Of a stretch of 64,000 bases of DNA, positions 1 to 64,000 are shown in pieces. Numbering within the stretch: position 1 is the stretch's first letter; each line of letters opens with the position of its first letter. Both the position numbers and the translations under genes were made by a program. This stretch comes from a bacterium (GTDB lineage Bacteria > JAJVIF01): positions 1,019,353 to 1,083,352 of the forward strand of contig JAJVIF010000001.1 in NCBI GenBank assembly GCA_022072165.1. The letters are read 5' to 3'. The notes under the pieces were generated by a model. The model was given only the letters and a program-made list of their open reading frames with translations, had not been told where the DNA came from and ran no database searches.

Positions 1-548
1 ACCAGGTCATGGTTTAGCACCCGGTCGGTGAAGTACGTATGACCGGTCGCGGTCGGGACGTCCACCAGGAAGAGCGCCATACCGCTGATCCCCAGGTCCG
101 CCCGGTTCGTGGAGCCATTCGGGGTGCCCGTGATGTTGTTCGGCGCGGGGAAGGGATGCTTCACCACATACTCCACGTCGATCGTGGTCCCGGTCGCGCT
201 GACCCCGGTCACCTGGAAGGACTTGGCGTTGAGGAAGCTATCAATGGAGAGCAGATACAGGTCGTCATTCGCCTGCCCCGCCCGGGTCGCTTTCAGGGCG
301 CTGGTGGCCGTCAGGGTCGACGGGTCCACCGTCACGGTGTAGAGCGCCAGGGCGGCGGTCTGCACCAGCCCCGCCTGACTCGGCGTCCCCAACGCGGCCG
401 GCGTGTTCAGCACACTGGTCGGCAGGGCACCTGATGGAGTGGATGATGAGGATGCAGACGGGGGGCTGACCGGGGACGATGACCCACCGGCACACCCCAG
501 CAGGGCCGCTGCGGACAATGCCGCCGCGGACCAGAGCAGATGGCGCAT
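1..548 (-). CDS. Giant lipoprotein paralogue, 5' end only (runs off the left edge)
   Basis: This is the first 182 codons of a secreted lipoprotein gene that continues beyond position 1. It is read from the ATG at 548, which follows a GGAGG ribosome binding site. The N-terminus MRHLLWSAAALSAAALLGC is a lipoprotein signal peptide with lipobox LLGC at residue 19, so the protein should be lipid-anchored outside the cytoplasm. DNA and protein are identical to the first 182 codons of the gene at 2918-6406 and its upstream region. Whether the two genes stay identical further on cannot be seen. Function is unknown. Either this is a very recent gene duplication or conversion, or it is a duplicated contig end. 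Confidence 0.75.
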   Translation of the reverse strand, partial: MRHLLWSAAALSAAALLGCAGGSSSPVSPPSASSSSTPSGALPTSVLNTPAALGTPSQAGLVQTAALALYTVTVDPSTLTATSALKATRAGQANDDLYLLSIDSFLNAKSFQVTGVSATGTTIDVEYVVKHPFPAPNNITGTPNGSTNRADLGISGMALFLVDVPTATGHTYFTDRVLNHDL

Positions 549-710
549 GAGCGAGACCTCCAGAGTTGCGAGAAAAACATGCCGGCAGGTGGGCGCGCGG
601 ACGCTGAATGCACGTCGACGGCTGCGCTGGTCGCTGCCAGGATCTGAGTCCATTATAGGCGAGCAAGCAGCGATGATCAGAGACTGCTAACACTCATGGC
701 TCGCGAAAGC

Positions 711-741
711 AAAAGCCCCCCGGAGCCTGGCTCCGGGGGGC
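711..741 (-). terminator. Intrinsic terminator of the 770-2479 lipoprotein gene
   Basis: A perfect 13-bp GC stem (715-727 with 729-741) is followed on the minus strand by TTTT (714-711). It lies 28 bases after the stop codon. The same hairpin recurs at 6569-6599 because it is inside the duplicated block. Confidence 0.85.
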
Positions 742-769
742 GTGAATTAGCTGAGGCTCGACGGGATCC

Positions 770-2479
770 TTACGGATCGACGGTGATGGAGAACCGCTGC
801 ATGTTCCAGGCCGACTCCTCGAAGAGGGAGTTCGTCACCGTGTCGCCGTCATCGATCAGGTCGTCGTAGGCCACCATCACCACGGTGTACGAGCCGGCGG
901 GAAGTTCCCCGGCACCTGCTCCAGTCGGGATCTGGATGTGGACCTTCAGCGGTGAGGCGGGAGTGGCACCGTCCGGATCGGAGCCGATACCGTGGGCAAA
1001 GCCAGCCGGTGGGAGTCCGACACCAGTCGGCAGAATCTTATTGCCGGCGATGTCGTTGCCTGGGTCATAGCCGATGACCTGATTGCCAGTGGCGTCGTCA
1101 AACACGACCCAGCTGATGTGCTGCACGCCACCAGCAGTGGGGGCGTTGTAGAACTTCAGGCTCGGCGACTCGCCGCGCAGGATACCAGTGAGACCGCCGC
1201 CGGACGGGGTGGGCGTACCGAGCACGAAGACCGTGCTGAAGCCCGCCCGCTCGGTCACGACACTCAGATCAGGCGGCAGCACATTGCGGACTGCGGCTTC
1301 GGAGGCGGGGTTGTACCAGGCCGACCACGAGGGCGGCAGGGCCGCACCCGCCTGCATGTCGGTAATGTCGACATACAGATTCACCGGCGTGTTGGTGCCA
1401 GCGGCACCATTGGCGGAATTGGTGGTGTCTTTCACCATCGTCAGCGCTTCGGGTTTGTTGAAGCCAGGGCGGTAGTAAATGGGGTTGCCACGGCGTTCCC
1501 GAGTTCGTACCACTTTTTCAGAAGGAGGATCCGACGCGATCGGACCTGCCGAGTTACCGTAGTTCCCTGCCAGCGCGAAGATGAAGCTGACGGTGCTGGC
1601 ACCGGCAGCGGCATTGAGCTTGAACGTGGTTTCAGCGCTTTGACCCTGGGCCAGAACACGGTCACCGGTATCTCCAGACGGGATGAACTCGACGTAGGGC
1701 GAGGCGAAGACGCCACCGAAGCCATCCGGGCTGGTGTAGTCGAAGAGCGGGAGGCTCGCCTCCGCCACCGGTGCTCCGGCGGACGTGGTGAGCACGCCAT
1801 CAGCGCCATTGTTCATGCCTTCGGCGTTGATGACATAGCCAGCCAGACCGGGATAGGGTCCGCCGGTCCGGGGACCGAAGTAGCCCTTGATGGTCCCGGT
1901 ATCCGCATCGGTGCCGGTCGCGATGCCAGCGGGGACGAGAGGAATCCCGGTGTCCACGATGTCGCTGGCCGGATTCGGACCGCCATTGACGATGTAGCCC
2001 CGGACGTTGTGGACCGAGAGGTCATTCCGGCTGCGACCAGTCCCGGTCACTGGCGGAGTCGCCACATTGAAGGGGTGCTTGATCGCGAAAGTCGCGGTCA
2101 CCAGGGGAATCGACAGGGTGCCGCCCTCGTTGTCCAGACCGATGCTCTTCAGCGAGATGCAGTCACCGGCGGTGCAGAAGACCGCGCTGCTGAAGTAGTA
2201 GGTCAGGTCAATCCCGTCAACAACATCACCACGGTCCTGAGCGGAGCGGTGAATGAGCGGGGTCGTACGAAAGGAGAGATCTTCCATGTTGATCTCGACC
2301 TGCATCGCTCCGAGCAGGGCAGCTCCCGCCTGAATGGTGCCCATCTGAGCTTCAGGAAGGACCGTCGACTGCGTGGACGGGGGAGGGGCGGACACGGAAG
2401 TGTTCGAGCCCCCGGAGCAGGCGGTGAGGGCCAGCGCAACGAGCAGGGTCGCGGGCAGGGCCACCTGTATTCGGGTCAT
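770..2479 (-). CDS. Giant-family secreted lipoprotein A (N-terminal family domain only)
   Basis: 569 residues. The signal peptide ends in lipobox LTAC (Cys21), so the product is predicted to be lipid-anchored. The N-terminal family domain shared with the other large lipoproteins here is recognisable: a cysteine pair at about residues 102 and 107, IKHPF at about 133-137, and RNDLSVHNVRG at about 151, then a YYRPGFNKPEA element and a DMQAGAA element that corresponds to DWQ in the paralogues. It ends without the propeller or Ig-like C-terminal modules of its relatives. Function is unknown; a cell-surface structural or binding role is an inference. A long open frame on the opposite strand is a GC-rich shadow. 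The start is the ATG at 2479, with AGGAG upstream. Confidence 0.85.
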   Translation of the reverse strand: MTRIQVALPATLLVALALTACSGGSNTSVSAPPPSTQSTVLPEAQMGTIQAGAALLGAMQVEINMEDLSFRTTPLIHRSAQDRGDVVDGIDLTYYFSSAVFCTAGDCISLKSIGLDNEGGTLSIPLVTATFAIKHPFNVATPPVTGTGRSRNDLSVHNVRGYIVNGGPNPASDIVDTGIPLVPAGIATGTDADTGTIKGYFGPRTGGPYPGLAGYVINAEGMNNGADGVLTTSAGAPVAEASLPLFDYTSPDGFGGVFASPYVEFIPSGDTGDRVLAQGQSAETTFKLNAAAGASTVSFIFALAGNYGNSAGPIASDPPSEKVVRTRERRGNPIYYRPGFNKPEALTMVKDTTNSANGAAGTNTPVNLYVDITDMQAGAALPPSWSAWYNPASEAAVRNVLPPDLSVVTERAGFSTVFVLGTPTPSGGGLTGILRGESPSLKFYNAPTAGGVQHISWVVFDDATGNQVIGYDPGNDIAGNKILPTGVGLPPAGFAHGIGSDPDGATPASPLKVHIQIPTGAGAGELPAGSYTVVMVAYDDLIDDGDTVTNSLFEESAWNMQRFSITVDP

Positions 2480-2859
2480 ACCACTTCTCCTTTGAGCGCG
2501 GCGAACGCGAGTGGACTAAAGGATGTCAGGAAGGTACCGTCCAGTACTAACCGCTGGGTCCGATCGTACGCCGCGTTGATCCGGGGGTCGAACCAGCGGG
2601 CTGCGCCTGCGTGTGGTCTGCACACGTTCCCGATACCCGGCAGATCCGGGGAAAGTCGGGTCACAATCAGCGGGAGACGGTCTGGCTGGCCCCTTTCCGT
2701 AGCAGGAGGCCAATCCATGTGATTCTACCACGCAGACTGGCACTGCCAGCCCACAGGTACAGATCACTTCCCTCTTTGGATACGTTTCCACCATTGTTCG
2801 ATTTGATCCCCAATCGATCTGTTATGTCGCCTCAATGAGCCACGGATCAACCGCAACCC
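2480..2859. other. Intergenic region upstream of lipoprotein A
   Basis: This gap lies between two minus-strand lipoprotein genes and should hold the promoter of the 770-2479 gene. I see no convincing reading frame, RNA gene or strong promoter match. It ends at the terminator of the next gene. Confidence 0.4.
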
Positions 2860-2889
2860 AAAGCCCCCCGGAGCCGGGCTCCAGGGGGC
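2860..2889 (-). terminator. Intrinsic terminator of lipoprotein B
   Basis: A GC-rich hairpin (2863-2889, one internal mismatch or wobble) is followed on the minus strand by TTT. It starts 29 bases after the TAA stop of the 2918-6406 gene. It is a diverged relative of the hairpins at 711-741 and 6569-6599. Confidence 0.8.
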
Positions 2890-2917
2890 AGAAAGTTAAG
2901 TTTCGGACAAAGCCGAC

Positions 2918-5900
2918 TTAGAAGATGGTGCCCGACGATCCCAGGAATTTCGTCGCGAACGCGTCCGAGCTGCCAACAGACGTGAAGTTCGTCGTGCCCG
3001 GACCGGCGTCGAAGTCCATGGTGGTGCTGTAAGAGCCCACGATGATCGGGTCCTCGCCGGCAGTCAGGCCGATAGAGCGCCCGCTGTCAGTGCCGGTGCT
3101 ACCTAGTAGCGACAGCCAGATTGTGGCGCCAGTGGACGGGTTCATCTTGATGACATAGAGGTCGCTCCCCCCCACGGGGGTCTGTGCACCACCACCAAAA
3201 TCTGCGCCGGTGAACCAGTCGCCTGTAGCTACCACACCAGAAGCAGTAACTGCGACACCGCGTCCCTGCTCAGAAGAGGTACTGCCCGTGAACGTGCGGT
3301 CCCAGACATACGCTCCGGTCGTAGAGTTCAGGGCGACTACGAACGGATCAGACACCGTGGTGCTGCCACCGGCGGTCCGGACGCCACCACCGAAGTCAGT
3401 CGTGTTGAAGAAGCGACCGGTGGCATAGACCCGGCTGCCATCGGCAGCCACCGCGTTCACATACTCCAGGTTCGCAGCACCTGTGCCATCGAAGACATAG
3501 TCCCAGACATGTGCGCCAGTCGTGCCGTTCAGCATGACCACGAAACCGTCGCCGGATGTGTCGGCATTGCGAACACCGCCGCCGAAATCCATGAGGTTGC
3601 GATAGTAGCCACCCACTGCGACATTGCCCGAGGGGGTGAAGGCGGCTGCCATCGCGCTCTCATTCCCCGTGGCCGGTCCATTAAAGGACTGTCCCCACAG
3701 GGCTACACCAGCCGAGCTAATGCGGACCACGTACGGATCCTGGCTAGTTGAGGTTGGGCCGCCAGCTGATGTGAGAGTCACGGAACCCCAATCTTCGGTG
3801 CGATTGAACTTGCCTGTAATAACGACATCCCCCGTGGCCTGATCGACCGCCAGGCCGTTAAACTCCTGGAAATCGGTGATTCCGGAGCTGGTCCCCGGAC
3901 CGCTGCTCCTGGCATTCCAGATGGGGGTGCCTGTGGCGCTGTACTTGCAGACGAAGGTGTCGTAGTTCGAACTCAGGACAGAGGTGTTGTTTGTCTCCGG
4001 TCCGAAGCCGAAGTCCATAGTCTGGCGCCAGTAGCCGTAGACGATCACATTGCCAGCGCTGTCAGCTCCGATCCCCTGTGTATCTACCCAGGTACCAGAT
4101 AGGGACCCCAGATTGCGATCCCACAGGTAGGTGCCGCTGGAGTCCAGAGCCACTATGCTGTTTCGTGGAGTCGCAGCGGAGTTAAGTGGTCCCCCACCCC
4201 AGTTGGTGTTAGCGGCAAACGCACCAATGAGGTAAATGTTGCCAGCAGAAGAGACCGCCACACCACGCGCAGATTCCGCGCTGGTGGTTTGCGTGTTTGG
4301 CGACCAGACCCAGCCGGAAGGCCCGCCGCCGGTGATGGTGCCATTGACCGTCGGATACGCGGTCCCGCTGGTGGTGGGATGCAGGGCGTCGTTGGCATAG
4401 ACCGTAAAGGTCACGGTGGCATGCGGGGGATTAGCGATGGGGGTGGTGTTAGCGGCGTTGGGGAACGCGCTGAACGTCAGGGTGTCGCTGTTGCGATTGT
4501 TGACGATGGTGTAGGAGATGGTGTCCCCTTCGGGGTCCGTTGCGGTCCCGGTCCCGGCGTTCATGGTGAAGGTCGCCGGGGTCGGCAGCGAGGCTGAGGC
4601 CAGCGCCCGGGTGCCCGTCACTTGCGGGGGGCGGTTCGGTCCGAGGGTGTAGCTCAGGGGATAGTCCACCTGGTCGGTGCCATCATCCAGGCGGACGATG
4701 ACATCAATGGGATCCGGCGTCAGGTCGAGATTGTTCATGTTCGGCGACGAGGGGGTCTGCGCCGGATAGGGGCTGTTGAGGCCGCTCACGACGGTCACAA
4801 AGCCGAGCCCATCGCCCCAGTCGACACTGATGTCCAGCGGATCACTGTCCGCATCGGCGATCCCCGTGATGCTGACCCCCGCCTGGGTCCCGGAGAGCAA
4901 GGTCGCCCCACTGGTCAGCGCGACCGTCGCGCTCGGTGGCGCATTGAATGCGAAGAGCGGGACCGTGAAGGCCTGATAGGTCACCGACGCCGGCGTCACC
5001 GCCAGCGGCGCGAGATTTTCGTCCAGGCCAATCAGCAGCCCACTGGCGGCATCCGCAGCCCGGACCACCCCCACATAGTTGTTCGGGACCTGGCCGGACC
5101 CCGCCGGCTTGGTCACCAGCCCGGTCATGAAAATCGCATCGCCCGGTCGTCCGGAGTCCTCGCCCGGATCGCCGCCCGATGATGTGTCGTCATCGATGAC
5201 CGTCCCGATGGGAGCGGTCACAGTGGCATCGCCCAGGATCCCCGGGATGCAGATATCAAGAGTCGGGACGCCACTCTCGCCCTGCGCCACGTTGGTGAAG
5301 CTGGGATCAGTGGCCAGGTCCGCTTCGGTGGTCTCGGTCGCCCGGGCATCCCAGTCCTCGACATAGAAGCTGAAGTCCACCGCCGAAATGGTGTCGGCAT
5401 AGAAGAGCCCATCCTGGCTTTCCAGCCGAACCCGGTGCACATCGAGGGCACCGTGCGGCATCCGGTAGGCAAACAGACTCGCATCCGGACTCGCCGGTGG
5501 GAGGCGGTTCGCTTTCTTCTGCGCCGGGGTCGCTCCGCCGCGGGGATCGTTGTAGACCGCGATCATGGCAACGTCGAGGCTGAAGCCCCCCCCGATCGCG
5601 CCTTTGTTGAAGCTGACGGTGTTCGCCGCCGCCTGTCCCTGATGCAGGACCCCATACCCGGTCCAGCCATCGTTCGCCGGACCAAACTCACTCCGGGTCC
5701 AGCCGTCGCTTCCGAAGTTCCCGGTGACGTCCCCGCCGTTGGAGACGCCAAGGCGGGCATCCGCCAGTTCATCGACCAGCTGCCGATATGGGAAGGTGTT
5801 CGCCGTCCCGCTGGTGGTCAGCAGCCCACCTGGGCTGAAATAGGCATCCGCGTTCGCCACCAGGTCATGGTTTAGCACCCGGTCGGTGAAGTACGTATGA

Positions 5901-6406
5901 CCGGTCGCGGTCGGGACGTCCACCAGGAAGAGCGCCATACCGCTGATCCCCAGGTCCGCCCGGTTCGTGGAGCCATTCGGGGTGCCCGTGATGTTGTTCG
6001 GCGCGGGGAAGGGATGCTTCACCACATACTCCACGTCGATCGTGGTCCCGGTCGCGCTGACCCCGGTCACCTGGAAGGACTTGGCGTTGAGGAAGCTATC
6101 AATGGAGAGCAGATACAGGTCGTCATTCGCCTGCCCCGCCCGGGTCGCTTTCAGGGCGCTGGTGGCCGTCAGGGTCGACGGGTCCACCGTCACGGTGTAG
6201 AGCGCCAGGGCGGCGGTCTGCACCAGCCCCGCCTGACTCGGCGTCCCCAACGCGGCCGGCGTGTTCAGCACACTGGTCGGCAGGGCACCTGATGGAGTGG
6301 ATGATGAGGATGCAGACGGGGGGCTGACCGGGGACGATGACCCACCGGCACACCCCAGCAGGGCCGCTGCGGACAATGCCGCCGCGGACCAGAGCAGATG
6401 GCGCAT
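2918..6406 (-). CDS. Giant-family secreted lipoprotein B with C-terminal beta-propeller repeats
   Basis: 1162 residues from the ATG at 6406, chosen because GGAGGTCTCGCTC precedes it and a lipoprotein signal follows (lipobox LLGC, Cys19). An in-frame ATG further upstream is unlikely. The shared N-terminal domain spans roughly residues 60-480, with VKHPF, STNRADLG, NADAYFSPGG and a VEDWD element. A middle region with WGDG and DPEGD motifs resembles PKD- or cadherin-type Ig-like folds. From about residue 750, repeats built on DFGGG plus alternating VVALNSTTGAYVWDR-like strands match the SBBP type of seven-bladed beta-propeller. The neighbour at 6624-10271 is a close paralogue. The first 182 codons are exactly duplicated at 1-548. 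The precise role is unknown; a surface-exposed binding or adhesion protein is an inference. Confidence 0.88.
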   Translation of the reverse strand: MRHLLWSAAALSAAALLGCAGGSSSPVSPPSASSSSTPSGALPTSVLNTPAALGTPSQAGLVQTAALALYTVTVDPSTLTATSALKATRAGQANDDLYLLSIDSFLNAKSFQVTGVSATGTTIDVEYVVKHPFPAPNNITGTPNGSTNRADLGISGMALFLVDVPTATGHTYFTDRVLNHDLVANADAYFSPGGLLTTSGTANTFPYRQLVDELADARLGVSNGGDVTGNFGSDGWTRSEFGPANDGWTGYGVLHQGQAAANTVSFNKGAIGGGFSLDVAMIAVYNDPRGGATPAQKKANRLPPASPDASLFAYRMPHGALDVHRVRLESQDGLFYADTISAVDFSFYVEDWDARATETTEADLATDPSFTNVAQGESGVPTLDICIPGILGDATVTAPIGTVIDDDTSSGGDPGEDSGRPGDAIFMTGLVTKPAGSGQVPNNYVGVVRAADAASGLLIGLDENLAPLAVTPASVTYQAFTVPLFAFNAPPSATVALTSGATLLSGTQAGVSITGIADADSDPLDISVDWGDGLGFVTVVSGLNSPYPAQTPSSPNMNNLDLTPDPIDVIVRLDDGTDQVDYPLSYTLGPNRPPQVTGTRALASASLPTPATFTMNAGTGTATDPEGDTISYTIVNNRNSDTLTFSAFPNAANTTPIANPPHATVTFTVYANDALHPTTSGTAYPTVNGTITGGGPSGWVWSPNTQTTSAESARGVAVSSAGNIYLIGAFAANTNWGGGPLNSAATPRNSIVALDSSGTYLWDRNLGSLSGTWVDTQGIGADSAGNVIVYGYWRQTMDFGFGPETNNTSVLSSNYDTFVCKYSATGTPIWNARSSGPGTSSGITDFQEFNGLAVDQATGDVVITGKFNRTEDWGSVTLTSAGGPTSTSQDPYVVRISSAGVALWGQSFNGPATGNESAMAAAFTPSGNVAVGGYYRNLMDFGGGVRNADTSGDGFVVMLNGTTGAHVWDYVFDGTGAANLEYVNAVAADGSRVYATGRFFNTTDFGGGVRTAGGSTTVSDPFVVALNSTTGAYVWDRTFTGSTSSEQGRGVAVTASGVVATGDWFTGADFGGGAQTPVGGSDLYVIKMNPSTGATIWLSLLGSTGTDSGRSIGLTAGEDPIIVGSYSTTMDFDAGPGTTNFTSVGSSDAFATKFLGSSGTIF

Positions 6407-6599
6407 GAGCGAGACCTCCAGAGTTGCGAGAAAAACATGCCGGCAGGTGGGCGCGCGGACGCTGAATGCACGTCGACGGCTGCGCTGGTCGCTGCCAGGA
6501 TCTGAGTCCATTATAGGCGAGCAAGCAGCGATGATCAGAGACTGCTAACACTCATGGCTCGCGAAAGCAAAAGCCCCCCGGAGCCTGGCTCCGGGGGGC
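5859..6599. repeat. Exact 741-bp duplicate, copy 2 (copy 1 at 1-741)
   Basis: Identical to 1-741. It covers the first 182 codons of lipoprotein B, about 165 bases of upstream DNA and the terminator that ends the 6624-10271 gene. Identity includes non-coding bases and all third codon positions, so the copies are very recent, recently converted, or an assembly product. Confidence 0.95.
6569..6599 (-). terminator. Intrinsic terminator of lipoprotein C
   Basis: A perfect 13-bp stem (6573-6585 with 6587-6599) is followed on the minus strand by TTTT. It is placed 24 bases after the stop codon of the 6624-10271 gene. Confidence 0.87.
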
Positions 6600-6623
6600 A
6601 GAATGCTTTCAGACAACGGCGAC

Positions 6624-9600
6624 CTAGAACGAGGCGGTGTTCTCGATCACCTTCATGCCGAAGTAGTCTACTGAGCCGCTCAGGGAGTTGTGGGAGTTGA
6701 CGGCAACCCCTGGATCCGCATCGAAGCCGTTGCCAGCGAACTCACCACAGAGGTAGAGGTCGCCATAGCTGTCAAGCGTCAGACTGCGCATCCGGTCGTT
6801 GCCAGCGCCGTTCCAGGTCAGGATGTAGGGATCTCCTCCAACCAGTGCATTCGCGCCGGTCGAGGCCACCCGCTTGATCAGGTACGCCGAGGCGCCGTTG
6901 CCGAAGGTTGGGCCATTCCCCAGGTCCTGATTCGGGTTGTAGTCCCCGACAGCGTAGACCGAACCGCCAGAGACCGCCACCGAGTACCCGGAGTTAATGG
7001 CAGTGACTGCCCCGCGTGTCATGCCGTTCACCCAGAGATTGCTCCCATCAGCAATCGAGAAGGCTGCCAGATAGGGATCGTAGTTAGAAGTCGAAGTGGT
7101 AGAAGCCGCCACATCGGTGGTTCCGTTGAAGTTCGTGTTGTTCGCATACCGGCCAGTCGCATAGACCCGGCTGCTATCTGCAGCCAGTCCGTTGACATGG
7201 CCGACTGTTGCAATGCTTGCGGAAAACACGCGATCCCAGATCCATGCGCCAGTGGAAGCATTGCGCAGCGTGATGAAAGAGTTTGCATGGGAAGTGCTGC
7301 TCACACGCAAAAAGTGTCCTGCCCCACCAAAGCTGGAGAGCGGGGTACCGGAAGCCAGACTCCGGAAGTAGCCACCGACCACCAGCTGGCCGAAGGGAGT
7401 CATGGCCAGAGACTGCCCGGATTCCGTACCGGTCGCGACGGTGCTGGTGCTGGTGCTCATGGCGAAATTGGTCGCCCAGTCCGTGGTCATTGAGGACGTA
7501 TTGATACGAGCCACGAAGGGGTCGTAGCTCGCTGAGGCTGCCCCATGGGCGGTGGTCAGCGTGATCGGGGCACCGCTGGTTGGGAAGTCCTCGGTCCGAT
7601 TAGCGCGACCGGTGATGTACGCGTTGTTGCTGTCATCCAGGACTAGGGCATTGAAGCCGAAGGCCTCAGTCACGTTGGCATCGCCCGGTGAGTTGGTCCG
7701 GAAGTGCGAAATGTAGGAGCCATCGGGAGCGAACTTGACCAGGAAAAGGTCGGTGCTGGCGTTGAGCACGTTGTTGTTACTTTCTTCGGTGATTCCGGTC
7801 GCGAGCGTCATGAGCCCACGCCAGGAGCCATAAAGCAGGATGTTGTCGTTGCTGTCGACCGCCATACCACCCAGGTTTTCGATTCCAGTAGCAAGGGAGG
7901 TGGACGATCCCAGGAGGTTGACCCACTGGAACTGGCCCAGCGGATTCAGCTTGACAAGGAACAACGATGGCTGAGGGCCGACCTGCGGCTGATTCCCCGA
8001 ACCAAAATTGTTGGTGCTGCCGTTATACAAGCCGGCGATCAGCACGTTGTTCTGGCTGTCCCGCTGGATCACATACGCCTGCTCGGTGCTGGTCGACTGC
8101 CCCACACCTTTGTAAAACCAGCCCGGCACCCGGGTGGTGGTCCCGACGATCCCGGGCCAGCGGGCGGCACTGTTGGGCTGACCAATCGCCGTGTTCGTAT
8201 GGAGCGGATCCTCGACATAGACCGTGAAGGTCGTGTTCCCCAGGGTGCTGATGCCGGTCGTGTTCCCGGCCAGCGGGAAGGCCGTACCCGAGATGTTGTC
8301 GCCGTTGGCGGTATTGCGAATCCGCAGGGTCATCGTGTCACCCTCGGGATCCGTAAACCCGGCGGTACCGGCATTCATGGTGAAGAGGGCGGCCGGAATC
8401 ACCGGCAGGCTGGCGCTCGCCAGGACCGGACTCCCGGTAAGCACGGGTGCCCGGTTCGGACCGAGCTGGAAGTTAACGGGATAGTCCACTTCGTGCTGGG
8501 CATCCGCGACCCGGACCAGGGCGTTGATCGCCTGATTGGTGAGCGTCGCGTTGTTCCGCTGCACGCCAATGGGATTCAGCGGGGCGTAGGGGCTGGTGTA
8601 GCCCGTGGCCAGCGGCTGCAGGCCGCCGCCATCGCCCCAGTCAATGGAGATGTCCAGCGGATCGCTGTCGGGGTCGCCGATACCCGTGATCAGGATCTCT
8701 GGCTGTGTCCCCGACAAGAGCGGATTGCTGCTGACCAGGACCACGGTCGCGCTCGGCGGCAGATTGTTGGGCGCCAGCTCGACTTCGAAGGGGAAGAACG
8801 TGACTGGTTCCGGGACGTTGGAAGTGACCAGCGACAGGCTGCCATCAAGCTCGATCACAAAGAACGGATCGGCGATCGCGGCCTCGACATCGGTCACCCG
8901 GACCAGGCCCTGATAGGTGCCCGGAGTCTGGCCACTTCCGGCGGCCTTCGTCACGGACTCGCTGAAGAAGAGCGGATCGCCAGGGAGACCGCTGTCCTGA
9001 TCTGCATCGCCGCCGAAAGCGGAGTCGTCATCCACCGGCCCGCCGGCCATCGTCACGACTGCCGTGGCATCGCCCAGGACTCCAGGGATGCTGACAGCCA
9101 GGGACGGGGCACCACTCTCGCCGGGGGCGATATTGGTGAAGGATGGATCCAGGCTCAGATCGGATTCGGTGGTTTCAGTTGCCCGGGCATCCCAGTCTTC
9201 TACATGGAAGCGGAGCACAGAAGCCGACAGGGTGTCCTGGATGAAGCCACCGCCCTCACCGGCGAACGAGACCTTCTGGATATCCAGGGCTCCGTGGGGC
9301 ATCCGGTAGGCGAAGAGGCTGGCATCCGCCGATGCCGGCGGGAGGCGATTCGCCTTCTTCTCGGCAGGGGTCAGGCCACCGCGGGGGTCGTTGTACCGGG
9401 CGATGACCGCCATGTCCAGGCTGAAGCTGCCACCGATGGCTCCGCGACTCAGCGACAGGACATTGCGGCTGACCTGGCCCTGATGGAGGACCCCGTAGCC
9501 GGTCCAGCCATCGTTGCCAGCGCCGTACTCATCCCGCGTCCAGCCATCTGTCCCGAAGTTGCCGGTGACATCTCCATCATTGGAGATGCCAAGACGGCTG

Positions 9601-10271
9601 CCGGTCCCGTCGAGGGTCTCATCCACGAGGAGCTTGTACGGGAAGGTGTTGGCGGTGCCGCTGGTCGTCAGCAGGCCCCCAGGAGCGTAGTACGCATCTG
9701 CATTGGCGATCAATGTGGTGTTCGCCACACGATCCGAGAAATACGTGTTGCCACTGGCAGAAGCGACATCTGCCAGCCAGAGGACCTTACCGGCGATCCC
9801 CAGATCAGAGCGGTTTGTGACCGCGCTGGGGGTCCCCAGGACGTCGCTGGGAGCCGGGAAGGGATGCGCGATTTCGTACGTGATATCAACAGTCGTGGCA
9901 GTCCCGGTGATGCCGGTGATGCGGAACGACCGGGCAGTGAAGAAGCTGTCGATGGGCAGGAGGTAGAGGTCGTCGGTGGCCTGCCCGCTGCGGGTTGCTT
10001 TGAGCGAAGCGGTGGCACTCAATGTGCCCGGATCGATGTCGATGGTATAGAGCGCCAGGGCGGAGTCCGCCAGGCTGCCCCGCACATACGCCTGTCCCAG
10101 GCTGGCGGGAACACTGGTGATGGGGGCGACTCCCGCTTCAGGCACCAGCCCGGTGCCGATCGGGGAATCCTGTGGGGTAAGGGGCGCCGGGGGCGTGACG
10201 CCATTGGAGCCCCCGCAACCGAGGGCGGCCAAGGCCAGACTGGTGGCGAGCCACCAGGTCAGCTGTCGCAT
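6624..10271 (-). CDS. Giant-family secreted lipoprotein C with C-terminal beta-propeller repeats
   Basis: 1215 residues. The signal peptide has lipobox AALGC (Cys19). It is the closest relative of lipoprotein B along its whole length: IAHPFPAPSD, NRSDLGIAGK, NADAYYAPGG, GWTGYGVLHQGQ, EKKANRLPPAS and VEDWDARATET occur in both in the same order. WGDGGG and DPEGD mark the Ig-like middle part. The C-terminal third has SBBP-like propeller repeats (for example the NAYITGRANRTED and RVYATGRYAN segments). It is probably lipid-anchored on the outer membrane or cell surface. Function is unknown. The 875-codon frame on the opposite strand is a compositional shadow. An AGGAGG ribosome binding site precedes the ATG at 10271. 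Confidence 0.88.
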   Translation of the reverse strand: MRQLTWWLATSLALAALGCGGSNGVTPPAPLTPQDSPIGTGLVPEAGVAPITSVPASLGQAYVRGSLADSALALYTIDIDPGTLSATASLKATRSGQATDDLYLLPIDSFFTARSFRITGITGTATTVDITYEIAHPFPAPSDVLGTPSAVTNRSDLGIAGKVLWLADVASASGNTYFSDRVANTTLIANADAYYAPGGLLTTSGTANTFPYKLLVDETLDGTGSRLGISNDGDVTGNFGTDGWTRDEYGAGNDGWTGYGVLHQGQVSRNVLSLSRGAIGGSFSLDMAVIARYNDPRGGLTPAEKKANRLPPASADASLFAYRMPHGALDIQKVSFAGEGGGFIQDTLSASVLRFHVEDWDARATETTESDLSLDPSFTNIAPGESGAPSLAVSIPGVLGDATAVVTMAGGPVDDDSAFGGDADQDSGLPGDPLFFSESVTKAAGSGQTPGTYQGLVRVTDVEAAIADPFFVIELDGSLSLVTSNVPEPVTFFPFEVELAPNNLPPSATVVLVSSNPLLSGTQPEILITGIGDPDSDPLDISIDWGDGGGLQPLATGYTSPYAPLNPIGVQRNNATLTNQAINALVRVADAQHEVDYPVNFQLGPNRAPVLTGSPVLASASLPVIPAALFTMNAGTAGFTDPEGDTMTLRIRNTANGDNISGTAFPLAGNTTGISTLGNTTFTVYVEDPLHTNTAIGQPNSAARWPGIVGTTTRVPGWFYKGVGQSTSTEQAYVIQRDSQNNVLIAGLYNGSTNNFGSGNQPQVGPQPSLFLVKLNPLGQFQWVNLLGSSTSLATGIENLGGMAVDSNDNILLYGSWRGLMTLATGITEESNNNVLNASTDLFLVKFAPDGSYISHFRTNSPGDANVTEAFGFNALVLDDSNNAYITGRANRTEDFPTSGAPITLTTAHGAASASYDPFVARINTSSMTTDWATNFAMSTSTSTVATGTESGQSLAMTPFGQLVVGGYFRSLASGTPLSSFGGAGHFLRVSSTSHANSFITLRNASTGAWIWDRVFSASIATVGHVNGLAADSSRVYATGRYANNTNFNGTTDVAASTTSTSNYDPYLAAFSIADGSNLWVNGMTRGAVTAINSGYSVAVSGGSVYAVGDYNPNQDLGNGPTFGNGASAYLIKRVASTGANALVGGDPYILTWNGAGNDRMRSLTLDSYGDLYLCGEFAGNGFDADPGVAVNSHNSLSGSVDYFGMKVIENTASF

Positions 10272-10542
10272 GTCTGCCTCCTGTGTGTGTCTGCACGAAA
10301 TCGAGAGTTGAGTAGAGCGAAGTCGCCGTGAACATTCGCGCCTGCGTCGTTCACCAGACCGTCGTCCGTGACAATTAGATACGGCGACTCCGAAGGAATG
10401 TAAACAGTGCCGCTGAATTCGGCCAGCCTTCGGACCCGATTTTTTAAAATTTGTAGCCCAACGCCCAATGCGTCGCGAAGCACTGCGAGCGGTCTTGAGC
10501 GATCTGAGTCTGGCTCAATGTCAACTTTGTCAGGACCCAAAC
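10272..10542. other. Intergenic region upstream of lipoprotein C
   Basis: This holds the upstream region of the 6624-10271 gene, including an AT-rich patch at about 10440-10455 that may be part of its promoter. I see no gene or RNA in it. The aminotransferase terminator follows at 10543. Confidence 0.4.
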
Positions 10543-10568
10543 GCCCTCCGACGGAACCGCCGGAGGGC
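10543..10568 (-). terminator. Probable terminator of the PatA-like aminotransferase gene
   Basis: An 8-bp stem (GCCCTCCG at 10543-10550 with CGGAGGGC at 10561-10568) lies 34 bases past the stop codon. Only a short T run follows on the minus strand, so it is a weak intrinsic terminator. Confidence 0.6.
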
Positions 10569-10602
10569 AACTGAAGCGTGAACCACCTTACAGAAAGTGA
10601 TG

Positions 10603-11943
10603 CTAGCCAGCCTCCACAGCGACCGGTCGCAGCGCTTCCAGGACTCCCCGGAAGCGTCGCAGCATCTCGTCCATGACCTCGATGGGAATCGCCAGCGGCG
10701 GCTCGATACGCATCGCCCGGGGGTTGTTCAGCGTATGCGCCACCAGGACATGTTCATTGAAGAGCGCTTTCGCGGCAGCTTTACCGACCTCGGCCTCATG
10801 GAACTCCAGGCCGATCATGAGGCCCTTCCCGCGGACTTCCCGCAAGAGCTCCGGGAAGTCGCTCTGCAGCACTCGCAACTGTGCCAGCGTGTGATTCCCG
10901 GTTGCTTCAGCCTGCGCAGTCAGCTGCTCATCCAGGAGCACCTCGATCGCGGCGAGTCCGGCAGCGCACGCGAGCGGATTGCCGCCGAACGTGTTCGAGT
11001 GGAGGAAGGGATTCGGTTCGAGGGCCTGCCAGACCGCAGCGGTGCCGGTCGTGACGCCCATCGGGATGATGCCGCCGCCGATGGATTTACCGATACACAT
11101 GAGGTCGGGAGTGACATCCCAGTGCATACAGGCGAAGTCCTGGCCGGTCCGTCCCATCCCTGTCTGGACTTCGTCAAGAATCAGCAGGATGTCGTGGTCA
11201 TCGCAGAGCTGGCGGACCGCCGGGAGGTAGTCATCAGCCGGCACAATGATGCCCGCCTCGCCCTGGATGGGCTCGACAATGAACCCGGCAACATCATCTG
11301 TGATAGCGGCCTTGAGGGCATCGATGTCACCGAAGGGGACCGCCCGGTTGTCGCGCAGGGGCTCGAAGGGGGCGCGGAAAACATCGCGGAAAGTGACCGA
11401 GAGGGCACCCAGCGTCTTGCCGTGATAGCCATTGATGGTGCCGAGGAACTTCCGCTTCCCGGTTTTCATCATGGCGAACTTCAGCGCGGCTTCCACAGAC
11501 TCGGTCCCGGAGTTCGAGAAAAAGCAGTACTGCAGCGCACCGGGGGTGATTTCCGCAAAGCGGGCGGCAAAACGGGCCTGCCAGGGATTCAGCAGTTCCT
11601 GGGAGTGGATTCCCATCCGCTGCAACCCGTCCTGTACCGCCTGCACGATGCGGGGATGCAGATGCCCGAAGTTGAACACACCGTAGCCACCCAGGCAGTC
11701 GATGTACTCATTGCCGGCGAGGTCGTAGATATTCCAGCCGGACCCTTTCCACTCACAGGCGCGGGCATCACCGGACTTCCGCCACTTGGCGAGGGCGGGG
11801 TTCACATGGTCGTGCAAGCCGAGGACGGTCGCATCCGTGAGAATCGTCCGGTCGTCAGCCGTCAGATCCTGATTCGTCCCGAGTTTGTGGAATGCCTCGG
11901 CGATGAGGGCCTCGGGGTGGTGTTTGGGGGGCGTGAGCTCCAT
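10603..11943 (-). CDS. Class III PLP aminotransferase, putrescine-aminotransferase-like
   Basis: 446 residues, similar to E. coli putrescine aminotransferase (about 459). Motifs in order: EYIDCLGGYGVFNFGH, NSGTESVEAALK (PLP phosphate site), GYHGKTLG, EPIQGEAGI, LILDEVQTGMGRTG (Asp binding the pyridine nitrogen), CIGKSIGGG (Schiff-base Lys) and TFGGNPLACAAG. The enzyme should move an amino group from a diamine or related omega-amine to 2-oxoglutarate in the cytoplasm. The exact amine cannot be told from sequence. A paralogue lies at 34979-36268. It is a single-gene unit with AGGAGG before the ATG, divergent from the HEPN/MNT genes. Acetylornithine or 4-aminobutyrate aminotransferase is the main alternative. 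Confidence 0.85.
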   Translation of the reverse strand: MELTPPKHHPEALIAEAFHKLGTNQDLTADDRTILTDATVLGLHDHVNPALAKWRKSGDARACEWKGSGWNIYDLAGNEYIDCLGGYGVFNFGHLHPRIVQAVQDGLQRMGIHSQELLNPWQARFAARFAEITPGALQYCFFSNSGTESVEAALKFAMMKTGKRKFLGTINGYHGKTLGALSVTFRDVFRAPFEPLRDNRAVPFGDIDALKAAITDDVAGFIVEPIQGEAGIIVPADDYLPAVRQLCDDHDILLILDEVQTGMGRTGQDFACMHWDVTPDLMCIGKSIGGGIIPMGVTTGTAAVWQALEPNPFLHSNTFGGNPLACAAGLAAIEVLLDEQLTAQAEATGNHTLAQLRVLQSDFPELLREVRGKGLMIGLEFHEAEVGKAAAKALFNEHVLVAHTLNNPRAMRIEPPLAIPIEVMDEMLRRFRGVLEALRPVAVEAG

Positions 11944-12222
11944 CAGTCGGTTCCTCCTGCACAGCGGCGCGATGCCGGTGCGATGCCCCCATCATCGGGG
12001 ATGGGGGGAATGCACCCCCGCGGTGCCGGATGAGGGCCGCGGGCGGGACAGGCGGGGTCACTTTCCGGGACCTGGGCGTCATGTGCGCCGTCGTGACGAC
12101 TGAGCGTCAGCAGGGGACCTGGTGCCTCGTGTCTCTTTAACATAGCGTGAAACGCGAGATTCGGGAACCCCGCGAGGCGTGAATTGAGGTGTGGGTGCAT
12201 TTGCTATTCTTGGAAAAGCGCG

Positions 12223-12627
12223 ATGCCACTCCTGTTGACGCCGTTCCGGAACGCGGTCGAACGCCTGGCGGAGGCTCAGGTCGCCCATCTTTCCGAGCCT
12301 GAAAATACGCTCTACCGGGATGCACTCATCCAGCGATTCGAGTTCACCTATGAACTGTCCCACACTTTGTTGCGACGCCATCTGGCCAGCATTACCGCGA
12401 ATCCCGAGCGCATCCGCCAGATGCCGTTCTCCGCACTGATTCGGACTGGAAACGAGTATGGGCTCCTGCGGGGAGACTGGACCGCCTGGAAACGCTTTCG
12501 TGAAATGCGGAATCAGACCAGTCATGCCTACGACGCCCGACTCGCGGCACAAGTTCTGGCTGGGATCCCCGAGTTCCTCCTGGAAGCCAGACACCTGCTT
12601 CAGTCGCTGGATCAGCAGCAGACATGA
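12223..12627 (+). CDS. HEPN-domain toxin (HI0074-like) of a HEPN/MNT module
   Basis: 134 residues from the ATG at 12223; an in-frame TTG at 12184 is less likely. An all-helical protein of the nucleotidyltransferase-substrate-binding/HEPN family. It carries MRNQTSHAYD near residue 105, the R-x4-H type motif that forms the RNase site in HEPN toxins, and an FEFTYELSH segment typical of the HI0074 group. Its stop overlaps the start of the MNT gene by four bases (ATGA), so the two are translationally coupled. In known pairs the MNT partner neutralises the HEPN protein, in some cases by adding AMP to it. TATTCT at 12205-12210 with an upstream TG is a possible extended -10 box. Confidence 0.82.
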   Translation: MPLLLTPFRNAVERLAEAQVAHLSEPENTLYRDALIQRFEFTYELSHTLLRRHLASITANPERIRQMPFSALIRTGNEYGLLRGDWTAWKRFREMRNQTSHAYDARLAAQVLAGIPEFLLEARHLLQSLDQQQT

Positions 12628-12938
12628 ATGCGCGTCCGATTCAGCTCTCATCCGATGAGTGGGAAACACTGCTCCAGGTTCTGATAGCGCAGGTGCCAAC
12701 AGCCATCATCTGGGCGTTTGGCTCCCGCGCCCTCGGCACGGCCCAGGCGATGTCCGATCTTGACCTGCTCATAAGAGAACCTGCGCCGATCAGTCTTGAG
12801 CGACTGGCGGATCTGAAAGATGCCCTGTTGGAGTGCGATCTCCCATTCCGGGTCGATGTGCTGGATTACACGCAGGTCAGCACCGAGTTTCTGCAAGGCA
12901 TCCAGGATTCACTGGTGCAGATTCTGCCCCTCCCCTGA
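12624..12938 (+). CDS. MNT-type minimal nucleotidyltransferase (antitoxin partner)
   Basis: 104 residues. WAFGSRALGTAQAMSDLDL is the nucleotidyltransferase signature: GSRxxG followed by S-D-x-D, with the metal-binding acidic pair. A third acidic residue lies in FRVDVLD. This is the HI0073-like MNT domain. The gene overlaps the HEPN gene by four bases, which is the usual layout of HEPN/MNT toxin-antitoxin modules. The predicted role is nucleotidyl transfer to the HEPN partner, which would silence it. The 3' end overlaps the convergent KARI-like gene by 30 bases. No other defence genes are adjacent. Confidence 0.82.
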   Translation: MNARPIQLSSDEWETLLQVLIAQVPTAIIWAFGSRALGTAQAMSDLDLLIREPAPISLERLADLKDALLECDLPFRVDVLDYTQVSTEFLQGIQDSLVQILPLP

Positions 12939-13964
12939 TTCCAAAGCTGTGATGGTGGCACGCAACGCCTTCAGTTCTGCCATCACTGCTGCCAGCCGGG
13001 ATTGCATCGCTGGCTCCAGCAACTGACGCACTATCGTTCCAGCCTCGATGTCTCGCAACAGCTGCTGCAATCGCGCCTCTGCATCAGATGCGAGCCCCCG
13101 ACGCCCGTTCAGCAGCGACCCCCGCATCGCGATCTGACTAATCCGCCGGTACATCCCCACCGGCCCATGCTCCTGGAGCAACTCTGCCGTGTTGCCGATC
13201 TCACCGAAGGTCGCCCGGTACACCTGCACCGGGTCGTAGCCCGAAGCGACTGCAGCCTCGTAAGTGGCCCGGCACAGTTCGACGAGTCCGCCACAAAGCA
13301 GGGCTTCTTCCACAAACAGGTCCAGCGCAACCTCCTGTGCCACGGTGCAGCTTCGGATGCCGGCCGGACCGAAGCCGAAAGCGTGCGCCCAGGTGAGGGC
13401 CCGCGCCTGAGCGCTGCCCGAGGGATCCCGCCAGACCGCAAGCTGTGCCCCGACTCCTGCGCCATTCAGAAAGCCCTGACGGACCGCCGCGCCTGTCCCG
13501 TGCGGGGCGAGGACCGCGACATCGACTCCCTGCGGCATCGCCAGTTGCCCGTAGATAAGGGCATAACCATGCGCGAACAGGAGGAGCTGTCCCGGTCGCA
13601 TCGAAGGGAGGATCCAGCGACGCATGACTTCGGGCTGGACGTCATCCGGCAGGCAGACGAGGATGGTGTCGCAATCCGCAGGCACCCCGAACATGAGATC
13701 GTGGGTCGGCAATCCGGCAGACGCCACGCGCGACAGACTGGGACTCCCGGCTCGCAAAGCCACCGTTACCTGCGCCCCGGCATCCCTCGCGTTGAGAGCT
13801 AACGGTTCGCCCTGCAGGCCAAACCCCAGCACCACCAGCGGCCGGTCGTGGAGACTCTCCAGCGGCGGCAGGTCCGGCGTATGGAAAGTCACAGGTCCGC
13901 TGAAGGGGGGTTCTCCCGACGGCTCTTCGGGCCAGACCCGCTGTCCCTGCAGATTGATCTCCAT
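12909..13964 (-). CDS. Ketol-acid reductoisomerase-like protein with altered active site
   Basis: 351 residues from the ATG at 13964. The fold is recognisable from LVVLGFGLQGEPLALNARD (NADPH site), LVCLPDDVQPEV, LLLFAHGYALIYGQL, LAPHGTGAAVRQGF and DLFVEEALLCGGLVEL. In canonical IlvC the corresponding motif is APKGPG with a catalytic lysine; here it is His (codon CAC). The metal-binding Asp and Glu of the DLFxE motif are kept. The next conserved glutamate (ECLHE) seems to be Ala, while the following Glu is kept. True isomeroreductase activity is therefore doubtful. It has no ilvB or ilvD neighbours and is divergent from an FAD-dependent desaturase-like gene. There is no Shine-Dalgarno; a TACACT box lies seven bases before the start. 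Confidence 0.7.
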   Translation of the reverse strand: MEINLQGQRVWPEEPSGEPPFSGPVTFHTPDLPPLESLHDRPLVVLGFGLQGEPLALNARDAGAQVTVALRAGSPSLSRVASAGLPTHDLMFGVPADCDTILVCLPDDVQPEVMRRWILPSMRPGQLLLFAHGYALIYGQLAMPQGVDVAVLAPHGTGAAVRQGFLNGAGVGAQLAVWRDPSGSAQARALTWAHAFGFGPAGIRSCTVAQEVALDLFVEEALLCGGLVELCRATYEAAVASGYDPVQVYRATFGEIGNTAELLQEHGPVGMYRRISQIAMRGSLLNGRRGLASDAEARLQQLLRDIEAGTIVRQLLEPAMQSRLAAVMAELKALRATITALESGEGQNLHQ

Positions 13965-13971
13965 GGGAGCG

Positions 13972-13977
13972 AGTGTA
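13972..13977 (-). promoter_or_regulatory. Putative -10 box TACACT of the KARI-like gene (leaderless)
   Basis: On the minus strand TACACT is followed by seven bases and then the ATG at 13964. There is no ribosome binding site. The same hexamer-to-start geometry recurs at several other genes in this window. Confidence 0.45.
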
Positions 13978-14001
13978 CGCTTCCCCGGCACAGGAGGAGC
14001 G

Positions 14002-15285
14002 ATGAGCGCCGTCCATGACATCGTCATCGTTGGTGGGGGGCTCGCCGGGCTCACGGCGGCCGCCATCCTGGCGCGCGCTGGACGGGAAGTCCGGCTGCTG
14101 GAGCGTCACACCACCATCGGGGGTCGGGCAGAGACCCAGGAGCTCAACGGCTTCCATCTGAATCTCGGTGCCCATGCCTTCTTTCTTGGCGGACCGGCAG
14201 AGCGGATCCTCCGTGATCTGGGGGTGGTGATCACGGGCGGCAAGCCGATAGTCGCCGGAGCGGCAGAGCATCGGGGCCGGATTCTCCCGTTGCCGGTTTC
14301 GCCGATGAACATCCTGTCGTCGCCGATGCTGACCCTGCCGGCCCGTTCAGAATTGGTCCGAGTGATGGCCAGTCTGCCGGGTATCGATCCCCTCCCCCTC
14401 ATGGGCGAGAGTGTCCGGACCTGGGTAGAGCGGGCGGTATGGCAGGGGGAGTCGCGCCTTCTGCTGTATGCCCTCGTGCGGGTCGCCACCCTGATCAACG
14501 CCCCGGAGCAACTCAGCGCAGGGGTCGCGATTCAGCAGGTACAGCGATTGCTGAAAACAGGCGTGATGTATCTGGATGATGGCTGGGGAAGTCTGGCAGA
14601 GTCCTTGCGCATCACCGCGAGTGTCGCCGGGGCACGGATCGAAACCGACCGGGCAGTCGCGAAAGCCGAAAGGCAGGGCGATCTCTGGGAGGTCGACTGG
14701 GGACCGGAGACCGGTATTCAGGCGCGGCATCTGCTGCTGGCGCTGCCACCGAAGGCGGCGTCATCGCTCATCGAAGGATCGGAAGGGGCTGCCCTTTCGA
14801 AATGGTCCCGGGAGTCGCAGCCGGTGATCGCCGCTGCGCTGGATGTCGGCCTCGCGAGTCTGCCGAAGCCGCGCTACGGTGTCGTCTGGGGCATGGACCA
14901 GCCGTATCACTTCGCCCAGCACGCCTCTTACGCCAAGCTTGCTCCACCCTGGCAATCGCTGATGCAGGGCCTCTGGTGCCTCCATCCATCCACGTACGAC
15001 GTCGGCAAAGGCATCGAGACAAAGCTCGACGAAGCCCTCGACCGCGCACAACCGGGCTGGCGGGACCTGGTGGAAGCGCGACGATTCCTGCCCCGACTGA
15101 CAGTCATGCAGCGACTGCCGGTAGCCCATCCGGATGGACTCGCCGCCCGACCAGGACCTGCAGTGCCCGGCACCACGGGGCTGTACGTCGCTGGTGACTG
15201 GGTGGGTGGCGTTGGGCTACTGGCCGAAGCGAGCCTGGCGTCAGCGGCACAGGCAGCGGAGCTTATCCTCGAACGTGGGGAATGA
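14002..15285 (+). CDS. FAD-dependent amine oxidase / phytoene desaturase-like protein
   Basis: 427 residues. The start at 14002 follows AGGAGGAGCG. The N-terminus IVIVGGGLAGLTAAAILARA is the dinucleotide-binding GxGxxG motif, followed by the acidic residue in LLERH and a GGRAET motif, as in amine oxidases and CrtI-type carotene desaturases. Near the C-terminus GLYVAGDWVGGVGLLAEA is the second FAD-contact motif of the family. The substrate cannot be deduced, and no carotenoid genes are adjacent. It is divergent from the KARI-like gene, and its 3' end overlaps the convergent DUF1599 gene by 23 bases. Confidence 0.78.
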   Translation: MSAVHDIVIVGGGLAGLTAAAILARAGREVRLLERHTTIGGRAETQELNGFHLNLGAHAFFLGGPAERILRDLGVVITGGKPIVAGAAEHRGRILPLPVSPMNILSSPMLTLPARSELVRVMASLPGIDPLPLMGESVRTWVERAVWQGESRLLLYALVRVATLINAPEQLSAGVAIQQVQRLLKTGVMYLDDGWGSLAESLRITASVAGARIETDRAVAKAERQGDLWEVDWGPETGIQARHLLLALPPKAASSLIEGSEGAALSKWSRESQPVIAAALDVGLASLPKPRYGVVWGMDQPYHFAQHASYAKLAPPWQSLMQGLWCLHPSTYDVGKGIETKLDEALDRAQPGWRDLVEARRFLPRLTVMQRLPVAHPDGLAARPGPAVPGTTGLYVAGDWVGGVGLLAEASLASAAQAAELILERGE

Positions 15286-15949
15286 GGGGACTCGAATGCT
15301 GCCGAACCGGCCAGGGGGGCTGCACCGGCAGTGAGGTGTACCGCAGGATTTCGAGGATGCCGTAGTTGAGGATGTCGCGGTACTCGGATTCCCGGCCTTC
15401 CGCGACCTGTCCACTTGACCCTTGCGCTTCCAGTTCTTCGAGTTGCTGCAATCGCAACGCCTTTACCAGGAGCTGATCGGTGATCGAGGGGATCCGCATA
15501 TAGCGCCACGAGTCGCCGTAGTCATGATTCTTGCGGAGCATCAGTTCCACGCAGTCCACAAACACCGGCTCAAGGGCAATGAACAGGGTCTGGGCATCCG
15601 GGATCAGTTCCTCATCGGAGAGGAGTCCGCGTAACTGGAGGATGCCGACACCTGATAACAGGATGATGCACCAGAGCAAATGGAGGGGAGGGCCATCGGG
15701 AGTCCGGCGTCCTTCCCCATCTTCCCAGGCCCGGAGTGCCCGGATGTGCTCGGCCAGGGCGACCGTGACTCCTTCAGGATTCGACTCACACCAGTAGTCC
15801 AGCGCCAGGGGCATCCAGGGGCCCGCCTGCTGATGCAGCAGCATGAACGCCCCTGCCACCGCATCGGCAAACTGGGGCTCGTGGGGAGACCGGGTAGCCC
15901 CTAAAGGGGGGGTGGGCAACGGACGAGACGCGCCGAGGTTGGAGGTCAT
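15263..15949 (-). CDS. DUF1599 (nucleotide modification associated domain 1) protein
   Basis: 228 residues from the ATG at 15949, preceded by AGGAAGT. The open frame continues upstream through the tRNA gene, so a longer start is rejected. The C-terminal half has LMLRKNHDYGDSWRYMR, then SITDQLLVKALRLQQLEE and RDILNYGILEILRY, the core of the DUF1599 family. Some members occur in phages and in gene sets for modified nucleotides, but biochemical function is not settled. The N-terminal 90 residues are not recognised. The gene lies directly downstream of tRNA-Val on the same strand. Confidence 0.75.
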   Translation of the reverse strand: MTSNLGASRPLPTPPLGATRSPHEPQFADAVAGAFMLLHQQAGPWMPLALDYWCESNPEGVTVALAEHIRALRAWEDGEGRRTPDGPPLHLLWCIILLSGVGILQLRGLLSDEELIPDAQTLFIALEPVFVDCVELMLRKNHDYGDSWRYMRIPSITDQLLVKALRLQQLEELEAQGSSGQVAEGRESEYRDILNYGILEILRYTSLPVQPPWPVRQHSSPLIPHVRG

Positions 15950-15994
15950 GACTTCCTGAGCAGATTCCGCCCGTTGGCGGAGGCAAAGAGTAGA

Positions 15995-16071
15995 TGGTAG
16001 GCAGGACAGGATTCGAACCTGCGACATCCACCTTGTAAGGGTGGCGCTCTAACCAGCTGAGCTACCTGCCC
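15995..16071 (-). tRNA. tRNA-Val(UAC), CCA encoded
   Basis: A cloverleaf can be drawn on the minus strand. The acceptor stem GGGCAGG pairs with CCTGCCT (last pair G-U). The D arm contains AGCTGGTTA. The anticodon stem CCACC/GGTGG encloses the loop CTTACAA with anticodon TAC. The T arm has GGTTCGAATCC. The 3' ACCA is in the DNA, giving 77 bases. It decodes GUA valine codons. A TAGTAT/TATACC patch at about 16105-16112 may be its promoter. Confidence 0.95.
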
Positions 16072-16198
16072 GCACGGTCAGCCTCCCGGGACTCCGGGCG
16101 ACCCCGGTATACTACCCCTCCAGCATGCCTCCTGCTGCCTTTCGGCTTGTCCGACGGGCTGCGGAGGACGACCGGGAACCGGAAAGGATGCTCTTCCC

Positions 16199-16720
16199 TT
16201 GCGACGACACCATCTTCTGCCACTGTCCAGCCTGCTGCTCCTGGGGGGCATGACGCTGACCCTTGCCTGCAGCCCAAGTACGCCTCCGCCTGCCCAGCAG
16301 GAACGTGCCTCGACTCCCCCAGCTGCGACTGCCGAGCCGGCAGCTGAGCCTGCCGCTGAACCGGCGGCGACTCCGGCGGCAGATACCTCAGCCGACGCGA
16401 CCGCTGGGCTCTCCAGTGAGCCTGCGACCCCAGTCGCGGATCCGGCACCTGCCGACGATGGGACCACAGTAAACATGTTCGATGCCGCGAACTTCTATGC
16501 CCTGAACTGCGCGGGCTGCCATGGCGTGTCGGGCGAGGGTGGCAAAGGACCGGCCTACAAGAAGGTTCTGCACGAACCGGATGCCGAACTGGCGCACGAA
16601 ATTCTTGAAGGGAAAGGCAAGATGCCTCCGTTCCGCGACAAGCTCTCCCCCGAAGAAGCCGGGCAGCTCATCGCCTGGATCCGCGCAGAACTCGGCGGCG
16701 GACAGCCTCCGAGCGAGTAG
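16199..16720 (+). CDS. Lipid-anchored monohaem cytochrome c
   Basis: 173 residues from a TTG start at 16199, preceded by GGAAAGGA. The signal peptide ends in TLAC (Cys24), so the protein is a lipoprotein. Residues about 25-85 are a low-complexity linker rich in Ala, Pro, Glu and Thr. The C-terminal 85 residues form a class I cytochrome c: NFYALNCAGCHG gives the CxxCH haem site, and GKGKMPPF supplies the axial Met. It should carry electrons on the periplasmic face. No oxidase genes are nearby. The alternative ATG at 16188 is out of frame. Confidence 0.85.
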   Translation: MRRHHLLPLSSLLLLGGMTLTLACSPSTPPPAQQERASTPPAATAEPAAEPAAEPAATPAADTSADATAGLSSEPATPVADPAPADDGTTVNMFDAANFYALNCAGCHGVSGEGGKGPAYKKVLHEPDAELAHEILEGKGKMPPFRDKLSPEEAGQLIAWIRAELGGGQPPSE

Positions 16721-16737
16721 CTTTAGGATGACGATCG

Positions 16738-19035
16738 TTAGTCCTGGTCGTCGGCAGAATCTTGATCACTGGGGGGAGCTTGCGGGCTCCCCTCTGTCGT
16801 CTCTTTGGGCGGTGCCGCTTCCCGGAAAAGCCGGGCAGCGGCTGCTTCCGCGAGCATCTGATCTATCAGCGCGGCTTCCCGTTCCACGAGGCGATTGTCT
16901 GGATCGAGCGCACGCGCTCTGGCTGCTTCGAGTCGGGCGGCCCGCAGATCCCCCAGATGCATATGCACGATGGCCAGCGCGAAGGGGGCCAGTGGATCAT
17001 TGGCATCCCGTCGCGATAACTCACTGAAAATCTCGCCTGCTGACTCCCAGTCCTGACTGAGCAACAGCGATTTGCCCAGGTCCCGCATCAGTTCGAGACT
17101 CTCCGGATCGAGTTCCAGGACAAAGCGGAAGAGTCGCTCCGCCTCGGCGATGCCTTGTCGGGAGAGGGCCTGCTGCCCATAAAGGGTCAGCGTGGCGATG
17201 TACTTTTCCAGCAGCATCTGCTCGTAGAAATCAAAGGTTGGTTGTCGCAGCAACCAGCCGAGTTCCTGCGGGACTGTCAGTCCCTGCTGCCGGAAAGCAT
17301 CAACACTGAGTCGCTCCCCCTGACCACGCTGCAGTTCGTAAAGCATGCCGTGCCAGTTAAGCCCATAGTTACCGCCCTTGGCCTGCATCCGGACTCCTGT
17401 CAGGAACAGACGGCGATCCCCATTGGTCCGGGCCAAATCCCGCGCAACCCAGCCCTGTTTGAGTTCCGGCGGGATCGGGGCATCGTTCGCCAGCTCGAAC
17501 ATGTCGCGGAAGCGCCGGTCGTTCGGGACTGCGGGGATTGCGAGCTCCGGGTGCCGACGTCGCAGGTCGCTCCAGAGCCAGGTCGTCGTGTCTGACAGGA
17601 TCGCGTTTTCGAGGATCACGGTCTCGGGCTTCATCCCGGCGACCGCCTGGAGATACCAAAACAGAAAGATTTCGTCTCCTTCCACGATCAGAATGCTGCG
17701 ATCCGGGATGGAATGCAGCGCTCCGACCGCGAATCGCGCGCCGATCTGACTCTGCTGGCGACCATACGCCGCCGTGGTTGCGGGCCAGTCCCGGACCGCG
17801 TAGCCAACAACGAGCATCGCGAGGATGCCCGCCTGCCAGCCTGTCATGGGAATACGTACGGCCCGGGGGTGCGCGAAGTAGCCTGTGAGTCCCAGAAGCA
17901 ACAGCAGCAGATAGGTCGGGATGTAGTAGACCTCAAGAAAGGGCAATTCGGTGGCGGGGATATGACGAAAGTACCACCAGAACGGGAGGGTCCAGCAGAG
18001 CACCGCCAGACTCAGTGCGGTCACCCAGGGGCCGCCGCGACGCCACGCCAGCATCACGCCCAGTCCGAGAGGCACGAGCAGCCAGCCATACTGCGCCCAG
18101 GTCCAGTTGGCAAAGGCGGTCGCGATGCCGCTGAATCCGAGTCCCTCGTCGCGAAAGCTCAGGATAATGCCCTTGTACTCCACTCGCTGAATCACGGCCC
18201 AGAAGCGATCCCAATTGTCAGGATTCCCCCAGTCGAGCCACGGATCCTGAATGCTCCGCATCGGCAGGCTGAGATAGATACAGAGAACCGCAGCACAGCT
18301 GGCAGCCATACCAATCCAGGGTCCCGGGGGGCTTTGTGGCTTGCGGAAGCGATAGACCAGCTTGGCGAAGGCTGTCACTGGCAGCCAGAGGAGTCCCATC
18401 GGATGAGTCGCGAGCAACGCGCCCTGGAGCGCGCCAAGCCCCATCAGCGCCCCGGGCGAACAATCCTCCAGCAGCACCTGCAGCACCAGCAGGTAGGCCA
18501 CGATGATCAGCGCAAAGAAAGTGTAGACCTCCGTGATCAGCGCCTGGCTGAAGAAGGTCGGCGTGACCATCCAGAGGATCGCACCCAGGAGGGTCCAGCC
18601 AGGATGTCGACTCGCCTGCCAGAGCAGACGGGCGACTCCGACCACGGTGAGCGCTGCTGCGAAAGTGGAGAAGAGATTTCCGCCATAGGCCGGTCCAAAC
18701 AACGCAGGCTGCCAGTCACTGGGGCTTTGCCAGGGAAGCTGCAGCCACCATCCCAGGATCAGGACATAGAGGGGATACCCGGGAGGATGAGCAATGCCCT
18801 TGGTCCAGGCAGCGGTCAGAAATTCGCCAGAGTCCCCCACAAACAGTACAGGACAGACGAAGGGAAGATAGAGCGCCCAAGCCCCGACTCCAAGAAGTAG
18901 CGGCAAGAGCCAGCCCCATCCGGGCCACTGCGGAGGTGCGGCAGGCTGACCTTCCACGGGGGTGTGGGGAATGAGAGACAGCGGCGGTGGCAGCAGCTCG
19001 TGAGGGGGCGTGGGGGGTACCGGGGCAGCAGACAT
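16738..19035 (-). CDS. DUF2723 multi-pass membrane protein with C-terminal TPR region
   Basis: 765 residues from the ATG at 19035. The motif FVGDSGEFLTAAWTKGIAHP, followed by PGYPLYVL, is the signature of the DUF2723 family, which is related to GT-C type membrane glycosyltransferases. About ten hydrophobic segments follow up to roughly residue 410. Then comes a soluble part ending in TPR-like helices (AERLFRFVLELDPESLELM and AREIFSELSRR-like units). A role in transferring a sugar from a lipid carrier is an inference from the fold. A TATACT box at 19083-19088, upstream of this start, argues against the longer in-frame GTG at 19092. The 3' end is convergent with the cytochrome gene. Confidence 0.8.
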   Translation of the reverse strand: MSAAPVPPTPPHELLPPPLSLIPHTPVEGQPAAPPQWPGWGWLLPLLLGVGAWALYLPFVCPVLFVGDSGEFLTAAWTKGIAHPPGYPLYVLILGWWLQLPWQSPSDWQPALFGPAYGGNLFSTFAAALTVVGVARLLWQASRHPGWTLLGAILWMVTPTFFSQALITEVYTFFALIIVAYLLVLQVLLEDCSPGALMGLGALQGALLATHPMGLLWLPVTAFAKLVYRFRKPQSPPGPWIGMAASCAAVLCIYLSLPMRSIQDPWLDWGNPDNWDRFWAVIQRVEYKGIILSFRDEGLGFSGIATAFANWTWAQYGWLLVPLGLGVMLAWRRGGPWVTALSLAVLCWTLPFWWYFRHIPATELPFLEVYYIPTYLLLLLLGLTGYFAHPRAVRIPMTGWQAGILAMLVVGYAVRDWPATTAAYGRQQSQIGARFAVGALHSIPDRSILIVEGDEIFLFWYLQAVAGMKPETVILENAILSDTTTWLWSDLRRRHPELAIPAVPNDRRFRDMFELANDAPIPPELKQGWVARDLARTNGDRRLFLTGVRMQAKGGNYGLNWHGMLYELQRGQGERLSVDAFRQQGLTVPQELGWLLRQPTFDFYEQMLLEKYIATLTLYGQQALSRQGIAEAERLFRFVLELDPESLELMRDLGKSLLLSQDWESAGEIFSELSRRDANDPLAPFALAIVHMHLGDLRAARLEAARARALDPDNRLVEREAALIDQMLAEAAAARLFREAAPPKETTEGSPQAPPSDQDSADDQD

Positions 19036-19082
19036 GGGACCGGACACGGCTCCTGCGTGACTCGATTCCCCCGGGCGGTCGG

Positions 19083-19088
19083 AGTATA
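19083..19088 (-). promoter_or_regulatory. Putative -10 box TGCTATACT for the DUF2723 gene
   Basis: TATACT with an upstream TG (extended -10 style) reads on the minus strand about 48 bases before the chosen ATG. It overlaps the longer candidate GTG start, which it therefore disfavours. Confidence 0.5.
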
Positions 19089-19292
19089 GCACTCGCCGTT
19101 ACGTCACCTTAACCGCCCTGTACGAGGTCCACTGGCGCGCAACAGCGAATTTCCGTGACAGGATGACGCATCAGGATTGACAGATTAAGTGCCCGTTGCG
19201 TAGCTTTGAGACCAGCGTCCGCGTTCCCCGTACGGTACCCTTACAGCACTGCTTTCACCATCCGACAGCTGCCCGGAGGAGGTTGGCCTCTT

Positions 19293-22200
19293 ATGAGTCC
19301 TTCCGGTCAGCGGGAGTGGGTCGCCTTCGGGGTGGCCGGACTGCTGGCTCTGGCCGGCTGTGCCGCCCCGTCATCGTCACCCCTGGCTCCCGCCTCGCAC
19401 AGCGCGAACTCACCTGACACGCTCCTGATTCAGCCGCAGATTTCGGCGATCACAGAGGCCGGCATCTTTGCCGATGCCCCTTTCGCCGCCGTCGACATCT
19501 CCCTCGACCTCGCGACTGGACAGGCCGAAATCCTGCCGGTCCGTCTGGCGCAGGCACCGCCCCCAGTGGGGCAGAAGTTCGTCGTGGACCTCACCGGTGT
19601 GATGACCGGTGATCTGGGCTGCCCGGACTGCCTGAAGATCACGGGCCTCCGCTTTGATCCGCAGGGGCGGGTGGCGGTCGACCTGAGCCTGCGACACCCC
19701 ATCGCTGCGCCGAATCTGTCGCAGGGGATCGGGACCGCTTCGCTCCATGTGAACAACGTCCGGGGCTTTGTGGTGAGTCGGGTCGCGGGTCCTGACGGCA
19801 TCATCGGGACGGCGGACGACCCCGACCTGTACACGCCCTCAGGCCTGAACATGTCCTCGCCCATCGGCTTCGATGAGGACCTCCAGAGCGTCATTGCCGG
19901 ACTCCTCGCCAATGCAGACGGCTACTCCCGGGACATCACGCCCCTCATCGCTCCCGGCTTCGACACGCTGTACCCCTATATCGTGTTCGGGGCCGATGAT
20001 GGCTCCATCGGGACCGGCAGCTTTGGCCCAGATGGCTGGATCGGGGCGGAGCTGCAGAACCCCTCCGGGTACAACGTCTTTGGCCAGGGCTCGACGATCA
20101 ATGGATCGCTGCTGCTCGACCTCAACAACCCGAGTCTCGGCACTAGTCAGGTGACGTTCCGGTTTGTGCTGACGGCCTCATATGTGGTGGCTCGGAAGTA
20201 CTTCGGCGGGGTCCAGGGGAGCAAGCTCGACCCCCTCTACTTCATGCCCGAAGGGGCACTGATGAGCCCCTGGCGGGTCACGACGCACTATCTTGGCACT
20301 GACGGTCTGGGCGGACTCCCCCGGGAAGGGACTACTGACCTCGCGCAGGTGGAGGTCCGGATTCGCGACTGGCAGAAAGCCATCGGTACGAGCAACACGG
20401 TCCCGGCCCTGACTGAGACCACGTCCCCTACCGGACTCCTCGGTCCCAGTCGCCCCAAAACGCTCGCGGTGGACATTCCGGGCATCACCAGCGCTCCAGT
20501 GACTTACAGCGTGCTGGACGCCCCGCATGATGGAACGGAAGCCAACCCGATCCTTCAGGTCGTCAGCATCGCGAACAATCCTGCCGCCGCGGCGGGCTCC
20601 CATGTCGGCTTCATCGCGGTCTACGACGAACGCTCAAACGGTCCGATTTTCGGCACGGGTGAGAGCTTCGAGTTGTATGAGACCGGCGGAGCCAATCGGG
20701 ATCTGGCGCCATTCAATCTCACCTCGGGGCTGCGCTCCTACGTGACCTACCAGCTCTTCAACTGGGAAGTCGGTGACATCGGTGCCCACGCGGTCCTCGA
20801 TAACGCCATCGCCCGGGTGAACGGCCGGATCGTCCTGGATGCCCGGGGCTCCTTCGTGGATGCACCAGCGACCAGCATCACCGAGTTTGCGTATGTCCTG
20901 GGCTATGGCGGCGACCCGACCGAGTTCACCACCCCGGATATCGTCACAACCGCTGCGCTACATACGGCAGCCCACAGTCTGCCTGCCGGACCGGTGGAAG
21001 TGGGCTTGCGGGTGACCTCGAATCTCGGCGATCAGGACATCACGACCTACAGCCTGGATGTCGCTCCGGCGCGGGATCCCTTTGGGACTCCGGATGCCCT
21101 GATCCAGATGCACCCAACCCCGTACACCAACCTTCGCTTTGGTGTCCAGGGGCAGGACTTCACTGATCTGTCCAACAGCAATCCTGTCGGTGGCGACAAT
21201 CTCATCGCTCTGGGAGATCGGCTCTACGTGGTCTTCTATGGCAACACGGGGCTGCCGAATCCCGGACTACATATCTTGCGGAGCCTCGATGGCGGCACTA
21301 CCTGGCAGGCTCCCACTGAATTGATTAGCGCCGCGAATCCCTCCTTCACGCAGTACGGCGGTGCCAGCATCACCGGGGCGCAGGTCGCAGGTCAGGATCG
21401 TGTGGTGGTCGCCCTCGGGACCATCAGCTATCTGACCTCCGGGACCGGGCGCATCCTGGTCTTTGAGAATACGAACGCGGCCACCGGTACCAGCTGGACC
21501 CAGACGCAGCCGGAGAGTTATGCGCTCTCCGCTTCGCAGTCAGGAGCGGTCTCTCCGGCCATCGCCATGAATCCACTGAATCCGTCGGAGATTCATCTGG
21601 TCTACGGCACCGACACTGGCGGGGCAACTAACGGCATCCTGCGCCGATGGCGGGTCCGCTCCTCCACCAGCGGAGTCGCCGGACTGAGCAGCGGCTTCCA
21701 GACCATCGATGGCACCGCCGGAGACAGCGGCTGGCTTACCGATACCGGCAGCAGCTGGTGTACAGAACTCGCGGTCCATCCTCTTACAGGCCGGACGTTC
21801 ATGCTGCTGGGACTCAATCGCTGGAGCTATGTGCTTCGGACCGATGACGCGGGTGCGTCGTGGATGCGTCCGCTGGTGGCTCACGATCACGGGGCTACGT
21901 TCTATCGGGAGGGAGACCTCGTGATGGATCCCTGGCGGGCGGATGAGTACGTTGTCGTCCGGGCGCGTCGAGGGGCTCAGTTCGCGGACCCGTTCATTCG
22001 GGTGCTGCGGGGTGCAGGCGTGACCCTCACGGCGGTGGACCCACAGGGTGCGCGTTCAGCGGCTGACATGGGATTCGGCGCGTTTGACACCCTGAGTGCC
22101 CACGCGGCACTGGCGCTCCATGGCACGGGCGAGCTGGAAATCTACTGGACCGAGGCCCTCGGCCCAGGTGGTGGCCCAGGGACCTATACCAATGGCCCGC

Positions 22201-22376
22201 ACCTGCAGATGGACATGAGCTTGCCGACAGTGACGAACTTCCTGTACGACCCTGACCGCACCATCAACGGCACCTCGACTGGCATGAACCCGTCAGTGGA
22301 AGTCGCTTCCGATGGTCGGGTGCATACGGTCTGGCAGGACTCGGTCGCCGGACGGCTCTACTACCGTCGGGGCTAG
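19293..22376 (+). CDS. Giant-family secreted lipoprotein D with Asp-box propeller-like C-terminus
   Basis: 1027 residues from the ATG at 19293, which follows GGAGGAGG. Lipobox LALAGC places the anchor at Cys23. The N-terminal family domain includes the CPDC pair, LRHPIAAPN, LHVNNVRGFVV, NADGYSRDI, YNVFGQGS, YFMPEGALM and IRDWQKAIG. The C-terminal half has two Asp-box motifs, SLDGGTTW and TDDAGASW, which are typical of sialidase/BNR-type beta-propellers. Catalytic sialidase residues were not identified, so a binding role is as likely as hydrolysis. It is the only plus-strand member of the family here, convergent with lipoprotein E and sharing a hairpin terminator with it. Confidence 0.86.
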   Translation: MSPSGQREWVAFGVAGLLALAGCAAPSSSPLAPASHSANSPDTLLIQPQISAITEAGIFADAPFAAVDISLDLATGQAEILPVRLAQAPPPVGQKFVVDLTGVMTGDLGCPDCLKITGLRFDPQGRVAVDLSLRHPIAAPNLSQGIGTASLHVNNVRGFVVSRVAGPDGIIGTADDPDLYTPSGLNMSSPIGFDEDLQSVIAGLLANADGYSRDITPLIAPGFDTLYPYIVFGADDGSIGTGSFGPDGWIGAELQNPSGYNVFGQGSTINGSLLLDLNNPSLGTSQVTFRFVLTASYVVARKYFGGVQGSKLDPLYFMPEGALMSPWRVTTHYLGTDGLGGLPREGTTDLAQVEVRIRDWQKAIGTSNTVPALTETTSPTGLLGPSRPKTLAVDIPGITSAPVTYSVLDAPHDGTEANPILQVVSIANNPAAAAGSHVGFIAVYDERSNGPIFGTGESFELYETGGANRDLAPFNLTSGLRSYVTYQLFNWEVGDIGAHAVLDNAIARVNGRIVLDARGSFVDAPATSITEFAYVLGYGGDPTEFTTPDIVTTAALHTAAHSLPAGPVEVGLRVTSNLGDQDITTYSLDVAPARDPFGTPDALIQMHPTPYTNLRFGVQGQDFTDLSNSNPVGGDNLIALGDRLYVVFYGNTGLPNPGLHILRSLDGGTTWQAPTELISAANPSFTQYGGASITGAQVAGQDRVVVALGTISYLTSGTGRILVFENTNAATGTSWTQTQPESYALSASQSGAVSPAIAMNPLNPSEIHLVYGTDTGGATNGILRRWRVRSSTSGVAGLSSGFQTIDGTAGDSGWLTDTGSSWCTELAVHPLTGRTFMLLGLNRWSYVLRTDDAGASWMRPLVAHDHGATFYREGDLVMDPWRADEYVVVRARRGAQFADPFIRVLRGAGVTLTAVDPQGARSAADMGFGAFDTLSAHAALALHGTGELEIYWTEALGPGGGPGTYTNGPHLQMDMSLPTVTNFLYDPDRTINGTSTGMNPSVEVASDGRVHTVWQDSVAGRLYYRRG

Positions 22377-22407
22377 TCACTCGCTCCCACCTGACGACAG
22401 ACAAGAA

Positions 22408-22432
22408 CGGACCGCCCGTCAGGGGCGGTCCG
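22408..22432. terminator. Bidirectional hairpin terminator between two lipoprotein genes
   Basis: A perfect 10-bp stem, CGGACCGCCC with GGGCGGTCCG, has a five-base loop. It sits midway between two convergent stop codons. T runs are weak on both sides. Confidence 0.65.
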
Positions 22433-22457
22433 CTTCGTTGCTCCCAGTCACGGCCGC

Positions 22458-25166
22458 TTACGGCTGGACGAACATCCCCCGGAGGAGCCGGATGTAGCTC
22501 CAGCCGACCTGGCGGAACTCTGCGACCCCCGAGACCGCGTTCTGGCCATTCCCTGACAGGTCCAGGTTGAGGTAGACCGGTCCGGTGTTGGCGGCCAGAC
22601 CCCGACTCCGCAGTCCGTAGTACGACGGATCGGAGTGGTCTTTGTGGAACGCCAGGGTGACGATGGTTCCGGGATCGGTGTCACCATCCTTCTCCAGGAC
22701 CGCGCAGGCGAGGGCACCATTAGGTCCTGCCACCAGCACCGGTGCGGTGTGGACCCGTCCGGAACCGTTCGCGAAGAGGTTCAGCACCGGACCGAAAGTC
22801 TCACCAGTCCTCGCGACCCGTCCAAAGACCCCGGCGCCATTCCGCCAGGCCACCGCGATGGAACCATCCGGACCAATGGCCGTCGTGGGCTCAATCTCGC
22901 CCAGGGCCGGGTCACTGGCGATGGTCTCTTTCGCGCTCCAGGCGGTGCCGTTGTATCGGCGCATGAAAACATCCTGTTGCAGATTGTCGGGGGCGTTACC
23001 GCCGGCCCAGGTCACGAGAAATCCGGAGGGCGTGGTGGTCAGATGGGGCCAGAGAGTCCCCGGTGTCGCGCCGGAGACACCGAAGCCGCTACCGACAATC
23101 CCTTCGGTGCCGAAGGCGCCACTCTCGCGGATCGCCACATAGACCCGGGCGGGGAGGTCGTTGGTCGCCAGGTATGCCTCATAGGTCAGGGCAAATTTGT
23201 TGCCCGAACCAACGAGGTCAAAGTTCCCCAGGGTTTCGCCCCCAAAACCATCAGCCGCGGCAGCGATGAACGGCTCACTCCAGACGGTGCCGTTGCGCTG
23301 GGTGTACCAGATTTCGTCGGTCAGGGCCCAGATCACACCAACGGTGTTATTGCTCATGACACCCACTGCGCTCCGGGGGGTGATGGAGTCCATGGAGAGT
23401 TCGTGATGCACTTCTGTGATCGCACCCGGGACGCCGCTGACTGGGATCGCGATGTGATAGACATAGACATCGGTCCCCAGGAAAATGCCTTCTTCTTCCT
23501 TGATCCATACGACGTGGGTGGTGCCGTTCGGAGCTACCACCACAGAGCTATCCGAGGCCCCGCCGATGGTCACCAGTTCCGCATCACCGCTGAGATTCGT
23601 GCCACTGGTCCAGTCCAGCGAGGGGGACGGAATGATGGGGTCCGGATTGACGATGACTGGCAACGTCACGATTTCGGACAACTCACCCTGGGCATTGCCC
23701 ACTCGCAGCGCCACCGTGTAGCTGCCTTCGGCGGTGAACCGGTGAGTCGGAGCCGCCTCGAACGGGTCAGTCCCGAGGTAGTCAACATCAAACTGAGCGC
23801 CATCGTAGTCCCAGTCGAACTCGAAGCGGTTCAGCGGGACGAGGTCGGGATCGTAGCTGTTGGAGCCATAGAAGATGAATTCCGCATCCCGGAGGTAAGC
23901 GGTCGCGGGAGTTGGGGCAGAGGTCAGGACCGCTACCGGGATTTCTCCTGTGACCACGCTCTCCTGCAGCCGGACCCTGGTCACGTGGAAACCACGGAGG
24001 TCCTGACGACTCTCGGTCACGAGTTCCGGGTCGTAGAGCTCATCCTCCACAACCAGCAGTGCGGGGTAGAGACCAGCAGGCTGTGGATCAATAGCTGCAA
24101 CGAAGGTCGCCAGCATGGGATCATCGGTTGCACCGGAGCCGACCGCAGTCGTGGGCTCCTGCAAATGGATGCCGAGTCCGGGGATCTCCAGCGACACCGC
24201 ACCAACATTGGACGACGCTTTCAGGCCGTAGCTGTTGGTGGGGAAGGGATAGAACTCCTCCACCAAAAAGCCCTGTTGCCAGTCGAGGATTGTGGCGCTC
24301 AGGGTCAGGTCGCCCCCATCTGCAGCGGCAGGTGCCTGATTCACGGTGAAGCCGGCGAAGAAGGCTTCCTTTTGATTGAACTCGGGGTTGTAGTAGGTCG
24401 GGTTCAGGCGACCGCCGACTTCCTCCACATCAAGCGCCTGGGGCCCTTTCGCGCTCTGGCCATAGCTGGCTTCGAGGATGAAATCGAACCGCACCGAGCC
24501 GTTGGCCGGCTCCAGGATGTAGCGGCGGATATCCCATTCTGAAGCCATCGGCATTTTCGCCCACAGGATGAAATCGCCTTCCGCGGTGGGGGAGGGATTG
24601 TCCTCGGTAAAGAAGCGTCGGAATGGATTCAGAGTCGCCGACCCGTCCGGCAGATTCTCACTGAAGTGGGTGGTGTACCCATCCGCATTGAGCAGGACAC
24701 CCGGGTCGGTGGTGAGGGGCTGCTCCAGGATGCCGGGAGTCCCCGGGAACGTGACAGCGCCCGAGACGCCCAGGATGCCCCGGACATCAAAGGCATCGAG
24801 ATCGATCCGGTTCTCGGTGCTGCGATAAGGATGCCGGATAGCGATGTCTACCGCCACTTTGCCCTGGGGGGTCTTGCTGAACGACGCCACCCGGACACAG
24901 TCCGTACAGGGTGCGCTGCGGAAGTACCCGGTGGCGTCATAGGTCCCGGCATCCCCCAGCGCCTGGGAGGAGCTGACGGGAGTCAGCGTGGCTCCCAGGT
25001 CCGTCACTTCCAGCACATAGTGCCCAAGGGGAGGACTCGTCAGTTGCTGACGGGGCGTGTGATCAGTATCGCGAGCGGGAATGAGGGCGGATGTCCCACC
25101 GTTGCAGCCAATCGCTGACAACACGATAAGACCCCCTGTCAGGGGCGCCAGGTGACGCAGACGCAT
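22458..25166 (-). CDS. Giant-family secreted lipoprotein E with PKD-like domain
   Basis: 902 residues. Lipobox SAIGC puts the anchor at Cys21. The N-terminal family domain carries CTDC, IRHPYRSTENRIDL, FDVRGILG, NADGYTTHF, NPFRRFFTED, YYNPEFNQKEA and ILDWQQGF, the clearest version of the domain in this window. Around residues 425-535 a PKD-type segment has a DWDYDGAQ element and EGSYTVALRV. The last 350 residues contain repeated strands with GTTHVVWIKEE- and GSIAVAWRNG-like elements that suggest a propeller. Function is unknown; a cell-surface location is predicted. It is convergent with lipoprotein D. Confidence 0.86.
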   Translation of the reverse strand: MRLRHLAPLTGGLIVLSAIGCNGGTSALIPARDTDHTPRQQLTSPPLGHYVLEVTDLGATLTPVSSSQALGDAGTYDATGYFRSAPCTDCVRVASFSKTPQGKVAVDIAIRHPYRSTENRIDLDAFDVRGILGVSGAVTFPGTPGILEQPLTTDPGVLLNADGYTTHFSENLPDGSATLNPFRRFFTEDNPSPTAEGDFILWAKMPMASEWDIRRYILEPANGSVRFDFILEASYGQSAKGPQALDVEEVGGRLNPTYYNPEFNQKEAFFAGFTVNQAPAAADGGDLTLSATILDWQQGFLVEEFYPFPTNSYGLKASSNVGAVSLEIPGLGIHLQEPTTAVGSGATDDPMLATFVAAIDPQPAGLYPALLVVEDELYDPELVTESRQDLRGFHVTRVRLQESVVTGEIPVAVLTSAPTPATAYLRDAEFIFYGSNSYDPDLVPLNRFEFDWDYDGAQFDVDYLGTDPFEAAPTHRFTAEGSYTVALRVGNAQGELSEIVTLPVIVNPDPIIPSPSLDWTSGTNLSGDAELVTIGGASDSSVVVAPNGTTHVVWIKEEEGIFLGTDVYVYHIAIPVSGVPGAITEVHHELSMDSITPRSAVGVMSNNTVGVIWALTDEIWYTQRNGTVWSEPFIAAAADGFGGETLGNFDLVGSGNKFALTYEAYLATNDLPARVYVAIRESGAFGTEGIVGSGFGVSGATPGTLWPHLTTTPSGFLVTWAGGNAPDNLQQDVFMRRYNGTAWSAKETIASDPALGEIEPTTAIGPDGSIAVAWRNGAGVFGRVARTGETFGPVLNLFANGSGRVHTAPVLVAGPNGALACAVLEKDGDTDPGTIVTLAFHKDHSDPSYYGLRSRGLAANTGPVYLNLDLSGNGQNAVSGVAEFRQVGWSYIRLLRGMFVQP

Positions 25167-25374
25167 GCAGTGCCTCCACCGGACCGTAGTTGAACCGCCA
25201 TAACATCCATCTGCCGAATGCTGGAGTCCTTACGCCATCATCAGCGATGCAATCAGGGTTAATGGATCCGAACGAAGCGTTTGAGGGAGAGGAGCAAAAT
25301 TGACACGGCGTCGAATGGAAAATCTGGGTTGCCGGGGGTTGTACGACGGATTGTCGATCTGAGACATCAGCTGT

Positions 25375-25485
25375 ATGTCCGCCCAACCCCTCCATACCGC
25401 TCCCCTCCGGGCCCGGCTGCTGGTCCTTCTGGGGCTGCTATCGATCCTGTTCCCATTCGCCTGGGCGGCCTGGGCACTGCTGTAA
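25375..25485 (+). CDS. Possible 36-residue hydrophobic small membrane protein
   Basis: An ATG at 25375 opens a 36-codon frame. Its product begins MSAQPLHTAP and continues with a Leu-rich stretch of about 22 residues that could span the membrane once, ending in TAA at 25485. No ribosome binding site is evident. It is the only coding candidate in the 334-base gap between lipoprotein E and the GntR-type gene, and the rest of the gap shows nothing clear. It may be chance. Confidence 0.3.
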   Translation: MSAQPLHTAPLRARLLVLLGLLSILFPFAWAAWALL

Positions 25486-25500
25486 GCACGCTGGTTGGCT

Positions 25501-26316
25501 TTAGCGACTCGCGGATGCTGAAGTGTCCAGCCGATGGCGCTCTACCAGCTGGCGGAGTTCCCCCAGACTCAGCGGATCGATGTCGAATGTCGTTTCGACC
25601 TTCTCAACTCCCCAAGGCAGCAGACTCTGCGCTTCGATCCGGCAGTTCGGAGCGTGGATCACGATCTCGGCATCGCGAATCAGTCGCTGCACCGCAGCGT
25701 CATCGCTCAGCAAGGCTTCTATGACTTCGACATCTTCAGATTTCTTCAGATAGGAATGGACCAGGCTGCTGGCGGCTGCCAGCGCTTCCTCATCGCGGCA
25801 GAGCACCCCGACTGTCCGGAACTTGTCCAGCCGCTTCAGCGCTGACAAAAAGTCGCGGGAGAGGGATAAATCCAGGATGAAGGGCTCGAGGCCGTACTGC
25901 TGCAGGATGTCCACCACCTCCACCTGATGAAACGGAGTGGTGACATAGAGCGTGCGGGGTCCCAGAAAACGAATCAGCTCATCGGCGTCTTCCCGGAGCA
26001 CCTGCAGGACCGCCGGGACAGTGTTAATCGACAAGGCCTTTTCCAGGTCCCGGGCGAGATCTTCTGATTGCTCCAGGCTGCATTCGGTGACCGCCACAAT
26101 CGGCCCCTGCTCACGGGTCCAGCCCTGATGGGAGGCATGGGGCTGCACCGCCGACTCGATGAGGTTCACCTCATCGGCTCCGGCCACCTCGAATCCACGG
26201 GCCGTGATCTCCCGGATCACCTCAATGATCTCGTCCGGGGAGTACCCCAGCTTGATGGCGCGTAGCAAATTGCGCCGGACAAAGCGCTCGAACTCCTGCG
26301 GGGGAATCTTCTGCAC
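25501..26316 (-). CDS. GntR-type effector-domain protein without a visible HTH
   Basis: 271 residues from a GTG at 26316 with AGGAG seven bases upstream. The frame stays open to 27189, but that part is antisense to the flavoenzyme gene and is rejected. The first 45 residues (FVRRNLLRAIKLGYSPDEII) resemble the helix just after the winged helix in some GntR regulators. The rest looks like the alternating beta/alpha effector domain found in those proteins (AVTECSLEQSEDLARDLEKA, TLYVTTPFHQVEVVDIL, GVLCRDEE). No DNA-binding winged helix precedes it. It is divergent from a DAO-family gene, with a TATACT box at 26352-26357, so it may sense a ligand tied to that enzyme. Assignment is tentative. Confidence 0.55.
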   Translation of the reverse strand: MQKIPPQEFERFVRRNLLRAIKLGYSPDEIIEVIREITARGFEVAGADEVNLIESAVQPHASHQGWTREQGPIVAVTECSLEQSEDLARDLEKALSINTVPAVLQVLREDADELIRFLGPRTLYVTTPFHQVEVVDILQQYGLEPFILDLSLSRDFLSALKRLDKFRTVGVLCRDEEALAAASSLVHSYLKKSEDVEVIEALLSDDAAVQRLIRDAEIVIHAPNCRIEAQSLLPWGVEKVETTFDIDPLSLGELRQLVERHRLDTSASASR

Positions 26317-26439
26317 GGGTGCGCTCCTGTCAGAATCAGTCGACTTCGGGGAGTATAACGACTCCCCTGCGGCTTTTCGGAGAGGGTGCCGTATCCTACA
26401 GGCGCTCTTTGCCCGACTTGGCGAGGGGTGGAGGTCCGG

Positions 26440-27597
26440 ATGGCAGACGGCGCGCGGGTCCTGATCGTGGGAGCCGGCATTATCGGCAACGTGATCGCGT
26501 ATTACCTCGCACGACGGGGGATGACCGACGTCCTGGTGCTGGAGCGCGAAAACTCGCCCTGCCTCGGAGCGACTCCTTACTCGGCTGGCGGGATCCGGGC
26601 GCAATTTTCGACCCGCGCCAATGTCGCCCTCTGCAAGCTGTCCATCGAGGAATACGAGCGTTACGCCACCGATGTCAGCCCCCGCTTCACCTTTCATCAG
26701 GTGGGGTACCTGATGCTCTATGTCACGCCCGGCGAGTGGGCGGCGGCGCAGGAAAATGTCGCGCTGCAGCGGTCCATGGGGCTTGATGTCCAGCTCTGGA
26801 CGCCGGACCAAGTCGCGGCACATGTGCCAGGGTTGCGGACTGATGATCTGGCAGGTGGAACATTCCACCAGCGCGATGGGCTCTGTGAGCCGTATGAAAT
26901 CACCATGGGGTACTACGAGCAGGCCCGGGCCACCGGCGTGCGCTATCACTTCGACGCGGAAGTACTGGAGGTCCTGCTGGACTCCGACCAGAATCGCGTC
27001 AGAGGGGTTCGGACGTCGCAAGGGGAGTACGCCTGCGAGACGCTGATCGACTGCGCCGGACCCTGGGCGAATCAGATTGCTGAACGGGCTGGGCTGCAGG
27101 TGCCGGTCCTCCCCTATCGGCGACAGCTGCTGATGACTCAGCCTTTCGATGCCATTCTTCCCACGTTCCCCATGGTGGTGGACCTGCACTCGGGCGGATA
27201 CATCCGTCCGGAGACCGGCGGCGCGATGCTGGGATGGGCCGACCCGGCCGAACCATCGAGCTACAACATTGAATTTGACTGGGACTGGGCCGCGAAGACG
27301 ATGGAATTACTGGCCGATCGCTTCCCCCCGCTGCTGGAAGCGGAATACCTGCGGGGCTGGGCGCATCTGTACGACATCACGCCAGATCACCATCCCATCC
27401 TGGGCGCTCATCCGCTGGTCGAAAACTTTCTGATGGCCTTCGGGTTCTCAGGGCATGGCGTCATGAGTGCACCAGCGACCGGCATCGCCATCAGCGAACT
27501 GTTGATGGATGGTCAGTCGACTTCACTGGACATTCATCCCTTCCGCATGACCCGCTTTGCCGAAGGAGATGCGCTGCATGAACGCAATGTCATCTGA
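26440..27597 (+). CDS. DAO-family FAD-dependent oxidoreductase
   Basis: 385 residues from the ATG at 26440, which has GGAGG five bases upstream. VLIVGAGIIGNVIAYYLARR is the FAD-binding motif, and ATPYSAGGIRAQF follows as in sarcosine and glycine oxidases. Near the C-terminus GWAHLYDITPDHHPILG and FSGHGVMSAPATG are the conserved FAD and active-site loops of the family. It should oxidise an N-methyl amino acid, amino acid or similar amine; the substrate is not clear. The 3' end overlaps the start of the DprE2-like gene by 20 bases, so the three genes 26440-29811 are probably one transcript. Confidence 0.8.
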   Translation: MADGARVLIVGAGIIGNVIAYYLARRGMTDVLVLERENSPCLGATPYSAGGIRAQFSTRANVALCKLSIEEYERYATDVSPRFTFHQVGYLMLYVTPGEWAAAQENVALQRSMGLDVQLWTPDQVAAHVPGLRTDDLAGGTFHQRDGLCEPYEITMGYYEQARATGVRYHFDAEVLEVLLDSDQNRVRGVRTSQGEYACETLIDCAGPWANQIAERAGLQVPVLPYRRQLLMTQPFDAILPTFPMVVDLHSGGYIRPETGGAMLGWADPAEPSSYNIEFDWDWAAKTMELLADRFPPLLEAEYLRGWAHLYDITPDHHPILGAHPLVENFLMAFGFSGHGVMSAPATGIAISELLMDGQSTSLDIHPFRMTRFAEGDALHERNVI

Positions 27598-28363
27598 CCC
27601 GCCAGCCTCATTAGTGCCTCAGGTCAAACGCGCCATTGTTATTGGTGCTTCCAGCGGCATCGGCGCAGCCCTGGGACGCGAACTGGTCGCCCAGGGGTAT
27701 CAGGTCGCGCTGCTGGCACGACGGGTGGATCGCCTGGAGTCCCTCGCTGCGGAACTCAATGCTGGCGCATTCGCGCCACGCGCCCTTCCCATTGCGCACG
27801 ATGTCGCTGACGTCAGTGCCATCCCCGCACTGATGGAACAGTGCTGCCAGGAGCTGGGAGGCTGCGATGTCGTGGTGTATGCCACAGGCATTTTGCGCGT
27901 CCCCGATGAAGGGACCTGGGATACCGCAGCGGACCTGGAGCAGATTCAGATCAATGTAGATGGTGCGGTCGCCTGGCTGAATGAAGCGGCGTCCCTCTTT
28001 GCGCGCCTGGGTACCGGCACGATTGTCGGTATCTCCAGCATTGCCGGAGAACGGGGACGTCGACGCGCCCCGGTCTATGGTGCGACCAAGGCCTTTCTGA
28101 CCCATTATCTTGAAGCGCTCCGGAATCAGCTCAGTTCGCAGGGAGTGCGGGTGGTCACCATCAAGCCGGGGTATGTCGAAAGCGAGATGACCGCGGGGAT
28201 GGGGAATCTGCTCTGGCTTATCAGCGCGGAAGAAGCGGCCCGACGCATCGTGGCGGCGATTGATGGGGGCCCCGAAACGCTCTATGTGCCCCGTCGCTGG
28301 GGGCTGGTCTCCGCCGTGTTGCACTGCACACCTTCGGAGATTTTCCGGCATCTGAGCGTATGA
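27578..28363 (+). CDS. dprE2: DprE2-like short-chain dehydrogenase
   Basis: 261 residues from the ATG at 27578 (AAGGAG nine bases upstream). AIVIGASSGIGAALGREL is the NAD(P) site, with Ser in SSIAG and YGATK as the catalytic YxxxK. The segment GERGRRRAPVYGATKAFL and the C-terminus (CTPSEIFRHLSV) resemble mycobacterial DprE2, the reductase that completes epimerisation of polyprenyl-phosphoryl ribose to arabinose. The stop overlaps the start of a DprE1-like gene by four bases, the same pairing as in actinobacteria. Substrate is an inference. A general SDR role is the alternative. Confidence 0.7.
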   Translation: MNAMSSDPPASLVPQVKRAIVIGASSGIGAALGRELVAQGYQVALLARRVDRLESLAAELNAGAFAPRALPIAHDVADVSAIPALMEQCCQELGGCDVVVYATGILRVPDEGTWDTAADLEQIQINVDGAVAWLNEAASLFARLGTGTIVGISSIAGERGRRRAPVYGATKAFLTHYLEALRNQLSSQGVRVVTIKPGYVESEMTAGMGNLLWLISAEEAARRIVAAIDGGPETLYVPRRWGLVSAVLHCTPSEIFRHLSV

Positions 28364-29811
28364 CTCCCCCCCTCCCTGCCCCATCCCACGCCCTGGACTG
28401 GCGCTACCGCGCCCGGGTCACCGGCTGGGGAGGTGTCGCTTCAGGCTATGCACAACTTTTCCAGCCTGAGCGGGTCGAGGAGCTTCCCAAAGTGTTTGAC
28501 CTCGCCCGGGCGACCGGACGGAGTGTGGGGCTACGGGGTGCCGGACGCTCCTATGGCGATGCCGCCATCAATTCCAACGGTCTGATGCTGGATTGCTCGC
28601 GGCTGAATCAGATCGTCGGCTTCGACGCTGCCGCCGGACGGATTGCGGTGGAACCGGGGGTGACGATCCAGCAGCTCTGGCAGACCACCCTTCCCGCAGG
28701 CTGGTGGCCGCCGGTGGTCCCCGGCACGATGTTCCCCACGCTGGGGGGCGTCAGCGCGGCCAATATCCACGGCAAAAACAACTTTGTCGCCGGTCCCCTG
28801 GGAGATCACATCGTCGCCTGCGAGGTGCTGCTGCCATCGGGGGAGTATCGGCTCTGCAGCCGGAGCGAGTCCTCTGAACTGTTCCATGCGGTCATCGGCG
28901 GTTTCGGGCTCTTTGGGGTCCTCACGCGCATTGAACTTCAGCTAAAGCGGGTCCATTCCGGCTACTTGCTGGTCGAACCTAAAGTGACTGGAACACTTGC
29001 GGAAATGCTGGACCTGATGTCCCGGCGTGAGCAGGATGCCGACTACATGGTGGGCTGGCTCGACTGCCTCGCAGGGGGCAGGCACTTTGGTCGGGGACTT
29101 GTGCATCTGGCGTGGTATCTCCCCCCCGGTGCTGATCCGGAGCCCGCAGAATCGCAACGGGTCGCGGCACAGCATCTGCCGAAGCGGGTCATGGGGGTGC
29201 TTCCGAAGTCGCTGGTGCCGCTGCTGGCGCGTCCGCTGGTGAACGACTCCGGGATGCGGGCGATCAATGCCGCGAAATGGTGGTCGGCGGCCTGGGGACT
29301 GCAGGGACATCGGTACTGGCAGACCCATGCAGGCTTCGCGTTTCTGCTGGATTACATCCCTGGCTGGCAACGCTCCTACGGACCCGGCGGACTCGTGCAG
29401 TTTCAGTGCTTCGTACCAAAAGAAGCAGCAGCCCGAGTCTTCACTCAGATACTGCGGTCCTGTCTCGAAGCTGGATTTGCTTCGTACCTGGGGGTCGTCA
29501 AGCGTCATCGTCCGGATGCCTTCCTGCTGAGCCACGGCGTGGATGGCTTTTCCCTGGCCCTCGATTTCCGGGTCCCGCCGGGGAATCGCGAAGCCCTCTG
29601 GCAGCTGCTGCAGCGCCTGGACCGGGAGGTACTGGCAGCGGACGGACGCTTTTACTTCGCGAAGGACCTGACCCTCCAGGCGGACCGTGTCCCCGCGTTA
29701 TGGCCTCCTGGCACCCTGGAAACCGCCGGCAAGCTCCGGCAGGAATGTGACCCCGAGGGGCTCCTGCAGACCGATCTGGCCCGTCGCCTGTTCCCACAGT
29801 GGTACGCCTGA
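28360..29811 (+). CDS. dprE1: DprE1-like FAD-linked oxidase
   Basis: 483 residues; mycobacterial DprE1 has about 461. The resemblance runs the full length: TGWGGVASG near the N-terminus, GLRGAGRSYGDAA (FAD pyrophosphate loop), VVPGTMFPTLGG, ANIHGKNNF, GGFGLFGVLTRIE, RSYGPGGLVQFQCFVPKEA and FYFAKD, whose Lys matches the catalytic Lys418. From memory of the family, the cysteine targeted by benzothiazinones (Cys387) corresponds to Ala in FSLALDF here. DprE1 oxidises the 2'-hydroxyl of polyprenyl-phosphoryl ribose; that substrate is inferred. Coupled to the DprE2-like gene by a four-base overlap. Gulonolactone or alditol oxidase is the alternative. Confidence 0.72.
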   Translation: MTPPLPAPSHALDWRYRARVTGWGGVASGYAQLFQPERVEELPKVFDLARATGRSVGLRGAGRSYGDAAINSNGLMLDCSRLNQIVGFDAAAGRIAVEPGVTIQQLWQTTLPAGWWPPVVPGTMFPTLGGVSAANIHGKNNFVAGPLGDHIVACEVLLPSGEYRLCSRSESSELFHAVIGGFGLFGVLTRIELQLKRVHSGYLLVEPKVTGTLAEMLDLMSRREQDADYMVGWLDCLAGGRHFGRGLVHLAWYLPPGADPEPAESQRVAAQHLPKRVMGVLPKSLVPLLARPLVNDSGMRAINAAKWWSAAWGLQGHRYWQTHAGFAFLLDYIPGWQRSYGPGGLVQFQCFVPKEAAARVFTQILRSCLEAGFASYLGVVKRHRPDAFLLSHGVDGFSLALDFRVPPGNREALWQLLQRLDREVLAADGRFYFAKDLTLQADRVPALWPPGTLETAGKLRQECDPEGLLQTDLARRLFPQWYA

Positions 29812-29833
29812 GGGACAGTACACTTACACGCCC

Positions 29834-30910
29834 ATGGAGTCCGACCACCCCGGTTCCGACAGTCCCGCTGAGGTGCAGGCCCCTGCCTGGCCGATGCGAC
29901 GTAAACGGAAGCTGGTCCCAGCGGAGCCCTTTCCGTTTCAGGGGATCAATGTCTATCCGGGGACCCATCGGGCGATCAACTTTCCGATTGGCGAGTTTTA
30001 CACGCTGGCTCCGGCATACATCCCGGTCACGATCTATCACGGTGAAATGGCCGGACCGACCGTCTTTGTCACCGCTGCGATTCATGGGGATGAGCTGAAC
30101 GGCATCGAGATCGTGCGCCGTCTGATCTTCGAAGTGGACTGGGGCGGGCTGCGGGGCACCCTCCTGCTGATGCCGGTTGTGAATCTATTTGCCTTCATGC
30201 AGCACTCCCGGGAACTCCCCGATGGCCGGGACCTGAACCGGATGTTCCCTGGCTCGCCCCGTGGCTCCTCCGCTATGCGGGTCGCCTATCAGATCTACAA
30301 CCACATCATCAAACGCTGCGACTTTGGGATCGATCTCCATACCGCTGGCAGCGGACGGACCAACTATCCCCACATTCGCGCGGACATGAGTGATCACCGC
30401 ATTGCGCGGCTCGCCCGGGCCTTCGGGGCGGACCTCATCATGGATGGCATCACGATCCCCGACTCCCTGCGTGGTACCGCCTGTCGTGATGGCATTCCGA
30501 CTGTGACGTTCGAGGGCGGCGAGCACCTGAAGTTCCAGCGGCCGATCATCGACGAGGGTGTCGCTGGTGTCCGCAACGTCCTGATCGCCCTGGGGATGAT
30601 CAATGGTGTGCCCTGCCGCGGACGCACCCCTTTTGTGTTTAAGCGGACCAAGTGGATCCGGGCGGAGCGCGGGGGGCTGGTGCAACTGGTGGCTGAACCC
30701 GGACAGTTCATTCGTGAGGGCGAAGTCATGGCGCATTTCCATACGCCGTTCGGACGGGAAGTCGACACCATCTGCGCGCCCTTCGACTGTATCGTCATTG
30801 GCGCGACCACCATCCCCACCCTCTATCCCGGCGACCCGATCTACAACGTCGGACGGGTCGACCGGCGCATGCGGGAGCTTGTCGAGCACCCGCTGCCAGC
30901 CCGACTCTAG
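29834..30910 (+). CDS. AstE/AspA-family zinc deacylase
   Basis: 358 residues from the ATG at 29834. VTAAIHGDELNG supplies the His and Glu zinc ligands, DLHTAG the second His, and NRMFPG the substrate-binding Arg segment of the succinylglutamate desuccinylase/aspartoacylase family. CRDGIPTVTFEGGEH carries the catalytic Glu region. The C-terminal 100 residues form the usual beta domain. It should hydrolyse an N-acyl or amide bond in a small molecule; the substrate is unknown. There is no Shine-Dalgarno. TACACT at 29819-29824 lies nine bases before the ATG and may be a -10 box of a leaderless message. Confidence 0.75.
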   Translation: MESDHPGSDSPAEVQAPAWPMRRKRKLVPAEPFPFQGINVYPGTHRAINFPIGEFYTLAPAYIPVTIYHGEMAGPTVFVTAAIHGDELNGIEIVRRLIFEVDWGGLRGTLLLMPVVNLFAFMQHSRELPDGRDLNRMFPGSPRGSSAMRVAYQIYNHIIKRCDFGIDLHTAGSGRTNYPHIRADMSDHRIARLARAFGADLIMDGITIPDSLRGTACRDGIPTVTFEGGEHLKFQRPIIDEGVAGVRNVLIALGMINGVPCRGRTPFVFKRTKWIRAERGGLVQLVAEPGQFIREGEVMAHFHTPFGREVDTICAPFDCIVIGATTIPTLYPGDPIYNVGRVDRRMRELVEHPLPARL

Positions 30911-30942
30911 TCCGGCCAACCGCCTCTCAAGCCCGCGGGTCG

Positions 30943-30948
30943 TATGCT
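30943..30948 (+). promoter_or_regulatory. Putative -10 box TATGCT of the M16-like gene (leaderless)
   Basis: TATGCT is followed by exactly six bases and the ATG at 30955, with no ribosome binding site in between. Transcription would start at or next to the start codon. Confidence 0.45.
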
Positions 30949-30954
30949 GTACCG

Positions 30955-32367
30955 ATGCGCTGTCGACTCCACCGCCGCACATTTCTGCTGCTGCTGCTTG
31001 CCTGGTGCCTGATGCCATCGGCAGGTCTGGCTGCGCCGATTCCGCCGACGCTGGAGTGGCCCGTATTGCCGAACGGCGCCGCTCTGGTGACACAGGAGTG
31101 GCCAGGTCCGGAAATCGGGGATCAGGTGTTGGTAGCGATCGCCTTCCGTGGTGGGGTCTATGAAGAGGCTCCGGATCAGCGGGGCATCACGCGCTGGCTG
31201 AGCGAAGCCCTCTCTGCCCAGGCGCGTGGTCGGCTCCAGGTACCCGGTGATCCGCCCCCTCCTGTGACTGCTGAACTGGACCTGGAGTACTTCGCTCTGC
31301 AACTCGCGCTGCAGGTCGAACGCTTTGAAGACGCCTGGCCTGTCCTGCTTAATGACATCAAAGACAGCCGCAAAACATGGACTCATTACGCACCATCTGT
31401 GCAGTATCTGGCTGAAGAGTTGACCCCACTAATGGAAGATGGCGCGTTCATGGGCGACCTCCTGCTCCGGACCCTGATTTACGCCAATGGTCCGATGGTG
31501 AATCCCCCGCTGGGGACACCGCCGACCCTGCGATCGCTGCAGGCCGGACAACTCGAGAGCTGGGGGGAGCGACTCCTCCAGCCTGATCGATGCATGGTGG
31601 TGGTGGTCCATCCACCGGGGGTCCACCTTGAGGGGCTGCATCAGGCGCTGGGCGACTGGCGACGGACTAAGCAGGCTCCCGCCCTCCCAGGTATTACGGT
31701 GTTCCAGCCCGCATACAACCTGGAGACCCTTCGGCCTATGGCGACCACGGTGCCGCGTCTGACCCTCGGTGTCCTGGGGCCCTCGGTCCGGGACCCCAAA
31801 CATGCTCCGTATCTCATTGCGGCAGCGGCGTTAGGGGATGCCCAATTCGGCAGATTTCGGGAGCTGGTGGGGTCCGGGACGTCGAAGGCGATACAACTCA
31901 ACTGGGAGATCAGTCGACATCAGGATTCCTCGCTCACGATTCTGCATCTGGCGCAGGATGTCGACGGCGACATCTTCCGTCTCCATCGTGATGCCTTCGC
32001 GCTGCTCGAAACCACCTTGTTGTCTGGCCTTACTGAACTGGAAGTCAGTCGCGCCCAGGGCTTGCTGCAGTCAGCCCTGATGGAGCGTCAGATGGACCCT
32101 GTCGCCTGTCTCTCCTGGCTGACGTCCTGGTCTTTGTGGGAGCACCCCACGGCAGGTCGTCGACTGGAGACGCGCATCGCGATGGCGACCGTGAATGACG
32201 TCAACACCGCCCTACGGGAATTCTTCAGTCCCGAGCGAATCGCAGCAGCCGGGCTCTCCGCCCGGCTGCCTGAGGATTACTATTTTCCGTCCGACGATCC
32301 CCTCTGGGGCACCTTTCGCCGTCCTCCCGGTGCACCTCTCGCTCCGCGTGACCTGTGGGACCGCTAG
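30955..32367 (+). CDS. Secreted M16 peptidase-like protein, active site lost
   Basis: 470 residues. A Sec signal peptide (hydrophobic core LLLLLAWCLMP, cleavage after GLAA) predicts export. The layout follows one M16 half: LEWPVLPNGAALVTQ, then VLVAIAFRGGVYEEAPDQRG and a helix GITRWLSEAL where active members have the zinc motif HxxEH. No such His-x-x-Glu-His is present. Later M16 features remain, such as LQPDRCMVVVVHPPG and the AAALGDAQFGRF segment. It is likely a non-peptidase scaffold or partner subunit in the periplasm. No active M16 gene is adjacent. Confidence 0.65.
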   Translation: MRCRLHRRTFLLLLLAWCLMPSAGLAAPIPPTLEWPVLPNGAALVTQEWPGPEIGDQVLVAIAFRGGVYEEAPDQRGITRWLSEALSAQARGRLQVPGDPPPPVTAELDLEYFALQLALQVERFEDAWPVLLNDIKDSRKTWTHYAPSVQYLAEELTPLMEDGAFMGDLLLRTLIYANGPMVNPPLGTPPTLRSLQAGQLESWGERLLQPDRCMVVVVHPPGVHLEGLHQALGDWRRTKQAPALPGITVFQPAYNLETLRPMATTVPRLTLGVLGPSVRDPKHAPYLIAAAALGDAQFGRFRELVGSGTSKAIQLNWEISRHQDSSLTILHLAQDVDGDIFRLHRDAFALLETTLLSGLTELEVSRAQGLLQSALMERQMDPVACLSWLTSWSLWEHPTAGRRLETRIAMATVNDVNTALREFFSPERIAAAGLSARLPEDYYFPSDDPLWGTFRRPPGAPLAPRDLWDR

Positions 32368-32405
32368 CACCCAAGGGAGAAGCGAATCCACCGGCTCCAC
32401 TTCCG

Positions 32406-34823
32406 CTAGCGGAAGAAGGATGTCATGGACGGGGTGCCATGATTGACAGCCACCACGTTGTTAGGGCGTGACACGGCGATCCCGTTCGGGGAAGTCCCGG
32501 TTGAGGCCGGTGCGTAGGTGTACAGCGGCCCGACGATGGTGCTGGGAGGGAGGTACTCATAGACCTCGATGAGCGGATTCGTCAGCGGAGCGAAGACGCT
32601 CCATCCCAAATGGATGTAGCCATCCCGGTCCACGGCGATGACGGTGTTTTGCGACTGCCCGGCCGGAATGGGGAGGATGCTGCCGGTCGCCAGAGTCTGT
32701 TGGGCATTGGGATCAGTGATGGCGATGGCCCGGCCACTGCCGCGTCCGCCCGGATTGCTGTGCACCAGCAGGTTGCCCCAGTTGTCGGAGTCATAGACGG
32801 AGTTGACAAATGGCGCACTGGCCCAGGTGGAGAGAATGGCACCTGTGGTTTTGTCGTACTGCCAGGTGGTTTGGGGGGTGAACGGTCGATGCCAGAGTTC
32901 GCCGTTGTCCAGTATCACGATGCCAGAATAGTGCCAGGTGAGGGCTGTCGAGCCCGGCGCATAGCCGGTGATGCGTGTGCCATTGGGGTCGAACACCACG
33001 ATATTGGTGGTCTCGCCCGGCTGGCCGCTGCCGGTGTACACTCGGTTGGTGGCTTCATCGATGGTGATCCCCCGGACGAACGAGACGTAGTCGGTGATCG
33101 TCCACTGACGTTGGAACACCGCGTCATCGTTGTAGACCAGGACCCGGTTCGGGCTGGAGCGAAGGATGTAAAACTCACCAGTCCCCTGATGGGCATCGAT
33201 TTCGTAGCCGAAGCCCGCGACATTCGCGAACTCGACCGGCTTCACGATGACCACGGTGACAGGATTGGTATCGAGGCTGGTCACGCTCCCCTGCGTCGCA
33301 TGGACCTGGGTGGTGCCCATCCCGACCCCAGTCAGGACTGGTCCGCTGAAGGTCCCGACATCGGTGGCACTGGAATGCCAGGTGACAGTCCCGCTGATGT
33401 CTTCAATCAGAGGTGGCGTATCGAACGTGCCGGTGGCGGTAAAGGTCACAGCTTCGCCGGCCCCCTGGGCGATGATCTGCCGGGTGGTCGGGGCAATCGT
33501 GATGCTGAGCAGCTGGCGGGTGATGCCTTCGACTTCCAGCGGCAGGATCTGCCATGTGCTGAACTGGGAGATCGTCACCGGATCGATGGTGGTTCCTTTG
33601 ATGGAGGAGAGCCCATCGGTGGCCCCACCGGTGTTGGTGCCAGGCTGCCGGGTGTCAGTGACCCGCACGGCGGCGTAGTAAGTCCCCTCGCCTGCCCCCG
33701 CCTGATTGGTGATCAGCGTGTTGTACTGCAGCGGATTGTCCGGAAAGCCGGTTCCACCGATGGGGGTCAGGGTCTGGCTGCTGGTGAGAATCCCGGGGAC
33801 GAAGAGATCGACTTGCCCGACTTCGCTGGCACCTCGTACCGCCCCCAGGCTCCCCAGGGCCGGATCGACCACCGCACCCGCCTGCCAGTCATAGACCTGC
33901 ACCTGGATTTCGGCGGTCGAACTGGTGTTGCCGGCTTCCAGAAGATTCGTGGCCTCCGGGATCTGCATGTCGACCCGCCAGGGAGCTTTCGCGCTGAATT
34001 CCGGGAGGTAGTACTTCGGGTCCATCCGGAAGAACCGGTTCGCTGCGCTTTGTCCATACGCCGCAGTGAAAAAGATACTGAGCCGGACTTCAGGATCGCC
34101 GCTTGCGAGATTGAGCGTAACAGGTGTGAGTCGATCAGCGCCCATCGGAAAGATGTTGAACCCGGTAGGCTGGGTGAGGTCGGCGAATCCGTTTGGACTT
34201 GAACTCGCCCAGTTGCCGGTGGTGCGATCTTCACCGATGGTCACATACGGAAAAATCGTCGCCGTCAGGTCCGGACGAACCTGCTGCGCCACACTGGTCA
34301 GCAGCCCCGAATACCCGGCAGGTTCCACCACCAGACCTGCTGGCAGATTCGCCGGACCGCCCCCCGCCGGAATGCTGACGTTCCCCTTGTCGCCCAGGAT
34401 CATCAGTTGGGCATCGAAAACATGCAGATCGAGTCTGTTCGCGCCACTGATCGGCAACTGCGGATTCCCCGGCTGGAACGGATGCCGGACCCGGAATTTC
34501 ACCACGACCTGGCCATCGCCATTGAACGAGAGTCCATCCACCCCGAGGCACTCACCGCAGGGGCTTCCTTTGAGGAACCCGGTGGCATTGAGCCAGTAGC
34601 TATCCCCCAGCGCGGTCGTCTCGCGGCCAGGCACGATTTCCGCCGTCAGAGTCGTGGGATTGATCACGACATCCCACTGGCCGAACAGGGCCACATCCGG
34701 CGGCGGCAGGGGGAACGTATGCTGCTGCCCCTCGGGGGCAGGCAGAGTGCCGACACTTCCCTGAGAGCAGGATGTCGCAACCAGCAAAAGGGGTGTCAGG
34801 AAAAGGGCAGAGATCGGCCGCAT
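32406..34823 (-). CDS. Giant-family secreted lipoprotein F with Ig-like and propeller-like regions
   Basis: 805 residues. Lipobox ATSC anchors it at Cys19, and AGGAGG lies six bases before the ATG. The N-terminal family domain shows CGEC, VRHPFQPGNP, ANRLDLHVFDAQ, YYLPEFSAKAPW and VYDWQAGAV. Residues about 450-540 (LLSITIAPTTRQIIAQGAG, GTVTWHSSATDV) look like a Big_2-type bacterial Ig domain. The C-terminal 260 residues have NHL/propeller-like repeats such as RVLVYNDDAVF and GYIHLGWSV. Surface binding is an inference. It is the last member of the family in this window and is divergent from the second PatA-like gene. Confidence 0.86.
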   Translation of the reverse strand: MRPISALFLTPLLLVATSCSQGSVGTLPAPEGQQHTFPLPPPDVALFGQWDVVINPTTLTAEIVPGRETTALGDSYWLNATGFLKGSPCGECLGVDGLSFNGDGQVVVKFRVRHPFQPGNPQLPISGANRLDLHVFDAQLMILGDKGNVSIPAGGGPANLPAGLVVEPAGYSGLLTSVAQQVRPDLTATIFPYVTIGEDRTTGNWASSSPNGFADLTQPTGFNIFPMGADRLTPVTLNLASGDPEVRLSIFFTAAYGQSAANRFFRMDPKYYLPEFSAKAPWRVDMQIPEATNLLEAGNTSSTAEIQVQVYDWQAGAVVDPALGSLGAVRGASEVGQVDLFVPGILTSSQTLTPIGGTGFPDNPLQYNTLITNQAGAGEGTYYAAVRVTDTRQPGTNTGGATDGLSSIKGTTIDPVTISQFSTWQILPLEVEGITRQLLSITIAPTTRQIIAQGAGEAVTFTATGTFDTPPLIEDISGTVTWHSSATDVGTFSGPVLTGVGMGTTQVHATQGSVTSLDTNPVTVVIVKPVEFANVAGFGYEIDAHQGTGEFYILRSSPNRVLVYNDDAVFQRQWTITDYVSFVRGITIDEATNRVYTGSGQPGETTNIVVFDPNGTRITGYAPGSTALTWHYSGIVILDNGELWHRPFTPQTTWQYDKTTGAILSTWASAPFVNSVYDSDNWGNLLVHSNPGGRGSGRAIAITDPNAQQTLATGSILPIPAGQSQNTVIAVDRDGYIHLGWSVFAPLTNPLIEVYEYLPPSTIVGPLYTYAPASTGTSPNGIAVSRPNNVVAVNHGTPSMTSFFR

Positions 34824-34978
34824 GGGGGGCCTCCTGGTGACGGAATAGCAATGCTGCAGCGGCGTCGGACGGGCTGCGACCGGGGGAACAGGGAGAGCTT
34901 CATTATAGCCATAGCGCCTGGCACCGGAGGGCCGTACACTCCACTCTCAGCACTGACTGACATGCGGAGGTCCCCCCC

Positions 34979-36268
34979 GTGGCTCTGGATCCGGCACAAG
35001 CGGCTGCGCTCGACGCTCAGGTCGTGAAACAGTACGAGCAGTACATCAATCCCAGCCTCCTCCGGCTTCAAGCCTTTATGGGCTTCGACAAGGTGGAATG
35101 GGAAGCCGAAGGCTCCCTGATCCGGGATGCCCACGGCCGGGAGTACATCGACTGCCTCGGTGGGTTCGGAGTGTTTACGCTGGGTCACCGGCACCCCAGG
35201 GTGGTGGCGGCGGTCCAGGAACAACTCCAGCGCATCCCGCTGCCATCCAAAGTGATGCTCGGGATTTCCTACGGAGCGATGGCGGAACTGCTGGCGAGGC
35301 ACTCCCCGGGACAACTCCAGTACACCTTCGCCTGCAACTCGGGGACCGAAGCGGTCGAGGCCGCGATCAAACTCGCCCGCCTCAAGACCGGGAAGCCCGG
35401 GATTGTCTATACGTCCAACGCCTACCACGGCAAGACCATGGGCTCGCTCTCCATTACGGACCGGGCGAAGTACCAGAAGCCCGCGCAGCCCCTGCTTGGC
35501 GGGATGCGGGTGGTGCCATTCAACGATTTGGCAGCCCTTCAGGCGATGCTCGATGCGGATGATCAGATCGGCGCGTTCATCATCGAGCCGGTCCAGGGCG
35601 AAGGGGGCATCCACCTGGCCGATCCCGAGTACTTGCGTGGCGCACAGGCACTCTGCAAAGCACGCGGGGTCCTGTTCATCCTTGATGAAGTCCAGACCGG
35701 CCTCGGACGCACCGGCAAGCTCTTTGCGGCCGAACACGCTGGACTCGAGCCCGATCTCCTCTGCCTCGCCAAAGCGCTGGGCGGCGGTGTGATGCCCATC
35801 GGCGCAGTGCTGGGAACGCCCGATGTCTGGAGCGTTTTTGAGGAGAACCCCCTCATCCACTCGTCCACCTTCGGCGGCAATCCCCTCGCCTGCGCTGCGG
35901 CGGTCGCTGCCCTGAAGACCACCATCGAAGAAGACCTGCCAGCGCAGGCAGCGGCCAAGGGAGTCTGGTTGCTCCAGCAGTTGCAGACCATTCAGTCGGA
36001 GTCTCCCGACCTGATCAAAGAGGCCCGGGGTCTCGGCCTGATGCTGGGGGTCGAGTTCTTCGACGAAGACATCGCCGGACTCCTGATTTCGTCGCTGGCG
36101 AATCAGGGGATCGTCGTCGCCTACACCCTGAACAATCCGACTGTGATCCGCCTGGAGCCGGCCCTGAACATCCCCCAACCACTCCTGGACCGGGTGGTGG
36201 AGGCGTTCCGGTTTAGCTGCGGCGAAGTCCGGCAGATGCTGGCCGAACTGGAAGAGGCTGTCGCCTGA
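34979..36268 (+). CDS. Class III PLP aminotransferase, putrescine-aminotransferase-like (second copy)
   Basis: 429 residues from a GTG at 34979 with GGAGG eight bases upstream. Motifs: EYIDCLGGFGVFTLGH, CNSGTEAVEAAIK, NAYHGKTMG, EPVQGEGGIH, FILDEVQTGLGRTGK, LCLAKALGGG with the PLP Lys, and STFGGNPLACAAA. The GGVMPIGA segment and overall order closely match E. coli PatA, more so than the 10603-11943 paralogue. The predicted reaction is transamination of putrescine or another terminal amine with 2-oxoglutarate. No gamma-aminobutyraldehyde dehydrogenase is adjacent. Confidence 0.85.
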   Translation: MALDPAQAAALDAQVVKQYEQYINPSLLRLQAFMGFDKVEWEAEGSLIRDAHGREYIDCLGGFGVFTLGHRHPRVVAAVQEQLQRIPLPSKVMLGISYGAMAELLARHSPGQLQYTFACNSGTEAVEAAIKLARLKTGKPGIVYTSNAYHGKTMGSLSITDRAKYQKPAQPLLGGMRVVPFNDLAALQAMLDADDQIGAFIIEPVQGEGGIHLADPEYLRGAQALCKARGVLFILDEVQTGLGRTGKLFAAEHAGLEPDLLCLAKALGGGVMPIGAVLGTPDVWSVFEENPLIHSSTFGGNPLACAAAVAALKTTIEEDLPAQAAAKGVWLLQQLQTIQSESPDLIKEARGLGLMLGVEFFDEDIAGLLISSLANQGIVVAYTLNNPTVIRLEPALNIPQPLLDRVVEAFRFSCGEVRQMLAELEEAVA

Positions 36269-36429
36269 TTCGGAAAAAATTCGTGACGCTGTAAGAAAAC
36301 GTCCGGGACAGGCATCTGTAGATGCAGACGCATGGTGTGCGGCTCTCCAGCTCCGAGGAGGGCCGCTCCTCATTTTCAGGCAATTCCCCAGCTGTCAGGC
36401 GGGTCACGGCCCACGACCCCTTCCTTTGC

Positions 36430-36435
36430 TATCGT
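36430..36435 (+). promoter_or_regulatory. Putative -10 box TATCGT (with upstream TG) of birA
   Basis: TGCTATCGT is followed by seven bases and the ATG of birA at 36443. GGGAA between them is at best a weak ribosome binding site. Confidence 0.35.
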
Positions 36436-36442
36436 GGGAATC

Positions 36443-37255
36443 ATGGCCAACACTCCCCTCAACGCGGAACTCCTCCGGACACGTCTGAAGGAAGCCGGAC
36501 TCCCCTGGCAGGTGAGCTATCACCCCACTTCGGGCAGCACGCAGGACATGGCGCTGGCGCTGATCCAGACCCACGGTCCGGGGCACTGGCTGGTGGTGGC
36601 GGATCAGCAGGAGGCCGGTCGGGGACGGATGCAGCGGACCTGGCTCAGCGATCCTGGAGACCTGGCGGCCACCTGGACCCTGCCGCTGGAGTTGCCGGCG
36701 GAGCGCTGGGGAAAAATCGGCCTCCTCGCCGGGCTCATCGCCGCCGAGGCTATCCGTGAAGTCACCGGCGACGCACCGAGAGTCAAATGGCCGAACGACC
36801 TCTTTTCGCACGGGGCGAAAATCGGCGGGGTCCTTGGCGACATCCGGACCACGCCGACGGGGACAGTCGCTCTCGTGGGGATCGGCATCAATCTGGTCAC
36901 AAAGGAGCCATCCCGACTCCCCGAAACGCCCCGGTATCCCATCGGTGCGCTCGAAGGTGGCGAAGCATCAACGCTCCGCCTCGACCTGCTGGTTGCACTG
37001 AGTCGCCTGCTGCATGAACGCCTCGGCTGGGCCACTGCCGAGCACGATGCCGCAGTACAGGAATTGTGGGACGCCGCGACCCGGATGCAGGGGGCAGAGG
37101 TGCAGTTGGCGCAGCCCGATGGCGTCATTGTGCAGGGAACAGTGCTCGGCTTGCAGCCGTCAGGGGCCCTCCGGCTGCAGACAGCTGATGGTGCGGAATT
37201 GATCGTGCAGGCGGGCGATGTGTCGCTCGTCGGTGGGTTCAACGTCGTCGGTTAG
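36443..37255 (+). CDS. birA: Biotin--[biotin carboxyl carrier protein] ligase
   Basis: 270 residues from the ATG at 36443. Conserved elements: SGSTQDMA, DQQEAGRGRMQRTW (biotinyl-AMP loop, GRGRxxRxW), KWPNDL and KIGGVL, with the SH3-like C-terminal domain from about residue 215. It joins biotin to a carrier-protein lysine through biotinyl-AMP, for example on acetyl-CoA carboxylase. No N-terminal winged helix is present, so it is the monofunctional type and not a repressor. Its stop codon overlaps that of the convergent lipoprotein gene (37252). Confidence 0.88.
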   Translation: MANTPLNAELLRTRLKEAGLPWQVSYHPTSGSTQDMALALIQTHGPGHWLVVADQQEAGRGRMQRTWLSDPGDLAATWTLPLELPAERWGKIGLLAGLIAAEAIREVTGDAPRVKWPNDLFSHGAKIGGVLGDIRTTPTGTVALVGIGINLVTKEPSRLPETPRYPIGALEGGEASTLRLDLLVALSRLLHERLGWATAEHDAAVQELWDAATRMQGAEVQLAQPDGVIVQGTVLGLQPSGALRLQTADGAELIVQAGDVSLVGGFNVVG

Positions 37256-38445
37256 TCCGGCAGATCAGCTGGCTGCTCGTCCAGTGAAGGCGCACTCTGC
37301 TGGCAGCCCCACCAGGTCCCCTCGCTGAGGATTGTGAGAGCCCCGCCAGCGAGCGACCAGATCATGGTCTGCTGCGCCCCGCTGTTTGCCCGGGTTGTGA
37401 CGATGAGCTCATCAGTGCCATCGCCATCCAGATCGGTCAGAAAATCGATAAATAACTGTTGCAGGGCGAAGCGATCAAGACGCTCTTGCGGGATGCGATA
37501 CCGCTCGCGCCCCTGTTGGTCCATTACGATGAGCAGCCGCTGGAATGTCGCCGGTGGCTCCATCCAGGTGGCGAGTCCCACCATCGAGGAATCTTCGGAG
37601 CCGGGCGTGAATCGACCGAATCGGACATCACTGGCCGGAATCGGAAAGTCCGGAGCAACAGTTGCAGGATTGCTCTCCTCATCGTCCTCGTCACCCAGCG
37701 GCGCATCATCGCCGGGCAGCGCAGTACCGGCCGATTCCGTTGAGGCAGCAAAAGCTGCTTCCTGCAGGGCGCGCACTTCAGCCTCCAGATAGAGCGTCAC
37801 CCGGTCATACAGTCCCACCAGGTTGTCTGGGGCAGGTGGCGGCTCGGTGATTTCGAGGCTTTCTTCGAGCGGGACCAGCGGGACTTCCACAGGATGCGGC
37901 AGGGCGACCCACTGTGCCGGATCCCGCAGCTGATCATCAGCGGGGGTCCGTATCACCGCAATCAGATAAGTCTCGCCACACTGCTCGTCCTGCCAAAGTT
38001 CATAGCTCTCCAACAGGCCCTGAAAGCGGAGCGAGGGCGAGATGCAGTCGAGGATCATCCCCACCCGGGTCGGCAGATGCTTTTCTGCCAGTCTGCTCTC
38101 CAGCGACCAGTACAGAAGCCGTCGATCTTTGGTCAGCGGTGTCGGCTCGACATCCACAACCTGTGCCCGCAAGGCAGGGACCGACGTCGGCAGTGGAATC
38201 TGCAGCCGAAGAGAGTCATCGAGGCGAAACTCATCCTGAAGTGGTCGCATGCCCAACAGAATGGGGACCGGGCCGGTCGGCTGCGGCGGGGCGACCGGAC
38301 CTGTGGTGCCGTTCCCCTGCTGGTGCTGCGCACCGCCACCCTGCGCGGCAGGACGAGTCGCTGATGGCGTTGCGGAACAACCCAGCAGGACCAGGCTAAG
38401 CAGGAAGAGGCTTACCCGCCAATGATGTGGACGCGAAACCCTCAC
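37252..38445 (-). CDS. Lipoprotein of unknown function coupled to the TonB receptor gene
   Basis: 397 residues from a GTG at 38445 that overlaps the TGA of the TonB-receptor gene (GTGA). The signal ends in LLGC (Cys23). A Gly/Gln/Pro-rich linker follows. A late segment FLTDLDGDGTDELIVTT resembles FG-GAP/VCBS-type calcium loops. Partner of the receptor at the outer membrane is suggested only by position. A TATACT box at 38454-38459, inside the receptor gene, lies eight bases before the GTG and could also give a leaderless transcript. Confidence 0.7.
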   Translation of the reverse strand: MRVSRPHHWRVSLFLLSLVLLGCSATPSATRPAAQGGGAQHQQGNGTTGPVAPPQPTGPVPILLGMRPLQDEFRLDDSLRLQIPLPTSVPALRAQVVDVEPTPLTKDRRLLYWSLESRLAEKHLPTRVGMILDCISPSLRFQGLLESYELWQDEQCGETYLIAVIRTPADDQLRDPAQWVALPHPVEVPLVPLEESLEITEPPPAPDNLVGLYDRVTLYLEAEVRALQEAAFAASTESAGTALPGDDAPLGDEDDEESNPATVAPDFPIPASDVRFGRFTPGSEDSSMVGLATWMEPPATFQRLLIVMDQQGRERYRIPQERLDRFALQQLFIDFLTDLDGDGTDELIVTTRANSGAQQTMIWSLAGGALTILSEGTWWGCQQSAPSLDEQPADLPD

Positions 38446-40433
38446 CAGGAACGAGTATAGGCGAGTCGCCAGGTCCGTCCGGGCAAGGGGAAGCCCCTCA
38501 GATCAGCCCCGGCGGCATCCAGCAGATTGCTGATCTGCAGCGACACCGTGTCCTGTCGATCGCGCCAGACCGTACTCAAATCGAGCGTCTCCCGGGCGGG
38601 GAGCTGCTTGGTGTTGGCGAGGGTCACACTGTTTTCTCCGACAAAGTGCCAGGTCAGCGTGGTCTCCCACTCCCCCGGTCGCCACTCCAGACTGCATTGT
38701 CCGAAGGAGCCGGGACGTCCGGGAATCGGAGCCCCAGCGCGATTGGCCCCTTGAGTGGCATCAGTCACATCCTGCCAGGTCCAGGCCCCACTAAGGGTCC
38801 AGGCGTCATCAAGTGGACAGGTCGCCGTGACCTCCGCCCCTGCCGACAAGGCGGCTCCGAAGTTCAGGGGCTTGAAGCGAAATCCACCCAACTGGACATA
38901 CTCAATCAGATCCCGGGTTTCGGTTCGGAAGAGCGATGCGCTCACAGTGGTGCCATCGGGATCAGCCCAGGTGCAGCCCAGGTCGAACGCCCGGGAGACC
39001 TCCGGCTTCAGGTCCGGATTCCCCACGACGAAGCCCCGACTGTCCGCGAGCTCCGCGAAGCTGGGAGGACGATAGCCGTTTCCAGCCGAGGCGCTGATCT
39101 TCCAGGCGGGGTCTGGTGTCCAGACCAGCCCCAGACGAGGGGATATCCGATCCGACTGATCCGAAAGGAGATCGGCCCGAACCGCTCCCACCAGCGTTAG
39201 TTGGTCTCTGGTTAACCATTCGGTCCGGAGTGCGAGGCCAAGGCTGGTTCGTTCATGGTCCCCGCCCCCTTCAGGAAGGGTCGCCGAGCGATCCTGCAGG
39301 ACTTCGTGCGTGGCTTCCACCAGTCCGGTCCAGAGCCACCGGGGATCGGGGCTCCAGACACTCCCCGCCCGCAGACCAAGCAGCGTGTTCTGCTGCTGAC
39401 TGCTAATGGGAGTCCCGGTCTGTTCGCCCAGGGGGTCCTGAAAAAGATTAGTGCTCCAGCGACCAAAGAACCGGACTTCCGTCTCGCTCTCGGCCCAAAG
39501 CCAGTCCTGTCGCCGCCAGGTGACATCCCCCACCAGGCGTTGTTCCTTTTGGTTTGTCTCTGGGGAGGGAAAGGTCAGAATCCCCGGCTCGCCGCGTAAC
39601 CGACTAAACCCGCTGAGGGTGGTGGTCAGCCGGGACCCTTCCCGCTCGGCTTTCCAGTCTCTGCGCCAGAGAAACGAGGCCTGATGGCTTTCGTTGTTTG
39701 CTCGTCGATCCGGGAAGTCATCGGCGGCATTGAAGCTCGTGCCGTTGTCATTGGTGAAGCGAAAATCCCCCCGGGTATGCAGCGTCGCCCCTTGCGCCAA
39801 CCAGGACCGGCCTTCGCGCTGCCCCCAGCCAGTGAGAGCCGCACCGAGGGTCTGTGATGGGCCAGTCTCCAGGCGATAGCTGCCACCTGTCGATGCGCCA
39901 GCGTGGCGCGGAATCAGATTGATGACGCCTCCTACGGCTCCGGCACCATAGACCGCACTGGCGTTTCCCCGGGTCACTTCAATCAGCGCCAGCTGGTCAA
40001 GTGGCAGGGTGCTGAAATCGAAGGCCTCCCCAGATGCATTCAGTGGCACCCCATCCAACAGGACCAGTACCTGCTTGCCACTCGAACCCCGGAGGCTGAC
40101 CGACGCACTTCGTCCGACACCACCAAACGAGAGGACTCTCACTCCCGCCAGGTCGCTCAGCAATCCGCTTAAGTCCGCATAGCGCTCCCGGAGCGGGGCG
40201 ACCTCGATCCGTTCGACTTGTGCTGAGGGGTCCTCAAAAAGCAACGACGGAGAAGGCTGGCTTCCAACAATCTCAATCTCTCCCGCCTCGATAGTTTCTT
40301 CTGCTGCTTCGGGGTCCGCATCGCCAGTCCCTCCCTCTTGCGCCCTGGCCGGACCGGTCGCGGTCGCCCACTGGAACAGCACCAGAAACCAGGCGGCCAG
40401 GAGACGGGAGGTGGTGAAGCGGGCGATGAGCAT
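38442..40433 (-). CDS. TonB-dependent outer-membrane receptor (BtuB-like)
   Basis: 663 residues from the ATG at 40433. A signal peptide (cleavage near ARAQ) is followed by a plug domain: EIEIVGSQ, LSGLLSDLAGVRV, SVSLRGSSGKQVLVLLDGVP and IEVTRGNASAVYGAGAVGGV are standard. A 22-strand barrel follows, with NGYRPPSFAELAD and GNPDLKPEVSRAFDLG near the C-terminus and a final aromatic residue (RSW). It should import a scarce ligand such as cobalamin or a siderophore by way of TonB. No TonB-ExbBD or transporter genes are nearby, so the ligand is unknown. It is divergent from the epimerase gene. Confidence 0.85.
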   Translation of the reverse strand: MLIARFTTSRLLAAWFLVLFQWATATGPARAQEGGTGDADPEAAEETIEAGEIEIVGSQPSPSLLFEDPSAQVERIEVAPLRERYADLSGLLSDLAGVRVLSFGGVGRSASVSLRGSSGKQVLVLLDGVPLNASGEAFDFSTLPLDQLALIEVTRGNASAVYGAGAVGGVINLIPRHAGASTGGSYRLETGPSQTLGAALTGWGQREGRSWLAQGATLHTRGDFRFTNDNGTSFNAADDFPDRRANNESHQASFLWRRDWKAEREGSRLTTTLSGFSRLRGEPGILTFPSPETNQKEQRLVGDVTWRRQDWLWAESETEVRFFGRWSTNLFQDPLGEQTGTPISSQQQNTLLGLRAGSVWSPDPRWLWTGLVEATHEVLQDRSATLPEGGGDHERTSLGLALRTEWLTRDQLTLVGAVRADLLSDQSDRISPRLGLVWTPDPAWKISASAGNGYRPPSFAELADSRGFVVGNPDLKPEVSRAFDLGCTWADPDGTTVSASLFRTETRDLIEYVQLGGFRFKPLNFGAALSAGAEVTATCPLDDAWTLSGAWTWQDVTDATQGANRAGAPIPGRPGSFGQCSLEWRPGEWETTLTWHFVGENSVTLANTKQLPARETLDLSTVWRDRQDTVSLQISNLLDAAGADLRGFPLPGRTWRLAYTRSW
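38454..38459 (-). promoter_or_regulatory. Putative internal -10 box TATACT for the 37252-38445 gene
   Basis: On the minus strand TATACT is followed by eight bases and the GTG at 38445. It lies within the last codons of the TonB-receptor gene. Confidence 0.4.
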
Positions 40434-40461
40434 CGCTGGCGATTGTACGCCGGTGACTCGA

Positions 40462-40467
40462 TATACT
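40462..40467 (+). promoter_or_regulatory. Putative -10 box TATACT of the epimerase gene (leaderless)
   Basis: TATACT is followed by six bases and the GTG at 40474, with no ribosome binding site. This is the clearest leaderless arrangement in the window. No good -35 box is visible at the usual spacing. Confidence 0.5.
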
Positions 40468-40473
40468 CCCCCT

Positions 40474-41409
40474 GTGCCACAGCGCGTGCTCATCACCGGC
40501 GGAGCCGGGTTCATCGGTAGTCATCTGGCGGATGCGCTGCTGGCCGCAGGTCACACTGTCGGGATACTGGATAGCTTTCGCACAGGCCGTCGCAGCTATC
40601 TGCCGGATCAGGCCGCGCTGTACGAAGTCGATTTGACAGATCCCGCCAGTGTCCAGGGAGCGCTGGCCGACTTTCGTCCGCAGGTAGTGAGTCACCACGC
40701 CGGACAGATCAATGTCCGTTCCAGCCTCGAATCGCCGCAGGAAGATGCCGCGATCAACATTCTGGGCAGTCTCATCCTGTTGGAGGCGGCAGTCCACTCC
40801 GGAGTGGAGCATCTGACCTTTTCCTCCACGGGCGGTGCGCTCTATGGCGATGATGTCGAACGCCCCACTCCCGAGTCCGCGCCAACCACGCCGCTGTCAC
40901 CGTATGGCATCGCGAAGCTCACGGTGGAGGAGTACCTCCGGGTGCTGGGGCCGCTCCACGGACTCCCGGTGACAGTGTTCCGCTATGCCAATGTCTACGG
41001 ACCGCGACAGATCGTGGAAGGGGAAGCGGGGGTCATCGCGATTTTCTGTGAACGTCTGCGCGATGGCCTGACGCCGGTCATCTACGGCGATGGCGAACAG
41101 ACCCGGGACTACATCCATGTGGCGGACATCGTGAGCGCCAATCAGGCAGCCATCGAACGACGTGTCACAGGAGTCTTCAACCTCGGGACAGGCATCGCGA
41201 CTTCCCTCATCGACCTCGCGCGTCAGCTGGAAATCCTGTCAGGTACCGCCACGTCCGCGACTCATGGACCGGCGCGTCCGGGGGAAATCCGCCACAGTTG
41301 TCTGGATGCCAGTCGCGCCCGCGCCGCCCTGAGCTGGGAGCCGTTGGTGCCCCTCGTTGCGGGCCTCGCCGAGACCTGGCGCTGGTTCCAGAGCCGGGCC
41401 ATCCGATGA
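40474..41409 (+). CDS. NAD-dependent sugar epimerase/dehydratase (GalE-like)
   Basis: 311 residues from the GTG at 40474. RVLITGGAGFIGSHLADALL is the NAD site. The catalytic Tyr and Lys are in SPYGIAKLTVEEYL, and RYANVYGPRQ and YGDGEQTRDYIHV are conserved in extended SDR nucleotide-sugar enzymes. It likely interconverts an NDP-hexose such as UDP-glucose/UDP-galactose; the exact sugar is open. Two in-frame upstream starts lie in the receptor's start region and lack support. It is divergent from the TonB receptor and 61 bases upstream of hrcA. Confidence 0.82.
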   Translation: MPQRVLITGGAGFIGSHLADALLAAGHTVGILDSFRTGRRSYLPDQAALYEVDLTDPASVQGALADFRPQVVSHHAGQINVRSSLESPQEDAAINILGSLILLEAAVHSGVEHLTFSSTGGALYGDDVERPTPESAPTTPLSPYGIAKLTVEEYLRVLGPLHGLPVTVFRYANVYGPRQIVEGEAGVIAIFCERLRDGLTPVIYGDGEQTRDYIHVADIVSANQAAIERRVTGVFNLGTGIATSLIDLARQLEILSGTATSATHGPARPGEIRHSCLDASRARAALSWEPLVPLVAGLAETWRWFQSRAIR

Positions 41410-41470
41410 TATTCACTGGAGATTCGGCCAGCGGCAGGGTGCGCGTGCGGCACAATACGACAGAGCACCG

Positions 41471-42559
41471 ATGACTATCGCACTCCGTCCCATCACCGAA
41501 CGCTGGGGCCTGACCGAAAGGCAGGCGGAGATTTTGCAGGTGGTGGTGGCCCGCTACCTGGCGACCGGGATGCCGATCGCCTCCCATGATGTGGTCGCCC
41601 AAAGCAGCCTCCGGATGTCCAGCGCGACGGTACGCAGCGAGTTTCTGGCCCTGACAGAGCGCGGTTTTCTGGGGAAGCCCCATGCCCAGGCGGGTCGGGT
41701 GCCGACGGATGAAGCCCTGCGGCTCTATGCCCGGGAGATGATCGGCCATCCCCAGTTGCCGCTCGCGGATCAGATGCGGGTGGAATCGACCCTTAACGCG
41801 ATTCGCAATGAACTCGAGCTCCTCCTGGATGAAACCAGTCTGCTCCTTCACAACGAAACACACTGCGTCGGGGTGGTCGTCGCGCCCCGGGAGCAATGGG
41901 GGCACATCGAGACGATCCGGCTGGTGCCGGTGGAGGCACACGGCCTGCTGGTAGCGCTGGTCTTTTCCTGGGGCCATGTGGAATCGATCATCACGCCGCT
42001 CCAGGTCGATACCAGCAAGCTCGACATCCCGATGCTGGAGCGCTTTCTGCAGCAGGAAATCGCCGGGACCAATCTCAGCGCCCTGGATCCGGCGCGACTC
42101 GAGCGGGCCTTCGCGCTGGCGCGCCAGCGGAGTCTGGCCCATCGGGCATTGTTTGAGCCGATTCAGCGCTTCGTGTCCGACCTCGCGAATAACGCCGGGA
42201 CCAAGGTGGTGACCACCGGTGTCCTGAGTCTCGCGACTGATCCGGCGTTTGATGATCAGTTGCGACTGAGGACCCTGCTGCGTCTGGCGCAGGACCCCAG
42301 CTTCCCGCCGCAGATTTTCCTCGACATGTCCCCCTCCCATCCCGGAGCCCGGGTCCGGATCGGTCGCGATCTGGGTGACGAAGAGTACGAGGGTCTCGCC
42401 ACTGTCTGGGCCCCCTTCGGACGCCAGGACAGCAATGGGGGGCGGGTCGGGATTTTCGGGCCTTCCAGGCTCCCCTATGACCTCGCGATTCCGCTGGTGG
42501 AGTTCTGTGCCCAGTTGCTCGAGCGGAATCTGCCAACACCTCGTCGGCTGATTAATTGA
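41471..42559 (+). CDS. hrcA: Heat-inducible transcription repressor HrcA
   Basis: 362 residues. The N-terminal winged helix (LTERQAEILQVVVARYLATG, then SSATVRSEFLALTERGFL and HAQAGRVPTDEALRLY) is typical of HrcA, which binds CIRCE inverted repeats upstream of groE and dnaK operons. The rest is the GAF-like and dimerisation region, with a C-terminal LPYDLAIPLVEFCAQLL. Three bases separate it from rsmE. In many bacteria grpE, dnaK and dnaJ lie between these two genes; here they are absent. No CIRCE element was found nearby. Confidence 0.88.
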   Translation: MTIALRPITERWGLTERQAEILQVVVARYLATGMPIASHDVVAQSSLRMSSATVRSEFLALTERGFLGKPHAQAGRVPTDEALRLYAREMIGHPQLPLADQMRVESTLNAIRNELELLLDETSLLLHNETHCVGVVVAPREQWGHIETIRLVPVEAHGLLVALVFSWGHVESIITPLQVDTSKLDIPMLERFLQQEIAGTNLSALDPARLERAFALARQRSLAHRALFEPIQRFVSDLANNAGTKVVTTGVLSLATDPAFDDQLRLRTLLRLAQDPSFPPQIFLDMSPSHPGARVRIGRDLGDEEYEGLATVWAPFGRQDSNGGRVGIFGPSRLPYDLAIPLVEFCAQLLERNLPTPRRLIN

Positions 42560-42562
42560 GCG

Positions 42563-43351
42563 ATGGCCCGGGAACCCCGCAAGGCGAGTCCGGCCACCGG
42601 ACGCAAGGTGCGACGGGTCTACCTGCCCCTGGCGACCGGTACGGCACCGGGTGCCCTGGTCCCCCTCTCGCCAGAACAGCAGCGGCATCTGATTTCGGCG
42701 TTGCGACATGGGGCCGGGGATACAGTCCACTGGTTTGATGGCCAGGGCGTGGCAGGGGTCGGTGAACTGCAAGGAACTGAGCGCTCGGGCTTTCAGATAG
42801 CACTTCTCACTCGGGAAGACCTGCCGCCAGCAGGAGGGCTGGACGCGACACTGTTGCTGGCGTTGCCACGTCGCGACTCCCTGGCAGCGTGTGTCGAGTT
42901 CGCCACCATCGCGGGCGTCACGACTATCTCCCTCGGTCTCGGGGATCACTCAGCGTACCGGCCAGGTCCGTCGCAGCTTTCAGCGCTGCTCCAGCGGCTC
43001 ACCGACATCGCGATCGATGCCAGCGAGCAGTCCGGACGATTCACAGTTCCAGCGTTGCGCTGGCTTGGTCCGCTGGCAGAGCATCTGCCTGCTGGTGGGA
43101 CACTGGCCTGTACCGCCGAAGAGCTGGAGCAGTCTCAGTGCCCATCCCGGCCTCCTTCAGCAGCAGAGCCGTTGCTGCTGGCTATCGGACCTGAAGGGGG
43201 CTGGAGCCCCCGGGAACTGGCCGCGTTTGCCGCCGCTGGCTGGACTGGCTGGCATCTGCCGGAGGCGACGCTGACCACGGTCGCGGCCTGTGGCCTGCTT
43301 CCCGGTTTATGGCGGTATGGGGCTGGCATGTGTGACCTGCGTGCAACATAA
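42563..43351 (+). CDS. rsmE: 16S rRNA (uracil-1498-N3)-methyltransferase RsmE
   Basis: 262 residues. The C-terminal SPOUT knot is marked by LLAIGPEGGWSPRELAAF and LPEATLTTVAACGLLPGLWR, where most RsmE proteins have an ILR-ETA version. The N-terminal PUA-like part has LSPEQQRHLISALRH. It should use S-adenosylmethionine to methylate U1498 of 16S rRNA. The gene starts three bases after hrcA and is likely cotranscribed with it. Some divergence in the knot (for instance LPEATL) is worth noting but does not change the call. Confidence 0.83.
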   Translation: MAREPRKASPATGRKVRRVYLPLATGTAPGALVPLSPEQQRHLISALRHGAGDTVHWFDGQGVAGVGELQGTERSGFQIALLTREDLPPAGGLDATLLLALPRRDSLAACVEFATIAGVTTISLGLGDHSAYRPGPSQLSALLQRLTDIAIDASEQSGRFTVPALRWLGPLAEHLPAGGTLACTAEELEQSQCPSRPPSAAEPLLLAIGPEGGWSPRELAAFAAAGWTGWHLPEATLTTVAACGLLPGLWRYGAGMCDLRAT

Positions 43352-43404
43352 CGGGTGGTAAACTCCGGCTGTCAGCTTCCGCTCGCACCACATCGACAAA
43401 GAGG

Positions 43405-44583
43405 GTGAGCCCTACGTCAGCCAAGCGCAAAACCGTCACGGACACCATCGATTTCGCCTCTGATCATGAAGCTCTCGGTGTCCTGGGTCCCAACGACCGG
43501 CATCTGCACTACATCCGCTCCAGCACCGGCGCCAAGATCATCGCCCGTGGGACGCATGTGCGTTTTATCGGCGCTCCGGAAGAAGTGGAGCAGTTGACCC
43601 GGGTCTTTACGGGCCTGCGGCAACTGGTGCGACGCGGCATCCCCATTGAAGAGCAGGAAATCGACTACATGCTCGGCCAGGGCGACGAGCCGGTCCGGTC
43701 AACCGGGGCTCCCGCGATGCCAGGTTCGGGGAATAGTTCGCGACGCGGCCGTCAGGCGGACCCGCTCCAGATGGACGAGCAGGAAGCGGCTCCCCTCGAT
43801 GATGACCTGGCGCAGAGTGGCACCTTTGAGGCGACTGCGGCAGGCAGGATCCGGGTCCGCCCCAAGTCCGATGGACAGCGGCAGTATCTCGAGGCGATGG
43901 AAGGGCACGACATCACCTTCGCCATCGGTCCGGCAGGGACTGGCAAAACGTATCTCGCCACGGCGATGGCGGTCAGCTACCTGTTGTCGCGCAAGGTCCA
44001 GCGCATCATCCTGACCCGTCCTGCGGTGGAAGCTGGCGAGTCACTCGGGTTCCTTCCCGGCGACCTGTACGAAAAGGTCGCACCATACTTCCGGCCCCTC
44101 TACGACTCGCTCTACGACATGCTCGGAGTGGAGCGGTGTCGTCGCCTGGTGGAAAACGAGATCATTGAAGTGGCCCCCCTGGCGTACATGCGGGGTCGGA
44201 CCCTGAACCGGGCGTTCATCATCCTCGATGAGGCCCAGAACACGACCCCCAAGCAGATGAAGATGTTCCTGACACGCATGGGGCCGTCTTCGCGGATGGT
44301 GATCACCGGCGACCCCTCGCAAAACGACCTGCCGGGAGGGCAGCCAAGCGGGCTCAACGATTCCCTCCGGATTCTGCACGGGGTTCAGGGGATCGGGTTT
44401 GTCCAGCTGAAGCAAAAAGACATCATCCGGCATCCGCTGGTGCAGCGGATCGTGGAAGCCTATGACGCCCTTGAAGGGGGGCCTGGTCCGGTGGCCCGGG
44501 CACCCTGGCAGCAGCCAGCCCAGCCCTCGCGGCAACCCCTGCCGATGAGTGAGGAAACACCGCTGGAACCACTGGAGCCGTAG
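43405..44583 (+). CDS. phoH: PhoH-family ATPase
   Basis: 392 residues from a GTG at 43405; support for the start is weak. The N-terminal 90 residues hold the KH-like region (HLHYIRSSTGAKIIARGTHV). The ATPase core has FAIGPAGTGKTYLA (Walker A), RPAVEAGESLGFLPGD, FIILDEAQNTTPKQMKMFL (Walker B) and MVITGDPSQNDLP. PhoH proteins are cytoplasmic ATPases linked to RNA handling; in many genomes they stand before ybeY. Here ybeY does not follow. A TAAACT box lies near 43359. Confidence 0.86.
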   Translation: MSPTSAKRKTVTDTIDFASDHEALGVLGPNDRHLHYIRSSTGAKIIARGTHVRFIGAPEEVEQLTRVFTGLRQLVRRGIPIEEQEIDYMLGQGDEPVRSTGAPAMPGSGNSSRRGRQADPLQMDEQEAAPLDDDLAQSGTFEATAAGRIRVRPKSDGQRQYLEAMEGHDITFAIGPAGTGKTYLATAMAVSYLLSRKVQRIILTRPAVEAGESLGFLPGDLYEKVAPYFRPLYDSLYDMLGVERCRRLVENEIIEVAPLAYMRGRTLNRAFIILDEAQNTTPKQMKMFLTRMGPSSRMVITGDPSQNDLPGGQPSGLNDSLRILHGVQGIGFVQLKQKDIIRHPLVQRIVEAYDALEGGPGPVARAPWQQPAQPSRQPLPMSEETPLEPLEP

Positions 44584-44612
44584 CCAGGGGCTTTTACCCA
44601 CCGTCATCTAAC

Positions 44613-44987
44613 TCAGAGAAACTGTGACACCAGGGTCGGCAGATGGGCCGAGAGTTGGCCGTTGGTCACCACTTCATCAGCCCCCGCCTCACGAGCCGCT
44701 TCTAGGAGCGGAGCATTGACATGATCCCCAAAGCAGAGCAGCTGAGTCCCCTGGATGTCGGGATCGGTTCTGATGGTGGCGATAAGTCCGATGGTGTCGA
44801 TCCCCCTGGCCCGCAGGTCGATCAGCGCGAGGATCGGCTGGTGCCTGCGCAGGGCATCGAGGAACTCGCCTTCGCTGCCGGCAAAGAGGACTTCCAGTCC
44901 CAGCATCTGCAGGGGGGACTCGACCTTGGCGACAAAGAAGAGGTCGGGGATCAGGCAGACGGCGTTACCGGAATGAAGTCGGGACAC
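44613..44987 (-). CDS. Degenerate response-regulator receiver-like protein
   Basis: 124 residues from a GTG at 44987, chosen because AGGAG lies ten bases upstream. The alternating pattern fits a CheY fold: PILALIDLRARG carries the acceptor-position Asp, with EAAREAGADEVVTN near the end. The N-terminal acidic pair is missing (NAVCLIPDLFF). The usual Thr/Ser and Lys positions read differently (LLCFGDHV and VVTNGQ). It may not be phosphorylated in the normal way. It lies 17 bases downstream of hicB on the same strand. No histidine kinase is nearby. Confidence 0.55.
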   Translation of the reverse strand: MSRLHSGNAVCLIPDLFFVAKVESPLQMLGLEVLFAGSEGEFLDALRRHQPILALIDLRARGIDTIGLIATIRTDPDIQGTQLLCFGDHVNAPLLEAAREAGADEVVTNGQLSAHLPTLVSQFL

Positions 44988-45004
44988 GAGAGTCACACTC
45001 CTGC

Positions 45005-45319
45005 TCAGCGCTTCTTGGATTTTTGCGCCCTTGGCGTCCGGGGAGAACGATCCTGACTCTGCGGAGTCACTGACTTGCGTCGAGTGGCGATGGCAGCACG
45101 ATACTGCTGCACTGGAACACTGACTGTCAGCGCATGGGTGCCAGGAGTCGGAACTTCTTCCCCATCTTCGATTAGCCCCATGATGTGCAGCTGAATCGCT
45201 TTTTGCATTCGATCCCGAATCTGGTCGAGGGTCTTGCCGGTGACCACGCACCCGGGCAGGTCCGGCACATAGGCCGAGAGATTCTCCGGTCCATGCTCTA
45301 TGACCACCTGGAAGTTCAT
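45005..45319 (-). CDS. hicB: HicB-family antitoxin
   Basis: 104 residues. The N-terminal partial RNase H-like fold is typical: FQVVIEHGPENLSAYVPDLP, then GCVVTGKTLDQIRDRMQKAI and HIMGLIEDGEEVPTPGT. The C-terminal 35 residues are basic and low in complexity, with no clear HTH or RHH domain. The ATG overlaps the TGA of hicA by four bases, so toxin is made first and antitoxin is coupled to it. HicB normally binds and masks the HicA active site. Confidence 0.83.
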   Translation of the reverse strand: MNFQVVIEHGPENLSAYVPDLPGCVVTGKTLDQIRDRMQKAIQLHIMGLIEDGEEVPTPGTHALTVSVPVQQYRAAIATRRKSVTPQSQDRSPRTPRAQKSKKR

Positions 45320-45531
45320 GCTCTCCAGCCTTTCCAGCCTGCCTGCCGACAAATGCTGCTTAACGTTTTGGGGTGCAGCACTTCGCCGGGACTTCCGGCT
45401 ATTGTCACTCGCCCAGGCATTTCTGGATGCCAGTACTGCTGACGGCTCCCCTCCTGTGCCACAAGATACCAGCCATCCTGCTTGAGGCGGCGCACGACAT
45501 CCTCGATGCGCACACGCAGCCGCCGGGACAT
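45316..45531 (-). CDS. hicA: HicA-family toxin with Arg in place of the catalytic His
   Basis: 71 residues; the family is usually 60-85. The dsRBD-like fold is clear from VVRRLKQDGWYLVAQEGS, PGRVTIAG and the C-terminal HPKTLSSICRQAGW. In active HicA the segment reads GSHxxY, and that His is needed for RNA cleavage. Here it reads EGSRQQY, with codon CGT, one base from a His codon CAT. The gene begins two bases after the acs stop codon, so it probably shares the acs transcript. The toxin may be inactive. Confidence 0.8.
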   Translation of the reverse strand: MSRRLRVRIEDVVRRLKQDGWYLVAQEGSRQQYWHPEMPGRVTIAGSPGEVLHPKTLSSICRQAGWKGWRA

Positions 45532-45533
45532 TT

Positions 45534-47510
45534 CTATTCCTCATCATCCTGAGCGGTGCGGAGCCGCTCCAGGACCGAGGCATCCTCCAGCGTCGTGACA
45601 TCCCCGACCGCCCGGCCATAGGCGATGTCCCGCAGCAGGCGACGCATGATCTTGCCGGACCGCGTCTTGGGGAGCGCATCGGTGAAGATGATGTCGTCGG
45701 GCTTCGCCAGCGCTCCGATTTCCTTGGCGACCCAGTCGCGCAGTTCTTCCTTGAAGTCGTCGGTGTTCTGATGAGCGTGGTGACTCTCCAGGGTCACGAA
45801 TGCACAGATGGCCTGGCCCTTCAGATCATGCGGACGTCCTACACAAGCGCTCTCTGCCACCGCCGGATGTGCCACCAGGGCGCTTTCGACTTCCATGGTC
45901 CCCAGACGGTGCCCGCTGACATTGATCACATCATCCACCCGCCCCATGACCCAGAAGTACCCATCCTGGTCCCGACGCGCCCCATCGCCGGCGAAGTAGT
46001 AGCCTTCCACTTCCCCGAAATACTGCTTTGTGAACCGCTCGTGATCGCCCCAGATGGTCCGCATCATGCTTGGCCAGGGCTTGCGGATGACGAGGAACCC
46101 GCCTGTGTTAGCCGGCTGTTCGGTCCCGTGTTTGTCGACTATCAGGGGATCGACCCCGAAGAAGGGGAGGGTGCAGGACCCCGGTTTGGTGGGAATTGCC
46201 CCCGGCAAAGGGGCAATCAGGATGCTGCCGGTTTCGGTCTGCCACCAGGTATCAACAATGGGACAGCGCTCGCCACCGATGACCCGGTGGTACCACATCC
46301 AGGCCTCCGGATTGATCGGCTCCCCGACGGTTCCCAGGAGCCGGAGCGAGGAGAGGTCGTACTTCGCGGGCCACTCTTCGCCCCACTTCAGGAACGCCCG
46401 GATGGCGGTCGGGGCTGTGTAGAAGATGCTCACCCGGTACTTTTCAATGAGCTCCCAGAAGCGGCCGTTGTCCGGCCAGTTTGGTGCACCTTCGTACATC
46501 ACGGTTGTCGCCCCGCATGCCAGCGCGCCATAGACCGTATAGCTGTGGCCAGTGACCCAGCCGACATCCGCGGTGCACCAGTAGGTGTCGTCATCCCGCA
46601 GATCAAAAACGTACTTGCAGGTCAGGAGCGCTCCCAACAGATACCCGCCGGTGGTGTGCATGACACCCTTGGGCTTGCCGGTTGTCCCGGAGGTATAGAG
46701 GATGAAGAGGGGATGCTCCGCCTCCATGCCACCGGGCTCGTGATGCCAGGAGGCGTGATGGACCGTGTCGTGCCACCAGAGGTCCCGCCCGGTGAGCATG
46801 TCCACATCGTGCCCGGTGCGTCGCAGCACCAGCACTTTTTCGATGCTGGGGCAGTCAGAGAGGGCGGCATCGACATTCGCCTTCAGCGGCACGATGGCTC
46901 CCCGACGCCATCCTCCATCGGCAGTAATGACCGCCTTCGCTTCGCAGTCATGAATCCGGTCGCGAAGCGACTCGGCGGAGAACCCGCCGAAGACCACGCT
47001 ATGGATGGCTCCGATGCGGGCGCAGGCCAGCATCGCGACCGCCGCTTCCGGCACCATGGGGAGATAGATCATGACCCGGTCGCCCTGCCGGATCCCCATC
47101 GCCAGCAGGGTATTGGCACACTGGCAGACTTCGCGATGGAGGTCCTGATAAGTCAGGACCCGGGTGTCCCCTGGCTCGCCTTCCCAGATGATGGCGGCTT
47201 TGGTCCGACGCCAGCCCTGCGCGTGACGATCCACGCAGTTCTCCGCCAGATTGAGCCGGCCATCCGCGAACCACCTGGCATCGGGCAGTTGCCATTCCAG
47301 GACGTTCGTGAAATCCTGCTGCCAGAGGAGATGCTCCCGCGCCATATTGGCGAAAAACCCTTCCGGGTTGTCGATCGACTGCTGATAGAGGTCCCGAAAT
47401 TGCTCCATAGAGGAGACCCGTGCGGCCGCGGAGAATTCGGCAGGCGGCGTGAAGAGGCGGTCCTCATGCAGGATCGATTCGATGGTGGTCGGGGCTATGG
47501 TGTCGGACAT
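45534..47510 (-). CDS. acs: Acetyl-coenzyme A synthetase
   Basis: 658 residues from the ATG at 47510, with GGAGG five bases upstream. Signature motifs of ANL adenylate-forming enzymes: [51 protein letters not shown] and [15 protein letters not shown] with the catalytic, acetylation-prone Lys. The length and order fit acetate-CoA ligase (AMP-forming), which turns acetate, ATP and CoA into acetyl-CoA. Propionate activation is possible. hicA follows after only two bases. Confidence 0.9.
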
Positions 47511-47587
47511 CGCCGCCTCCAATGCGGATTTTTCAGGGTAGCGCCGATGGTAGCAAAGTGGGATGTGGGCTCGACTCACATTTTTGA

Positions 47588-48991
47588 TCAGGTCAATGCC
47601 ACCGCTGATCGCTCTGTAACCGGCGCGAAGCGGGCCCGGAAGTGCCGCAGCACCGCCGGCGACCAGGTCATCTCCAGCCCATAGAGTGTCTCCTTCCGCT
47701 CAACCACCGCAGCGAATGTCTCCGCCACATACTGCAGATGCGTACTGGTATAGACCCGTCGCGGTAGCGCCAGCCGCACCAGTTCCAGGGGCGGGGGATG
47801 CACCTCACCCGTCCGGGGGTCCGGATAGCCGAACATGGACGACCCTACCTCGACTGTCCGTACGCCCCCTTCCAGATACGCCTCGCAGACCAGTTGCTGC
47901 GCCGGGAAACGACTCCCGGGGACCTGCGGCAGCACGCGCCCAGCATCGATGTAGACCGCATGGCCGCCGGGCGGCTCGAAGATTGGGACTCCTGCCCCGG
48001 TCAACAGTGCTCCCAGATACGCCACCTGCCCGGTTCGGTATTCCAGATAGGAATCTGTTACCGCTTCCTGCAGCCCAATGGCAATCGTCTCCATTTCACG
48101 ACCACTCATCCCGCCGTAGGTCGGAAAGCCTTCCAGCCGAATGAGGAGATTCCGGGCGCGTTCCGCCAGCGCGGGGTCCCGCAAACAGAGGAACCCGCCA
48201 CTGTTTGCCAGTCCATCCTTCTTCGCGCTCATGGTGCAGCCATCGGCGAGATCAAACATCTCCCGCACGATGGACCGGATGCTCCGGTCCGCGTAGCCAG
48301 GTTCCCGCTGCCGGATAAACCAGGCATTCTCGGCGAAGCGACAGGCATCGATGAAGAATGGGATGCCGCTCTCGTGCAGCCGCTGCGAGATACCGCGCAG
48401 ATTGGCCATCGACACCGGCTGCCCGGCCCGGGAATTGTTCGTGATCGTGACCATCCCAAAAGGGATTGCACCGGGCGCGCTCTCGAGCAACAGTCCCTCC
48501 AGTTGCTCCAGATCCAGATCGCCCTTGAACGGCTGCGGCGTGGTGGGATCCCACATCCCCTCGGCGGCCAGATTGAGTGGCAGGGCACCCTGTGCTTCCA
48601 CGTTCGCCCGGGTCGTGTCGAAGAAGTCGTTGGAGGGCACCACCTGCCCTGGCTCCAACAGCAGGCTGCAGAGCAGGTTTTCCGCGGCCCGTCCCTGATG
48701 GGTAGGGATGATTTCCGGGAAGCCAAAGAGGTCCTGAATCACTGACTCCAGATGCTGGTAACTCCGACCGCCGGCATAAGCGGCATCGCCAAGGATCAGC
48801 CCGGCGTACTGTTCCTGTGACAGCGCGGCGGTGCCGGAATCAGTCAGCAAATCGATGGTGACATCCTGCGCCTGCAGATTGAAGACATTCCAGCCCGCGT
48901 CGTGCAAACGCGCTTCCCGTTCAGCCCTGGTCAGGAATGGGATGGCTTCCACCATCTTGATACGAAACGGCTCGAGGGGGGGCGCTGGCAT
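47588..48991 (-). CDS. Tryptophanase / tyrosine phenol-lyase family PLP enzyme
   Basis: 467 residues. Full-length match to the family: [81 protein letters not shown] (PLP Lys in SAKKD), [26 protein letters not shown] and [16 protein letters not shown]. The residue in [10 protein letters not shown] is Asp, as in tryptophanase rather than the Thr of tyrosine phenol-lyase. [11 protein letters not shown] also sits closer to tryptophanase. The reaction would be beta-elimination of tryptophan, tyrosine or a similar amino acid to pyruvate and ammonia. Substrate remains open. Confidence 0.85.
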
Positions 48992-49065
48992 AGCTCCATG
49001 CTAACGACTCATCAGCACCTCCACGTGATGCGGCTCACAATCCGGGACAGGTGCTTCATCTGAGG

Positions 49066-49929
49066 TTACCAGCCGAAGATGCGGCCGGCATTCCCCCAGC
49101 AAATCTGGGCCATGACTTCATCGGGGTAATCGGATTCCAGGAACACGTCCAGGTTGTACCGGGGATGCAGCACGCCCGGACTCGGCCAGTCCGTCCCCCA
49201 CAGGAGCTTGTCGGCAATCTCGGGGAGCCGGGGCAGGTACTGCTTCAGCCGAGCTGGCGGGATGCCGGAGAGATCGGCGAAGACCCTGGGGAAGCGTCGC
49301 ACCAGAAAGAAGGCTTCCTCGGTCCAGAAAGGACGGCCGCAATGCGCGAGGATGATGGTGAGCTCCGGGAAATCGACCGCGACATCATCTACAGGTAGGG
49401 GGTCCCCAAAGCGACTCCTGGCGCCTGGAAAGACCGATGTCCCGGTGTGGATCATCACCGGCAGTCCCAACGAAGAGCAGGTGTCATACACTTCGGCCAG
49501 GCGCGGCTCAGCCCCGGTCAAATACGCATTCGGGGCGAGTTGCTGATGCGGAGGATGGAGCTTGATGCAGCGGATCCCCAGGTCCTCCTTCAGATGTCGC
49601 AGATATCCGGGGATGTCTTCGACAAACGCAGGCAAAATGCCGCCGCAGGCAATCAGACGCCCCTCATGCCCCCGAACATACTGCCCGATGAAATCGTTGA
49701 CACTCAGATCGAAACCCATGATGGCCGGACTCGGGTAGTTCACCAGCAAGGCCCGCTGGATCCCGGCTTCATCCAGGAAATGCAACAGGCGCGATGGCGA
49801 GGCGATGCACTGCTCGATGAGGTCCATATCAGGGCGGTTGCGGCGCATGACGGCCAGCACTTTGGGGTCCAGCTGATGCCAGGGCTGGATGTGGATGTGG
49901 GTGTCGGCGATGGGTCCGGTATAGGGCAT
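49066..49929 (-). CDS. Amidohydrolase-family (TIM-barrel) metal hydrolase
   Basis: 287 residues. The metal-site pattern is complete: ADTHIHI (HxH), IRCIKLHPPH, PVMIHTGTS, IILAHCGRPF and KLLWGTDWPSPG with the final Asp. This is the amidohydrolase-2 group, which includes decarboxylases such as ACMSD as well as hydrolases. The substrate is not indicated by the neighbours. The gene lies downstream of two hairpins at 49974-50034 and upstream of the tryptophanase-like gene on the same strand. Confidence 0.8.
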   Translation of the reverse strand: MPYTGPIADTHIHIQPWHQLDPKVLAVMRRNRPDMDLIEQCIASPSRLLHFLDEAGIQRALLVNYPSPAIMGFDLSVNDFIGQYVRGHEGRLIACGGILPAFVEDIPGYLRHLKEDLGIRCIKLHPPHQQLAPNAYLTGAEPRLAEVYDTCSSLGLPVMIHTGTSVFPGARSRFGDPLPVDDVAVDFPELTIILAHCGRPFWTEEAFFLVRRFPRVFADLSGIPPARLKQYLPRLPEIADKLLWGTDWPSPGVLHPRYNLDVFLESDYPDEVMAQICWGNAGRIFGW

Positions 49930-49973
49930 GGTCCGGATGATACCGACTGCCCCATCGGATGAGACTCTAAACA

Positions 49974-49993
49974 GGGGCCGATGTATCGGCCCC
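49974..49993. repeat. Perfect palindromic hairpin, first of a pair
   Basis: A 9-bp stem (GGGGCCGAT with ATCGGCCCC) encloses GT. It shares the closing motif GAT-NT-ATC with the hairpin at 50015-50034. It could act as a REP-like element or terminator between the amidohydrolase gene and the next unit. Confidence 0.7.
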
Positions 49994-50014
49994 CTAGTAT
50001 TTTCCCAATGTTAG

Positions 50015-50034
50015 GGGCGCGATTTATCGCGCCC
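50015..50034. repeat. Perfect palindromic hairpin, second of a pair
   Basis: A 9-bp stem (GGGCGCGAT with ATCGCGCCC) encloses TT. It lies 21 bases after the first hairpin. Short CCCTGT repeats follow at about 50032-50086. Confidence 0.7.
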
Positions 50035-50086
50035 TGTTTGTTGCGCTCCCTGTTTGATCATGCCCTGTCTGATGCACGCCCTGTAG

Positions 50087-50536
50087 CTACTGGCCAATCT
50101 GAAACAACAGTGATTGCAGGCCGAAATCCGCCCCGACGCCATACCAAACACCCAGACCCTCCGAGTACCACCGCGTGACTGGCCCTGTTACCCAGTGAAA
50201 CTGCACCAGTCCTGGAGTCGAGGGTCCATAGCTCGCCGAGAAGACCGGCAGCGCGACATCCCCAGGCACGATCTGGACCGTCGCCCCGGTGGAGTCGGGA
50301 ACAGATCGCAACGTCGGGTCAAAGCGCCATGCCCGACCGCCGTATTCGAAGCGGTAGAGTCGCGACTGGTGGTCCGCCAGGGCCATCCAGTTTCGCTCCC
50401 CCACCGCGCGTAATCGTCGGGGCTCCTTGGCGTCCCGGGCATACCGAAAGGTCCCGCGACGCACATCCAGGGCGCATTCCAGCACCGCCGATGCCGTCAC
50501 CGGCGCATCACTCAGGATGATCTGTATGCCGCTCAC
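50087..50536 (-). CDS. Hypothetical protein coupled to the Nudix gene
   Basis: 149 residues from a GTG at 50536 that overlaps the TGA of the Nudix gene (GTGA). Not recognised. It is soluble, with no signal peptide or membrane span, and beta-rich. Elements such as MALADHQSRLYRFEYGGRAW and WYSEGLGVWYGVGADF resemble lipocalin-like or calycin-type strands only loosely. It is the last gene of a three-gene coupled set with the 3-hydroxyacyl-CoA dehydrogenase and Nudix genes. Confidence 0.6.
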   Translation of the reverse strand: MSGIQIILSDAPVTASAVLECALDVRRGTFRYARDAKEPRRLRAVGERNWMALADHQSRLYRFEYGGRAWRFDPTLRSVPDSTGATVQIVPGDVALPVFSASYGPSTPGLVQFHWVTGPVTRWYSEGLGVWYGVGADFGLQSLLFQIGQ

Positions 50537-51009
50537 GGCTCCCGCACAGGCAGCAGTCTCGCGGCCAGCGCTGGCAGGAAGTAACCCCAGTCGCCCAGGC
50601 AGTCGAGGGTGGTGCCATCGAGCGGGACAAAGGTGAGTTGCAGGGGGATGGGAGGCGAGCCATCGCTCGGCGTGGCTTCCAGATGCTCCCATGAGGTGGC
50701 GTCAGGGGCGGGGTCCGCGAGCAGGTGGAAGTAATGCCGTTCCTGCCACTCGTCATCATGGACCGGACAGGGGCACTCCCGGACTCCCAGATACTGCGCG
50801 ATCTGCAGGCCCATCAGCCCCGTTTCCTCGAAGCACTCCCGCAGGACCGCTGCTTCCGGCGACTCCCCTGGCTCCAGCGTGCCGCCGGGAATCTGACGCG
50901 CCCCCGCCAGCGCTCCGGCCAGATCCACCAGAAGCAGGACCTCGGTCCCCCGGGTGATGTAGCCGTAGGCTTTGCGCGTGAGTCGCGGGCGATCCGGGGG
51001 GTTAGCCAT
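50533..51009 (-). CDS. Nudix hydrolase
   Basis: 158 residues from the ATG at 51009. The Nudix box is complete: GGTLEPGESPEAAVLREC followed by FEETGL gives Gx5Ex7REUxEExGU, which binds the catalytic metals. Enzymes of this family hydrolyse a diphosphate linked to another group; the substrate cannot be read from the box. The start overlaps the end of the 3-hydroxyacyl-CoA dehydrogenase gene by eight bases, and its own stop overlaps the next GTG. Coupled translation is likely. Confidence 0.82.
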   Translation of the reverse strand: MANPPDRPRLTRKAYGYITRGTEVLLLVDLAGALAGARQIPGGTLEPGESPEAAVLRECFEETGLMGLQIAQYLGVRECPCPVHDDEWQERHYFHLLADPAPDATSWEHLEATPSDGSPPIPLQLTFVPLDGTTLDCLGDWGYFLPALAARLLPVREP

Positions 51010-51874
51010 CGTAGCGATAGAACCCTTCCCCACTCTTCCGGCCGAGCTTGCCCGCACGCACCAGCCTCCGTAGCAACTGCGGTGCCTTGTACTGGTCCCC
51101 GCCGAGTTCTTCGTAGAGATAGTCCGCGATGTTCAGCCGGACATCGAGACCGATGAGATCGGTCAGTTTCAGGGGACCCATCGGATGGCGGTACCCCAGT
51201 TCGATGGCGGTGTCGATGTCCGCGGCGGAGGCGACCCCCTGCTCCAGCATCCGCATGGCTTCCAGGGCCAGCACGACCCCCAGTCGGGAGGTGGCGAAGC
51301 CTGGTGAGTCGGCGACCTCCACCATCGTGCGCCCCATCTGCTCCCCTACCCCGCGAATGGCGGCCAGGGTCTCCGGCGTGGTCTGCTCGGCCTTCACAAT
51401 CTCCAGCAGGGCGATGATGTACGGCGGATTGAAGAAGTGCATCCCGATGACCCGTCCTGGTCGATCGGTGGCTGCCGCCAGCGCGGTGATGGAAAGGCTG
51501 GACGTGTTGGAGGCAAAGATCGCGCTGGCTGGCGCATGGAGCGCGCACTGCCGGAAGGCCTCTTCCTTGAGTTCGACGCGCTCAGGGACGGCCTCGATGA
51601 TGAGGTCGGCGGCCGCGACCGCTTCCTTCAGGTCGGTGGTCGTATCGAAATGCTGAAGTGCCCGCTCTTCATCCGCCGGGGTCAGCTTCCCTTTTTCGAT
51701 GGCGACCTGGAGGTTCTTCGCGATGCGTTCGCGGGCCCGTTCGAGTTGTCCGGCATCGACATCAAAGAGGGCGGTCCGGAAACCGGAAGTTGCGGCGACC
51801 TGGGCGATCCCGTGGCCCATGGTCCCTGCGCCGAGGACTGCGATCGTGGTGACGGTGTGCTGCTGGACTGGCAT
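51002..51874 (-). CDS. hbd: 3-hydroxyacyl-CoA (3-hydroxybutyryl-CoA) dehydrogenase
   Basis: 290 residues from the ATG at 51874; another ATG at 51883 is possible. IAVLGAGTMGHGIAQVAA is the NAD site. ADLIIEAVPERVELK, FASNTSSLSIT and GMHFFNPPYIIALLEIVK carry the catalytic Ser, His and Asn of the family, and the C-terminal domain has LIGLDVRLNIADYLYEE and KSGEGFYRY. It oxidises L-3-hydroxyacyl-CoA to 3-ketoacyl-CoA, or the reverse in butyrate or PHB-type routes. The two crotonases at 59437-61132 could act before it. It heads a coupled set with the Nudix gene. Confidence 0.87.
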   Translation of the reverse strand: MPVQQHTVTTIAVLGAGTMGHGIAQVAATSGFRTALFDVDAGQLERARERIAKNLQVAIEKGKLTPADEERALQHFDTTTDLKEAVAAADLIIEAVPERVELKEEAFRQCALHAPASAIFASNTSSLSITALAAATDRPGRVIGMHFFNPPYIIALLEIVKAEQTTPETLAAIRGVGEQMGRTMVEVADSPGFATSRLGVVLALEAMRMLEQGVASAADIDTAIELGYRHPMGPLKLTDLIGLDVRLNIADYLYEELGGDQYKAPQLLRRLVRAGKLGRKSGEGFYRYDG

Positions 51875-51929
51875 ACAGGGCATTATGCGCCAGCAGTCTG
51901 GCTCGATTAACTGACTCCTGGGGATCAAA

Positions 51930-51964
51930 CAAAAGGCGCATTGACCAGCACTGGCCAATGCGCC
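51930..51964 (-). terminator. Strong intrinsic terminator of the 52004-53388 genes
   Basis: A 9-bp stem (GGCGCATTG at 51935-51943 with CAATGCGCC at 51956-51964) is followed on the minus strand by TTTTGTTTG. It lies 40 bases past the lipoprotein stop codon. Confidence 0.82.
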
Positions 51965-52003
51965 ATACGAACTGCTTTCACCTGTCCTGCCGACATCGCA
52001 GGG

Positions 52004-53002
52004 CTACTGACGTGCGGCAGGCTGTGGACTGCTCTCACTGTCCACCGGCTTCGACATACTCACAGGGAGCATGAGGTCCTCGGGAATACGAGTGGTGGGC
52101 ACTTCCAGGTCAGACAACGACAGCCAGCGGCTGCTCTCCTGTTGAAAGCGGGAGATGATCCGCAGGTCATTGGTCCAGCTGACCGAAGCGCTCCCCGGAC
52201 GGGTGGCATCCAGGCGGTGTTGCATCAGCCAGGGGGTGGCAGTTCCGCCTTCCAGCAACAGCCCGATTTTCTGCCCATCTTCTGATCTGAGATATGCGGC
52301 CTGCGGGTAGGTCCCGAGAATCCGCTCCAGCTGACGCTCACCGACCGCCAGTCGGAGGCTGGCAAAGGCCTCCGCCGGCTCTGATGGGTAGCGGCCGTGA
52401 GTCACCGCATACATCGTGAGCGGCAGCAGCAGCTTCGCCGCGCTGTGCTTGTACCAGGCGTCCCTGTCGGCCTCTCGTTCGGCCCGGAGGGTCTCCAGCC
52501 GCTTTTCCAACTGGAGGTCCTGCAAGTCTGCCTCCTGGCTGGCGAACTCCGGTGCCGCCTGAAAGATGTACTGCCACGCCCTGGTCGCGCTTGCTGGTGC
52601 TAACCCGACGCCAGGAATGGCGGGAAGATGCGTACCCACGGAAACAGACCAGGGCTGGCCAGCTTCGTTCAGGGGCCAGACGGTCGCTTCGTTCAGCAAC
52701 CCCTGCAGGTCCTCCGGGGCCTCTCCCTCCCGACAGACATAGGCGTCCCACCAGGATCGGGGAAGCCCCGAAAAGAAAAAGGTCTGTTGCTCAGCGATCT
52801 GCAGGTCTGGCGGCAGCGCCAGGGGATCGATGCCAGGGGGGAGATGCGATTCGACCGCCACTGCGGGTGGGCTGTCCGAAGGCGACATCGAATCGCTGGC
52901 CTGAGCCCGTTGCCCTTGCGGGTTTGACTGATTACAGGCAGCCACCAAAATGGCCACCAGCAGGACCGGAATGGAGTTGACGATGTTGCTTATCCGGGAC
53001 AT
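52004..53002 (-). CDS. Secreted lipoprotein, 330-residue family, member 1
   Basis: 332 residues. Lipobox VAAC anchors it at Cys23. It is a paralogue of the 53669-54655 product: both contain AEQQ plus a PRxxWD segment, a WP...PW pair, GVxL, a YAVTHGRYPSEP/YAMRYGEYPETV match, AAYxRSxDG, LEGGxAxPWLxQHR and PEDL near the end. The family is not one I recognise. A GGAGG site sits inside the end of the upstream cysteine-rich gene, which it overlaps by 13 bases, so the two are made together. Periplasmic or surface location is predicted. Confidence 0.75.
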   Translation of the reverse strand: MSRISNIVNSIPVLLVAILVAACNQSNPQGQRAQASDSMSPSDSPPAVAVESHLPPGIDPLALPPDLQIAEQQTFFFSGLPRSWWDAYVCREGEAPEDLQGLLNEATVWPLNEAGQPWSVSVGTHLPAIPGVGLAPASATRAWQYIFQAAPEFASQEADLQDLQLEKRLETLRAEREADRDAWYKHSAAKLLLPLTMYAVTHGRYPSEPAEAFASLRLAVGERQLERILGTYPQAAYLRSEDGQKIGLLLEGGTATPWLMQHRLDATRPGSASVSWTNDLRIISRFQQESSRWLSLSDLEVPTTRIPEDLMLPVSMSKPVDSESSPQPAARQ

Positions 53003-53388
53003 TGCACGTCCTCCTTACACCAGCAATCATTGGTCCCCACGTAACCGGGCCAGCAGTCAGCCGCTGGCGGATTACACCAGGCACCAGTGATCGTGTAATC
53101 ACAGCACTCCAGGGCACAGTGAACCTGATCCGCGCTCAGGAATCCATACCCTTCAGTCGTGCACTCTTCTTCTGTACGATGTGTTGAAACGATAGTGAGT
53201 TCCGAGCGATTGCCAGTGACCCAGGCATTCACCACGAAGAACTGCAGGCACCGGCACTTGATACTCTCCTGACAGTCACTCCCCGTGATCGTTATCACAC
53301 AACAACCTGCCTCAGCAGGCCGCGGCGGGATCACGAAGGCGCAGGCAACCGTCAGAAGCATCACGATACACCAGCGCAATGTTGGCAT
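52990..53388 (-). CDS. Cysteine-rich secreted protein
   Basis: 132 residues from the ATG at 53388, preceded by GAGG. A Sec signal peptide (core IVMLLTVACAFVI, cleavage after AEA) leads into a mature part of about 104 residues with 17 cysteines, in CC, CxC and CWCxxDVxC patterns, suggesting a disulfide-locked exported domain. The end, DCWPGY...DCWCKEDVQC, is echoed in the fragment at 54646-54771. It overlaps the downstream lipoprotein gene by 13 bases. A 12-bp minisatellite lies 24 bases upstream of the start. Function is unknown. Confidence 0.7.
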   Translation of the reverse strand: MPTLRWCIVMLLTVACAFVIPPRPAEAGCCVITITGSDCQESIKCRCLQFFVVNAWVTGNRSELTIVSTHRTEEECTTEGYGFLSADQVHCALECCDYTITGAWCNPPAADCWPGYVGTNDCWCKEDVQCPG

Positions 53389-53411
53389 GGTCGCGTACCT
53401 CACTTCTGATT

Positions 53412-53483
53412 GGCGGTGTCGCCGGCGGTGTCGCCGGCGGTGTCGCCGGCGGTGTCGCCGGCGGTGTCGCCGGCGGTGTCGCC
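53412..53483. repeat. Minisatellite: six 12-bp units GGCGGTGTCGCC
   Basis: Six identical tandem copies, followed by GAATAA. The same unit followed by GAATAA is at 54791-54814 with only two copies. It lies just upstream of the cysteine-rich gene and may be in its promoter or 5' leader. A peptide repeat in the overlapping frames (GDTA, AVSP) is a by-product. Confidence 0.9.
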
Positions 53484-53585
53484 GAATAATATCACTATTC
53501 TTCCGCGAGTCAAGTTACCATGCATAAATGGTCGCCGTTTCACTTGGGCAGCAATCGACAGCGGACAAATGGCGGCTCGATACAT

Positions 53586-53611
53586 CGCACCGACGCAGTT
53601 GCGTCGGTGCG
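53586..53611. terminator. Perfect 12-bp hairpin downstream of lipoprotein member 2
   Basis: CGCACCGACGCA pairs exactly with TGCGTCGGTGCG around a GT loop. It lies 58 bases after the stop of the 53669-54655 gene on the minus strand but lacks a T run. It may end transcription with help or act as a processing stem. Confidence 0.5.
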
Positions 53612-53668
53612 TCCTGCTGAACAGTTTGCCCCAGCTCGCTGGGCTGCTGTTATCAGATCTCCCCGGGA

Positions 53669-54655
53669 TTAGCGGGGCTGCATCGTCTGGCCGTTTGAGG
53701 CGTCTGTGGCTGCCTCCGGTACACTGCCGATGCCCAGCAGGTCCTCGGGCAGTTGCAACGACTGCGCCTTCAGGTCGGCTAATGGCAACCAGAGGGTCGC
53801 ACCTGCTTTGAACTTTTCGACTTTTTTCATCCCATTGGTCCAGGCGATGGCACCGCTGGGTTGAGGCTGCCGAATCCGGTGTTGCACGAGCCAGGGCTGC
53901 GCTGCACCACCCTCCAACACCAGGGCGACTTGCGTCCCATCCGCACTTCGCCAATACGCGGCCGCTGGGTGAAGGGCGAGGACCTCCTGGACTTTGCGGA
54001 AATCCACGCCGATCTGAAGCTGCTCAAACGACGCATCGACTGTTTCTGGGTACTCGCCATATCGCATGGCATACAGCGCCACGGGTCGGAGCAGATCAGC
54101 AGCCCGGTAAATCACCCACGAGTTGGGATCAGCGGCCGCCTGTGCTTCCAAATCCTGCCGATGTTTCTGGAGATAATCACCCGCCGGAAAATCGTAGGTG
54201 TTGACGCCAAACTCGGCGGCTCCCTGGGAGAGCCAACGCTGTATTTCCCCAGTAGGGGTTGCTTCCAGCGCAACCCCGGGTGCCACAAGTGACTGCCCGG
54301 GCAACGCCAGATTCCAGGGCTTCGTATCTGGCATCACGGGCCAGGTACAAAGCGCACCCAGCAGGGCGTCAGCGGTGGCGGGCGGCTCACCGGTCCGTAC
54401 GGTTATCAGGTCCCAGAGCCCACGCGGTGTGTTGGCCAGCAGGAAAATCTGCTGTTCAGCCAGCTTCAGATCAGGGGACAGATTCAACGTGTCGAGCCCG
54501 TTCGGCAGGACCCCGGGAGTTGGCACCTGTGCGCTGCCAACGGTAGCGGCAACATGCTCATCGCGCGGCGAAGCAGTCTCTGTCTGGCATCCCAGGAGCA
54601 GCAGCCCGCCGAACAGCAGCAGAGCACTCCAGGCGAGAGTTCGCTTTACAGGCAT
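53669..54655 (-). CDS. Secreted lipoprotein, 330-residue family, member 2
   Basis: 328 residues from the ATG at 54655, preceded by AAGGAG seven bases upstream. Lipobox LLGC anchors it at Cys23. It shares the family pattern with member 1 at 52004-53002: LKLAEQQIFLLANTPRGLWD, CTWPVMPDTKPW, PGVALEATP, YAMRYGEYPETV, HPAAAYWRSADGTQVALVLE, AAQPWLVQHRI and LPEDLLG. The start lies inside the end of a small frame that keeps only the tail of a cysteine-rich gene. Function is unknown; the shared layout suggests both modules arose from one duplication. Confidence 0.75.
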   Translation of the reverse strand: MPVKRTLAWSALLLFGGLLLLGCQTETASPRDEHVAATVGSAQVPTPGVLPNGLDTLNLSPDLKLAEQQIFLLANTPRGLWDLITVRTGEPPATADALLGALCTWPVMPDTKPWNLALPGQSLVAPGVALEATPTGEIQRWLSQGAAEFGVNTYDFPAGDYLQKHRQDLEAQAAADPNSWVIYRAADLLRPVALYAMRYGEYPETVDASFEQLQIGVDFRKVQEVLALHPAAAYWRSADGTQVALVLEGGAAQPWLVQHRIRQPQPSGAIAWTNGMKKVEKFKAGATLWLPLADLKAQSLQLPEDLLGIGSVPEAATDASNGQTMQPR

Positions 54656-54771
54656 CGGATGTCTCCTTCGCACCAGCAATTGGTGCCGAACATTTCGTAC
54701 CCGGGCGAACAGACACCCAGATTTACGATCGAGGTGCTAAGGAACGCGTTTATTCCACGCCGAGCTTTCAT
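54646..54771 (-). pseudogene. Truncated cysteine-rich gene (remnant, possible 41-residue ORF)
   Basis: A frame from the ATG at 54771 gives 41 residues ending CSPGYEMFGTNCWCEGDIRC, which matches the tail of the cysteine-rich protein at 52990-53388 (CWPGYVGTNDCWCKEDVQC). The signal peptide and most of the mature part are missing. It overlaps the next lipoprotein gene by ten bases, as the intact copy does. This looks like an internally deleted copy; it could still serve to couple translation. Confidence 0.6.
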
Positions 54772-54790
54772 TCCGGGATCCACCTTTCTG

Positions 54791-54814
54791 GGCGGTGTCG
54801 CCGGCGGTGTCGCC
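54791..54814. repeat. Minisatellite: two 12-bp units GGCGGTGTCGCC
   Basis: Two copies of the unit found six times at 53412-53483, followed by the same GAATAA. The position before the truncated cysteine-rich gene matches that of the longer array before the intact one. Confidence 0.85.
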
Positions 54815-54875
54815 GAATAAAACCACTCTTCATGAACATTGCAAGCACTATTGCCGGCCATATTTTCCGACGCTC

Positions 54876-55187
54876 CTAAAACGAGCCCCCCTCATACGGA
54901 ATGCCCTGGGCGGTCAGCCAGTCCCGAAATTTGCTGTTCGCCAGCGGATCGCCACCATACTTTTCTCCCAGTAACGCCAGCAGTAACAAGTCCTTCTGTT
55001 CCGGCGCGATGATGGTCCAATACTCGTAATCGTCATCACCGAACACCTCCGATGGAGCCTTGCCGATGTCCTGCCCCTCCAGTACCAGCGCCCCATCCGC
55101 CCGGATTTCCAGATCCAGAAAGATGCTGGTCCCTCCCGCCTGCGCCCGGAAGGTATAGAGATTGCGGCTCAGACGGGGTGGTTCCAT
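54876..55187 (-). CDS. Conserved hypothetical small protein
   Basis: 103 residues from the ATG at 55187. Soluble and acidic. The pattern GDDDYEYWTIIAPEQKDLLL, then LLGEKYGGDPLANSKF and RDWLTAQGIPYE matches, from memory, a widespread uncharacterised family in actinobacteria and others, often with GIPYEFWSW at the end. Function is unknown. It is divergent from the small membrane protein pair. Confidence 0.65.
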   Translation of the reverse strand: MEPPRLSRNLYTFRAQAGGTSIFLDLEIRADGALVLEGQDIGKAPSEVFGDDDYEYWTIIAPEQKDLLLLALLGEKYGGDPLANSKFRDWLTAQGIPYEGGSF

Positions 55188-55278
55188 ACGGGCATTATGA
55201 CCAATGGGATGCAACGAGCGATTGGGCTGGCAGTCCTACCGGAGCGAGTCCCCATCCGGGAATCGCAGGAGGCAGATC

Positions 55279-55587
55279 ATGAACCGGTTTGAGCCGCACG
55301 ACGATCAGCCAGCGCGAGGGTCAGCCCACGGCCGTCCCCTGGCTCGTCGCATCGCGGAGCATCGGGCGGGACTGAAGTCCACCCAGACCCAGTACTCGGC
55401 CTACGACCAGTGGAATGACAACTTCAGTGCAGACCCCGGTCGCTCCAGCGACCACTGGTGGTACTGGGGCAGCCCGGGACTCTGGGGCTGGGGTGGCTAC
55501 TACTACCACCCTGCCCTGATCCTGTTTTCAGTCGCCACAGCGATGGTCCTTTGGGGTGTCCGGGGATGCGGAGGAGCCGGGTCATGA
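55279..55587 (+). CDS. Small membrane protein, Trp/Tyr/Gly-rich
   Basis: 102 residues from the ATG at 55279, which follows AGGAGG. A hydrophilic N-terminal half is followed by HWWYWGSPGLWGWGGYYYH and one hydrophobic segment, ALILFSVATAMVLWGV. I do not recognise a family. The stop overlaps the next ATG by four bases, so the two small proteins are translationally coupled and may form a complex. Confidence 0.6.
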   Translation: MNRFEPHDDQPARGSAHGRPLARRIAEHRAGLKSTQTQYSAYDQWNDNFSADPGRSSDHWWYWGSPGLWGWGGYYYHPALILFSVATAMVLWGVRGCGGAGS

Positions 55588-55853
55588 GACGAGACCTGCC
55601 CGATCCCTGGGACACCGCCGCCGAGCGTCCCGCCCCCCCCAGTCGACTGCAGGGACGCCTGGCCGCCTTCGAGCAGGCACAGCGTCAGCCAGCACCACCA
55701 CCCCCCTGGTACCGTCGGAGCTGGCACGACGACATCGATGGGATGACCGGAGAGGTCATCGCCTACGGGCTCTGCGCGACCTGGTTCCTTTGTGTCCTCG
55801 ATGGCGTGACGCATCTGCTCTGGCGCAGCTGGAGCTGCGGCCTGCGCGACTAG
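55584..55853 (+). CDS. Small membrane protein coupled to the previous gene
   Basis: 89 residues from the ATG at 55584 (GAGGAG upstream). A Pro-rich N-terminus is followed by one hydrophobic segment, EVIAYGLCATWFLCVLDGV. Not recognised. It is coupled to the upstream small gene through ATGA. Confidence 0.6.
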   Translation: MRRDLPDPWDTAAERPAPPSRLQGRLAAFEQAQRQPAPPPPWYRRSWHDDIDGMTGEVIAYGLCATWFLCVLDGVTHLLWRSWSCGLRD

Positions 55854-55974
55854 CGCTCCTCCACCCTCCTAAGCTTGGTGTCGACCAGGGCACATCGCTG
55901 ACACAACGGAAGCGCCCCACCGAACCGGCGGGGCACTGTTGTTGCTGATCGGGAATGCTGCGAATGTCGAAGTA

Positions 55975-57099
55975 CTAAACCTTGGAGGGGTCGTACTCCC
56001 GGTACTCGATCCAGCCCTCGACCTTCTGGAGTTCCTGGACCGCTGCCTCATCGACCTCAGTCGGCAGGACTTCAGCCAGATGCCGCTTGTGCTCTTCCGG
56101 GGACAAGAGTTCGCCCTGGGCGCTGAACGGCATGTTGGCGTACTGCCCAATGCGTCGGTTGAACTTGATGTCCGGGGTGTAGAGGAGCGGTTGCCCTTCA
56201 GGGACCAGCTTGTTCAGTCGCTGGATGATGCCATCGACTTCGTCGTAGTACTGCTGACGGCTCCGCTCGTTGAGATGCCGCTTGTCGGCTTCCGGGAGGT
56301 CCGGCGACTCGTCATAGCGCCCCTTCAGGCCCCAGACATAGGCCCATTCCGCCGAGCCCGATTCATCCTTGCCGAAGAGGTCATAGGCGGTGGGAATCCA
56401 CTTGTTCAGCCACTTCTGGAAAAGCGGAGTCGGGACGACCCCCGCTTTGATGATCCGCTGCATCCCGGAGGTACCGGTCCCCATGTGGAAGTTTTCTTCC
56501 TTCAGCATCGGGGTCATGCTGCGGGCCAGAGGCTGGAACGCCGAGTGCTCCAGCATCTTGAGCTGGAACTTGCCATCGCGGTCCACGAAATTGGTGTAGA
56601 TGAAGAAGTCGACCCAGTTGGTGACATCTTCATTGAAGGAGCCGAGAAGCCGCTGCTTGTTCCAGGAGCGTCGCTCCAGCTGCTTCTGGGCTTCGCGACG
56701 TCCTTCCTCGCCGAAGTGCTCGATCATCAGGTAGCACATCTGCCAGCCGTGGCGCATTTCCTCGCACATCACCCGGCCAAGGCAGTAGCCATCCCACTCA
56801 CTGGGAGTGGTATGGACCAGCTGACGCTGCTGCTCGACGGACGCGAACTCGGTGTCGCCCTGATAGATGATGAGATGGAGCAGGGCATCGCGGATGTTCT
56901 GGCCGGGGATGTCGCGCAGCCGCTCCCACTTCTGCTGCCCCCGAAAGTCGCCGAACTCGATGACCGGCGAGATGACCTCATCCGCGAGGAGGGTCTCGAA
57001 CTTGTACTGGCTGATGTAGGGATGATCAAAGCCAATGGCATCGCGCCACTGGTGGAACTGATCCACCCACTCATCGAAAGCGGCCTGTTTGGACGACAT
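55975..57099 (-). CDS. BoxB/PaaA-type diiron oxygenase subunit
   Basis: 374 residues from the ATG at 57099 (GAGGAGGGG upstream). The ferritin-like four-helix fold of the phenylacetate-catabolism family is indicated by CEEMRHGWQMCYLMIEHFGE and EENFHMGTGTSGMQR, both with the E-x2-H iron ligands. Upstream helices add Glu residues (FETLLADE and a QGDTEFAS helix). BoxB epoxidises benzoyl-CoA with BoxA; PaaA acts on phenylacetyl-CoA. At 374 residues it is shorter than BoxB and longer than PaaA. No reductase partner is adjacent, so the substrate is uncertain. Confidence 0.75.
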   Translation of the reverse strand: MSSKQAAFDEWVDQFHQWRDAIGFDHPYISQYKFETLLADEVISPVIEFGDFRGQQKWERLRDIPGQNIRDALLHLIIYQGDTEFASVEQQRQLVHTTPSEWDGYCLGRVMCEEMRHGWQMCYLMIEHFGEEGRREAQKQLERRSWNKQRLLGSFNEDVTNWVDFFIYTNFVDRDGKFQLKMLEHSAFQPLARSMTPMLKEENFHMGTGTSGMQRIIKAGVVPTPLFQKWLNKWIPTAYDLFGKDESGSAEWAYVWGLKGRYDESPDLPEADKRHLNERSRQQYYDEVDGIIQRLNKLVPEGQPLLYTPDIKFNRRIGQYANMPFSAQGELLSPEEHKRHLAEVLPTEVDEAAVQELQKVEGWIEYREYDPSKV

Positions 57100-57248
57100 G
57101 TCCCCTCCTCGCGTCGAAAGGTGCTGGGATGGAGTCTACCAGAGGGTCCGCGCATGTGAAACCTGTCACAAGGGGCATGGATGGCGGGTTTTGAGGCAGG
57201 TCACGCCCGCCGACCCGCCCTTCTGCGATCCGCCGACGCGTTGCCGAA

Positions 57249-57728
57249 CTACGGGGCAGTCAGAAACTCTTCCCACGCCAGGGCGGGGACCAGCAGGCGT
57301 CCCGCTGGCTGCCAGTCGATCCCCTCAGGGTTGTCATACCCATTGAACGAGGTGCGCCGAAACGTGACCGGCTCCCAGTAGATGACACTTTCCCTGAAAT
57401 CTGGCCACCCATCCTGATCCCGGTCCCGTTGCGTGTGGCTATAAAGGGTTCGCAGATAGCGCCGGTCCGGGCTGACTTCCAGTCGAATCTCTCCCTCGCC
57501 TGGTTGACGGGGCTCTGTGGGGGTGGCGACCCGGTAATACTGCGGACTCATCCGAAATTGCAGCAGCACCTCTGACCAGTCTGTGAACAGCTCATCGTTC
57601 ACATGTATATAGCTGTCAGCGAGCTGAACAATCACCGGCTGCAGCATGATGTGCGGCAAATACACGCGAAACTCTTCAGCGGTCCCGTTCCAGGGATGCC
57701 GGAGATTGGTCGGCAACTTCGCATAATG
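57249..57728 (-). pseudogene. 3' part of a frameshifted lipoprotein gene
   Basis: 159 codons that continue the 57676-58251 product in another frame, beginning with HYAKLPTNLRHPWNGTAEEF. The join is at a run of seven G (57729-57735 on the plus strand as C). With one G fewer, one protein of about 333 residues would result, close to the 328 and 332 residues of the nearby lipoproteins. The segment has the DRDQDGWPDF loop typical of calcium-binding secreted proteins. No ribosome binding site precedes an internal start. Confidence 0.6.
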
Positions 57729-58251
57729 CCCCCCCAAATTGACTGAGCATCCCCTGATAGAGATGTTCCAGGGACGAGGGTCCCAGGGAGTACCACTCCT
57801 GCTTTCGATTGGGGTCGGCACATCGCACGCTCAGGCGGGTTTGTTCCGGATGCAGTTGCAGGCGGACCACGGTCGGCCCCAGGATCTCCACCGGAGCGTC
57901 CCAGGCCACCAGAGGCCGGAGGTGGCCCTCGGCATCCTGCGGGAGATGACTCAGCCAGGGGCTGAGGGTTTCGGGGGTCTGGGGCCACTGACCGGTCAGG
58001 AAGCGGGCCAGGAGCATCCCGGTCATCAGATCGGTATCTAAAAAGAGCGACTGGGCGAACTCGAGCCCCCCTGGGCGGCCTTCCCGGAGCAGCAAGTGGA
58101 GCAGAGGACGAGTGGGGTCCGCAGCCTGCTGTTGCCGTTGTTGCTCCCTGTGGACTTCTTGCCACCGCTGGAGCACGGCATCAGGTTCAGCACAACCCAA
58201 CAGCGGGATAATCAGCAGACAGAGCAGACTCAGTGTAGAGCGACGGTTCAT
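57676..58251 (-). CDS. Secreted lipoprotein, 5' part (frameshifted at a G7 run)
   Basis: 191 residues as it reads. Lipobox PLLGC anchors it at Cys20, followed by a charged Gln-rich linker. Segments such as MLLARFLTGQWPQTPETLSP have the feel of the 330-residue family (YAVTHGRYPSEP in member 1), but similarity is weak. After residue 174 the frame runs into unrelated-looking sequence (ALCEVADQ), while the other frame continues sensibly. The event may be a sequencing or assembly error, a real mutation, or a slippery tract that switches the gene. Confidence 0.6.
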   Translation of the reverse strand: MNRRSTLSLLCLLIIPLLGCAEPDAVLQRWQEVHREQQRQQQAADPTRPLLHLLLREGRPGGLEFAQSLFLDTDLMTGMLLARFLTGQWPQTPETLSPWLSHLPQDAEGHLRPLVAWDAPVEILGPTVVRLQLHPEQTRLSVRCADPNRKQEWYSLGPSSLEHLYQGMLSQFGGALCEVADQSPASLERDR

Positions 58252-58396
58252 TGTTGCCTCCGGGTGCGAAACTCAATGGAGTTTACCAAAGCATCGAATT
58301 GTTGTTCCGGCATCGAGCATTACGATCCATTTGACTGGAGCTGACGCACCTGCAATCTGTTCCAGCCTTGTACCCGTGCTACATGTATGTGCCAGT

Positions 58397-58828
58397 TCAC
58401 GGACGCACCAGGTTGATGGTCCCCCGGCATTTCGCCGTACCGCACCGACACAGATAGATCTCCGCGTCCGGATCAAACATGTAGTCGTAGGTCAGCTCCT
58501 CCCCAATGGCGATGTCCCGGTCCGCAATCACAAAGAGCCGTCCGCGAATGACTGCCGTGTGGCAATTGGGGTCACAGGAATGATTCACGTACGCTGCGGT
58601 CCCCCAGGGATCACCATCAATGACCCACCCATTGCCCAGATCAAAGAGGAGGACCCGGTCGACATGGTCCCGGTCTTCGGCTTCCTCCTGTGTGATTTTG
58701 TCCCCGAGGTATTCCAGGACCCGGGTGCCCCTGGGAATCGGTGCGATGGCGAAGACTCCTTTGCCGGCCAGGGGCGATCGGCGGACAGCCACAAGCTCCG
58801 GATGGACTTTGCGGTCAGGCTGGGGCAT
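58397..58828 (-). CDS. SET-domain protein (putative lysine methyltransferase)
   Basis: 143 residues from the ATG at 58828. The SET core is complete: SPLAGKGVFAIAPIPRGTRV, YVNHSCDPNC (SAM-binding NHSC), AIGEELTYDY and a post-SET CRCGTAKCRG. These are the motifs of protein-lysine methyltransferases. The small size is typical of bacterial stand-alone SET proteins, which often have unknown targets. Upstream in-frame codons are ignored because AAGGAG lies 12 bases before this ATG. Horizontal gain from eukaryotes is often proposed for such genes, but nothing in the base composition here supports recent transfer. Confidence 0.82.
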   Translation of the reverse strand: MPQPDRKVHPELVAVRRSPLAGKGVFAIAPIPRGTRVLEYLGDKITQEEAEDRDHVDRVLLFDLGNGWVIDGDPWGTAAYVNHSCDPNCHTAVIRGRLFVIADRDIAIGEELTYDYMFDPDAEIYLCRCGTAKCRGTINLVRP

Positions 58829-58955
58829 CGCGGACGAGCGCTCCTTGCAGGCGTCGAGGGTCAGAACCGGGCGCGGAGTGTACTCCGGCTCTCTTCTGAA
58901 TGTCATGCCGACTGGTGCGGGCATGACCACTTCCCAGGGTTGCTCGGGCGACCTG

Positions 58956-59333
58956 TTAGGTCTGACGGGTGGCGGCCAGCGGATGTCGCGGCTCATAGAG
59001 GCCGACCCGGGCACCGGATGGCAATGTGACGAACGACACCAGCCCAAAACCCATGTCCTCGGGGTCGGTGACCGGGACGTTCTTGCCCCGCAGGGTCGCG
59101 ACCTCCTCGCTGATCACATCGCACATCAGATAGAGCTGGACTGGCGCCAGCCCATCCGGAGCCGGCAGGACCTCGTCCATCATGGGATGGACCCCCATCT
59201 CGGTCGGCGGACAGACCATGATCAGCCAGCCCTCCCCGGCATCCACGGCCGGCCAGCCCAGGGTCTCGCTGAAAAAGCGCCGGTCTGCGGCGGCGTCGGT
59301 GCTGTAGAGCAGGAAGTGTGCGCCAAAAAGCAT
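58956..59333 (-). CDS. VOC-superfamily (glyoxalase-like) protein
   Basis: 125 residues from the ATG at 59333. Paired beta-alpha-beta-beta-beta units are suggested by FLLYSTDAAADRRFFSETLG and by the second half (PVQLYLMCDVISEEVATLRG, LPSGARVGLYEP). The final Glu in YEP is a typical metal ligand of the family. Function is unknown; members include glyoxalases, dioxygenases and resistance proteins. A second ATG at 59342 would overlap a TACAAT box that seems to serve as promoter. Confidence 0.7.
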   Translation of the reverse strand: MLFGAHFLLYSTDAAADRRFFSETLGWPAVDAGEGWLIMVCPPTEMGVHPMMDEVLPAPDGLAPVQLYLMCDVISEEVATLRGKNVPVTDPEDMGFGLVSFVTLPSGARVGLYEPRHPLAATRQT

Positions 59334-59340
59334 AGCCAGC

Positions 59341-59346
59341 ATTGTA
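59341..59346 (-). promoter_or_regulatory. Putative -10 box TACAAT of the VOC gene (leaderless)
   Basis: TACAAT on the minus strand is followed by seven bases and the ATG at 59333, without a ribosome binding site. Confidence 0.4.
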
Positions 59347-59436
59347 CCGGGGGTTCATCGCGGCAAAGCACAGGGAGTCCGGCTTTTCTGCTATCTTCAG
59401 TTGTTGCACGCATCCATCATCGGAGGACCTCGCCCC

Positions 59437-60264
59437 ATGGCAACCACCATCGCCGCGACCGACACTGACCAGAAAGTCCTGGTGCACTACGAGAATCGTG
59501 AGGGAGTGGCCTACATCACCCTCGATGATCCGCCGGCCAATACCTACACTTATGAGATGAACCGGCAGCTGGATGACGCCATTCTGAAGGCCCGGATGGA
59601 CAACGATGCGCATGTCATTGTCCTGACCGGCAAAGGCGAGAAGTTCTTCTCCGCCGGGGCAAACATCTCGATGCTGAACAGTGTCGACCCCACCTTCAAG
59701 TACTACTTCTGCCTCCACGCCAACGAGACCCTCTCGCGCCTGGAGCAGACTCCGAAGCTGGTCATCGCGGCCATCAACGGCCACTGTGTCGGCGGCGGCA
59801 TGGAATTCGCCATGGCCTGCGACCTGCGGATCGCCCGCAAGAACGGCGGCCGGATGGGCCTGCCGGAAGTGAATCTTGGCGTTCTCCCCGGCACCGGCGG
59901 CACCCAGCGACTCCTGCGCATTGTCGGGAAGTACAAGGCGATGGAACTGATGGTCACAGGCGAGCTCTACAGCTTCGAGACCGCGAAGGACCTCGGGCTC
60001 ATCACTGAAGTCATCGAAACCGCCAACTGCGCGGCGTTCATGGACGAAATCCACAGCTATGCCCGGCAGTTCTGCCCCCCGAACAAGGCCGCCCTCGCGG
60101 TGGGGCGCATCAAGCGCTCCTGCCAGAGTGGCGCGGAGGTCCCCTTCGAATACGGGCTGGCCATGGAGCGGGAGTTCCAGCAGTTCCTCTTCCAGAGCCA
60201 GGATGCCAAGGAGGGGATCGCCGCCTATGTCGAAAAGCGGGTCCCCCAGTTCAGGCTGAAGTAG
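59437..60264 (+). CDS. Enoyl-CoA hydratase/isomerase (crotonase family)
   Basis: 275 residues from the ATG at 59437, preceded by GGAGG. FFSAGANISML forms the first oxyanion loop, INGHCVGGGMEFAMACDLRI the second, and LPEVNLGVLPGTGGTQRLLR supplies the catalytic Glu. It should hydrate or isomerise an enoyl-CoA in fatty acid or related catabolism, working with the 3-hydroxyacyl-CoA dehydrogenase at 51002-51874 or a relative. Its transcript ends at the hairpin 60302-60328. Confidence 0.86.
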   Translation: MATTIAATDTDQKVLVHYENREGVAYITLDDPPANTYTYEMNRQLDDAILKARMDNDAHVIVLTGKGEKFFSAGANISMLNSVDPTFKYYFCLHANETLSRLEQTPKLVIAAINGHCVGGGMEFAMACDLRIARKNGGRMGLPEVNLGVLPGTGGTQRLLRIVGKYKAMELMVTGELYSFETAKDLGLITEVIETANCAAFMDEIHSYARQFCPPNKAALAVGRIKRSCQSGAEVPFEYGLAMEREFQQFLFQSQDAKEGIAAYVEKRVPQFRLK

Positions 60265-60301
60265 CACTGCCACACTCCGCCAGTTGCGGCATCAACAATC
60301 G

Positions 60302-60336
60302 ACCGGGCGGGAGCACATCCCGCCCGGTTGTTCTTT
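60302..60336 (+). terminator. Intrinsic terminator after the first crotonase gene
   Basis: An 11-bp stem (ACCGGGCGGGA with TCCCGCCCGGT, five-base loop) is followed by TGTTCTTT. It lies 38 bases past the stop codon. Confidence 0.85.
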
Positions 60337-60385
60337 CTCCCGGGTAGTGAACACTCTCATCACCAACCAGCAGGCAGCTTCGGGG

Positions 60386-60391
60386 TACTAT
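60386..60391 (+). promoter_or_regulatory. Putative -10 box TACTAT of the second crotonase gene (leaderless)
   Basis: TACTAT is followed by six bases and the ATG at 60398, without a ribosome binding site. It lies just after a terminator, so a new transcript must start here. Confidence 0.45.
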
Positions 60392-60397
60392 CGGCGT

Positions 60398-61132
60398 ATG
60401 TTCCGTCTCCAGCGCTGTGTCCTCGACTACGAGCCGCGGAATGTACTCTCGATCGAGCGGATCAATGCGCTCCGGGAAGAGCTCTTCACGCTGGCGGATG
60501 ACACCACCGATGCGATTGTGCTGTCGAGCCGTCTGACCTGGGGCTTTTCCGCGGGAGTCGACCTCAGGGACCACACAGCGGACCGAATCCAGTCGATGCT
60601 GACAGCCATGCACCAGCTGATCCGCGATCTGGTCCAGTTGCCCTGCCTGCTGATCGCCCAGGTGCATGGTCCCTGCCTCGGGGGCGCGGCCGAGCTGGTC
60701 CTGATGTGTGATGGGGTGGTCGCCTCATCCGATACGACTTTTAGCTTCCCGGAACTTCATGTCGGCTGCTACCCCCCGGTGGCAGTCGCGCTCCTGGCGG
60801 ATCGCATCGGACTCCCCCGGGCTATCGAGCTGGTCTGCTCGGGCCGCACGTTCACCGCCGACGAAGCCTTCGCCCTGGGACTGGTCAGCCGGGTCGTGCC
60901 CCGCGATCAGAAAGAAGAAGCGGTCCTGGCCTATCTGGAAGAGCTCTGCGGGCAGACCAGTCGAGCCACCCGTCGGCACACCCTGCTGACCATGCGGACC
61001 ATCGCGGCCCGTCACTGGCTGCCGCAGTTGGAGGTCAGCGAGGCCGCCTACTACCTGCTCCCTCCCAACGACCTGGCGGAGGGGGTCGCAGCCTTCCTGC
61101 AAAAACGTCCCGCTCACTGGTCCAACTCCTGA
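60398..61132 (+). CDS. Crotonase-family protein, cyclohexa-1,5-dienecarbonyl-CoA hydratase-like
   Basis: 244 residues. WGFSAGVDLRDHTADRIQSM and the following Met/His-rich helix resemble dienoyl-CoA hydratases (Dch, BamR type) of anaerobic benzoyl-CoA breakdown, which have an HTPE-type stretch there. QVHGPCLGGAAELVLMCDGV is the second oxyanion loop. FPELHVGCYPPVA keeps the Glu, and the PPVA form is also Dch-like. The substrate could be dienoyl-CoA or a plain enoyl-CoA. The start has no Shine-Dalgarno. Confidence 0.72.
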   Translation: MFRLQRCVLDYEPRNVLSIERINALREELFTLADDTTDAIVLSSRLTWGFSAGVDLRDHTADRIQSMLTAMHQLIRDLVQLPCLLIAQVHGPCLGGAAELVLMCDGVVASSDTTFSFPELHVGCYPPVAVALLADRIGLPRAIELVCSGRTFTADEAFALGLVSRVVPRDQKEEAVLAYLEELCGQTSRATRRHTLLTMRTIAARHWLPQLEVSEAAYYLLPPNDLAEGVAAFLQKRPAHWSNS

Positions 61133-61200
61133 CAGGGCAGGCTGGACCGGTATACTCGGAGCGCTTCGCGACTCCTGGACACCACGAGGTCTGCCCGACC

Positions 61201-61557
61201 ATGACACTGACCGACACCCTCCGCTCCGCCCTCGCTCAGCAGGTCACCTCCACCTTCAGCTTTGCGTTTGATGCCGCGAAAGATCAGTGGGCTGTCACCG
61301 GACAGGTATCGATCGATGCTCCAGACCTCAGCATCAGCCTGGAGAAACCTGTGCATTGGGAGTTCTCCAACCGGGGGCTCACCAGTCATCTGCCAAAGAT
61401 TCGCCTCGAAGAGGCCATGCGGGAGTGGGGACTGGCGGAGCATCCGAAGGCGAAGGCCATCTACGACCTGATCGACATGCAGTTCCGGAACGAGCGGGGC
61501 AAGATCATCGACCAGGTCTTCCAGGTCTATAAGCCCGGCGACCCCACCAATTTCTAG
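61201..61557 (+). CDS. Hypothetical protein
   Basis: 118 residues from the ATG at 61201. Soluble, with no motif I recognise. The C-terminal 45 residues (EWGLAEHPKAKAIYDLIDMQ) look helical. GAGG lies 11 bases upstream of the start, and a TATACT box lies near 61151. The quinone-oxidoreductase-like gene starts 18 bases after its stop, so they are probably cotranscribed. Confidence 0.6.
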   Translation: MTLTDTLRSALAQQVTSTFSFAFDAAKDQWAVTGQVSIDAPDLSISLEKPVHWEFSNRGLTSHLPKIRLEEAMREWGLAEHPKAKAIYDLIDMQFRNERGKIIDQVFQVYKPGDPTNF

Positions 61558-61575
61558 CCCGACTGCCAGCCTCCA

Positions 61576-62631
61576 ATGACACTTCCCGAAACCATGCGGG
61601 CGGTCCTGGTTCGTGCTCATGGCGGACTGGACCAACTGGAATTCACGCAGGTGCCGGTCCCGACGCCGGGTCCGCAGGATGCGCTGATTCGGCTTCACGC
61701 CACGGGGCTGAATCATCTGGATCTCTGGGTCCGTCGCGGGGTCGCGACCCACAAGTTCCCACTGCCGATGATCCCCGGCTGCGATGGTGCCGGCGAGATC
61801 GCAGCCCTCGGGAGCGCGGTCCAGGGCTGGCAGGTCGGCGACCGGGTGACCTGGTGCCCGACCCTCGCCTGCTACCAGTGCCGTCAGTGCCTCTCAGGCG
61901 CGCATCAGCTCTGCCGGTACTTCGGGGTGCTGGGAGAGACCACCAACGGCAGTTGCGCGGAGTTTGTCATGCTGCCAGCGGTCAATTTGCTGAAACTCCC
62001 TCCCGGGATGCCCTACACCACCGCAGCGGCGACTCCCCTGGCGGCCCTCACAGCGCATCACATGCTCGTGCACCGGGCGATGCTGGCTCCAGGCGAGACG
62101 ATCCTGATTCATGCGGCGGGCTCCGGAGTCGGGACCATGGCGCTGCAGTTCGCCCGGATGATTGGTGCCCGGATTTTCGCGACCGCTTCCACCGAGGCCA
62201 AGCTGGCACATGCCCGGTCGCTTGGAGCTGAGCAGACTATCAACTACACCACAGAGGACTGGGTCGGCCGGGTCCGGGAGCTGACTGGCAAGGCCGGTGT
62301 GGATGTCGTGTTCGAAAATGTCGGCGCGGACACCTGGACCGGGTCGTTGCGATCCCTCGCCAAAGGGGGACGGCTGGTCACCTGCGGCGCCACCTCCGGC
62401 CCCATCGTGGAATCGGACCTGCGTCTGGTCTTCTTCAAGAATCTGAGCATCCTGGGATCCACCATGGGGAGTCTGGGGGAGATGCAGCACATCTGGCGAC
62501 TGGTGGAGCAGGAACGGGTCGGACCAGTCATCGACCGCACCTTCCCCATCAGCGCCATCCGCGAAGCCCATCAGCATATGGAGTCGCGGCAGCAGTTTGG
62601 CAAGGTCGTGCTGACCCACGACTGGGACTAG
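61576..62631 (+). CDS. Zinc-containing quinone oxidoreductase / alcohol dehydrogenase family
   Basis: 351 residues. The MDR fold: IPGCDGAGEIAALGSAVQG, then CYQCRQCLSGAHQLC with the four cysteines of the structural zinc. ILIHAAGSGVGTMALQFARM is the NADP site, and AARSLGAEQTINY-like and GGRLVTCGATSG segments follow. The catalytic zinc ligand pattern is partly changed (HLDLW where alcohol dehydrogenases have Cys-His), as in quinone or enoyl reductases. The substrate is unknown. Confidence 0.8.
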   Translation: MTLPETMRAVLVRAHGGLDQLEFTQVPVPTPGPQDALIRLHATGLNHLDLWVRRGVATHKFPLPMIPGCDGAGEIAALGSAVQGWQVGDRVTWCPTLACYQCRQCLSGAHQLCRYFGVLGETTNGSCAEFVMLPAVNLLKLPPGMPYTTAAATPLAALTAHHMLVHRAMLAPGETILIHAAGSGVGTMALQFARMIGARIFATASTEAKLAHARSLGAEQTINYTTEDWVGRVRELTGKAGVDVVFENVGADTWTGSLRSLAKGGRLVTCGATSGPIVESDLRLVFFKNLSILGSTMGSLGEMQHIWRLVEQERVGPVIDRTFPISAIREAHQHMESRQQFGKVVLTHDWD

Positions 62632-62717
62632 AGTATCCTCCGCCAGCAATTTCGCAGGCTCAGTCTTAACACTCACAGGACCAAGACAGACACAGGACAA
62701 AGGAGCAGGCACGGCTC

Positions 62718-63332
62718 ATGGGGCTCATGGATATGCTCAAAGGTGGCAGCAGTGGCAGCGATGGCCGCGATGCGGTCGAAACCCAGAATCGGGTCGGCAT
62801 CATCACCACGACCGCCGGCACGATTCATGTCTTTTTCTATCCGGATGTCGCCCCGGCCCATGTGCGGAACTTCATCTATCTGGCAGAAAAGGGCTTCTAT
62901 AGTGGCAGCCCCTTCCACCGGATTGTCGATCAGTTCGTGATCCAGACCGGGGAAGCACGTCCGGGCTGGAAAGAAAAAGTGCCTCCCATGCAGGCGGAGT
63001 TCAGCAGCCTGCTGCACCAGCGCGGGACCCTGGCCGCAGCCCGGACCAGCGACCCCAACAGCGCGACCAGCCAGTTCTATCTGGTCATCGCCCGGACGTT
63101 CGCCCATCACCTGGACCGGCAGTACACCGTCTTCGGGCAGGCGTTCCGGGGACTGGAGGTCATCGACACCATTGCCCAGAACTGGCTCGATAAAACGGCA
63201 CGGATGGGTGAGCGGGAGGCGGAGCGGACCCCTGGGGACGACACCATTGTCTCGGTAGAGATCGTGGATGCTGGTCCTTTTAACGACGAAATCGCGGACT
63301 GTAAGCGGGACCTGCTGCAGCCCTCGAAATAG
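62718..63332 (+). CDS. Cyclophilin-type peptidyl-prolyl cis-trans isomerase
   Basis: 204 residues from the ATG at 62718 (AAAGGAG upstream). GIITTTAGTIHVFFYPDVAP, APAHVRNFIYLAEKGFY, SPFHRIVDQFVIQTG (catalytic Arg of FHR) and NSATSQFYLVIA (Gln/Phe pair) define the cyclophilin fold. There is no signal peptide, so it acts in the cytoplasm. A second start at 62727 is possible. Cyclophilins speed up folding at proline bonds. Confidence 0.86.
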   Translation: MGLMDMLKGGSSGSDGRDAVETQNRVGIITTTAGTIHVFFYPDVAPAHVRNFIYLAEKGFYSGSPFHRIVDQFVIQTGEARPGWKEKVPPMQAEFSSLLHQRGTLAAARTSDPNSATSQFYLVIARTFAHHLDRQYTVFGQAFRGLEVIDTIAQNWLDKTARMGEREAERTPGDDTIVSVEIVDAGPFNDEIADCKRDLLQPSK

Positions 63333-63447
63333 GTCCATCCCTGCTGGCCGGAGTCGACATAGCAGGATGCCATCACTCGCCGGTCTGGAACAGCGTGTGC
63401 TACGCTCTCCACTGATCACGGACTCTATCCCGCTTCGGAGGACGCGC

Positions 63448-64000
63448 ATGCGCATCCCGTCCCTCGCTGCTCAGTGCGGAACCACACTCCTCATCGGGCT
63501 CCTCTTTGCCGGTGTCGCCCACGCCGACGGGGCTCGTCGTGAAGCCCCCATCGAGCCCCTGGCCCTCCGGGAAGCCCCCGCAGAAGAGACCCAGGTGGCG
63601 GCTGACGCCCCGGCGGAAGCTGCACCGGAAACGCCCGTGATGCAGAGTGTCAATCGGGGGCTGACCTCGTGTGAGCAGTTGCGGATTGATCTGCACCGGC
63701 AGCAGCGGAACTTCTACCAGCGCAAGCGTGAGGATCGACGCGCCGCATACAGCGCCATGCGCAATGGCGATCCGCATGCCCGGTACATCTGCATCGGCAC
63801 CACCTGCGATGGTCCGCGCCAGAAGGAGATGTACCACAAGGTCATGATGTGGGATCAGCGGAATCGGGACCTGCAGCACCGGCTGCACCACGGCCCGCTG
63901 GGGTCCTCCGATGACTGTCATGTCTTCCACCTGGCAATGCAGGAGCATCTCTTCCGCGGTGCCAAGTATGTCGGCGGCAAAGGCTTCCACGGCAAGGAGC
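63448..64000 (+). CDS. Secreted hypothetical protein, 3' end beyond the window
   Basis: 184 codons visible with no stop by position 64000. The ATG at 63448 follows CGGAGG. A Sec signal peptide (core TLLIGLLFAGVA, cleavage AHA/DG) is followed by an acidic Ala/Pro/Glu-rich linker. The mature part is rich in Arg, His and Gln, with several Cys (RYICIGTTCDG, SDDCHVFH) and HxxxH-type spacing. The family is not recognised. Export to the periplasm is predicted. Confidence 0.7.
   Translation, partial: MRIPSLAAQCGTTLLIGLLFAGVAHADGARREAPIEPLALREAPAEETQVAADAPAEAAPETPVMQSVNRGLTSCEQLRIDLHRQQRNFYQRKREDRRAAYSAMRNGDPHARYICIGTTCDGPRQKEMYHKVMMWDQRNRDLQHRLHHGPLGSSDDCHVFHLAMQEHLFRGAKYVGGKGFHGKE

Follow-up and report, generated by a model that had tools for sequence, protein, structure and literature searches.

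The 64,000-nucleotide stretch analysed here (the window, C1:1019353-1083352 of a 3.26 Mb genome in four contigs, 99% complete) carries genes for very large putative lipoproteins that begin alike and end differently. This raises the questions whether these genes form one family, how far that family extends, and what its constant and variable parts might do.

The window genes belong to a family that occupies a tenth of the genome

Seven genes of the window had originally been proposed to share an exported start and an N-terminal domain. All of them matched the family profile (E 1e-45 to 1e-117, iterated profile; Table 1), which confirms that they are members of one family. The translational starts assigned at 548, 2479, 6406, 10271, 19293, 25166 and 34823 agree with the signal peptides in the translations, and the landmarks HPF/HPY, R-x-DL, DVRG, NADGY, YxxPEF and DWQ correspond to genuine conserved alignment columns within a shared N-terminal part of ~350-430 residues (aligned window translations). 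Protein A is, as had been claimed, little more than this constant domain.

Table 1. Family genes in the window (window coordinates) and damaged family copies elsewhere in the genome (contig coordinates).
Feature	Position	Strand	Details
Partial family gene	1..653	(-)	5' part; whole gene C1:1016325-1020038; N-domain from ~356 leftwards
Gene A, 569 aa lipoprotein, nearly headless constant domain	770..2479	(-)	core ~1283-2317, second part ~830-970
Gene B, PKD/Ig-like segment then propeller-like head	2918..6511	(-)	likely start 6406; constant domain ~4958-6214
Gene C, SBBP-like propeller head	6624..10271	(-)	constant domain ~8778-10061
Gene D, BNR/Asp-box-like head	19206..22376	(+)	likely start 19293; constant domain ~19479-20771
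Gene E, head of PKD and more	22458..25166	(-)	constant domain ~23928-25028; structure modelled
Gene F, Ig-like and propeller-like head	32406..34823	(-)	constant domain ~33531-34688
Broken or frame-split copy	C2:381231-384215
Broken or frame-split copy	C2:420371-421361
Broken or frame-split copy	C1:1278884-1280107

A profile built from 23 N-domains gave 140 matches in the same genome, and searching those regions with the iterated profile yielded 133 family ORFs or fragments, ~127 of them with a near-complete domain. The earlier estimate of at least seven members was thus far too low, the family being ~18 times larger. Its genes have a median product length of 960 aa, add up to 372 kb (11.4% of the genome) and form 88 groups spread over all four contigs; 60 groups consist of a single gene and the others are tandem arrays of 2-5. 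Some copies are fragments or disrupted. Two family genes at C1:1622303-1625245 and C1:1627718-1630525 (L100) are identical in domain and head, representing either a very recent whole-gene duplication or an assembly duplicate.

The family is confined to one lineage

Among 385 genomes searched, the family was present in all four genomes of the class and in none of the 381 others, in agreement with the predicted lineage specificity. The other three class genomes contained 92 (G002), 128 (G001) and 113 (G003) matches. At ~90-130 copies in every available class genome, the family would qualify as diagnostic for the lineage. Two peptide patterns taken from the tighter alignment A3 (the diverse alignment A2 yielded no searchable pattern) were scanned against 84,980 species genomes, a set that may lack the closest neighbours of the window's own record, and detected 71 stretches. 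Of these, 6 were relatives, all in MAG AUK107, JAGGVT01, which is G002, as the same loci recur there. On the N-domain tree, in which support for deep nodes is weak, there are 12 changes of genome label compared to ~69 after shuffling; therefore, the family of each genome was amplified largely independently from about a dozen shared lineages.

Members are lipoproteins with a P/A/S/T/G-rich tether

A lipobox with the consensus L-[L/A]-[G/A/S]-C was found in 122 of the 127 members by rule and in four more by eye, which bears out the predicted exported lipobox start and, together with the signal peptide, identifies the proteins as bacterial lipoproteins. The lipobox is followed by a tether of ~37 residues rich in P/A/S/T/G, and sampled members from the relatives share both lipobox and linker composition. 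A CxxC pair occurs in 44/127 members (pattern match, first 120 residues). A TonB-dependent receptor encoded at 38442-40514 (-) of the window shows that the envelope is diderm. Residue +2 after the lipobox Cys is mostly S/Q/A/G/N, and Asp is absent among the common residues at this position, which by analogy would direct the proteins to the outer membrane. Most likely, they are outer-membrane lipoproteins, which would sit on the cell surface and present interchangeable heads.

The heads comprise diverse propellers, Ig-like domains and a few enzymes

PKD_4 was matched in 43 of 120 C-terminal regions, and further regions matched SBBP, BNR, Kelch, FG-GAP, PQQ, He_PIG and Ig domains. For the window genes, all head matches stayed below the curated Pfam or NCBIfam cut-offs: the gene C head matched an SBBP-lipoprotein model with E 1e-10, that of gene D BNR with E 0.007, that of gene E PKD_4 with E 2e-5, and that of gene F both SBBP (E 0.018) and Big_2 (E 0.18). 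These assignments are weak by Pfam and NCBIfam alone, but they agree with the heads found elsewhere in the family. The heads of the relatives include PKD, LVIVD, PQQ and SBBP domains, so the constant domain recurs with many different C-terminal partners within one clade, as anticipated. A few heads match metzincin-type peptidases, MauG/cytochrome c, GH43 or metallo-beta-lactamase, with the full HExxHxxGxxH motif in two heads and CxxCH in three. The proposal of variable ligand-binding heads may hold for the binding-type propellers and PKD domains, but not for all heads, given the metzincins and the MauG-type peroxidase. Heads with metzincin motifs (in two adjacent genes), a di-haem MauG-type peroxidase and CxxCH haem motifs were observed at L094, L086, L092 and L104.

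On balance, we favour the view that these ~130 proteins form a lineage-specific family of secreted, lipid-anchored modular proteins in which a constant module presents variable heads.

The constant domain matches no described family and contains an invariant histidine

Pfam-A (hmmscan) assigned no family to the N-domain of the window member, and the sole Pfam match among 23 N-domains was an EF-hand (E 0.006) in one of them. NCBIfam searches gave nothing above the curated cut-off (best collag_bnd_Cnm, 17.6 bits vs a cut-off of 700), PDB sequences gave no match at E<=1, and literature searches found no description of such a family. The N-terminal domain is therefore without a named family, as originally stated, and in this bacterium roughly one-tenth of the genome is given over to a single unrecognised domain family that none of the searched domain libraries describes.

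AlphaFold models of the constant domain, each built on only 10-13 sequences, were obtained for window protein E (pLDDT 69.5, pTM 0.75) and for an AUK107 member (pLDDT 70.1, pTM 0.77). Both are all-beta modules and agree with each other, and neither a known family nor unrelated folds among paralogues emerged. According to the models, the module probably consists of two seven-stranded Ig-like beta-sandwiches, and we read a long insertion in the first sandwich as bearing DVRG and NADGY. Foldseek returned only generic Ig-like sandwiches, with TM by query <=0.23 among the matches listed, and the viral structure library contained no significant match to the constant-domain model. Matches to sulfite oxidase, SoxZ and transglutaminase were rejected as such generic sandwiches (TM by query ~0.2).

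His 112 (gene E numbering) is invariant in 127/127 members, and P113, R120, D122, L123, P181, R253, Y258, P261, D295, G345 and D375 are near-invariant. Since invariance of the histidine exceeds what a passive spacer needs, it argues for a specific site in the module, possibly one that binds a ligand or metal. The main alternative, conceivable though unlikely, is therefore that the N-terminal domain does the actual work, binding a ligand, metal or glycan or acting as an enzyme, and that the heads only tune the target. The invariant histidine with ~ten more near-invariant polar or Pro residues throughout the domain, Ca-loop-like DxDxDG stretches seen in family N-domains alongside the single EF-hand match, and the existence of the head-poor member A are consistent with this, but the structural matches include no enzyme fold beyond generic Ig-like sandwiches, and the enzyme signatures sit in the heads and none in the N-domain. 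Even less probable is that the constant domains form an S-layer-like coat or lattice with the heads as decoration of a structural envelope. High copy number and a universal constant module would suit such a lattice, and the Ig-like fold is typical of envelope lattices; however, the family comprises >100 different sequences, many just 25-30% identical, instead of one dominant protein, and neither Pfam nor NCBIfam gave an S-layer family match.

The constant part is retained while the heads diverge

Where the heads of the closest pairs are homologous, median identity is 93% for the N-domains and 40% for the heads. The heads were not homologous over 35% of their length in 3 of the 8 pairs with >70% N-domain identity and in 9/34 pairs at 50-70%. 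On the N-domain tree, the head clusters change 19 times (minimum 12) compared to ~37 times after shuffling; heads thus mostly track this tree, which implies that exchange is not free. The notion of exchanged C-terminal modules accordingly stands for the roughly one quarter to one third of close pairs in which a swap is clear, but not for the family as a whole.

A stretch of 2,269 bp in the window (4331..6599, (-)) recurs with 100% identity at C1:1017825-1020093 in the adjacent paralogue, and window positions 1-741, identical in DNA to 5859-6599, are part of it. The identity spans the upstream region, the constant part and the start of the head to ~codon 727, past which the propellers are ~25% identical in amino acids, producing a sharp breakpoint. 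Unless caused by an assembly error, this pattern reflects gene conversion or a swap of recent date. A different pair shows near-saturation at fourfold sites although its N-domain proteins are ~80% identical, which indicates purifying selection on the N-domain. A contingency or antigenic-variation repertoire, with one or few members expressed at once and copies shuffled, would accommodate the sharp breakpoint, the whole-gene duplicate and the fragments and disrupted copies, but is the least probable of the alternatives as the heads are functionally different domain types (proteases, haem proteins) and not variants of one antigen.

In the favoured view of a constant module presenting variable heads, each member is made as a Sec/SPII lipoprotein, placed in the outer membrane by analogy, with a flexible tether of ~37 residues leading to the constant module (~350-430 residues) and then to the head. 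The constant module would serve as a common presentation or docking part, and the heads (propellers, PKD/Ig, a few enzymes) might bind extracellular polymers or process them. Duplication and the formation of tandem arrays would enlarge the repertoire; purifying selection, occasionally aided by gene conversion, would preserve the constant module, and the heads would diverge quickly and sometimes be swapped. Architecture, lipobox, copy number, lineage restriction and the contrast between constant and variable parts are observed directly, whereas the surface location, the docking, anchor or assembly role and the polymer substrates are inferred. No recurrent neighbouring gene that could encode a dock or exporter was found beside the family genes, implying that any dock is encoded elsewhere. 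This absence, the invariant histidine and the heads tracking the tree count against the display of heads by a constant module. A more far-reaching version, which we hold tentatively and with less confidence, treats the constant domain as a new type of docking module for the surface, which defines the lineage, has its own conserved ligand or metal site and carries >100 heads per cell. The resulting lipid-anchored modular display system would be homogenised by gene conversion while the heads diversify, and unique to one uncultured phylum-level lineage.

Comparison with known modular surface proteins

The PE/PPE proteins of Mycobacterium, surface or secreted, likewise combine a conserved N-terminal domain with variable C-termini, take up ~10% of the genome and evolve by duplication and conversion. 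However, the sequences are unrelated, with no PE or PPE Pfam match in the family, and PE/PPE are helical type VII substrates while the present proteins are Sec/SPII lipoproteins of a diderm with a modelled Ig-like beta fold. Differing in sequence, fold and export route, the two are therefore analogous and the family is not a member of PE/PPE. SusD/SusE/SusF of Bacteroidetes are large paralogous surface-lipoprotein families binding extracellular polymers, as the present large paralogous lipoprotein family may do, but no SusD/E/F Pfam match occurred in the family, and in contrast to SusCD its genes are not paired with a TonB transporter or with any other recurring neighbour gene. Cellulosomal dockerin-type proteins also join one shared module to many heads, enzymes included; the present module differs in being ~400 aa long, N-terminal and lipid-anchored, and gave no dockerin or cohesin match. 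Lepto_SBBP_lipo / LipL53 (NF047494) is a lipoprotein with an SBBP propeller to which the gene C head scored 40.7 bits (cut-off 400), but only the propeller is common, as the match covers residues 802-894 of C in the head, outside the constant domain. The family would amount to a naturally occurring library in which one scaffold bears many heads, and would lend itself to testing how surface proteins can be diversified in bacteria around a part that stays constant.

Other genes of the window

The long ORFs at 30955-32367, 37252-38445, 41207-42949 and 52004-53002 had no Pfam match. Between family genes C and D, at 16738-19092 (-), lies a gene for a TMEM260-like protein O-mannosyltransferase with TPR, which, speculatively, might glycosylate the S/T/P-rich tethers.

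Follow-up and report, generated by a model that had tools for sequence, protein, structure and literature searches.

Exported cysteine-rich protein and lipoprotein gene pairs with diverse promoter repeats: probable contingency loci in a sparsely sampled bacterial lineage

About 28 pairs of genes for a cysteine-rich exported protein and a lipoprotein are found in the genome of a bacterium whose lineage has hardly any sequenced relatives, and a perfect tandem repeat lies at the promoter of at least 22 of these cassettes. The repeats are made of over a dozen different units, and it appears that a single undescribed family of gene pairs has acquired many such switches, unrelated to one another, at corresponding places in its promoters. 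Most of the pairs carry their own unstable-looking promoter repeat, so random on-off switching of surface proteins is probable in this bacterium. The cassettes are likely to be contingency loci, in which slippage of the repeat would vary the expression of the exported pair. The totals are our own tally across pattern searches, profile searches, and sampled stretches, the last of which cover about a quarter of the genome; the census of arrays has the same basis.

Two members of the family lie in the window, the whole stretch of 64,000 nucleotides that was analysed (G000:C1:1019353-1083352, from a 3.26-Mb genome in four contigs). They are tandem modules on the minus strand, each with a promoter, a 12-bp array, a small cysteine-rich gene, and a lipoprotein gene, in that order (Table 1). 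Module 2 is the upstream one of the pair, and module 1 is followed by a terminator-like hairpin. The original prediction described a duplication with six versus two perfect units, an intact cysteine-rich gene versus a remnant, and paralogous lipoproteins, and this description holds: the lipoproteins are 35% identical over residues 46-317 (272 residues, E 1.2e-54). The small gene was also correctly said to overlap the lipoprotein start by 10-13 bases, with 13 bases in module 1 and 10 in module 2. The remnant in module 2 has lost the signal peptide and the middle of the protein, and its 41 residues are 44% identical to the cysteine-rich protein P0003 in a gapped alignment of five sequences. The two modules are 93% identical over 41 nt at the end of the repeat and beyond, which indicates that the promoter and array were duplicated along with the genes.

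Table 1. Features of the two modules and their surroundings (positions in the window)
Feature	Position	Strand	Description
Terminator-like hairpin with T-run, after lipoprotein 1	51935..51964	-	One found versus 2.5 expected in shuffles; support positional only
Lipoprotein 1	52004..53002	-	332 aa; lipobox VAAC ending at residue 23
Cysteine-rich exported protein, module 1	52990..53388	-	Intact, 132 aa; signal peptide by inspection; family profile searches
Array 1	53412..53484	-	6.08 perfect copies of the unit GGCGGTGTCGCC; coding-strand unit GGCGACACCGCC
Promoter, module 1	53486..53513	-	TTGACT (-35), 16-bp spacer, TATTAT (-10), TG preceding the -10; 10 of 12 consensus matches (promoter mapping)
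Lipoprotein 2	53669..54655	-	Intact, 328 aa; lipobox LLGC
Cysteine-rich gene remnant, module 2	54646..54771	-	41 aa; keeps the C-terminal motif around PGY..GTNCWC..D..C
Array 2	54791..54815	-	2.08 perfect copies of the 12-bp unit of array 1
Promoter-like sequence, module 2	54816..54843	-	TTGCAA-16-TTTTAT; coordinates read from the sequence
Lone shorter lipoprotein, same family	57676..58251	-	191 aa; profile E 2.2e-6

The promoter-like sequence of module 2 is weaker than the promoter of module 1, with which it aligns. Array 1 starts 1-2 bp downstream of the -10 box and fills the presumed 5' leader until about 23 bp before the ATG. The hexamer GAATAA, initially described as the end of each array, is the plus-strand complement of the coding-strand -10 region TATTATTC and so marks the promoter side of the array; a role as a repeat terminator was rejected, since it belongs to the -10 region (TTGACT-16-TATTAT). 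Eight exact copies of the 12-bp unit are present in the window, versus about 1.3 matches expected by chance even when one mismatch is allowed. A pattern of two units has no site outside arrays 1 and 2 in the 3.26-Mb genome with two mismatches allowed, and a genome-wide dispersed repeat of the REP or HIP kind was rejected because the double unit is confined to these arrays. The lone lipoprotein gene, 3 kb upstream of the modules, has neither a cysteine-rich partner nor a repeat. A perfect 12-bp inverted repeat (CGCACCGACGCA / TGCGTCGGTGCG) at 53586-53611, between lipoprotein 2 and the promoter of module 1, has no T-run on the coding strand.

The pair first looked like a local curiosity and is instead part of a genome-wide family, of which both modules are members. 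As anticipated, the cysteine-rich and lipoprotein genes go together, being paired at many loci of the home genome, and the gene order and the overlap or close spacing recur among the cassettes. For example, a search with the lipoprotein P0002 found three further paralogs besides the two modules. At two of the three loci, a cysteine-rich gene directly precedes the lipoprotein gene, either overlapping or adjoining it; one locus carries two tandem cassettes with TTGACA-(GA)n-TAACCT upstream. A lipoprotein profile found about 20 strong paralogs in the home genome, and the perfect arrays at its loci each have their own unit: CTCGCTGTTA x6.4, GTTACCCGCT x3.8, TCTCCCTA x4.9, GCGTACCTC x3.7 and GCGTACTTC x2.6, AGTTCCTGC x2.6, CATGCAAAGGAGCAGCC x4.1, and CAGGTAACGG x4.1. 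The home genome also contains a second subfamily of six members, in which the cysteine-rich partner mostly carries a lipobox itself; arrays are present at five of them, namely (GA)6, (GA)7, (GA)9, (GT)10, and CTGCATCCTC x4.4. The units seen at cassettes include (GA)6-11, (GT)9-13, and 8-, 9-, 10-, 12-, and 17-mers.

Not all cassettes fit the pattern equally well. Several have no clear repeat (L021, L029a, L220), in others the array is no longer than about two units (F2, L096b, L099a), and two are decaying (F2, a remnant, and L095, with a frameshift). Decay has also left two in-frame fusions (L096:4422-5378, minus strand; L099:2778-3803, plus strand), each joining a signal peptide of the cysteine-rich type to the body of a lipoprotein, and the products (L096b and L099a) are exported and apparently unlipidated. 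A possible homopolymer switch lies upstream of the lipoprotein at L095 (about 3580-3630, minus strand), where the frameshifted cysteine-rich gene is preceded by a short, promoter-like spacer, TTGACC-14-TAAGAT, that contains eight consecutive A.

The association of arrays with cassettes was judged from 799 kb away from the window, made up of twenty stretches (399 kb) and twenty further ones (400 kb). The stretches were picked to avoid already known loci, so the sample underestimates the association. The first twenty stretches and the window together contained only three intergenic perfect arrays: arrays 1 and 2 and one 10-mer array, which lies at the -10/+1 region of a new cassette. The further twenty held four intergenic arrays: (GT)13, (GT)9, one 7-mer, and one 6-mer. 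The two GT arrays head two duplicated four-gene operons (L235:7188-14027, plus strand) of very cysteine-rich proteins, with up to 21 cysteines, and lipoproteins, amounting to two cassettes in each operon. Outside the window, three of the five intergenic arrays mark previously unseen cassettes, and cassette promoters occupy an estimated well under 1% of the genome. The other two arrays are not at a cassette. One is a perfect (ACGCAAG) x4.1 at L238:15946-15974 (G000:C2), between a dnaE-like ORF and ssb and just before the ssb start, and the other, with a 6-bp unit, lies elsewhere. A first-order Markov control of 3 x 400 kb gave no arrays.

The arrays also lie at positions where a change in length could act, with promoters called by consensus matches: the -35/-10 spacer, the -10/+1 region, or the start codon. 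In type A, a (GA)n tract lies within a spacer of 16-21 bp (e.g., TTGACT-17-TATAAT at L030 and TTGACA-21-TACAAT at L031a), following a -35 of TTGACA or TTGACT. This is a classical design for phase variation. A pattern search of the 3.26 Mb found five tracts of (GA)8 or longer, all of them between the -35 and -10 directly before a cassette, and the shorter (GA)6 and (GA)7 tracts are likewise in cassette spacers, which makes seven of seven tracts of at least six units. This spacer position, known from hif, is found at all seven GA loci and not at arrays 1 and 2, with their start just past the -10 box. An argument from the parity of the GA spacers was dropped, since L216 fits even spacing. The two (GT)n operon promoters at L235 resemble type A, with the repeat right after TTGAC. 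Type B covers units of 8-12 bp at ten loci, including modules 1 and 2, where the array starts from about 9 bp after to 3 bp before the end of the -10. In type C, a 17-bp unit carries AAGGAG and ATG and spans the start codon, and the number of units changes the in-frame start codon. No promoter was recognised at the 10-mer locus L202 or the (GT)10 locus L221. Folding of leaders with one to eight units at eight loci gave no general trend, and a leader structure that hides the ribosome site as units increase was rejected in the absence of such a trend. The behaviour of type B is thus not explained by leader folding as predicted by these models.

The number of repeats was expected not to be fixed, and it does differ between paralogs within the genome. 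Homologous promoters carry six versus two units in the modules, (GT)13 versus (GT)9 in the duplicated operons, and 6.4, 3.8, and 4.9 units in related 10-mer arrays. Units are identical within an array, and between related arrays, a substitution is common to all the units of an array. From this uniformity within and difference between arrays, we infer repeated expansion and contraction by slippage, of which such a pattern is expected. With MutL present in the genome, there is no sign of a general repair defect, judged from MutL alone.

Signal peptides or lipoboxes were found by inspection in nearly all cassette members; besides the signal peptide, the cysteine-rich proteins share a CC pair and other cysteines that align. 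Neither protein family matched a Pfam family (best E 0.02-0.08, for single members and at chance level), no NCBIfam model matched the lipoproteins, and the sequences of solved structures gave nothing meaningful for the cassette proteins. The AlphaFold model of lipoprotein 1 was fair (mean pLDDT 79.5) and that of the cysteine-rich protein poor (pLDDT 52.7). A Foldseek search of the PDB with the lipoprotein model gave no E below 0.03. In VIA-align, Neisseria pilins came top for the lipoprotein body, with Z 4.3 and 4.2 over 86-87 residues (rmsd 3.3-3.5), scores hardly higher than those of unrelated rows; motifs of the G-x-Y-P type, seen by eye in the lipoprotein, would suit a match to pilin heads, itself weak.

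Matches to P0002 and the second-subfamily profile were confined to the home genome among the 59 genomes searched. A GTDB contig scan with P0002 and a plasmid search gave no match, and a literature search found no papers on such a gene pair. The proposal to look for the pair in other genomes did not succeed in the same class: the A3, A4, A5, and A6 profiles found no convincing cassette in three genomes, and the best weak match was an unlike exported protein. This protein (L203:684-2639, G003) carries the tandem peptide repeat FNPQPEPPGYVAEESGLEPPGS and matches the profile only weakly, at its N-terminus. A (GA)7 tract is absent from these three relatives, whose fragmented assemblies may break at repeats.

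Perfect short repeats beyond chance, in positions where a change in length could act, and at genes for exported proteins are among the hallmarks of contingency loci, and the cassettes have them. Together with the copy-number differences between paralogs, they point to this reading. Replication slippage would add or remove repeat units. At the (GA)n and most (GT)n loci, the change would alter the -35/-10 spacing; at the loci with 8-12-bp units, modules 1 and 2 included, it would lengthen or shorten the first transcribed stretch, from about +1 to the ribosome-binding site; and at the 17-bp locus, the repeat that changes would itself carry the ribosome-binding site and start codon. The outcome would be stochastic, reversible variation in the exported protein pairs displayed by each cell. 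The earlier suggestion that copy number could tune expression gains strong support from comparative anatomy, in that unrelated repeats occupy equivalent places in paralogous cassettes and, at the seven GA loci, lie inside the -35/-10 spacer. From sequence we infer hypermutability, an effect on expression, and surface exposure of the cassette proteins. The selective reason may be the avoidance of phages or predators, or it may be rivals. The chances are about even that the exported pairs, with independent switches built into spacers, leaders, or a start codon, make up one surface-display system on the scale of antigen variation, of an undescribed gene pair, in a nearly unsampled class and outside the known host-associated pathogens. 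If this is true, one could test whether phages, predators, or rivals drive such repertoires where no immune host is known, and how promoters come to acquire new slippage tracts again and again.

The main rival on function is that the cassettes are toxin-immunity pairs, in which the cysteine-rich protein is a secreted, bacteriocin-like toxin, the lipoprotein is its immunity protein, and the repeats vary production. A small exported gene followed by an overlapping or close lipoprotein gene would suit this, as would the strong divergence of the paralogs. In addition, 6 of the 20 strong lipoprotein matches have no intact cysteine-rich partner (absent, remnant, frameshifted, or fused), whereas all 15 matches to the cysteine-rich profile adjoin a lipoprotein-family gene or fusion. 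Lipoproteins thus persist where their partners are lost, and none of the 15 cysteine-rich matches is without a lipoprotein; this imbalance would be expected of immunity genes, if they can do without a toxin partner. Such pairs are nevertheless unlikely, given that the Pfam search returned no toxin or immunity family beyond chance level, that the cysteine-rich protein of the second subfamily mostly has a lipobox of its own, and that the two fusions join an export signal of the cysteine-rich type to a lipoprotein body.

The repeats themselves could have a more ordinary origin. They might be neutral minisatellites, slippage-prone leftovers of duplication with no regulatory role, as the cassettes with only about two units, the evident tandem duplication of the modules, and the decay of F2 and L095 would allow. 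This is quite improbable, since more than 12 different units would not be expected to sit at matching positions in the promoters, to within a few base pairs, if they were neutral, and comparable arrays are scarce in the other intergenic sequence sampled. It is very doubtful, too, that the units are iterons, that is, binding sites for a repressor or activator, or leader RNA structures, with the number of copies determining how strong an otherwise ordinary regulation is. The 12-mer is self-complementary and can form GGCG-ACAC-CGCC hairpins, and the arrays do lie beside or within promoters. Against this, the units vary by locus and in most cases lack self-complementarity, which leaves no common factor that would fit them, and the predicted accessibility of the ribosome site is nearly flat with unit number.

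Repeat-driven phase variation is known mostly from host-associated bacteria, with one or a few repeat classes per species. The original view that no system of this form has been described needs to be divided: the gene family, the variety of units, and the host lineage are new, while the mechanism is already familiar from Haemophilus (hif and hmw). Large families of phase-variable lipoproteins within one genome, a likeness to the cassettes, are a feature of Mycoplasma (vlp, vlhA, vsa), where switching is by homopolymers, GAA repeats, or inversions. To our knowledge, these families have no cysteine-rich partner gene, and no sequence relation to the cassette proteins was found here. Promoter shuffling has been mentioned for the variable lipoprotein genes of Mycoplasma (PMC11868660). 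In Moraxella catarrhalis, variable repeat tracts are thought to regulate the transcription of the surface-protein genes uspA1 and uspA2 (PMC8895709). These tracts are likewise at genes for surface or exported proteins, but the proteins are unrelated, and they are single loci in a host-associated bacterium.

By analogy, hif is the best-documented relative of type A and hmw that of the longer units. Between hifA and hifB of Haemophilus influenzae, a (TA)9-11 tract is proposed to alter the -35/-10 spacing (PMC2651432). The GA paralogs share with it a two-base repeat within the promoter spacer, length changes in steps of 2 bp about the optimum, and exported surface proteins; here, however, the repeat is GA/CT or GT, many loci are present in the one genome, the promoters are those of cysteine-rich and lipoprotein genes, and arrays 1 and 2 lie after the -10 box and not in the spacer. 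Upstream of hmw1A and hmw2A in the same species are heptamer and octamer repeats whose number alters the expression of surface proteins, and the unit length for one gene differs among strains (PMC2651432). The cassettes resemble hmw in having longer units near the promoter of such genes, but their arrays start at -10/+1, have about 2-6 units compared to the 12-38 in hmw, and belong to an unrelated gene family.

Follow-up and report, generated by a model that had tools for sequence, protein, structure and literature searches.

Genes whose coding signature changes frame have been collected by the GeneTack authors as fs-genes, and the orphan singletons among them are expected to comprise 33% gene overlaps, with the rest split between sequencing errors and recent indels (PMC3711429). 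Contingency loci form a second described class, in which a G/C tract lies in the gene of a surface-type protein with the frame altered beside it. For B. pertussis, phase variation has been ascribed to a C6 tract in bvgS (PMC1891110), and the HT survey makes a case for tracts located in the 5' ends of coding sequences (PMC2831843). The locus considered here lies in a stretch of 64,000 nucleotides (the window) from an uncultured bacterium. It is most likely one gene, about 333 codons long and encoding a predicted lipoprotein, that is interrupted at or next to a tract of seven G (Table 1).

The N-terminus of the upstream frame, MNRRSTLSLLCLLIIPLLGC, is predicted by our own lipobox rule to be a signal peptide with lipobox, as would be found in a bacterial lipoprotein. 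The tract falls at about codon 173 of the 333-residue product that results when the two frames are joined. The upstream frame stops at a TGA (57676-57678) some 50 nt, or 17 codons, past the tract, and the last 17 of its 191 residues are off-frame. The downstream frame is open to its terminal TAG at 57249-57251, an arrangement that the sequence-only reading had described correctly as a first frame ending soon after G7 with a long +1 frame. Within this downstream frame DRDQDGWPDFRE resembles a Ca-binding DxDxDGxxDxxE loop; the downstream half, this segment included, has no Pfam match at E<=10.

Table 1. Features of the broken lipoprotein gene (window coordinates).
Feature	Position	Strand	Detail or basis
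Shine-Dalgarno-like site GGAGG, 5 nt 5' of the ATG at 58251	58257..58261	-	sequence
Upstream frame, comprising the start codon, a lipobox-bearing signal peptide and the first half	57676..58251	-	191 aa, ATG
Predicted lipobox LLGC with Cys20	58192..58203	-	our own rule, not SignalP
Run of seven G in the coding sense (C7 on +), with the frame change at or beside it	57729..57735	-	sequence and coding score
Downstream +1 frame: 158 codons and stop, coding signature intact	57249..57725	-	ORF and coding score

Other genes of the window lie close by. A 374-aa relative of benzoyl-CoA epoxidase BoxB is found at 55975-57099 on the minus strand (TIGR03225, E 3.5e-74); its score, 250 bits, is below the model's cut-off of 499, and the protein is shorter than the 471-position model. 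Genes of the enoyl-CoA hydratase type occupy 59437-61132.

The case for one gene that changes frame comes from a three-periodic fourth-order coding model trained on the genes of this genome. Per 60 nt, frame 1 scores between -1.6 and +7.1 above the tract and between -7.7 and -28.3 below it, whilst frame 2 is negative in eight of nine blocks above the tract and scores between -0.6 and +5.7 below. The signal of frame 1 reaches about 57744, where that of frame 2 takes over, and the posterior for the switch places 89% within 57720-57760 and about 20% inside the tract (give or take about one base). Reading through is favoured over ending at the frame 1 stop by 26 nats. Over 57249-57725 the +1 frame contains only its terminal stop and the other two frames contain 4 and 6; by itself the open frame is modest evidence, because off-frame stretches of that length (159 codons) taken from the predicted genes of this genome also lack stops 94 times in 3264. 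When frameshifts were disallowed, the first gene model called the two halves as separate genes and a model retrained on a larger sample called the second half alone (57249-57716, with a TTG start), dropping the first. When they were allowed, both models joined the halves, and the retrained one returned 57249-58251 as one gene. The earlier suggestion of one lipoprotein gene broken at or beside G7 is thus upheld as the most likely arrangement by the switch in coding score. The locus shows both the mid-gene disruption of frame by which a recent pseudogene is recognised and the homopolymer inside the gene at the frame change by which a contingency locus is recognised.

A similar outline would result if there were two genes, with the second beginning at GTG 57821 or at a TTG next to the tract. 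The second frame does contain GTG and TTG starts, the retrained model without frameshifts chose the TTG at 57716, and the overlap share quoted above for orphan singletons would favour such an arrangement (PMC3711429). Against this, frame 2 has no ATG near its start, and its blocks starting at 57831 and 57771 score -11.9 and -5.2; a start at GTG 57821 is unsupported because frame 2 scores as non-coding there. Moreover, the coding signal of frame 1 fades some 65 nt short of that frame's stop, where frame 2 gains signal, and we regard two genes as very unlikely.

The full protein could also be made from an unchanged gene if ribosomes underwent a programmed +1 frameshift, or if transcription slipped, at G7, and a slippery run is indeed located at the frame change. 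Neither of the features expected of a programmed +1 event, a stop at the shift site and a stimulatory structure, is present: the stop of the first frame lies well past the tract, and the downstream RNA does not fold stably (z = -0.40, with 65 of 200 shuffles folding equally well). Searches of 58 other genomes for the second half and a pattern scan of r220 for the joined protein turned up no relative arranged in this way, and none of the remaining coding runs of at least 7 in the sample described below was judged to lie at a mid-gene frame change. Recoding is accordingly the least probable of the readings weighed here.

The sequence-only reading had proposed that G7 is a phase-variation switch, in which slipped-strand mispairing at the tract toggles a surface lipoprotein and the assembly has captured the off state. 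The combination of a lipoprotein, a G tract and a frame change near it is what such a switch would present, and short C tracts can vary, as bvgS illustrates for C6 (PMC1891110). A bearing on this comes from tract abundance in a sample made up of the window plus sixty 20-kb stretches (61 stretches, 1.264 Mb, 39% of the genome, 882 predicted genes). G/C runs of at least 7 show no enrichment over a second-order Markov expectation, in the sample as a whole (252 observed, 255.5 expected) or within predicted genes (168 against 191.9), and runs of at least 9 are rarer than expected (9 against 18.9). A tract of seven is therefore no longer than chance would provide. Its position in the middle of the gene is also unlike the 5'-end placement argued for in the HT survey (PMC2831843). 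Six remotely related lipoprotein genes of this genome, whose kinship to the G7 gene is weak, have G/C runs of 6 or less and no reported frame break, and the homologue searches described below found no orthologue that would display on and off states. With tract abundance at chance and one coding run in 193 at a break, the proposed switch finds no support, and we consider phase variation unlikely.

A C12 run at L075:3838-3852 (G000:C2:241838-241852) follows directly on an ATG and is the longest G/C run among the matches listed. Downstream of it is a gene of 808 codons (3927-6353), without a Pfam match and provided with a GGGAGAG site of its own. At a length of 12 C the short frame is closed after 18 codons, and another frame is open into the 808-codon gene. 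This putative element is a better candidate than G7 for length-dependent expression.

The same picture would arise, as the sequence-only reading had also allowed, from a local sequencing or consensus error, the organism having one uninterrupted gene and the assembly being wrong at the tract. Homopolymers are the classic location for such errors, and an error would leave the coding signature intact on both sides of the tract, as is seen. A general homopolymer problem would, however, yield far more breaks, increasing in number with run length. Amongst 193 coding runs of at least 7 in the sample, the model places a frame event no more than 60 nt from 10, and only one, the G7 described here, was judged to lie at a mid-gene break; yet when one-base changes were simulated at 131 tracts situated 30 codons or more inside genes, the model flagged 124 of the 131 insertions and 123 of the 131 deletions to within 60 nt. 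The other nine tract-side events were rejected on reading as gene ends, junctions or model noise; those in L014 and L099 (at 6756) were dismissed as model noise in Gly/Pro-rich stretches. Coding runs of 6 have a frame event within 20 nt in 6 of 625 cases, four of which read as gene ends, one as the L024 break, and one (window 50996) as an apparent gene end judged from the ORF list. Genome-wide there are 32 distinct runs of at least 9; 24 were examined, 18 of these are coding, and one of the 18, in L059, is at a break. The low rate of breaks argues against a generally error-ridden assembly but does not clear this single site, and a local error is possible, ranking behind a real mutation and ahead of phase variation.

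The census of frame events gives the same impression of few broken genes. The sample contains 215 model events, of which 18 pass a filter for events away from gene boundaries; from the 197 that fail it, those near tracts were read. Three of the 18 were accepted, namely the G7 gene and two in L024. Nine were rejected after their translations had been read, and one of these nine, in L112, sits on a run of N (the sample has two runs of 10 N, which may be scaffold gaps or masking). Six (L015, L018, L090, L099 at 8354, L101 and L105) were rejected by position alone, since in each the switch lies no more than 5 nt from the end of the upstream frame. The accepted events amount to two broken genes, the G7 gene and a PKD-repeat lipoprotein gene (L024/L074), which is a lower bound because no more than 91 and 77 of the 131 simulated breaks get through the filter.

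The PKD-repeat gene (L074:2731-5556, minus strand; G000:C2:418731-421556) begins with a lipobox-like N-terminus, meets a stop codon within the first 100 codons and changes frame several times, once at a G6 run. It is flanked by two long PKD relatives with open frames, and its last piece matches Reprolysin-like models weakly (E 0.024), as does one of the neighbours (E 0.01). This gene would appear to be a decayed copy, perhaps with a repeat misassembled or collapsed. The nonsense codon together with the frame changes implies that real decay of lipoprotein genes probably occurs in this genome. A further lipoprotein gene with PKD domains and a lipobox-like N-terminus, L059:992-2879 (minus strand), changes frame at a coding-strand C9 run (G000:C1:1823586-1823594); it lies outside the 1.264-Mb sample, and as a second lipoprotein gene altered at a homopolymer it counts in favour of phase variation.

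All three broken genes (the G7 gene, L024/L074 and L059) thus have a lipobox-like N-terminus. By our own lipobox rule 83 of the 882 genes are lipoprotein-like, accounting for 16% of coding bases; the G7 gene is missing from the 83, its first half having been lost in the retrained model. No preference for such genes is expected of random errors, and the three-out-of-three count is suggestive, as a post hoc observation on three genes. It is conceivable, though improbable, that some dispensable surface lipoproteins of this lineage are kept as a pool of alleles broken by slippage, which would provide low-rate and unspecialised surface variation; the three genes on which this idea is based contribute the G7 here, the C9 in L059 and one L074 lesion at G6. 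Our lipobox rule also flags five of six large proteins (569, 805, 902, 1027, 1162 and 1215 aa) encoded at window 770-34823, where all six have no Pfam match at 1e-5.

Searches for relatives of the G7 gene returned little. Among 58 other genomes nothing matches the second half at E<=0.01, and 3 genomes of the same class contain no match to the first half at E<=10; in its own genome the first half matches, beyond itself, only L002, weakly (E 0.98). A pattern-based scan of GTDB r220 with the joined protein, which detects close relatives only, gave 47 stretches fitting the peptide pattern, none of them confirmed by tblastn. Neither half matches Pfam at E<=1, the joined protein has no NCBIfam match at E<=0.01, and there is no match among PDB sequences at E<=1. 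Folded without an alignment, the joined protein reaches a mean pLDDT of 41. The nearest RpoB to that of this genome belongs to MAG: bacterium isolate AUK107 (72%), and the other 79 of the best 80 (332 confirmed) stand at 55% or less.

Two lipoproteins encoded at lower coordinates on the same strand, at window 52004-53002 and 53669-54679, belong with L007-L010 to a lipoprotein family specific to this lineage. The sequence-only reading had noted that the joined product has the size of nearby lipoproteins; the sizes do agree (333 against 332 and 336 aa), but these proteins are at best remotely related to it. The first half matches the family in an N-terminal profile comparison (hhalign E 0.00087, probability 23%), a match that may stem from the signal peptide, and the second half does not match (E 0.3, probability 0.2%). 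The neighbouring lipoproteins were not accepted as true relatives, the only link being this weak N-terminal profile match. All six aligned family genes are open frames; the L034 row of the alignment has a TAA inside the aligned span, yet a 318-codon open frame exists at that locus. Near both lipoprotein genes in the window, at 53412-53484, are six perfect tandem copies of the 12-base unit GGCGGTGTCGCC.

We propose that the G7 gene has suffered a recent and real indel in a dispensable gene of restricted lineage, and place the probability of this explanation at about one half. Ordinary replication slippage would recently have changed the length at or beside G7 by a single nucleotide, so that translation from the ATG would now run into the early stop past the tract. 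The exported protein would be truncated and is probably non-functional or dispensable. The lesion would be young, since the second half keeps a gene-like codon signature and has no premature stop, and the absence of any homologue in the searches above is as expected for a dispensable orphan gene. Either fixation or polymorphism of the broken allele in the population is possible, and nothing points to selection for switching. Several considerations weigh against a recent indel: a local consensus error would look identical; only about 20% of the posterior is inside the tract; the coding signal of the first half is modest, and the retrained model without frameshifts omits that half; and the lipoprotein enrichment is a post hoc count of three genes. 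Whether real or apparent, the broken gene looks like an ordinary one-off and not a dedicated switch.

As it stands the significance is slight, one orphan lipoprotein gene having been broken by mutation or by assembly. If reads were to give mixed tract lengths, the locus would bring homopolymer-based variation of the surface to a bacterial phylum about which little is known. Comparison with described systems can be summarised as follows: (i) the lipoprotein family of the same genome resembles the G7 gene in the lipobox-type N-terminus (of its window members), in similar length and in a weak N-terminal profile match, and differs in that the second half of the G7 gene is unmatched and the six family genes are open frames; (ii) contingency loci share a G/C tract in the gene of a surface-type protein with the frame altered beside it (PMC1891110, PMC2831843), and the G7 gene is unlike them in that its tract is of chance length, lies mid-gene and is absent from the related lipoprotein genes; (iii) the orphan singletons of GeneTack are likewise single orphan genes whose coding signature changes frame and for which no homologue is found, and no difference distinguishes the G7 gene from them (PMC3711429).
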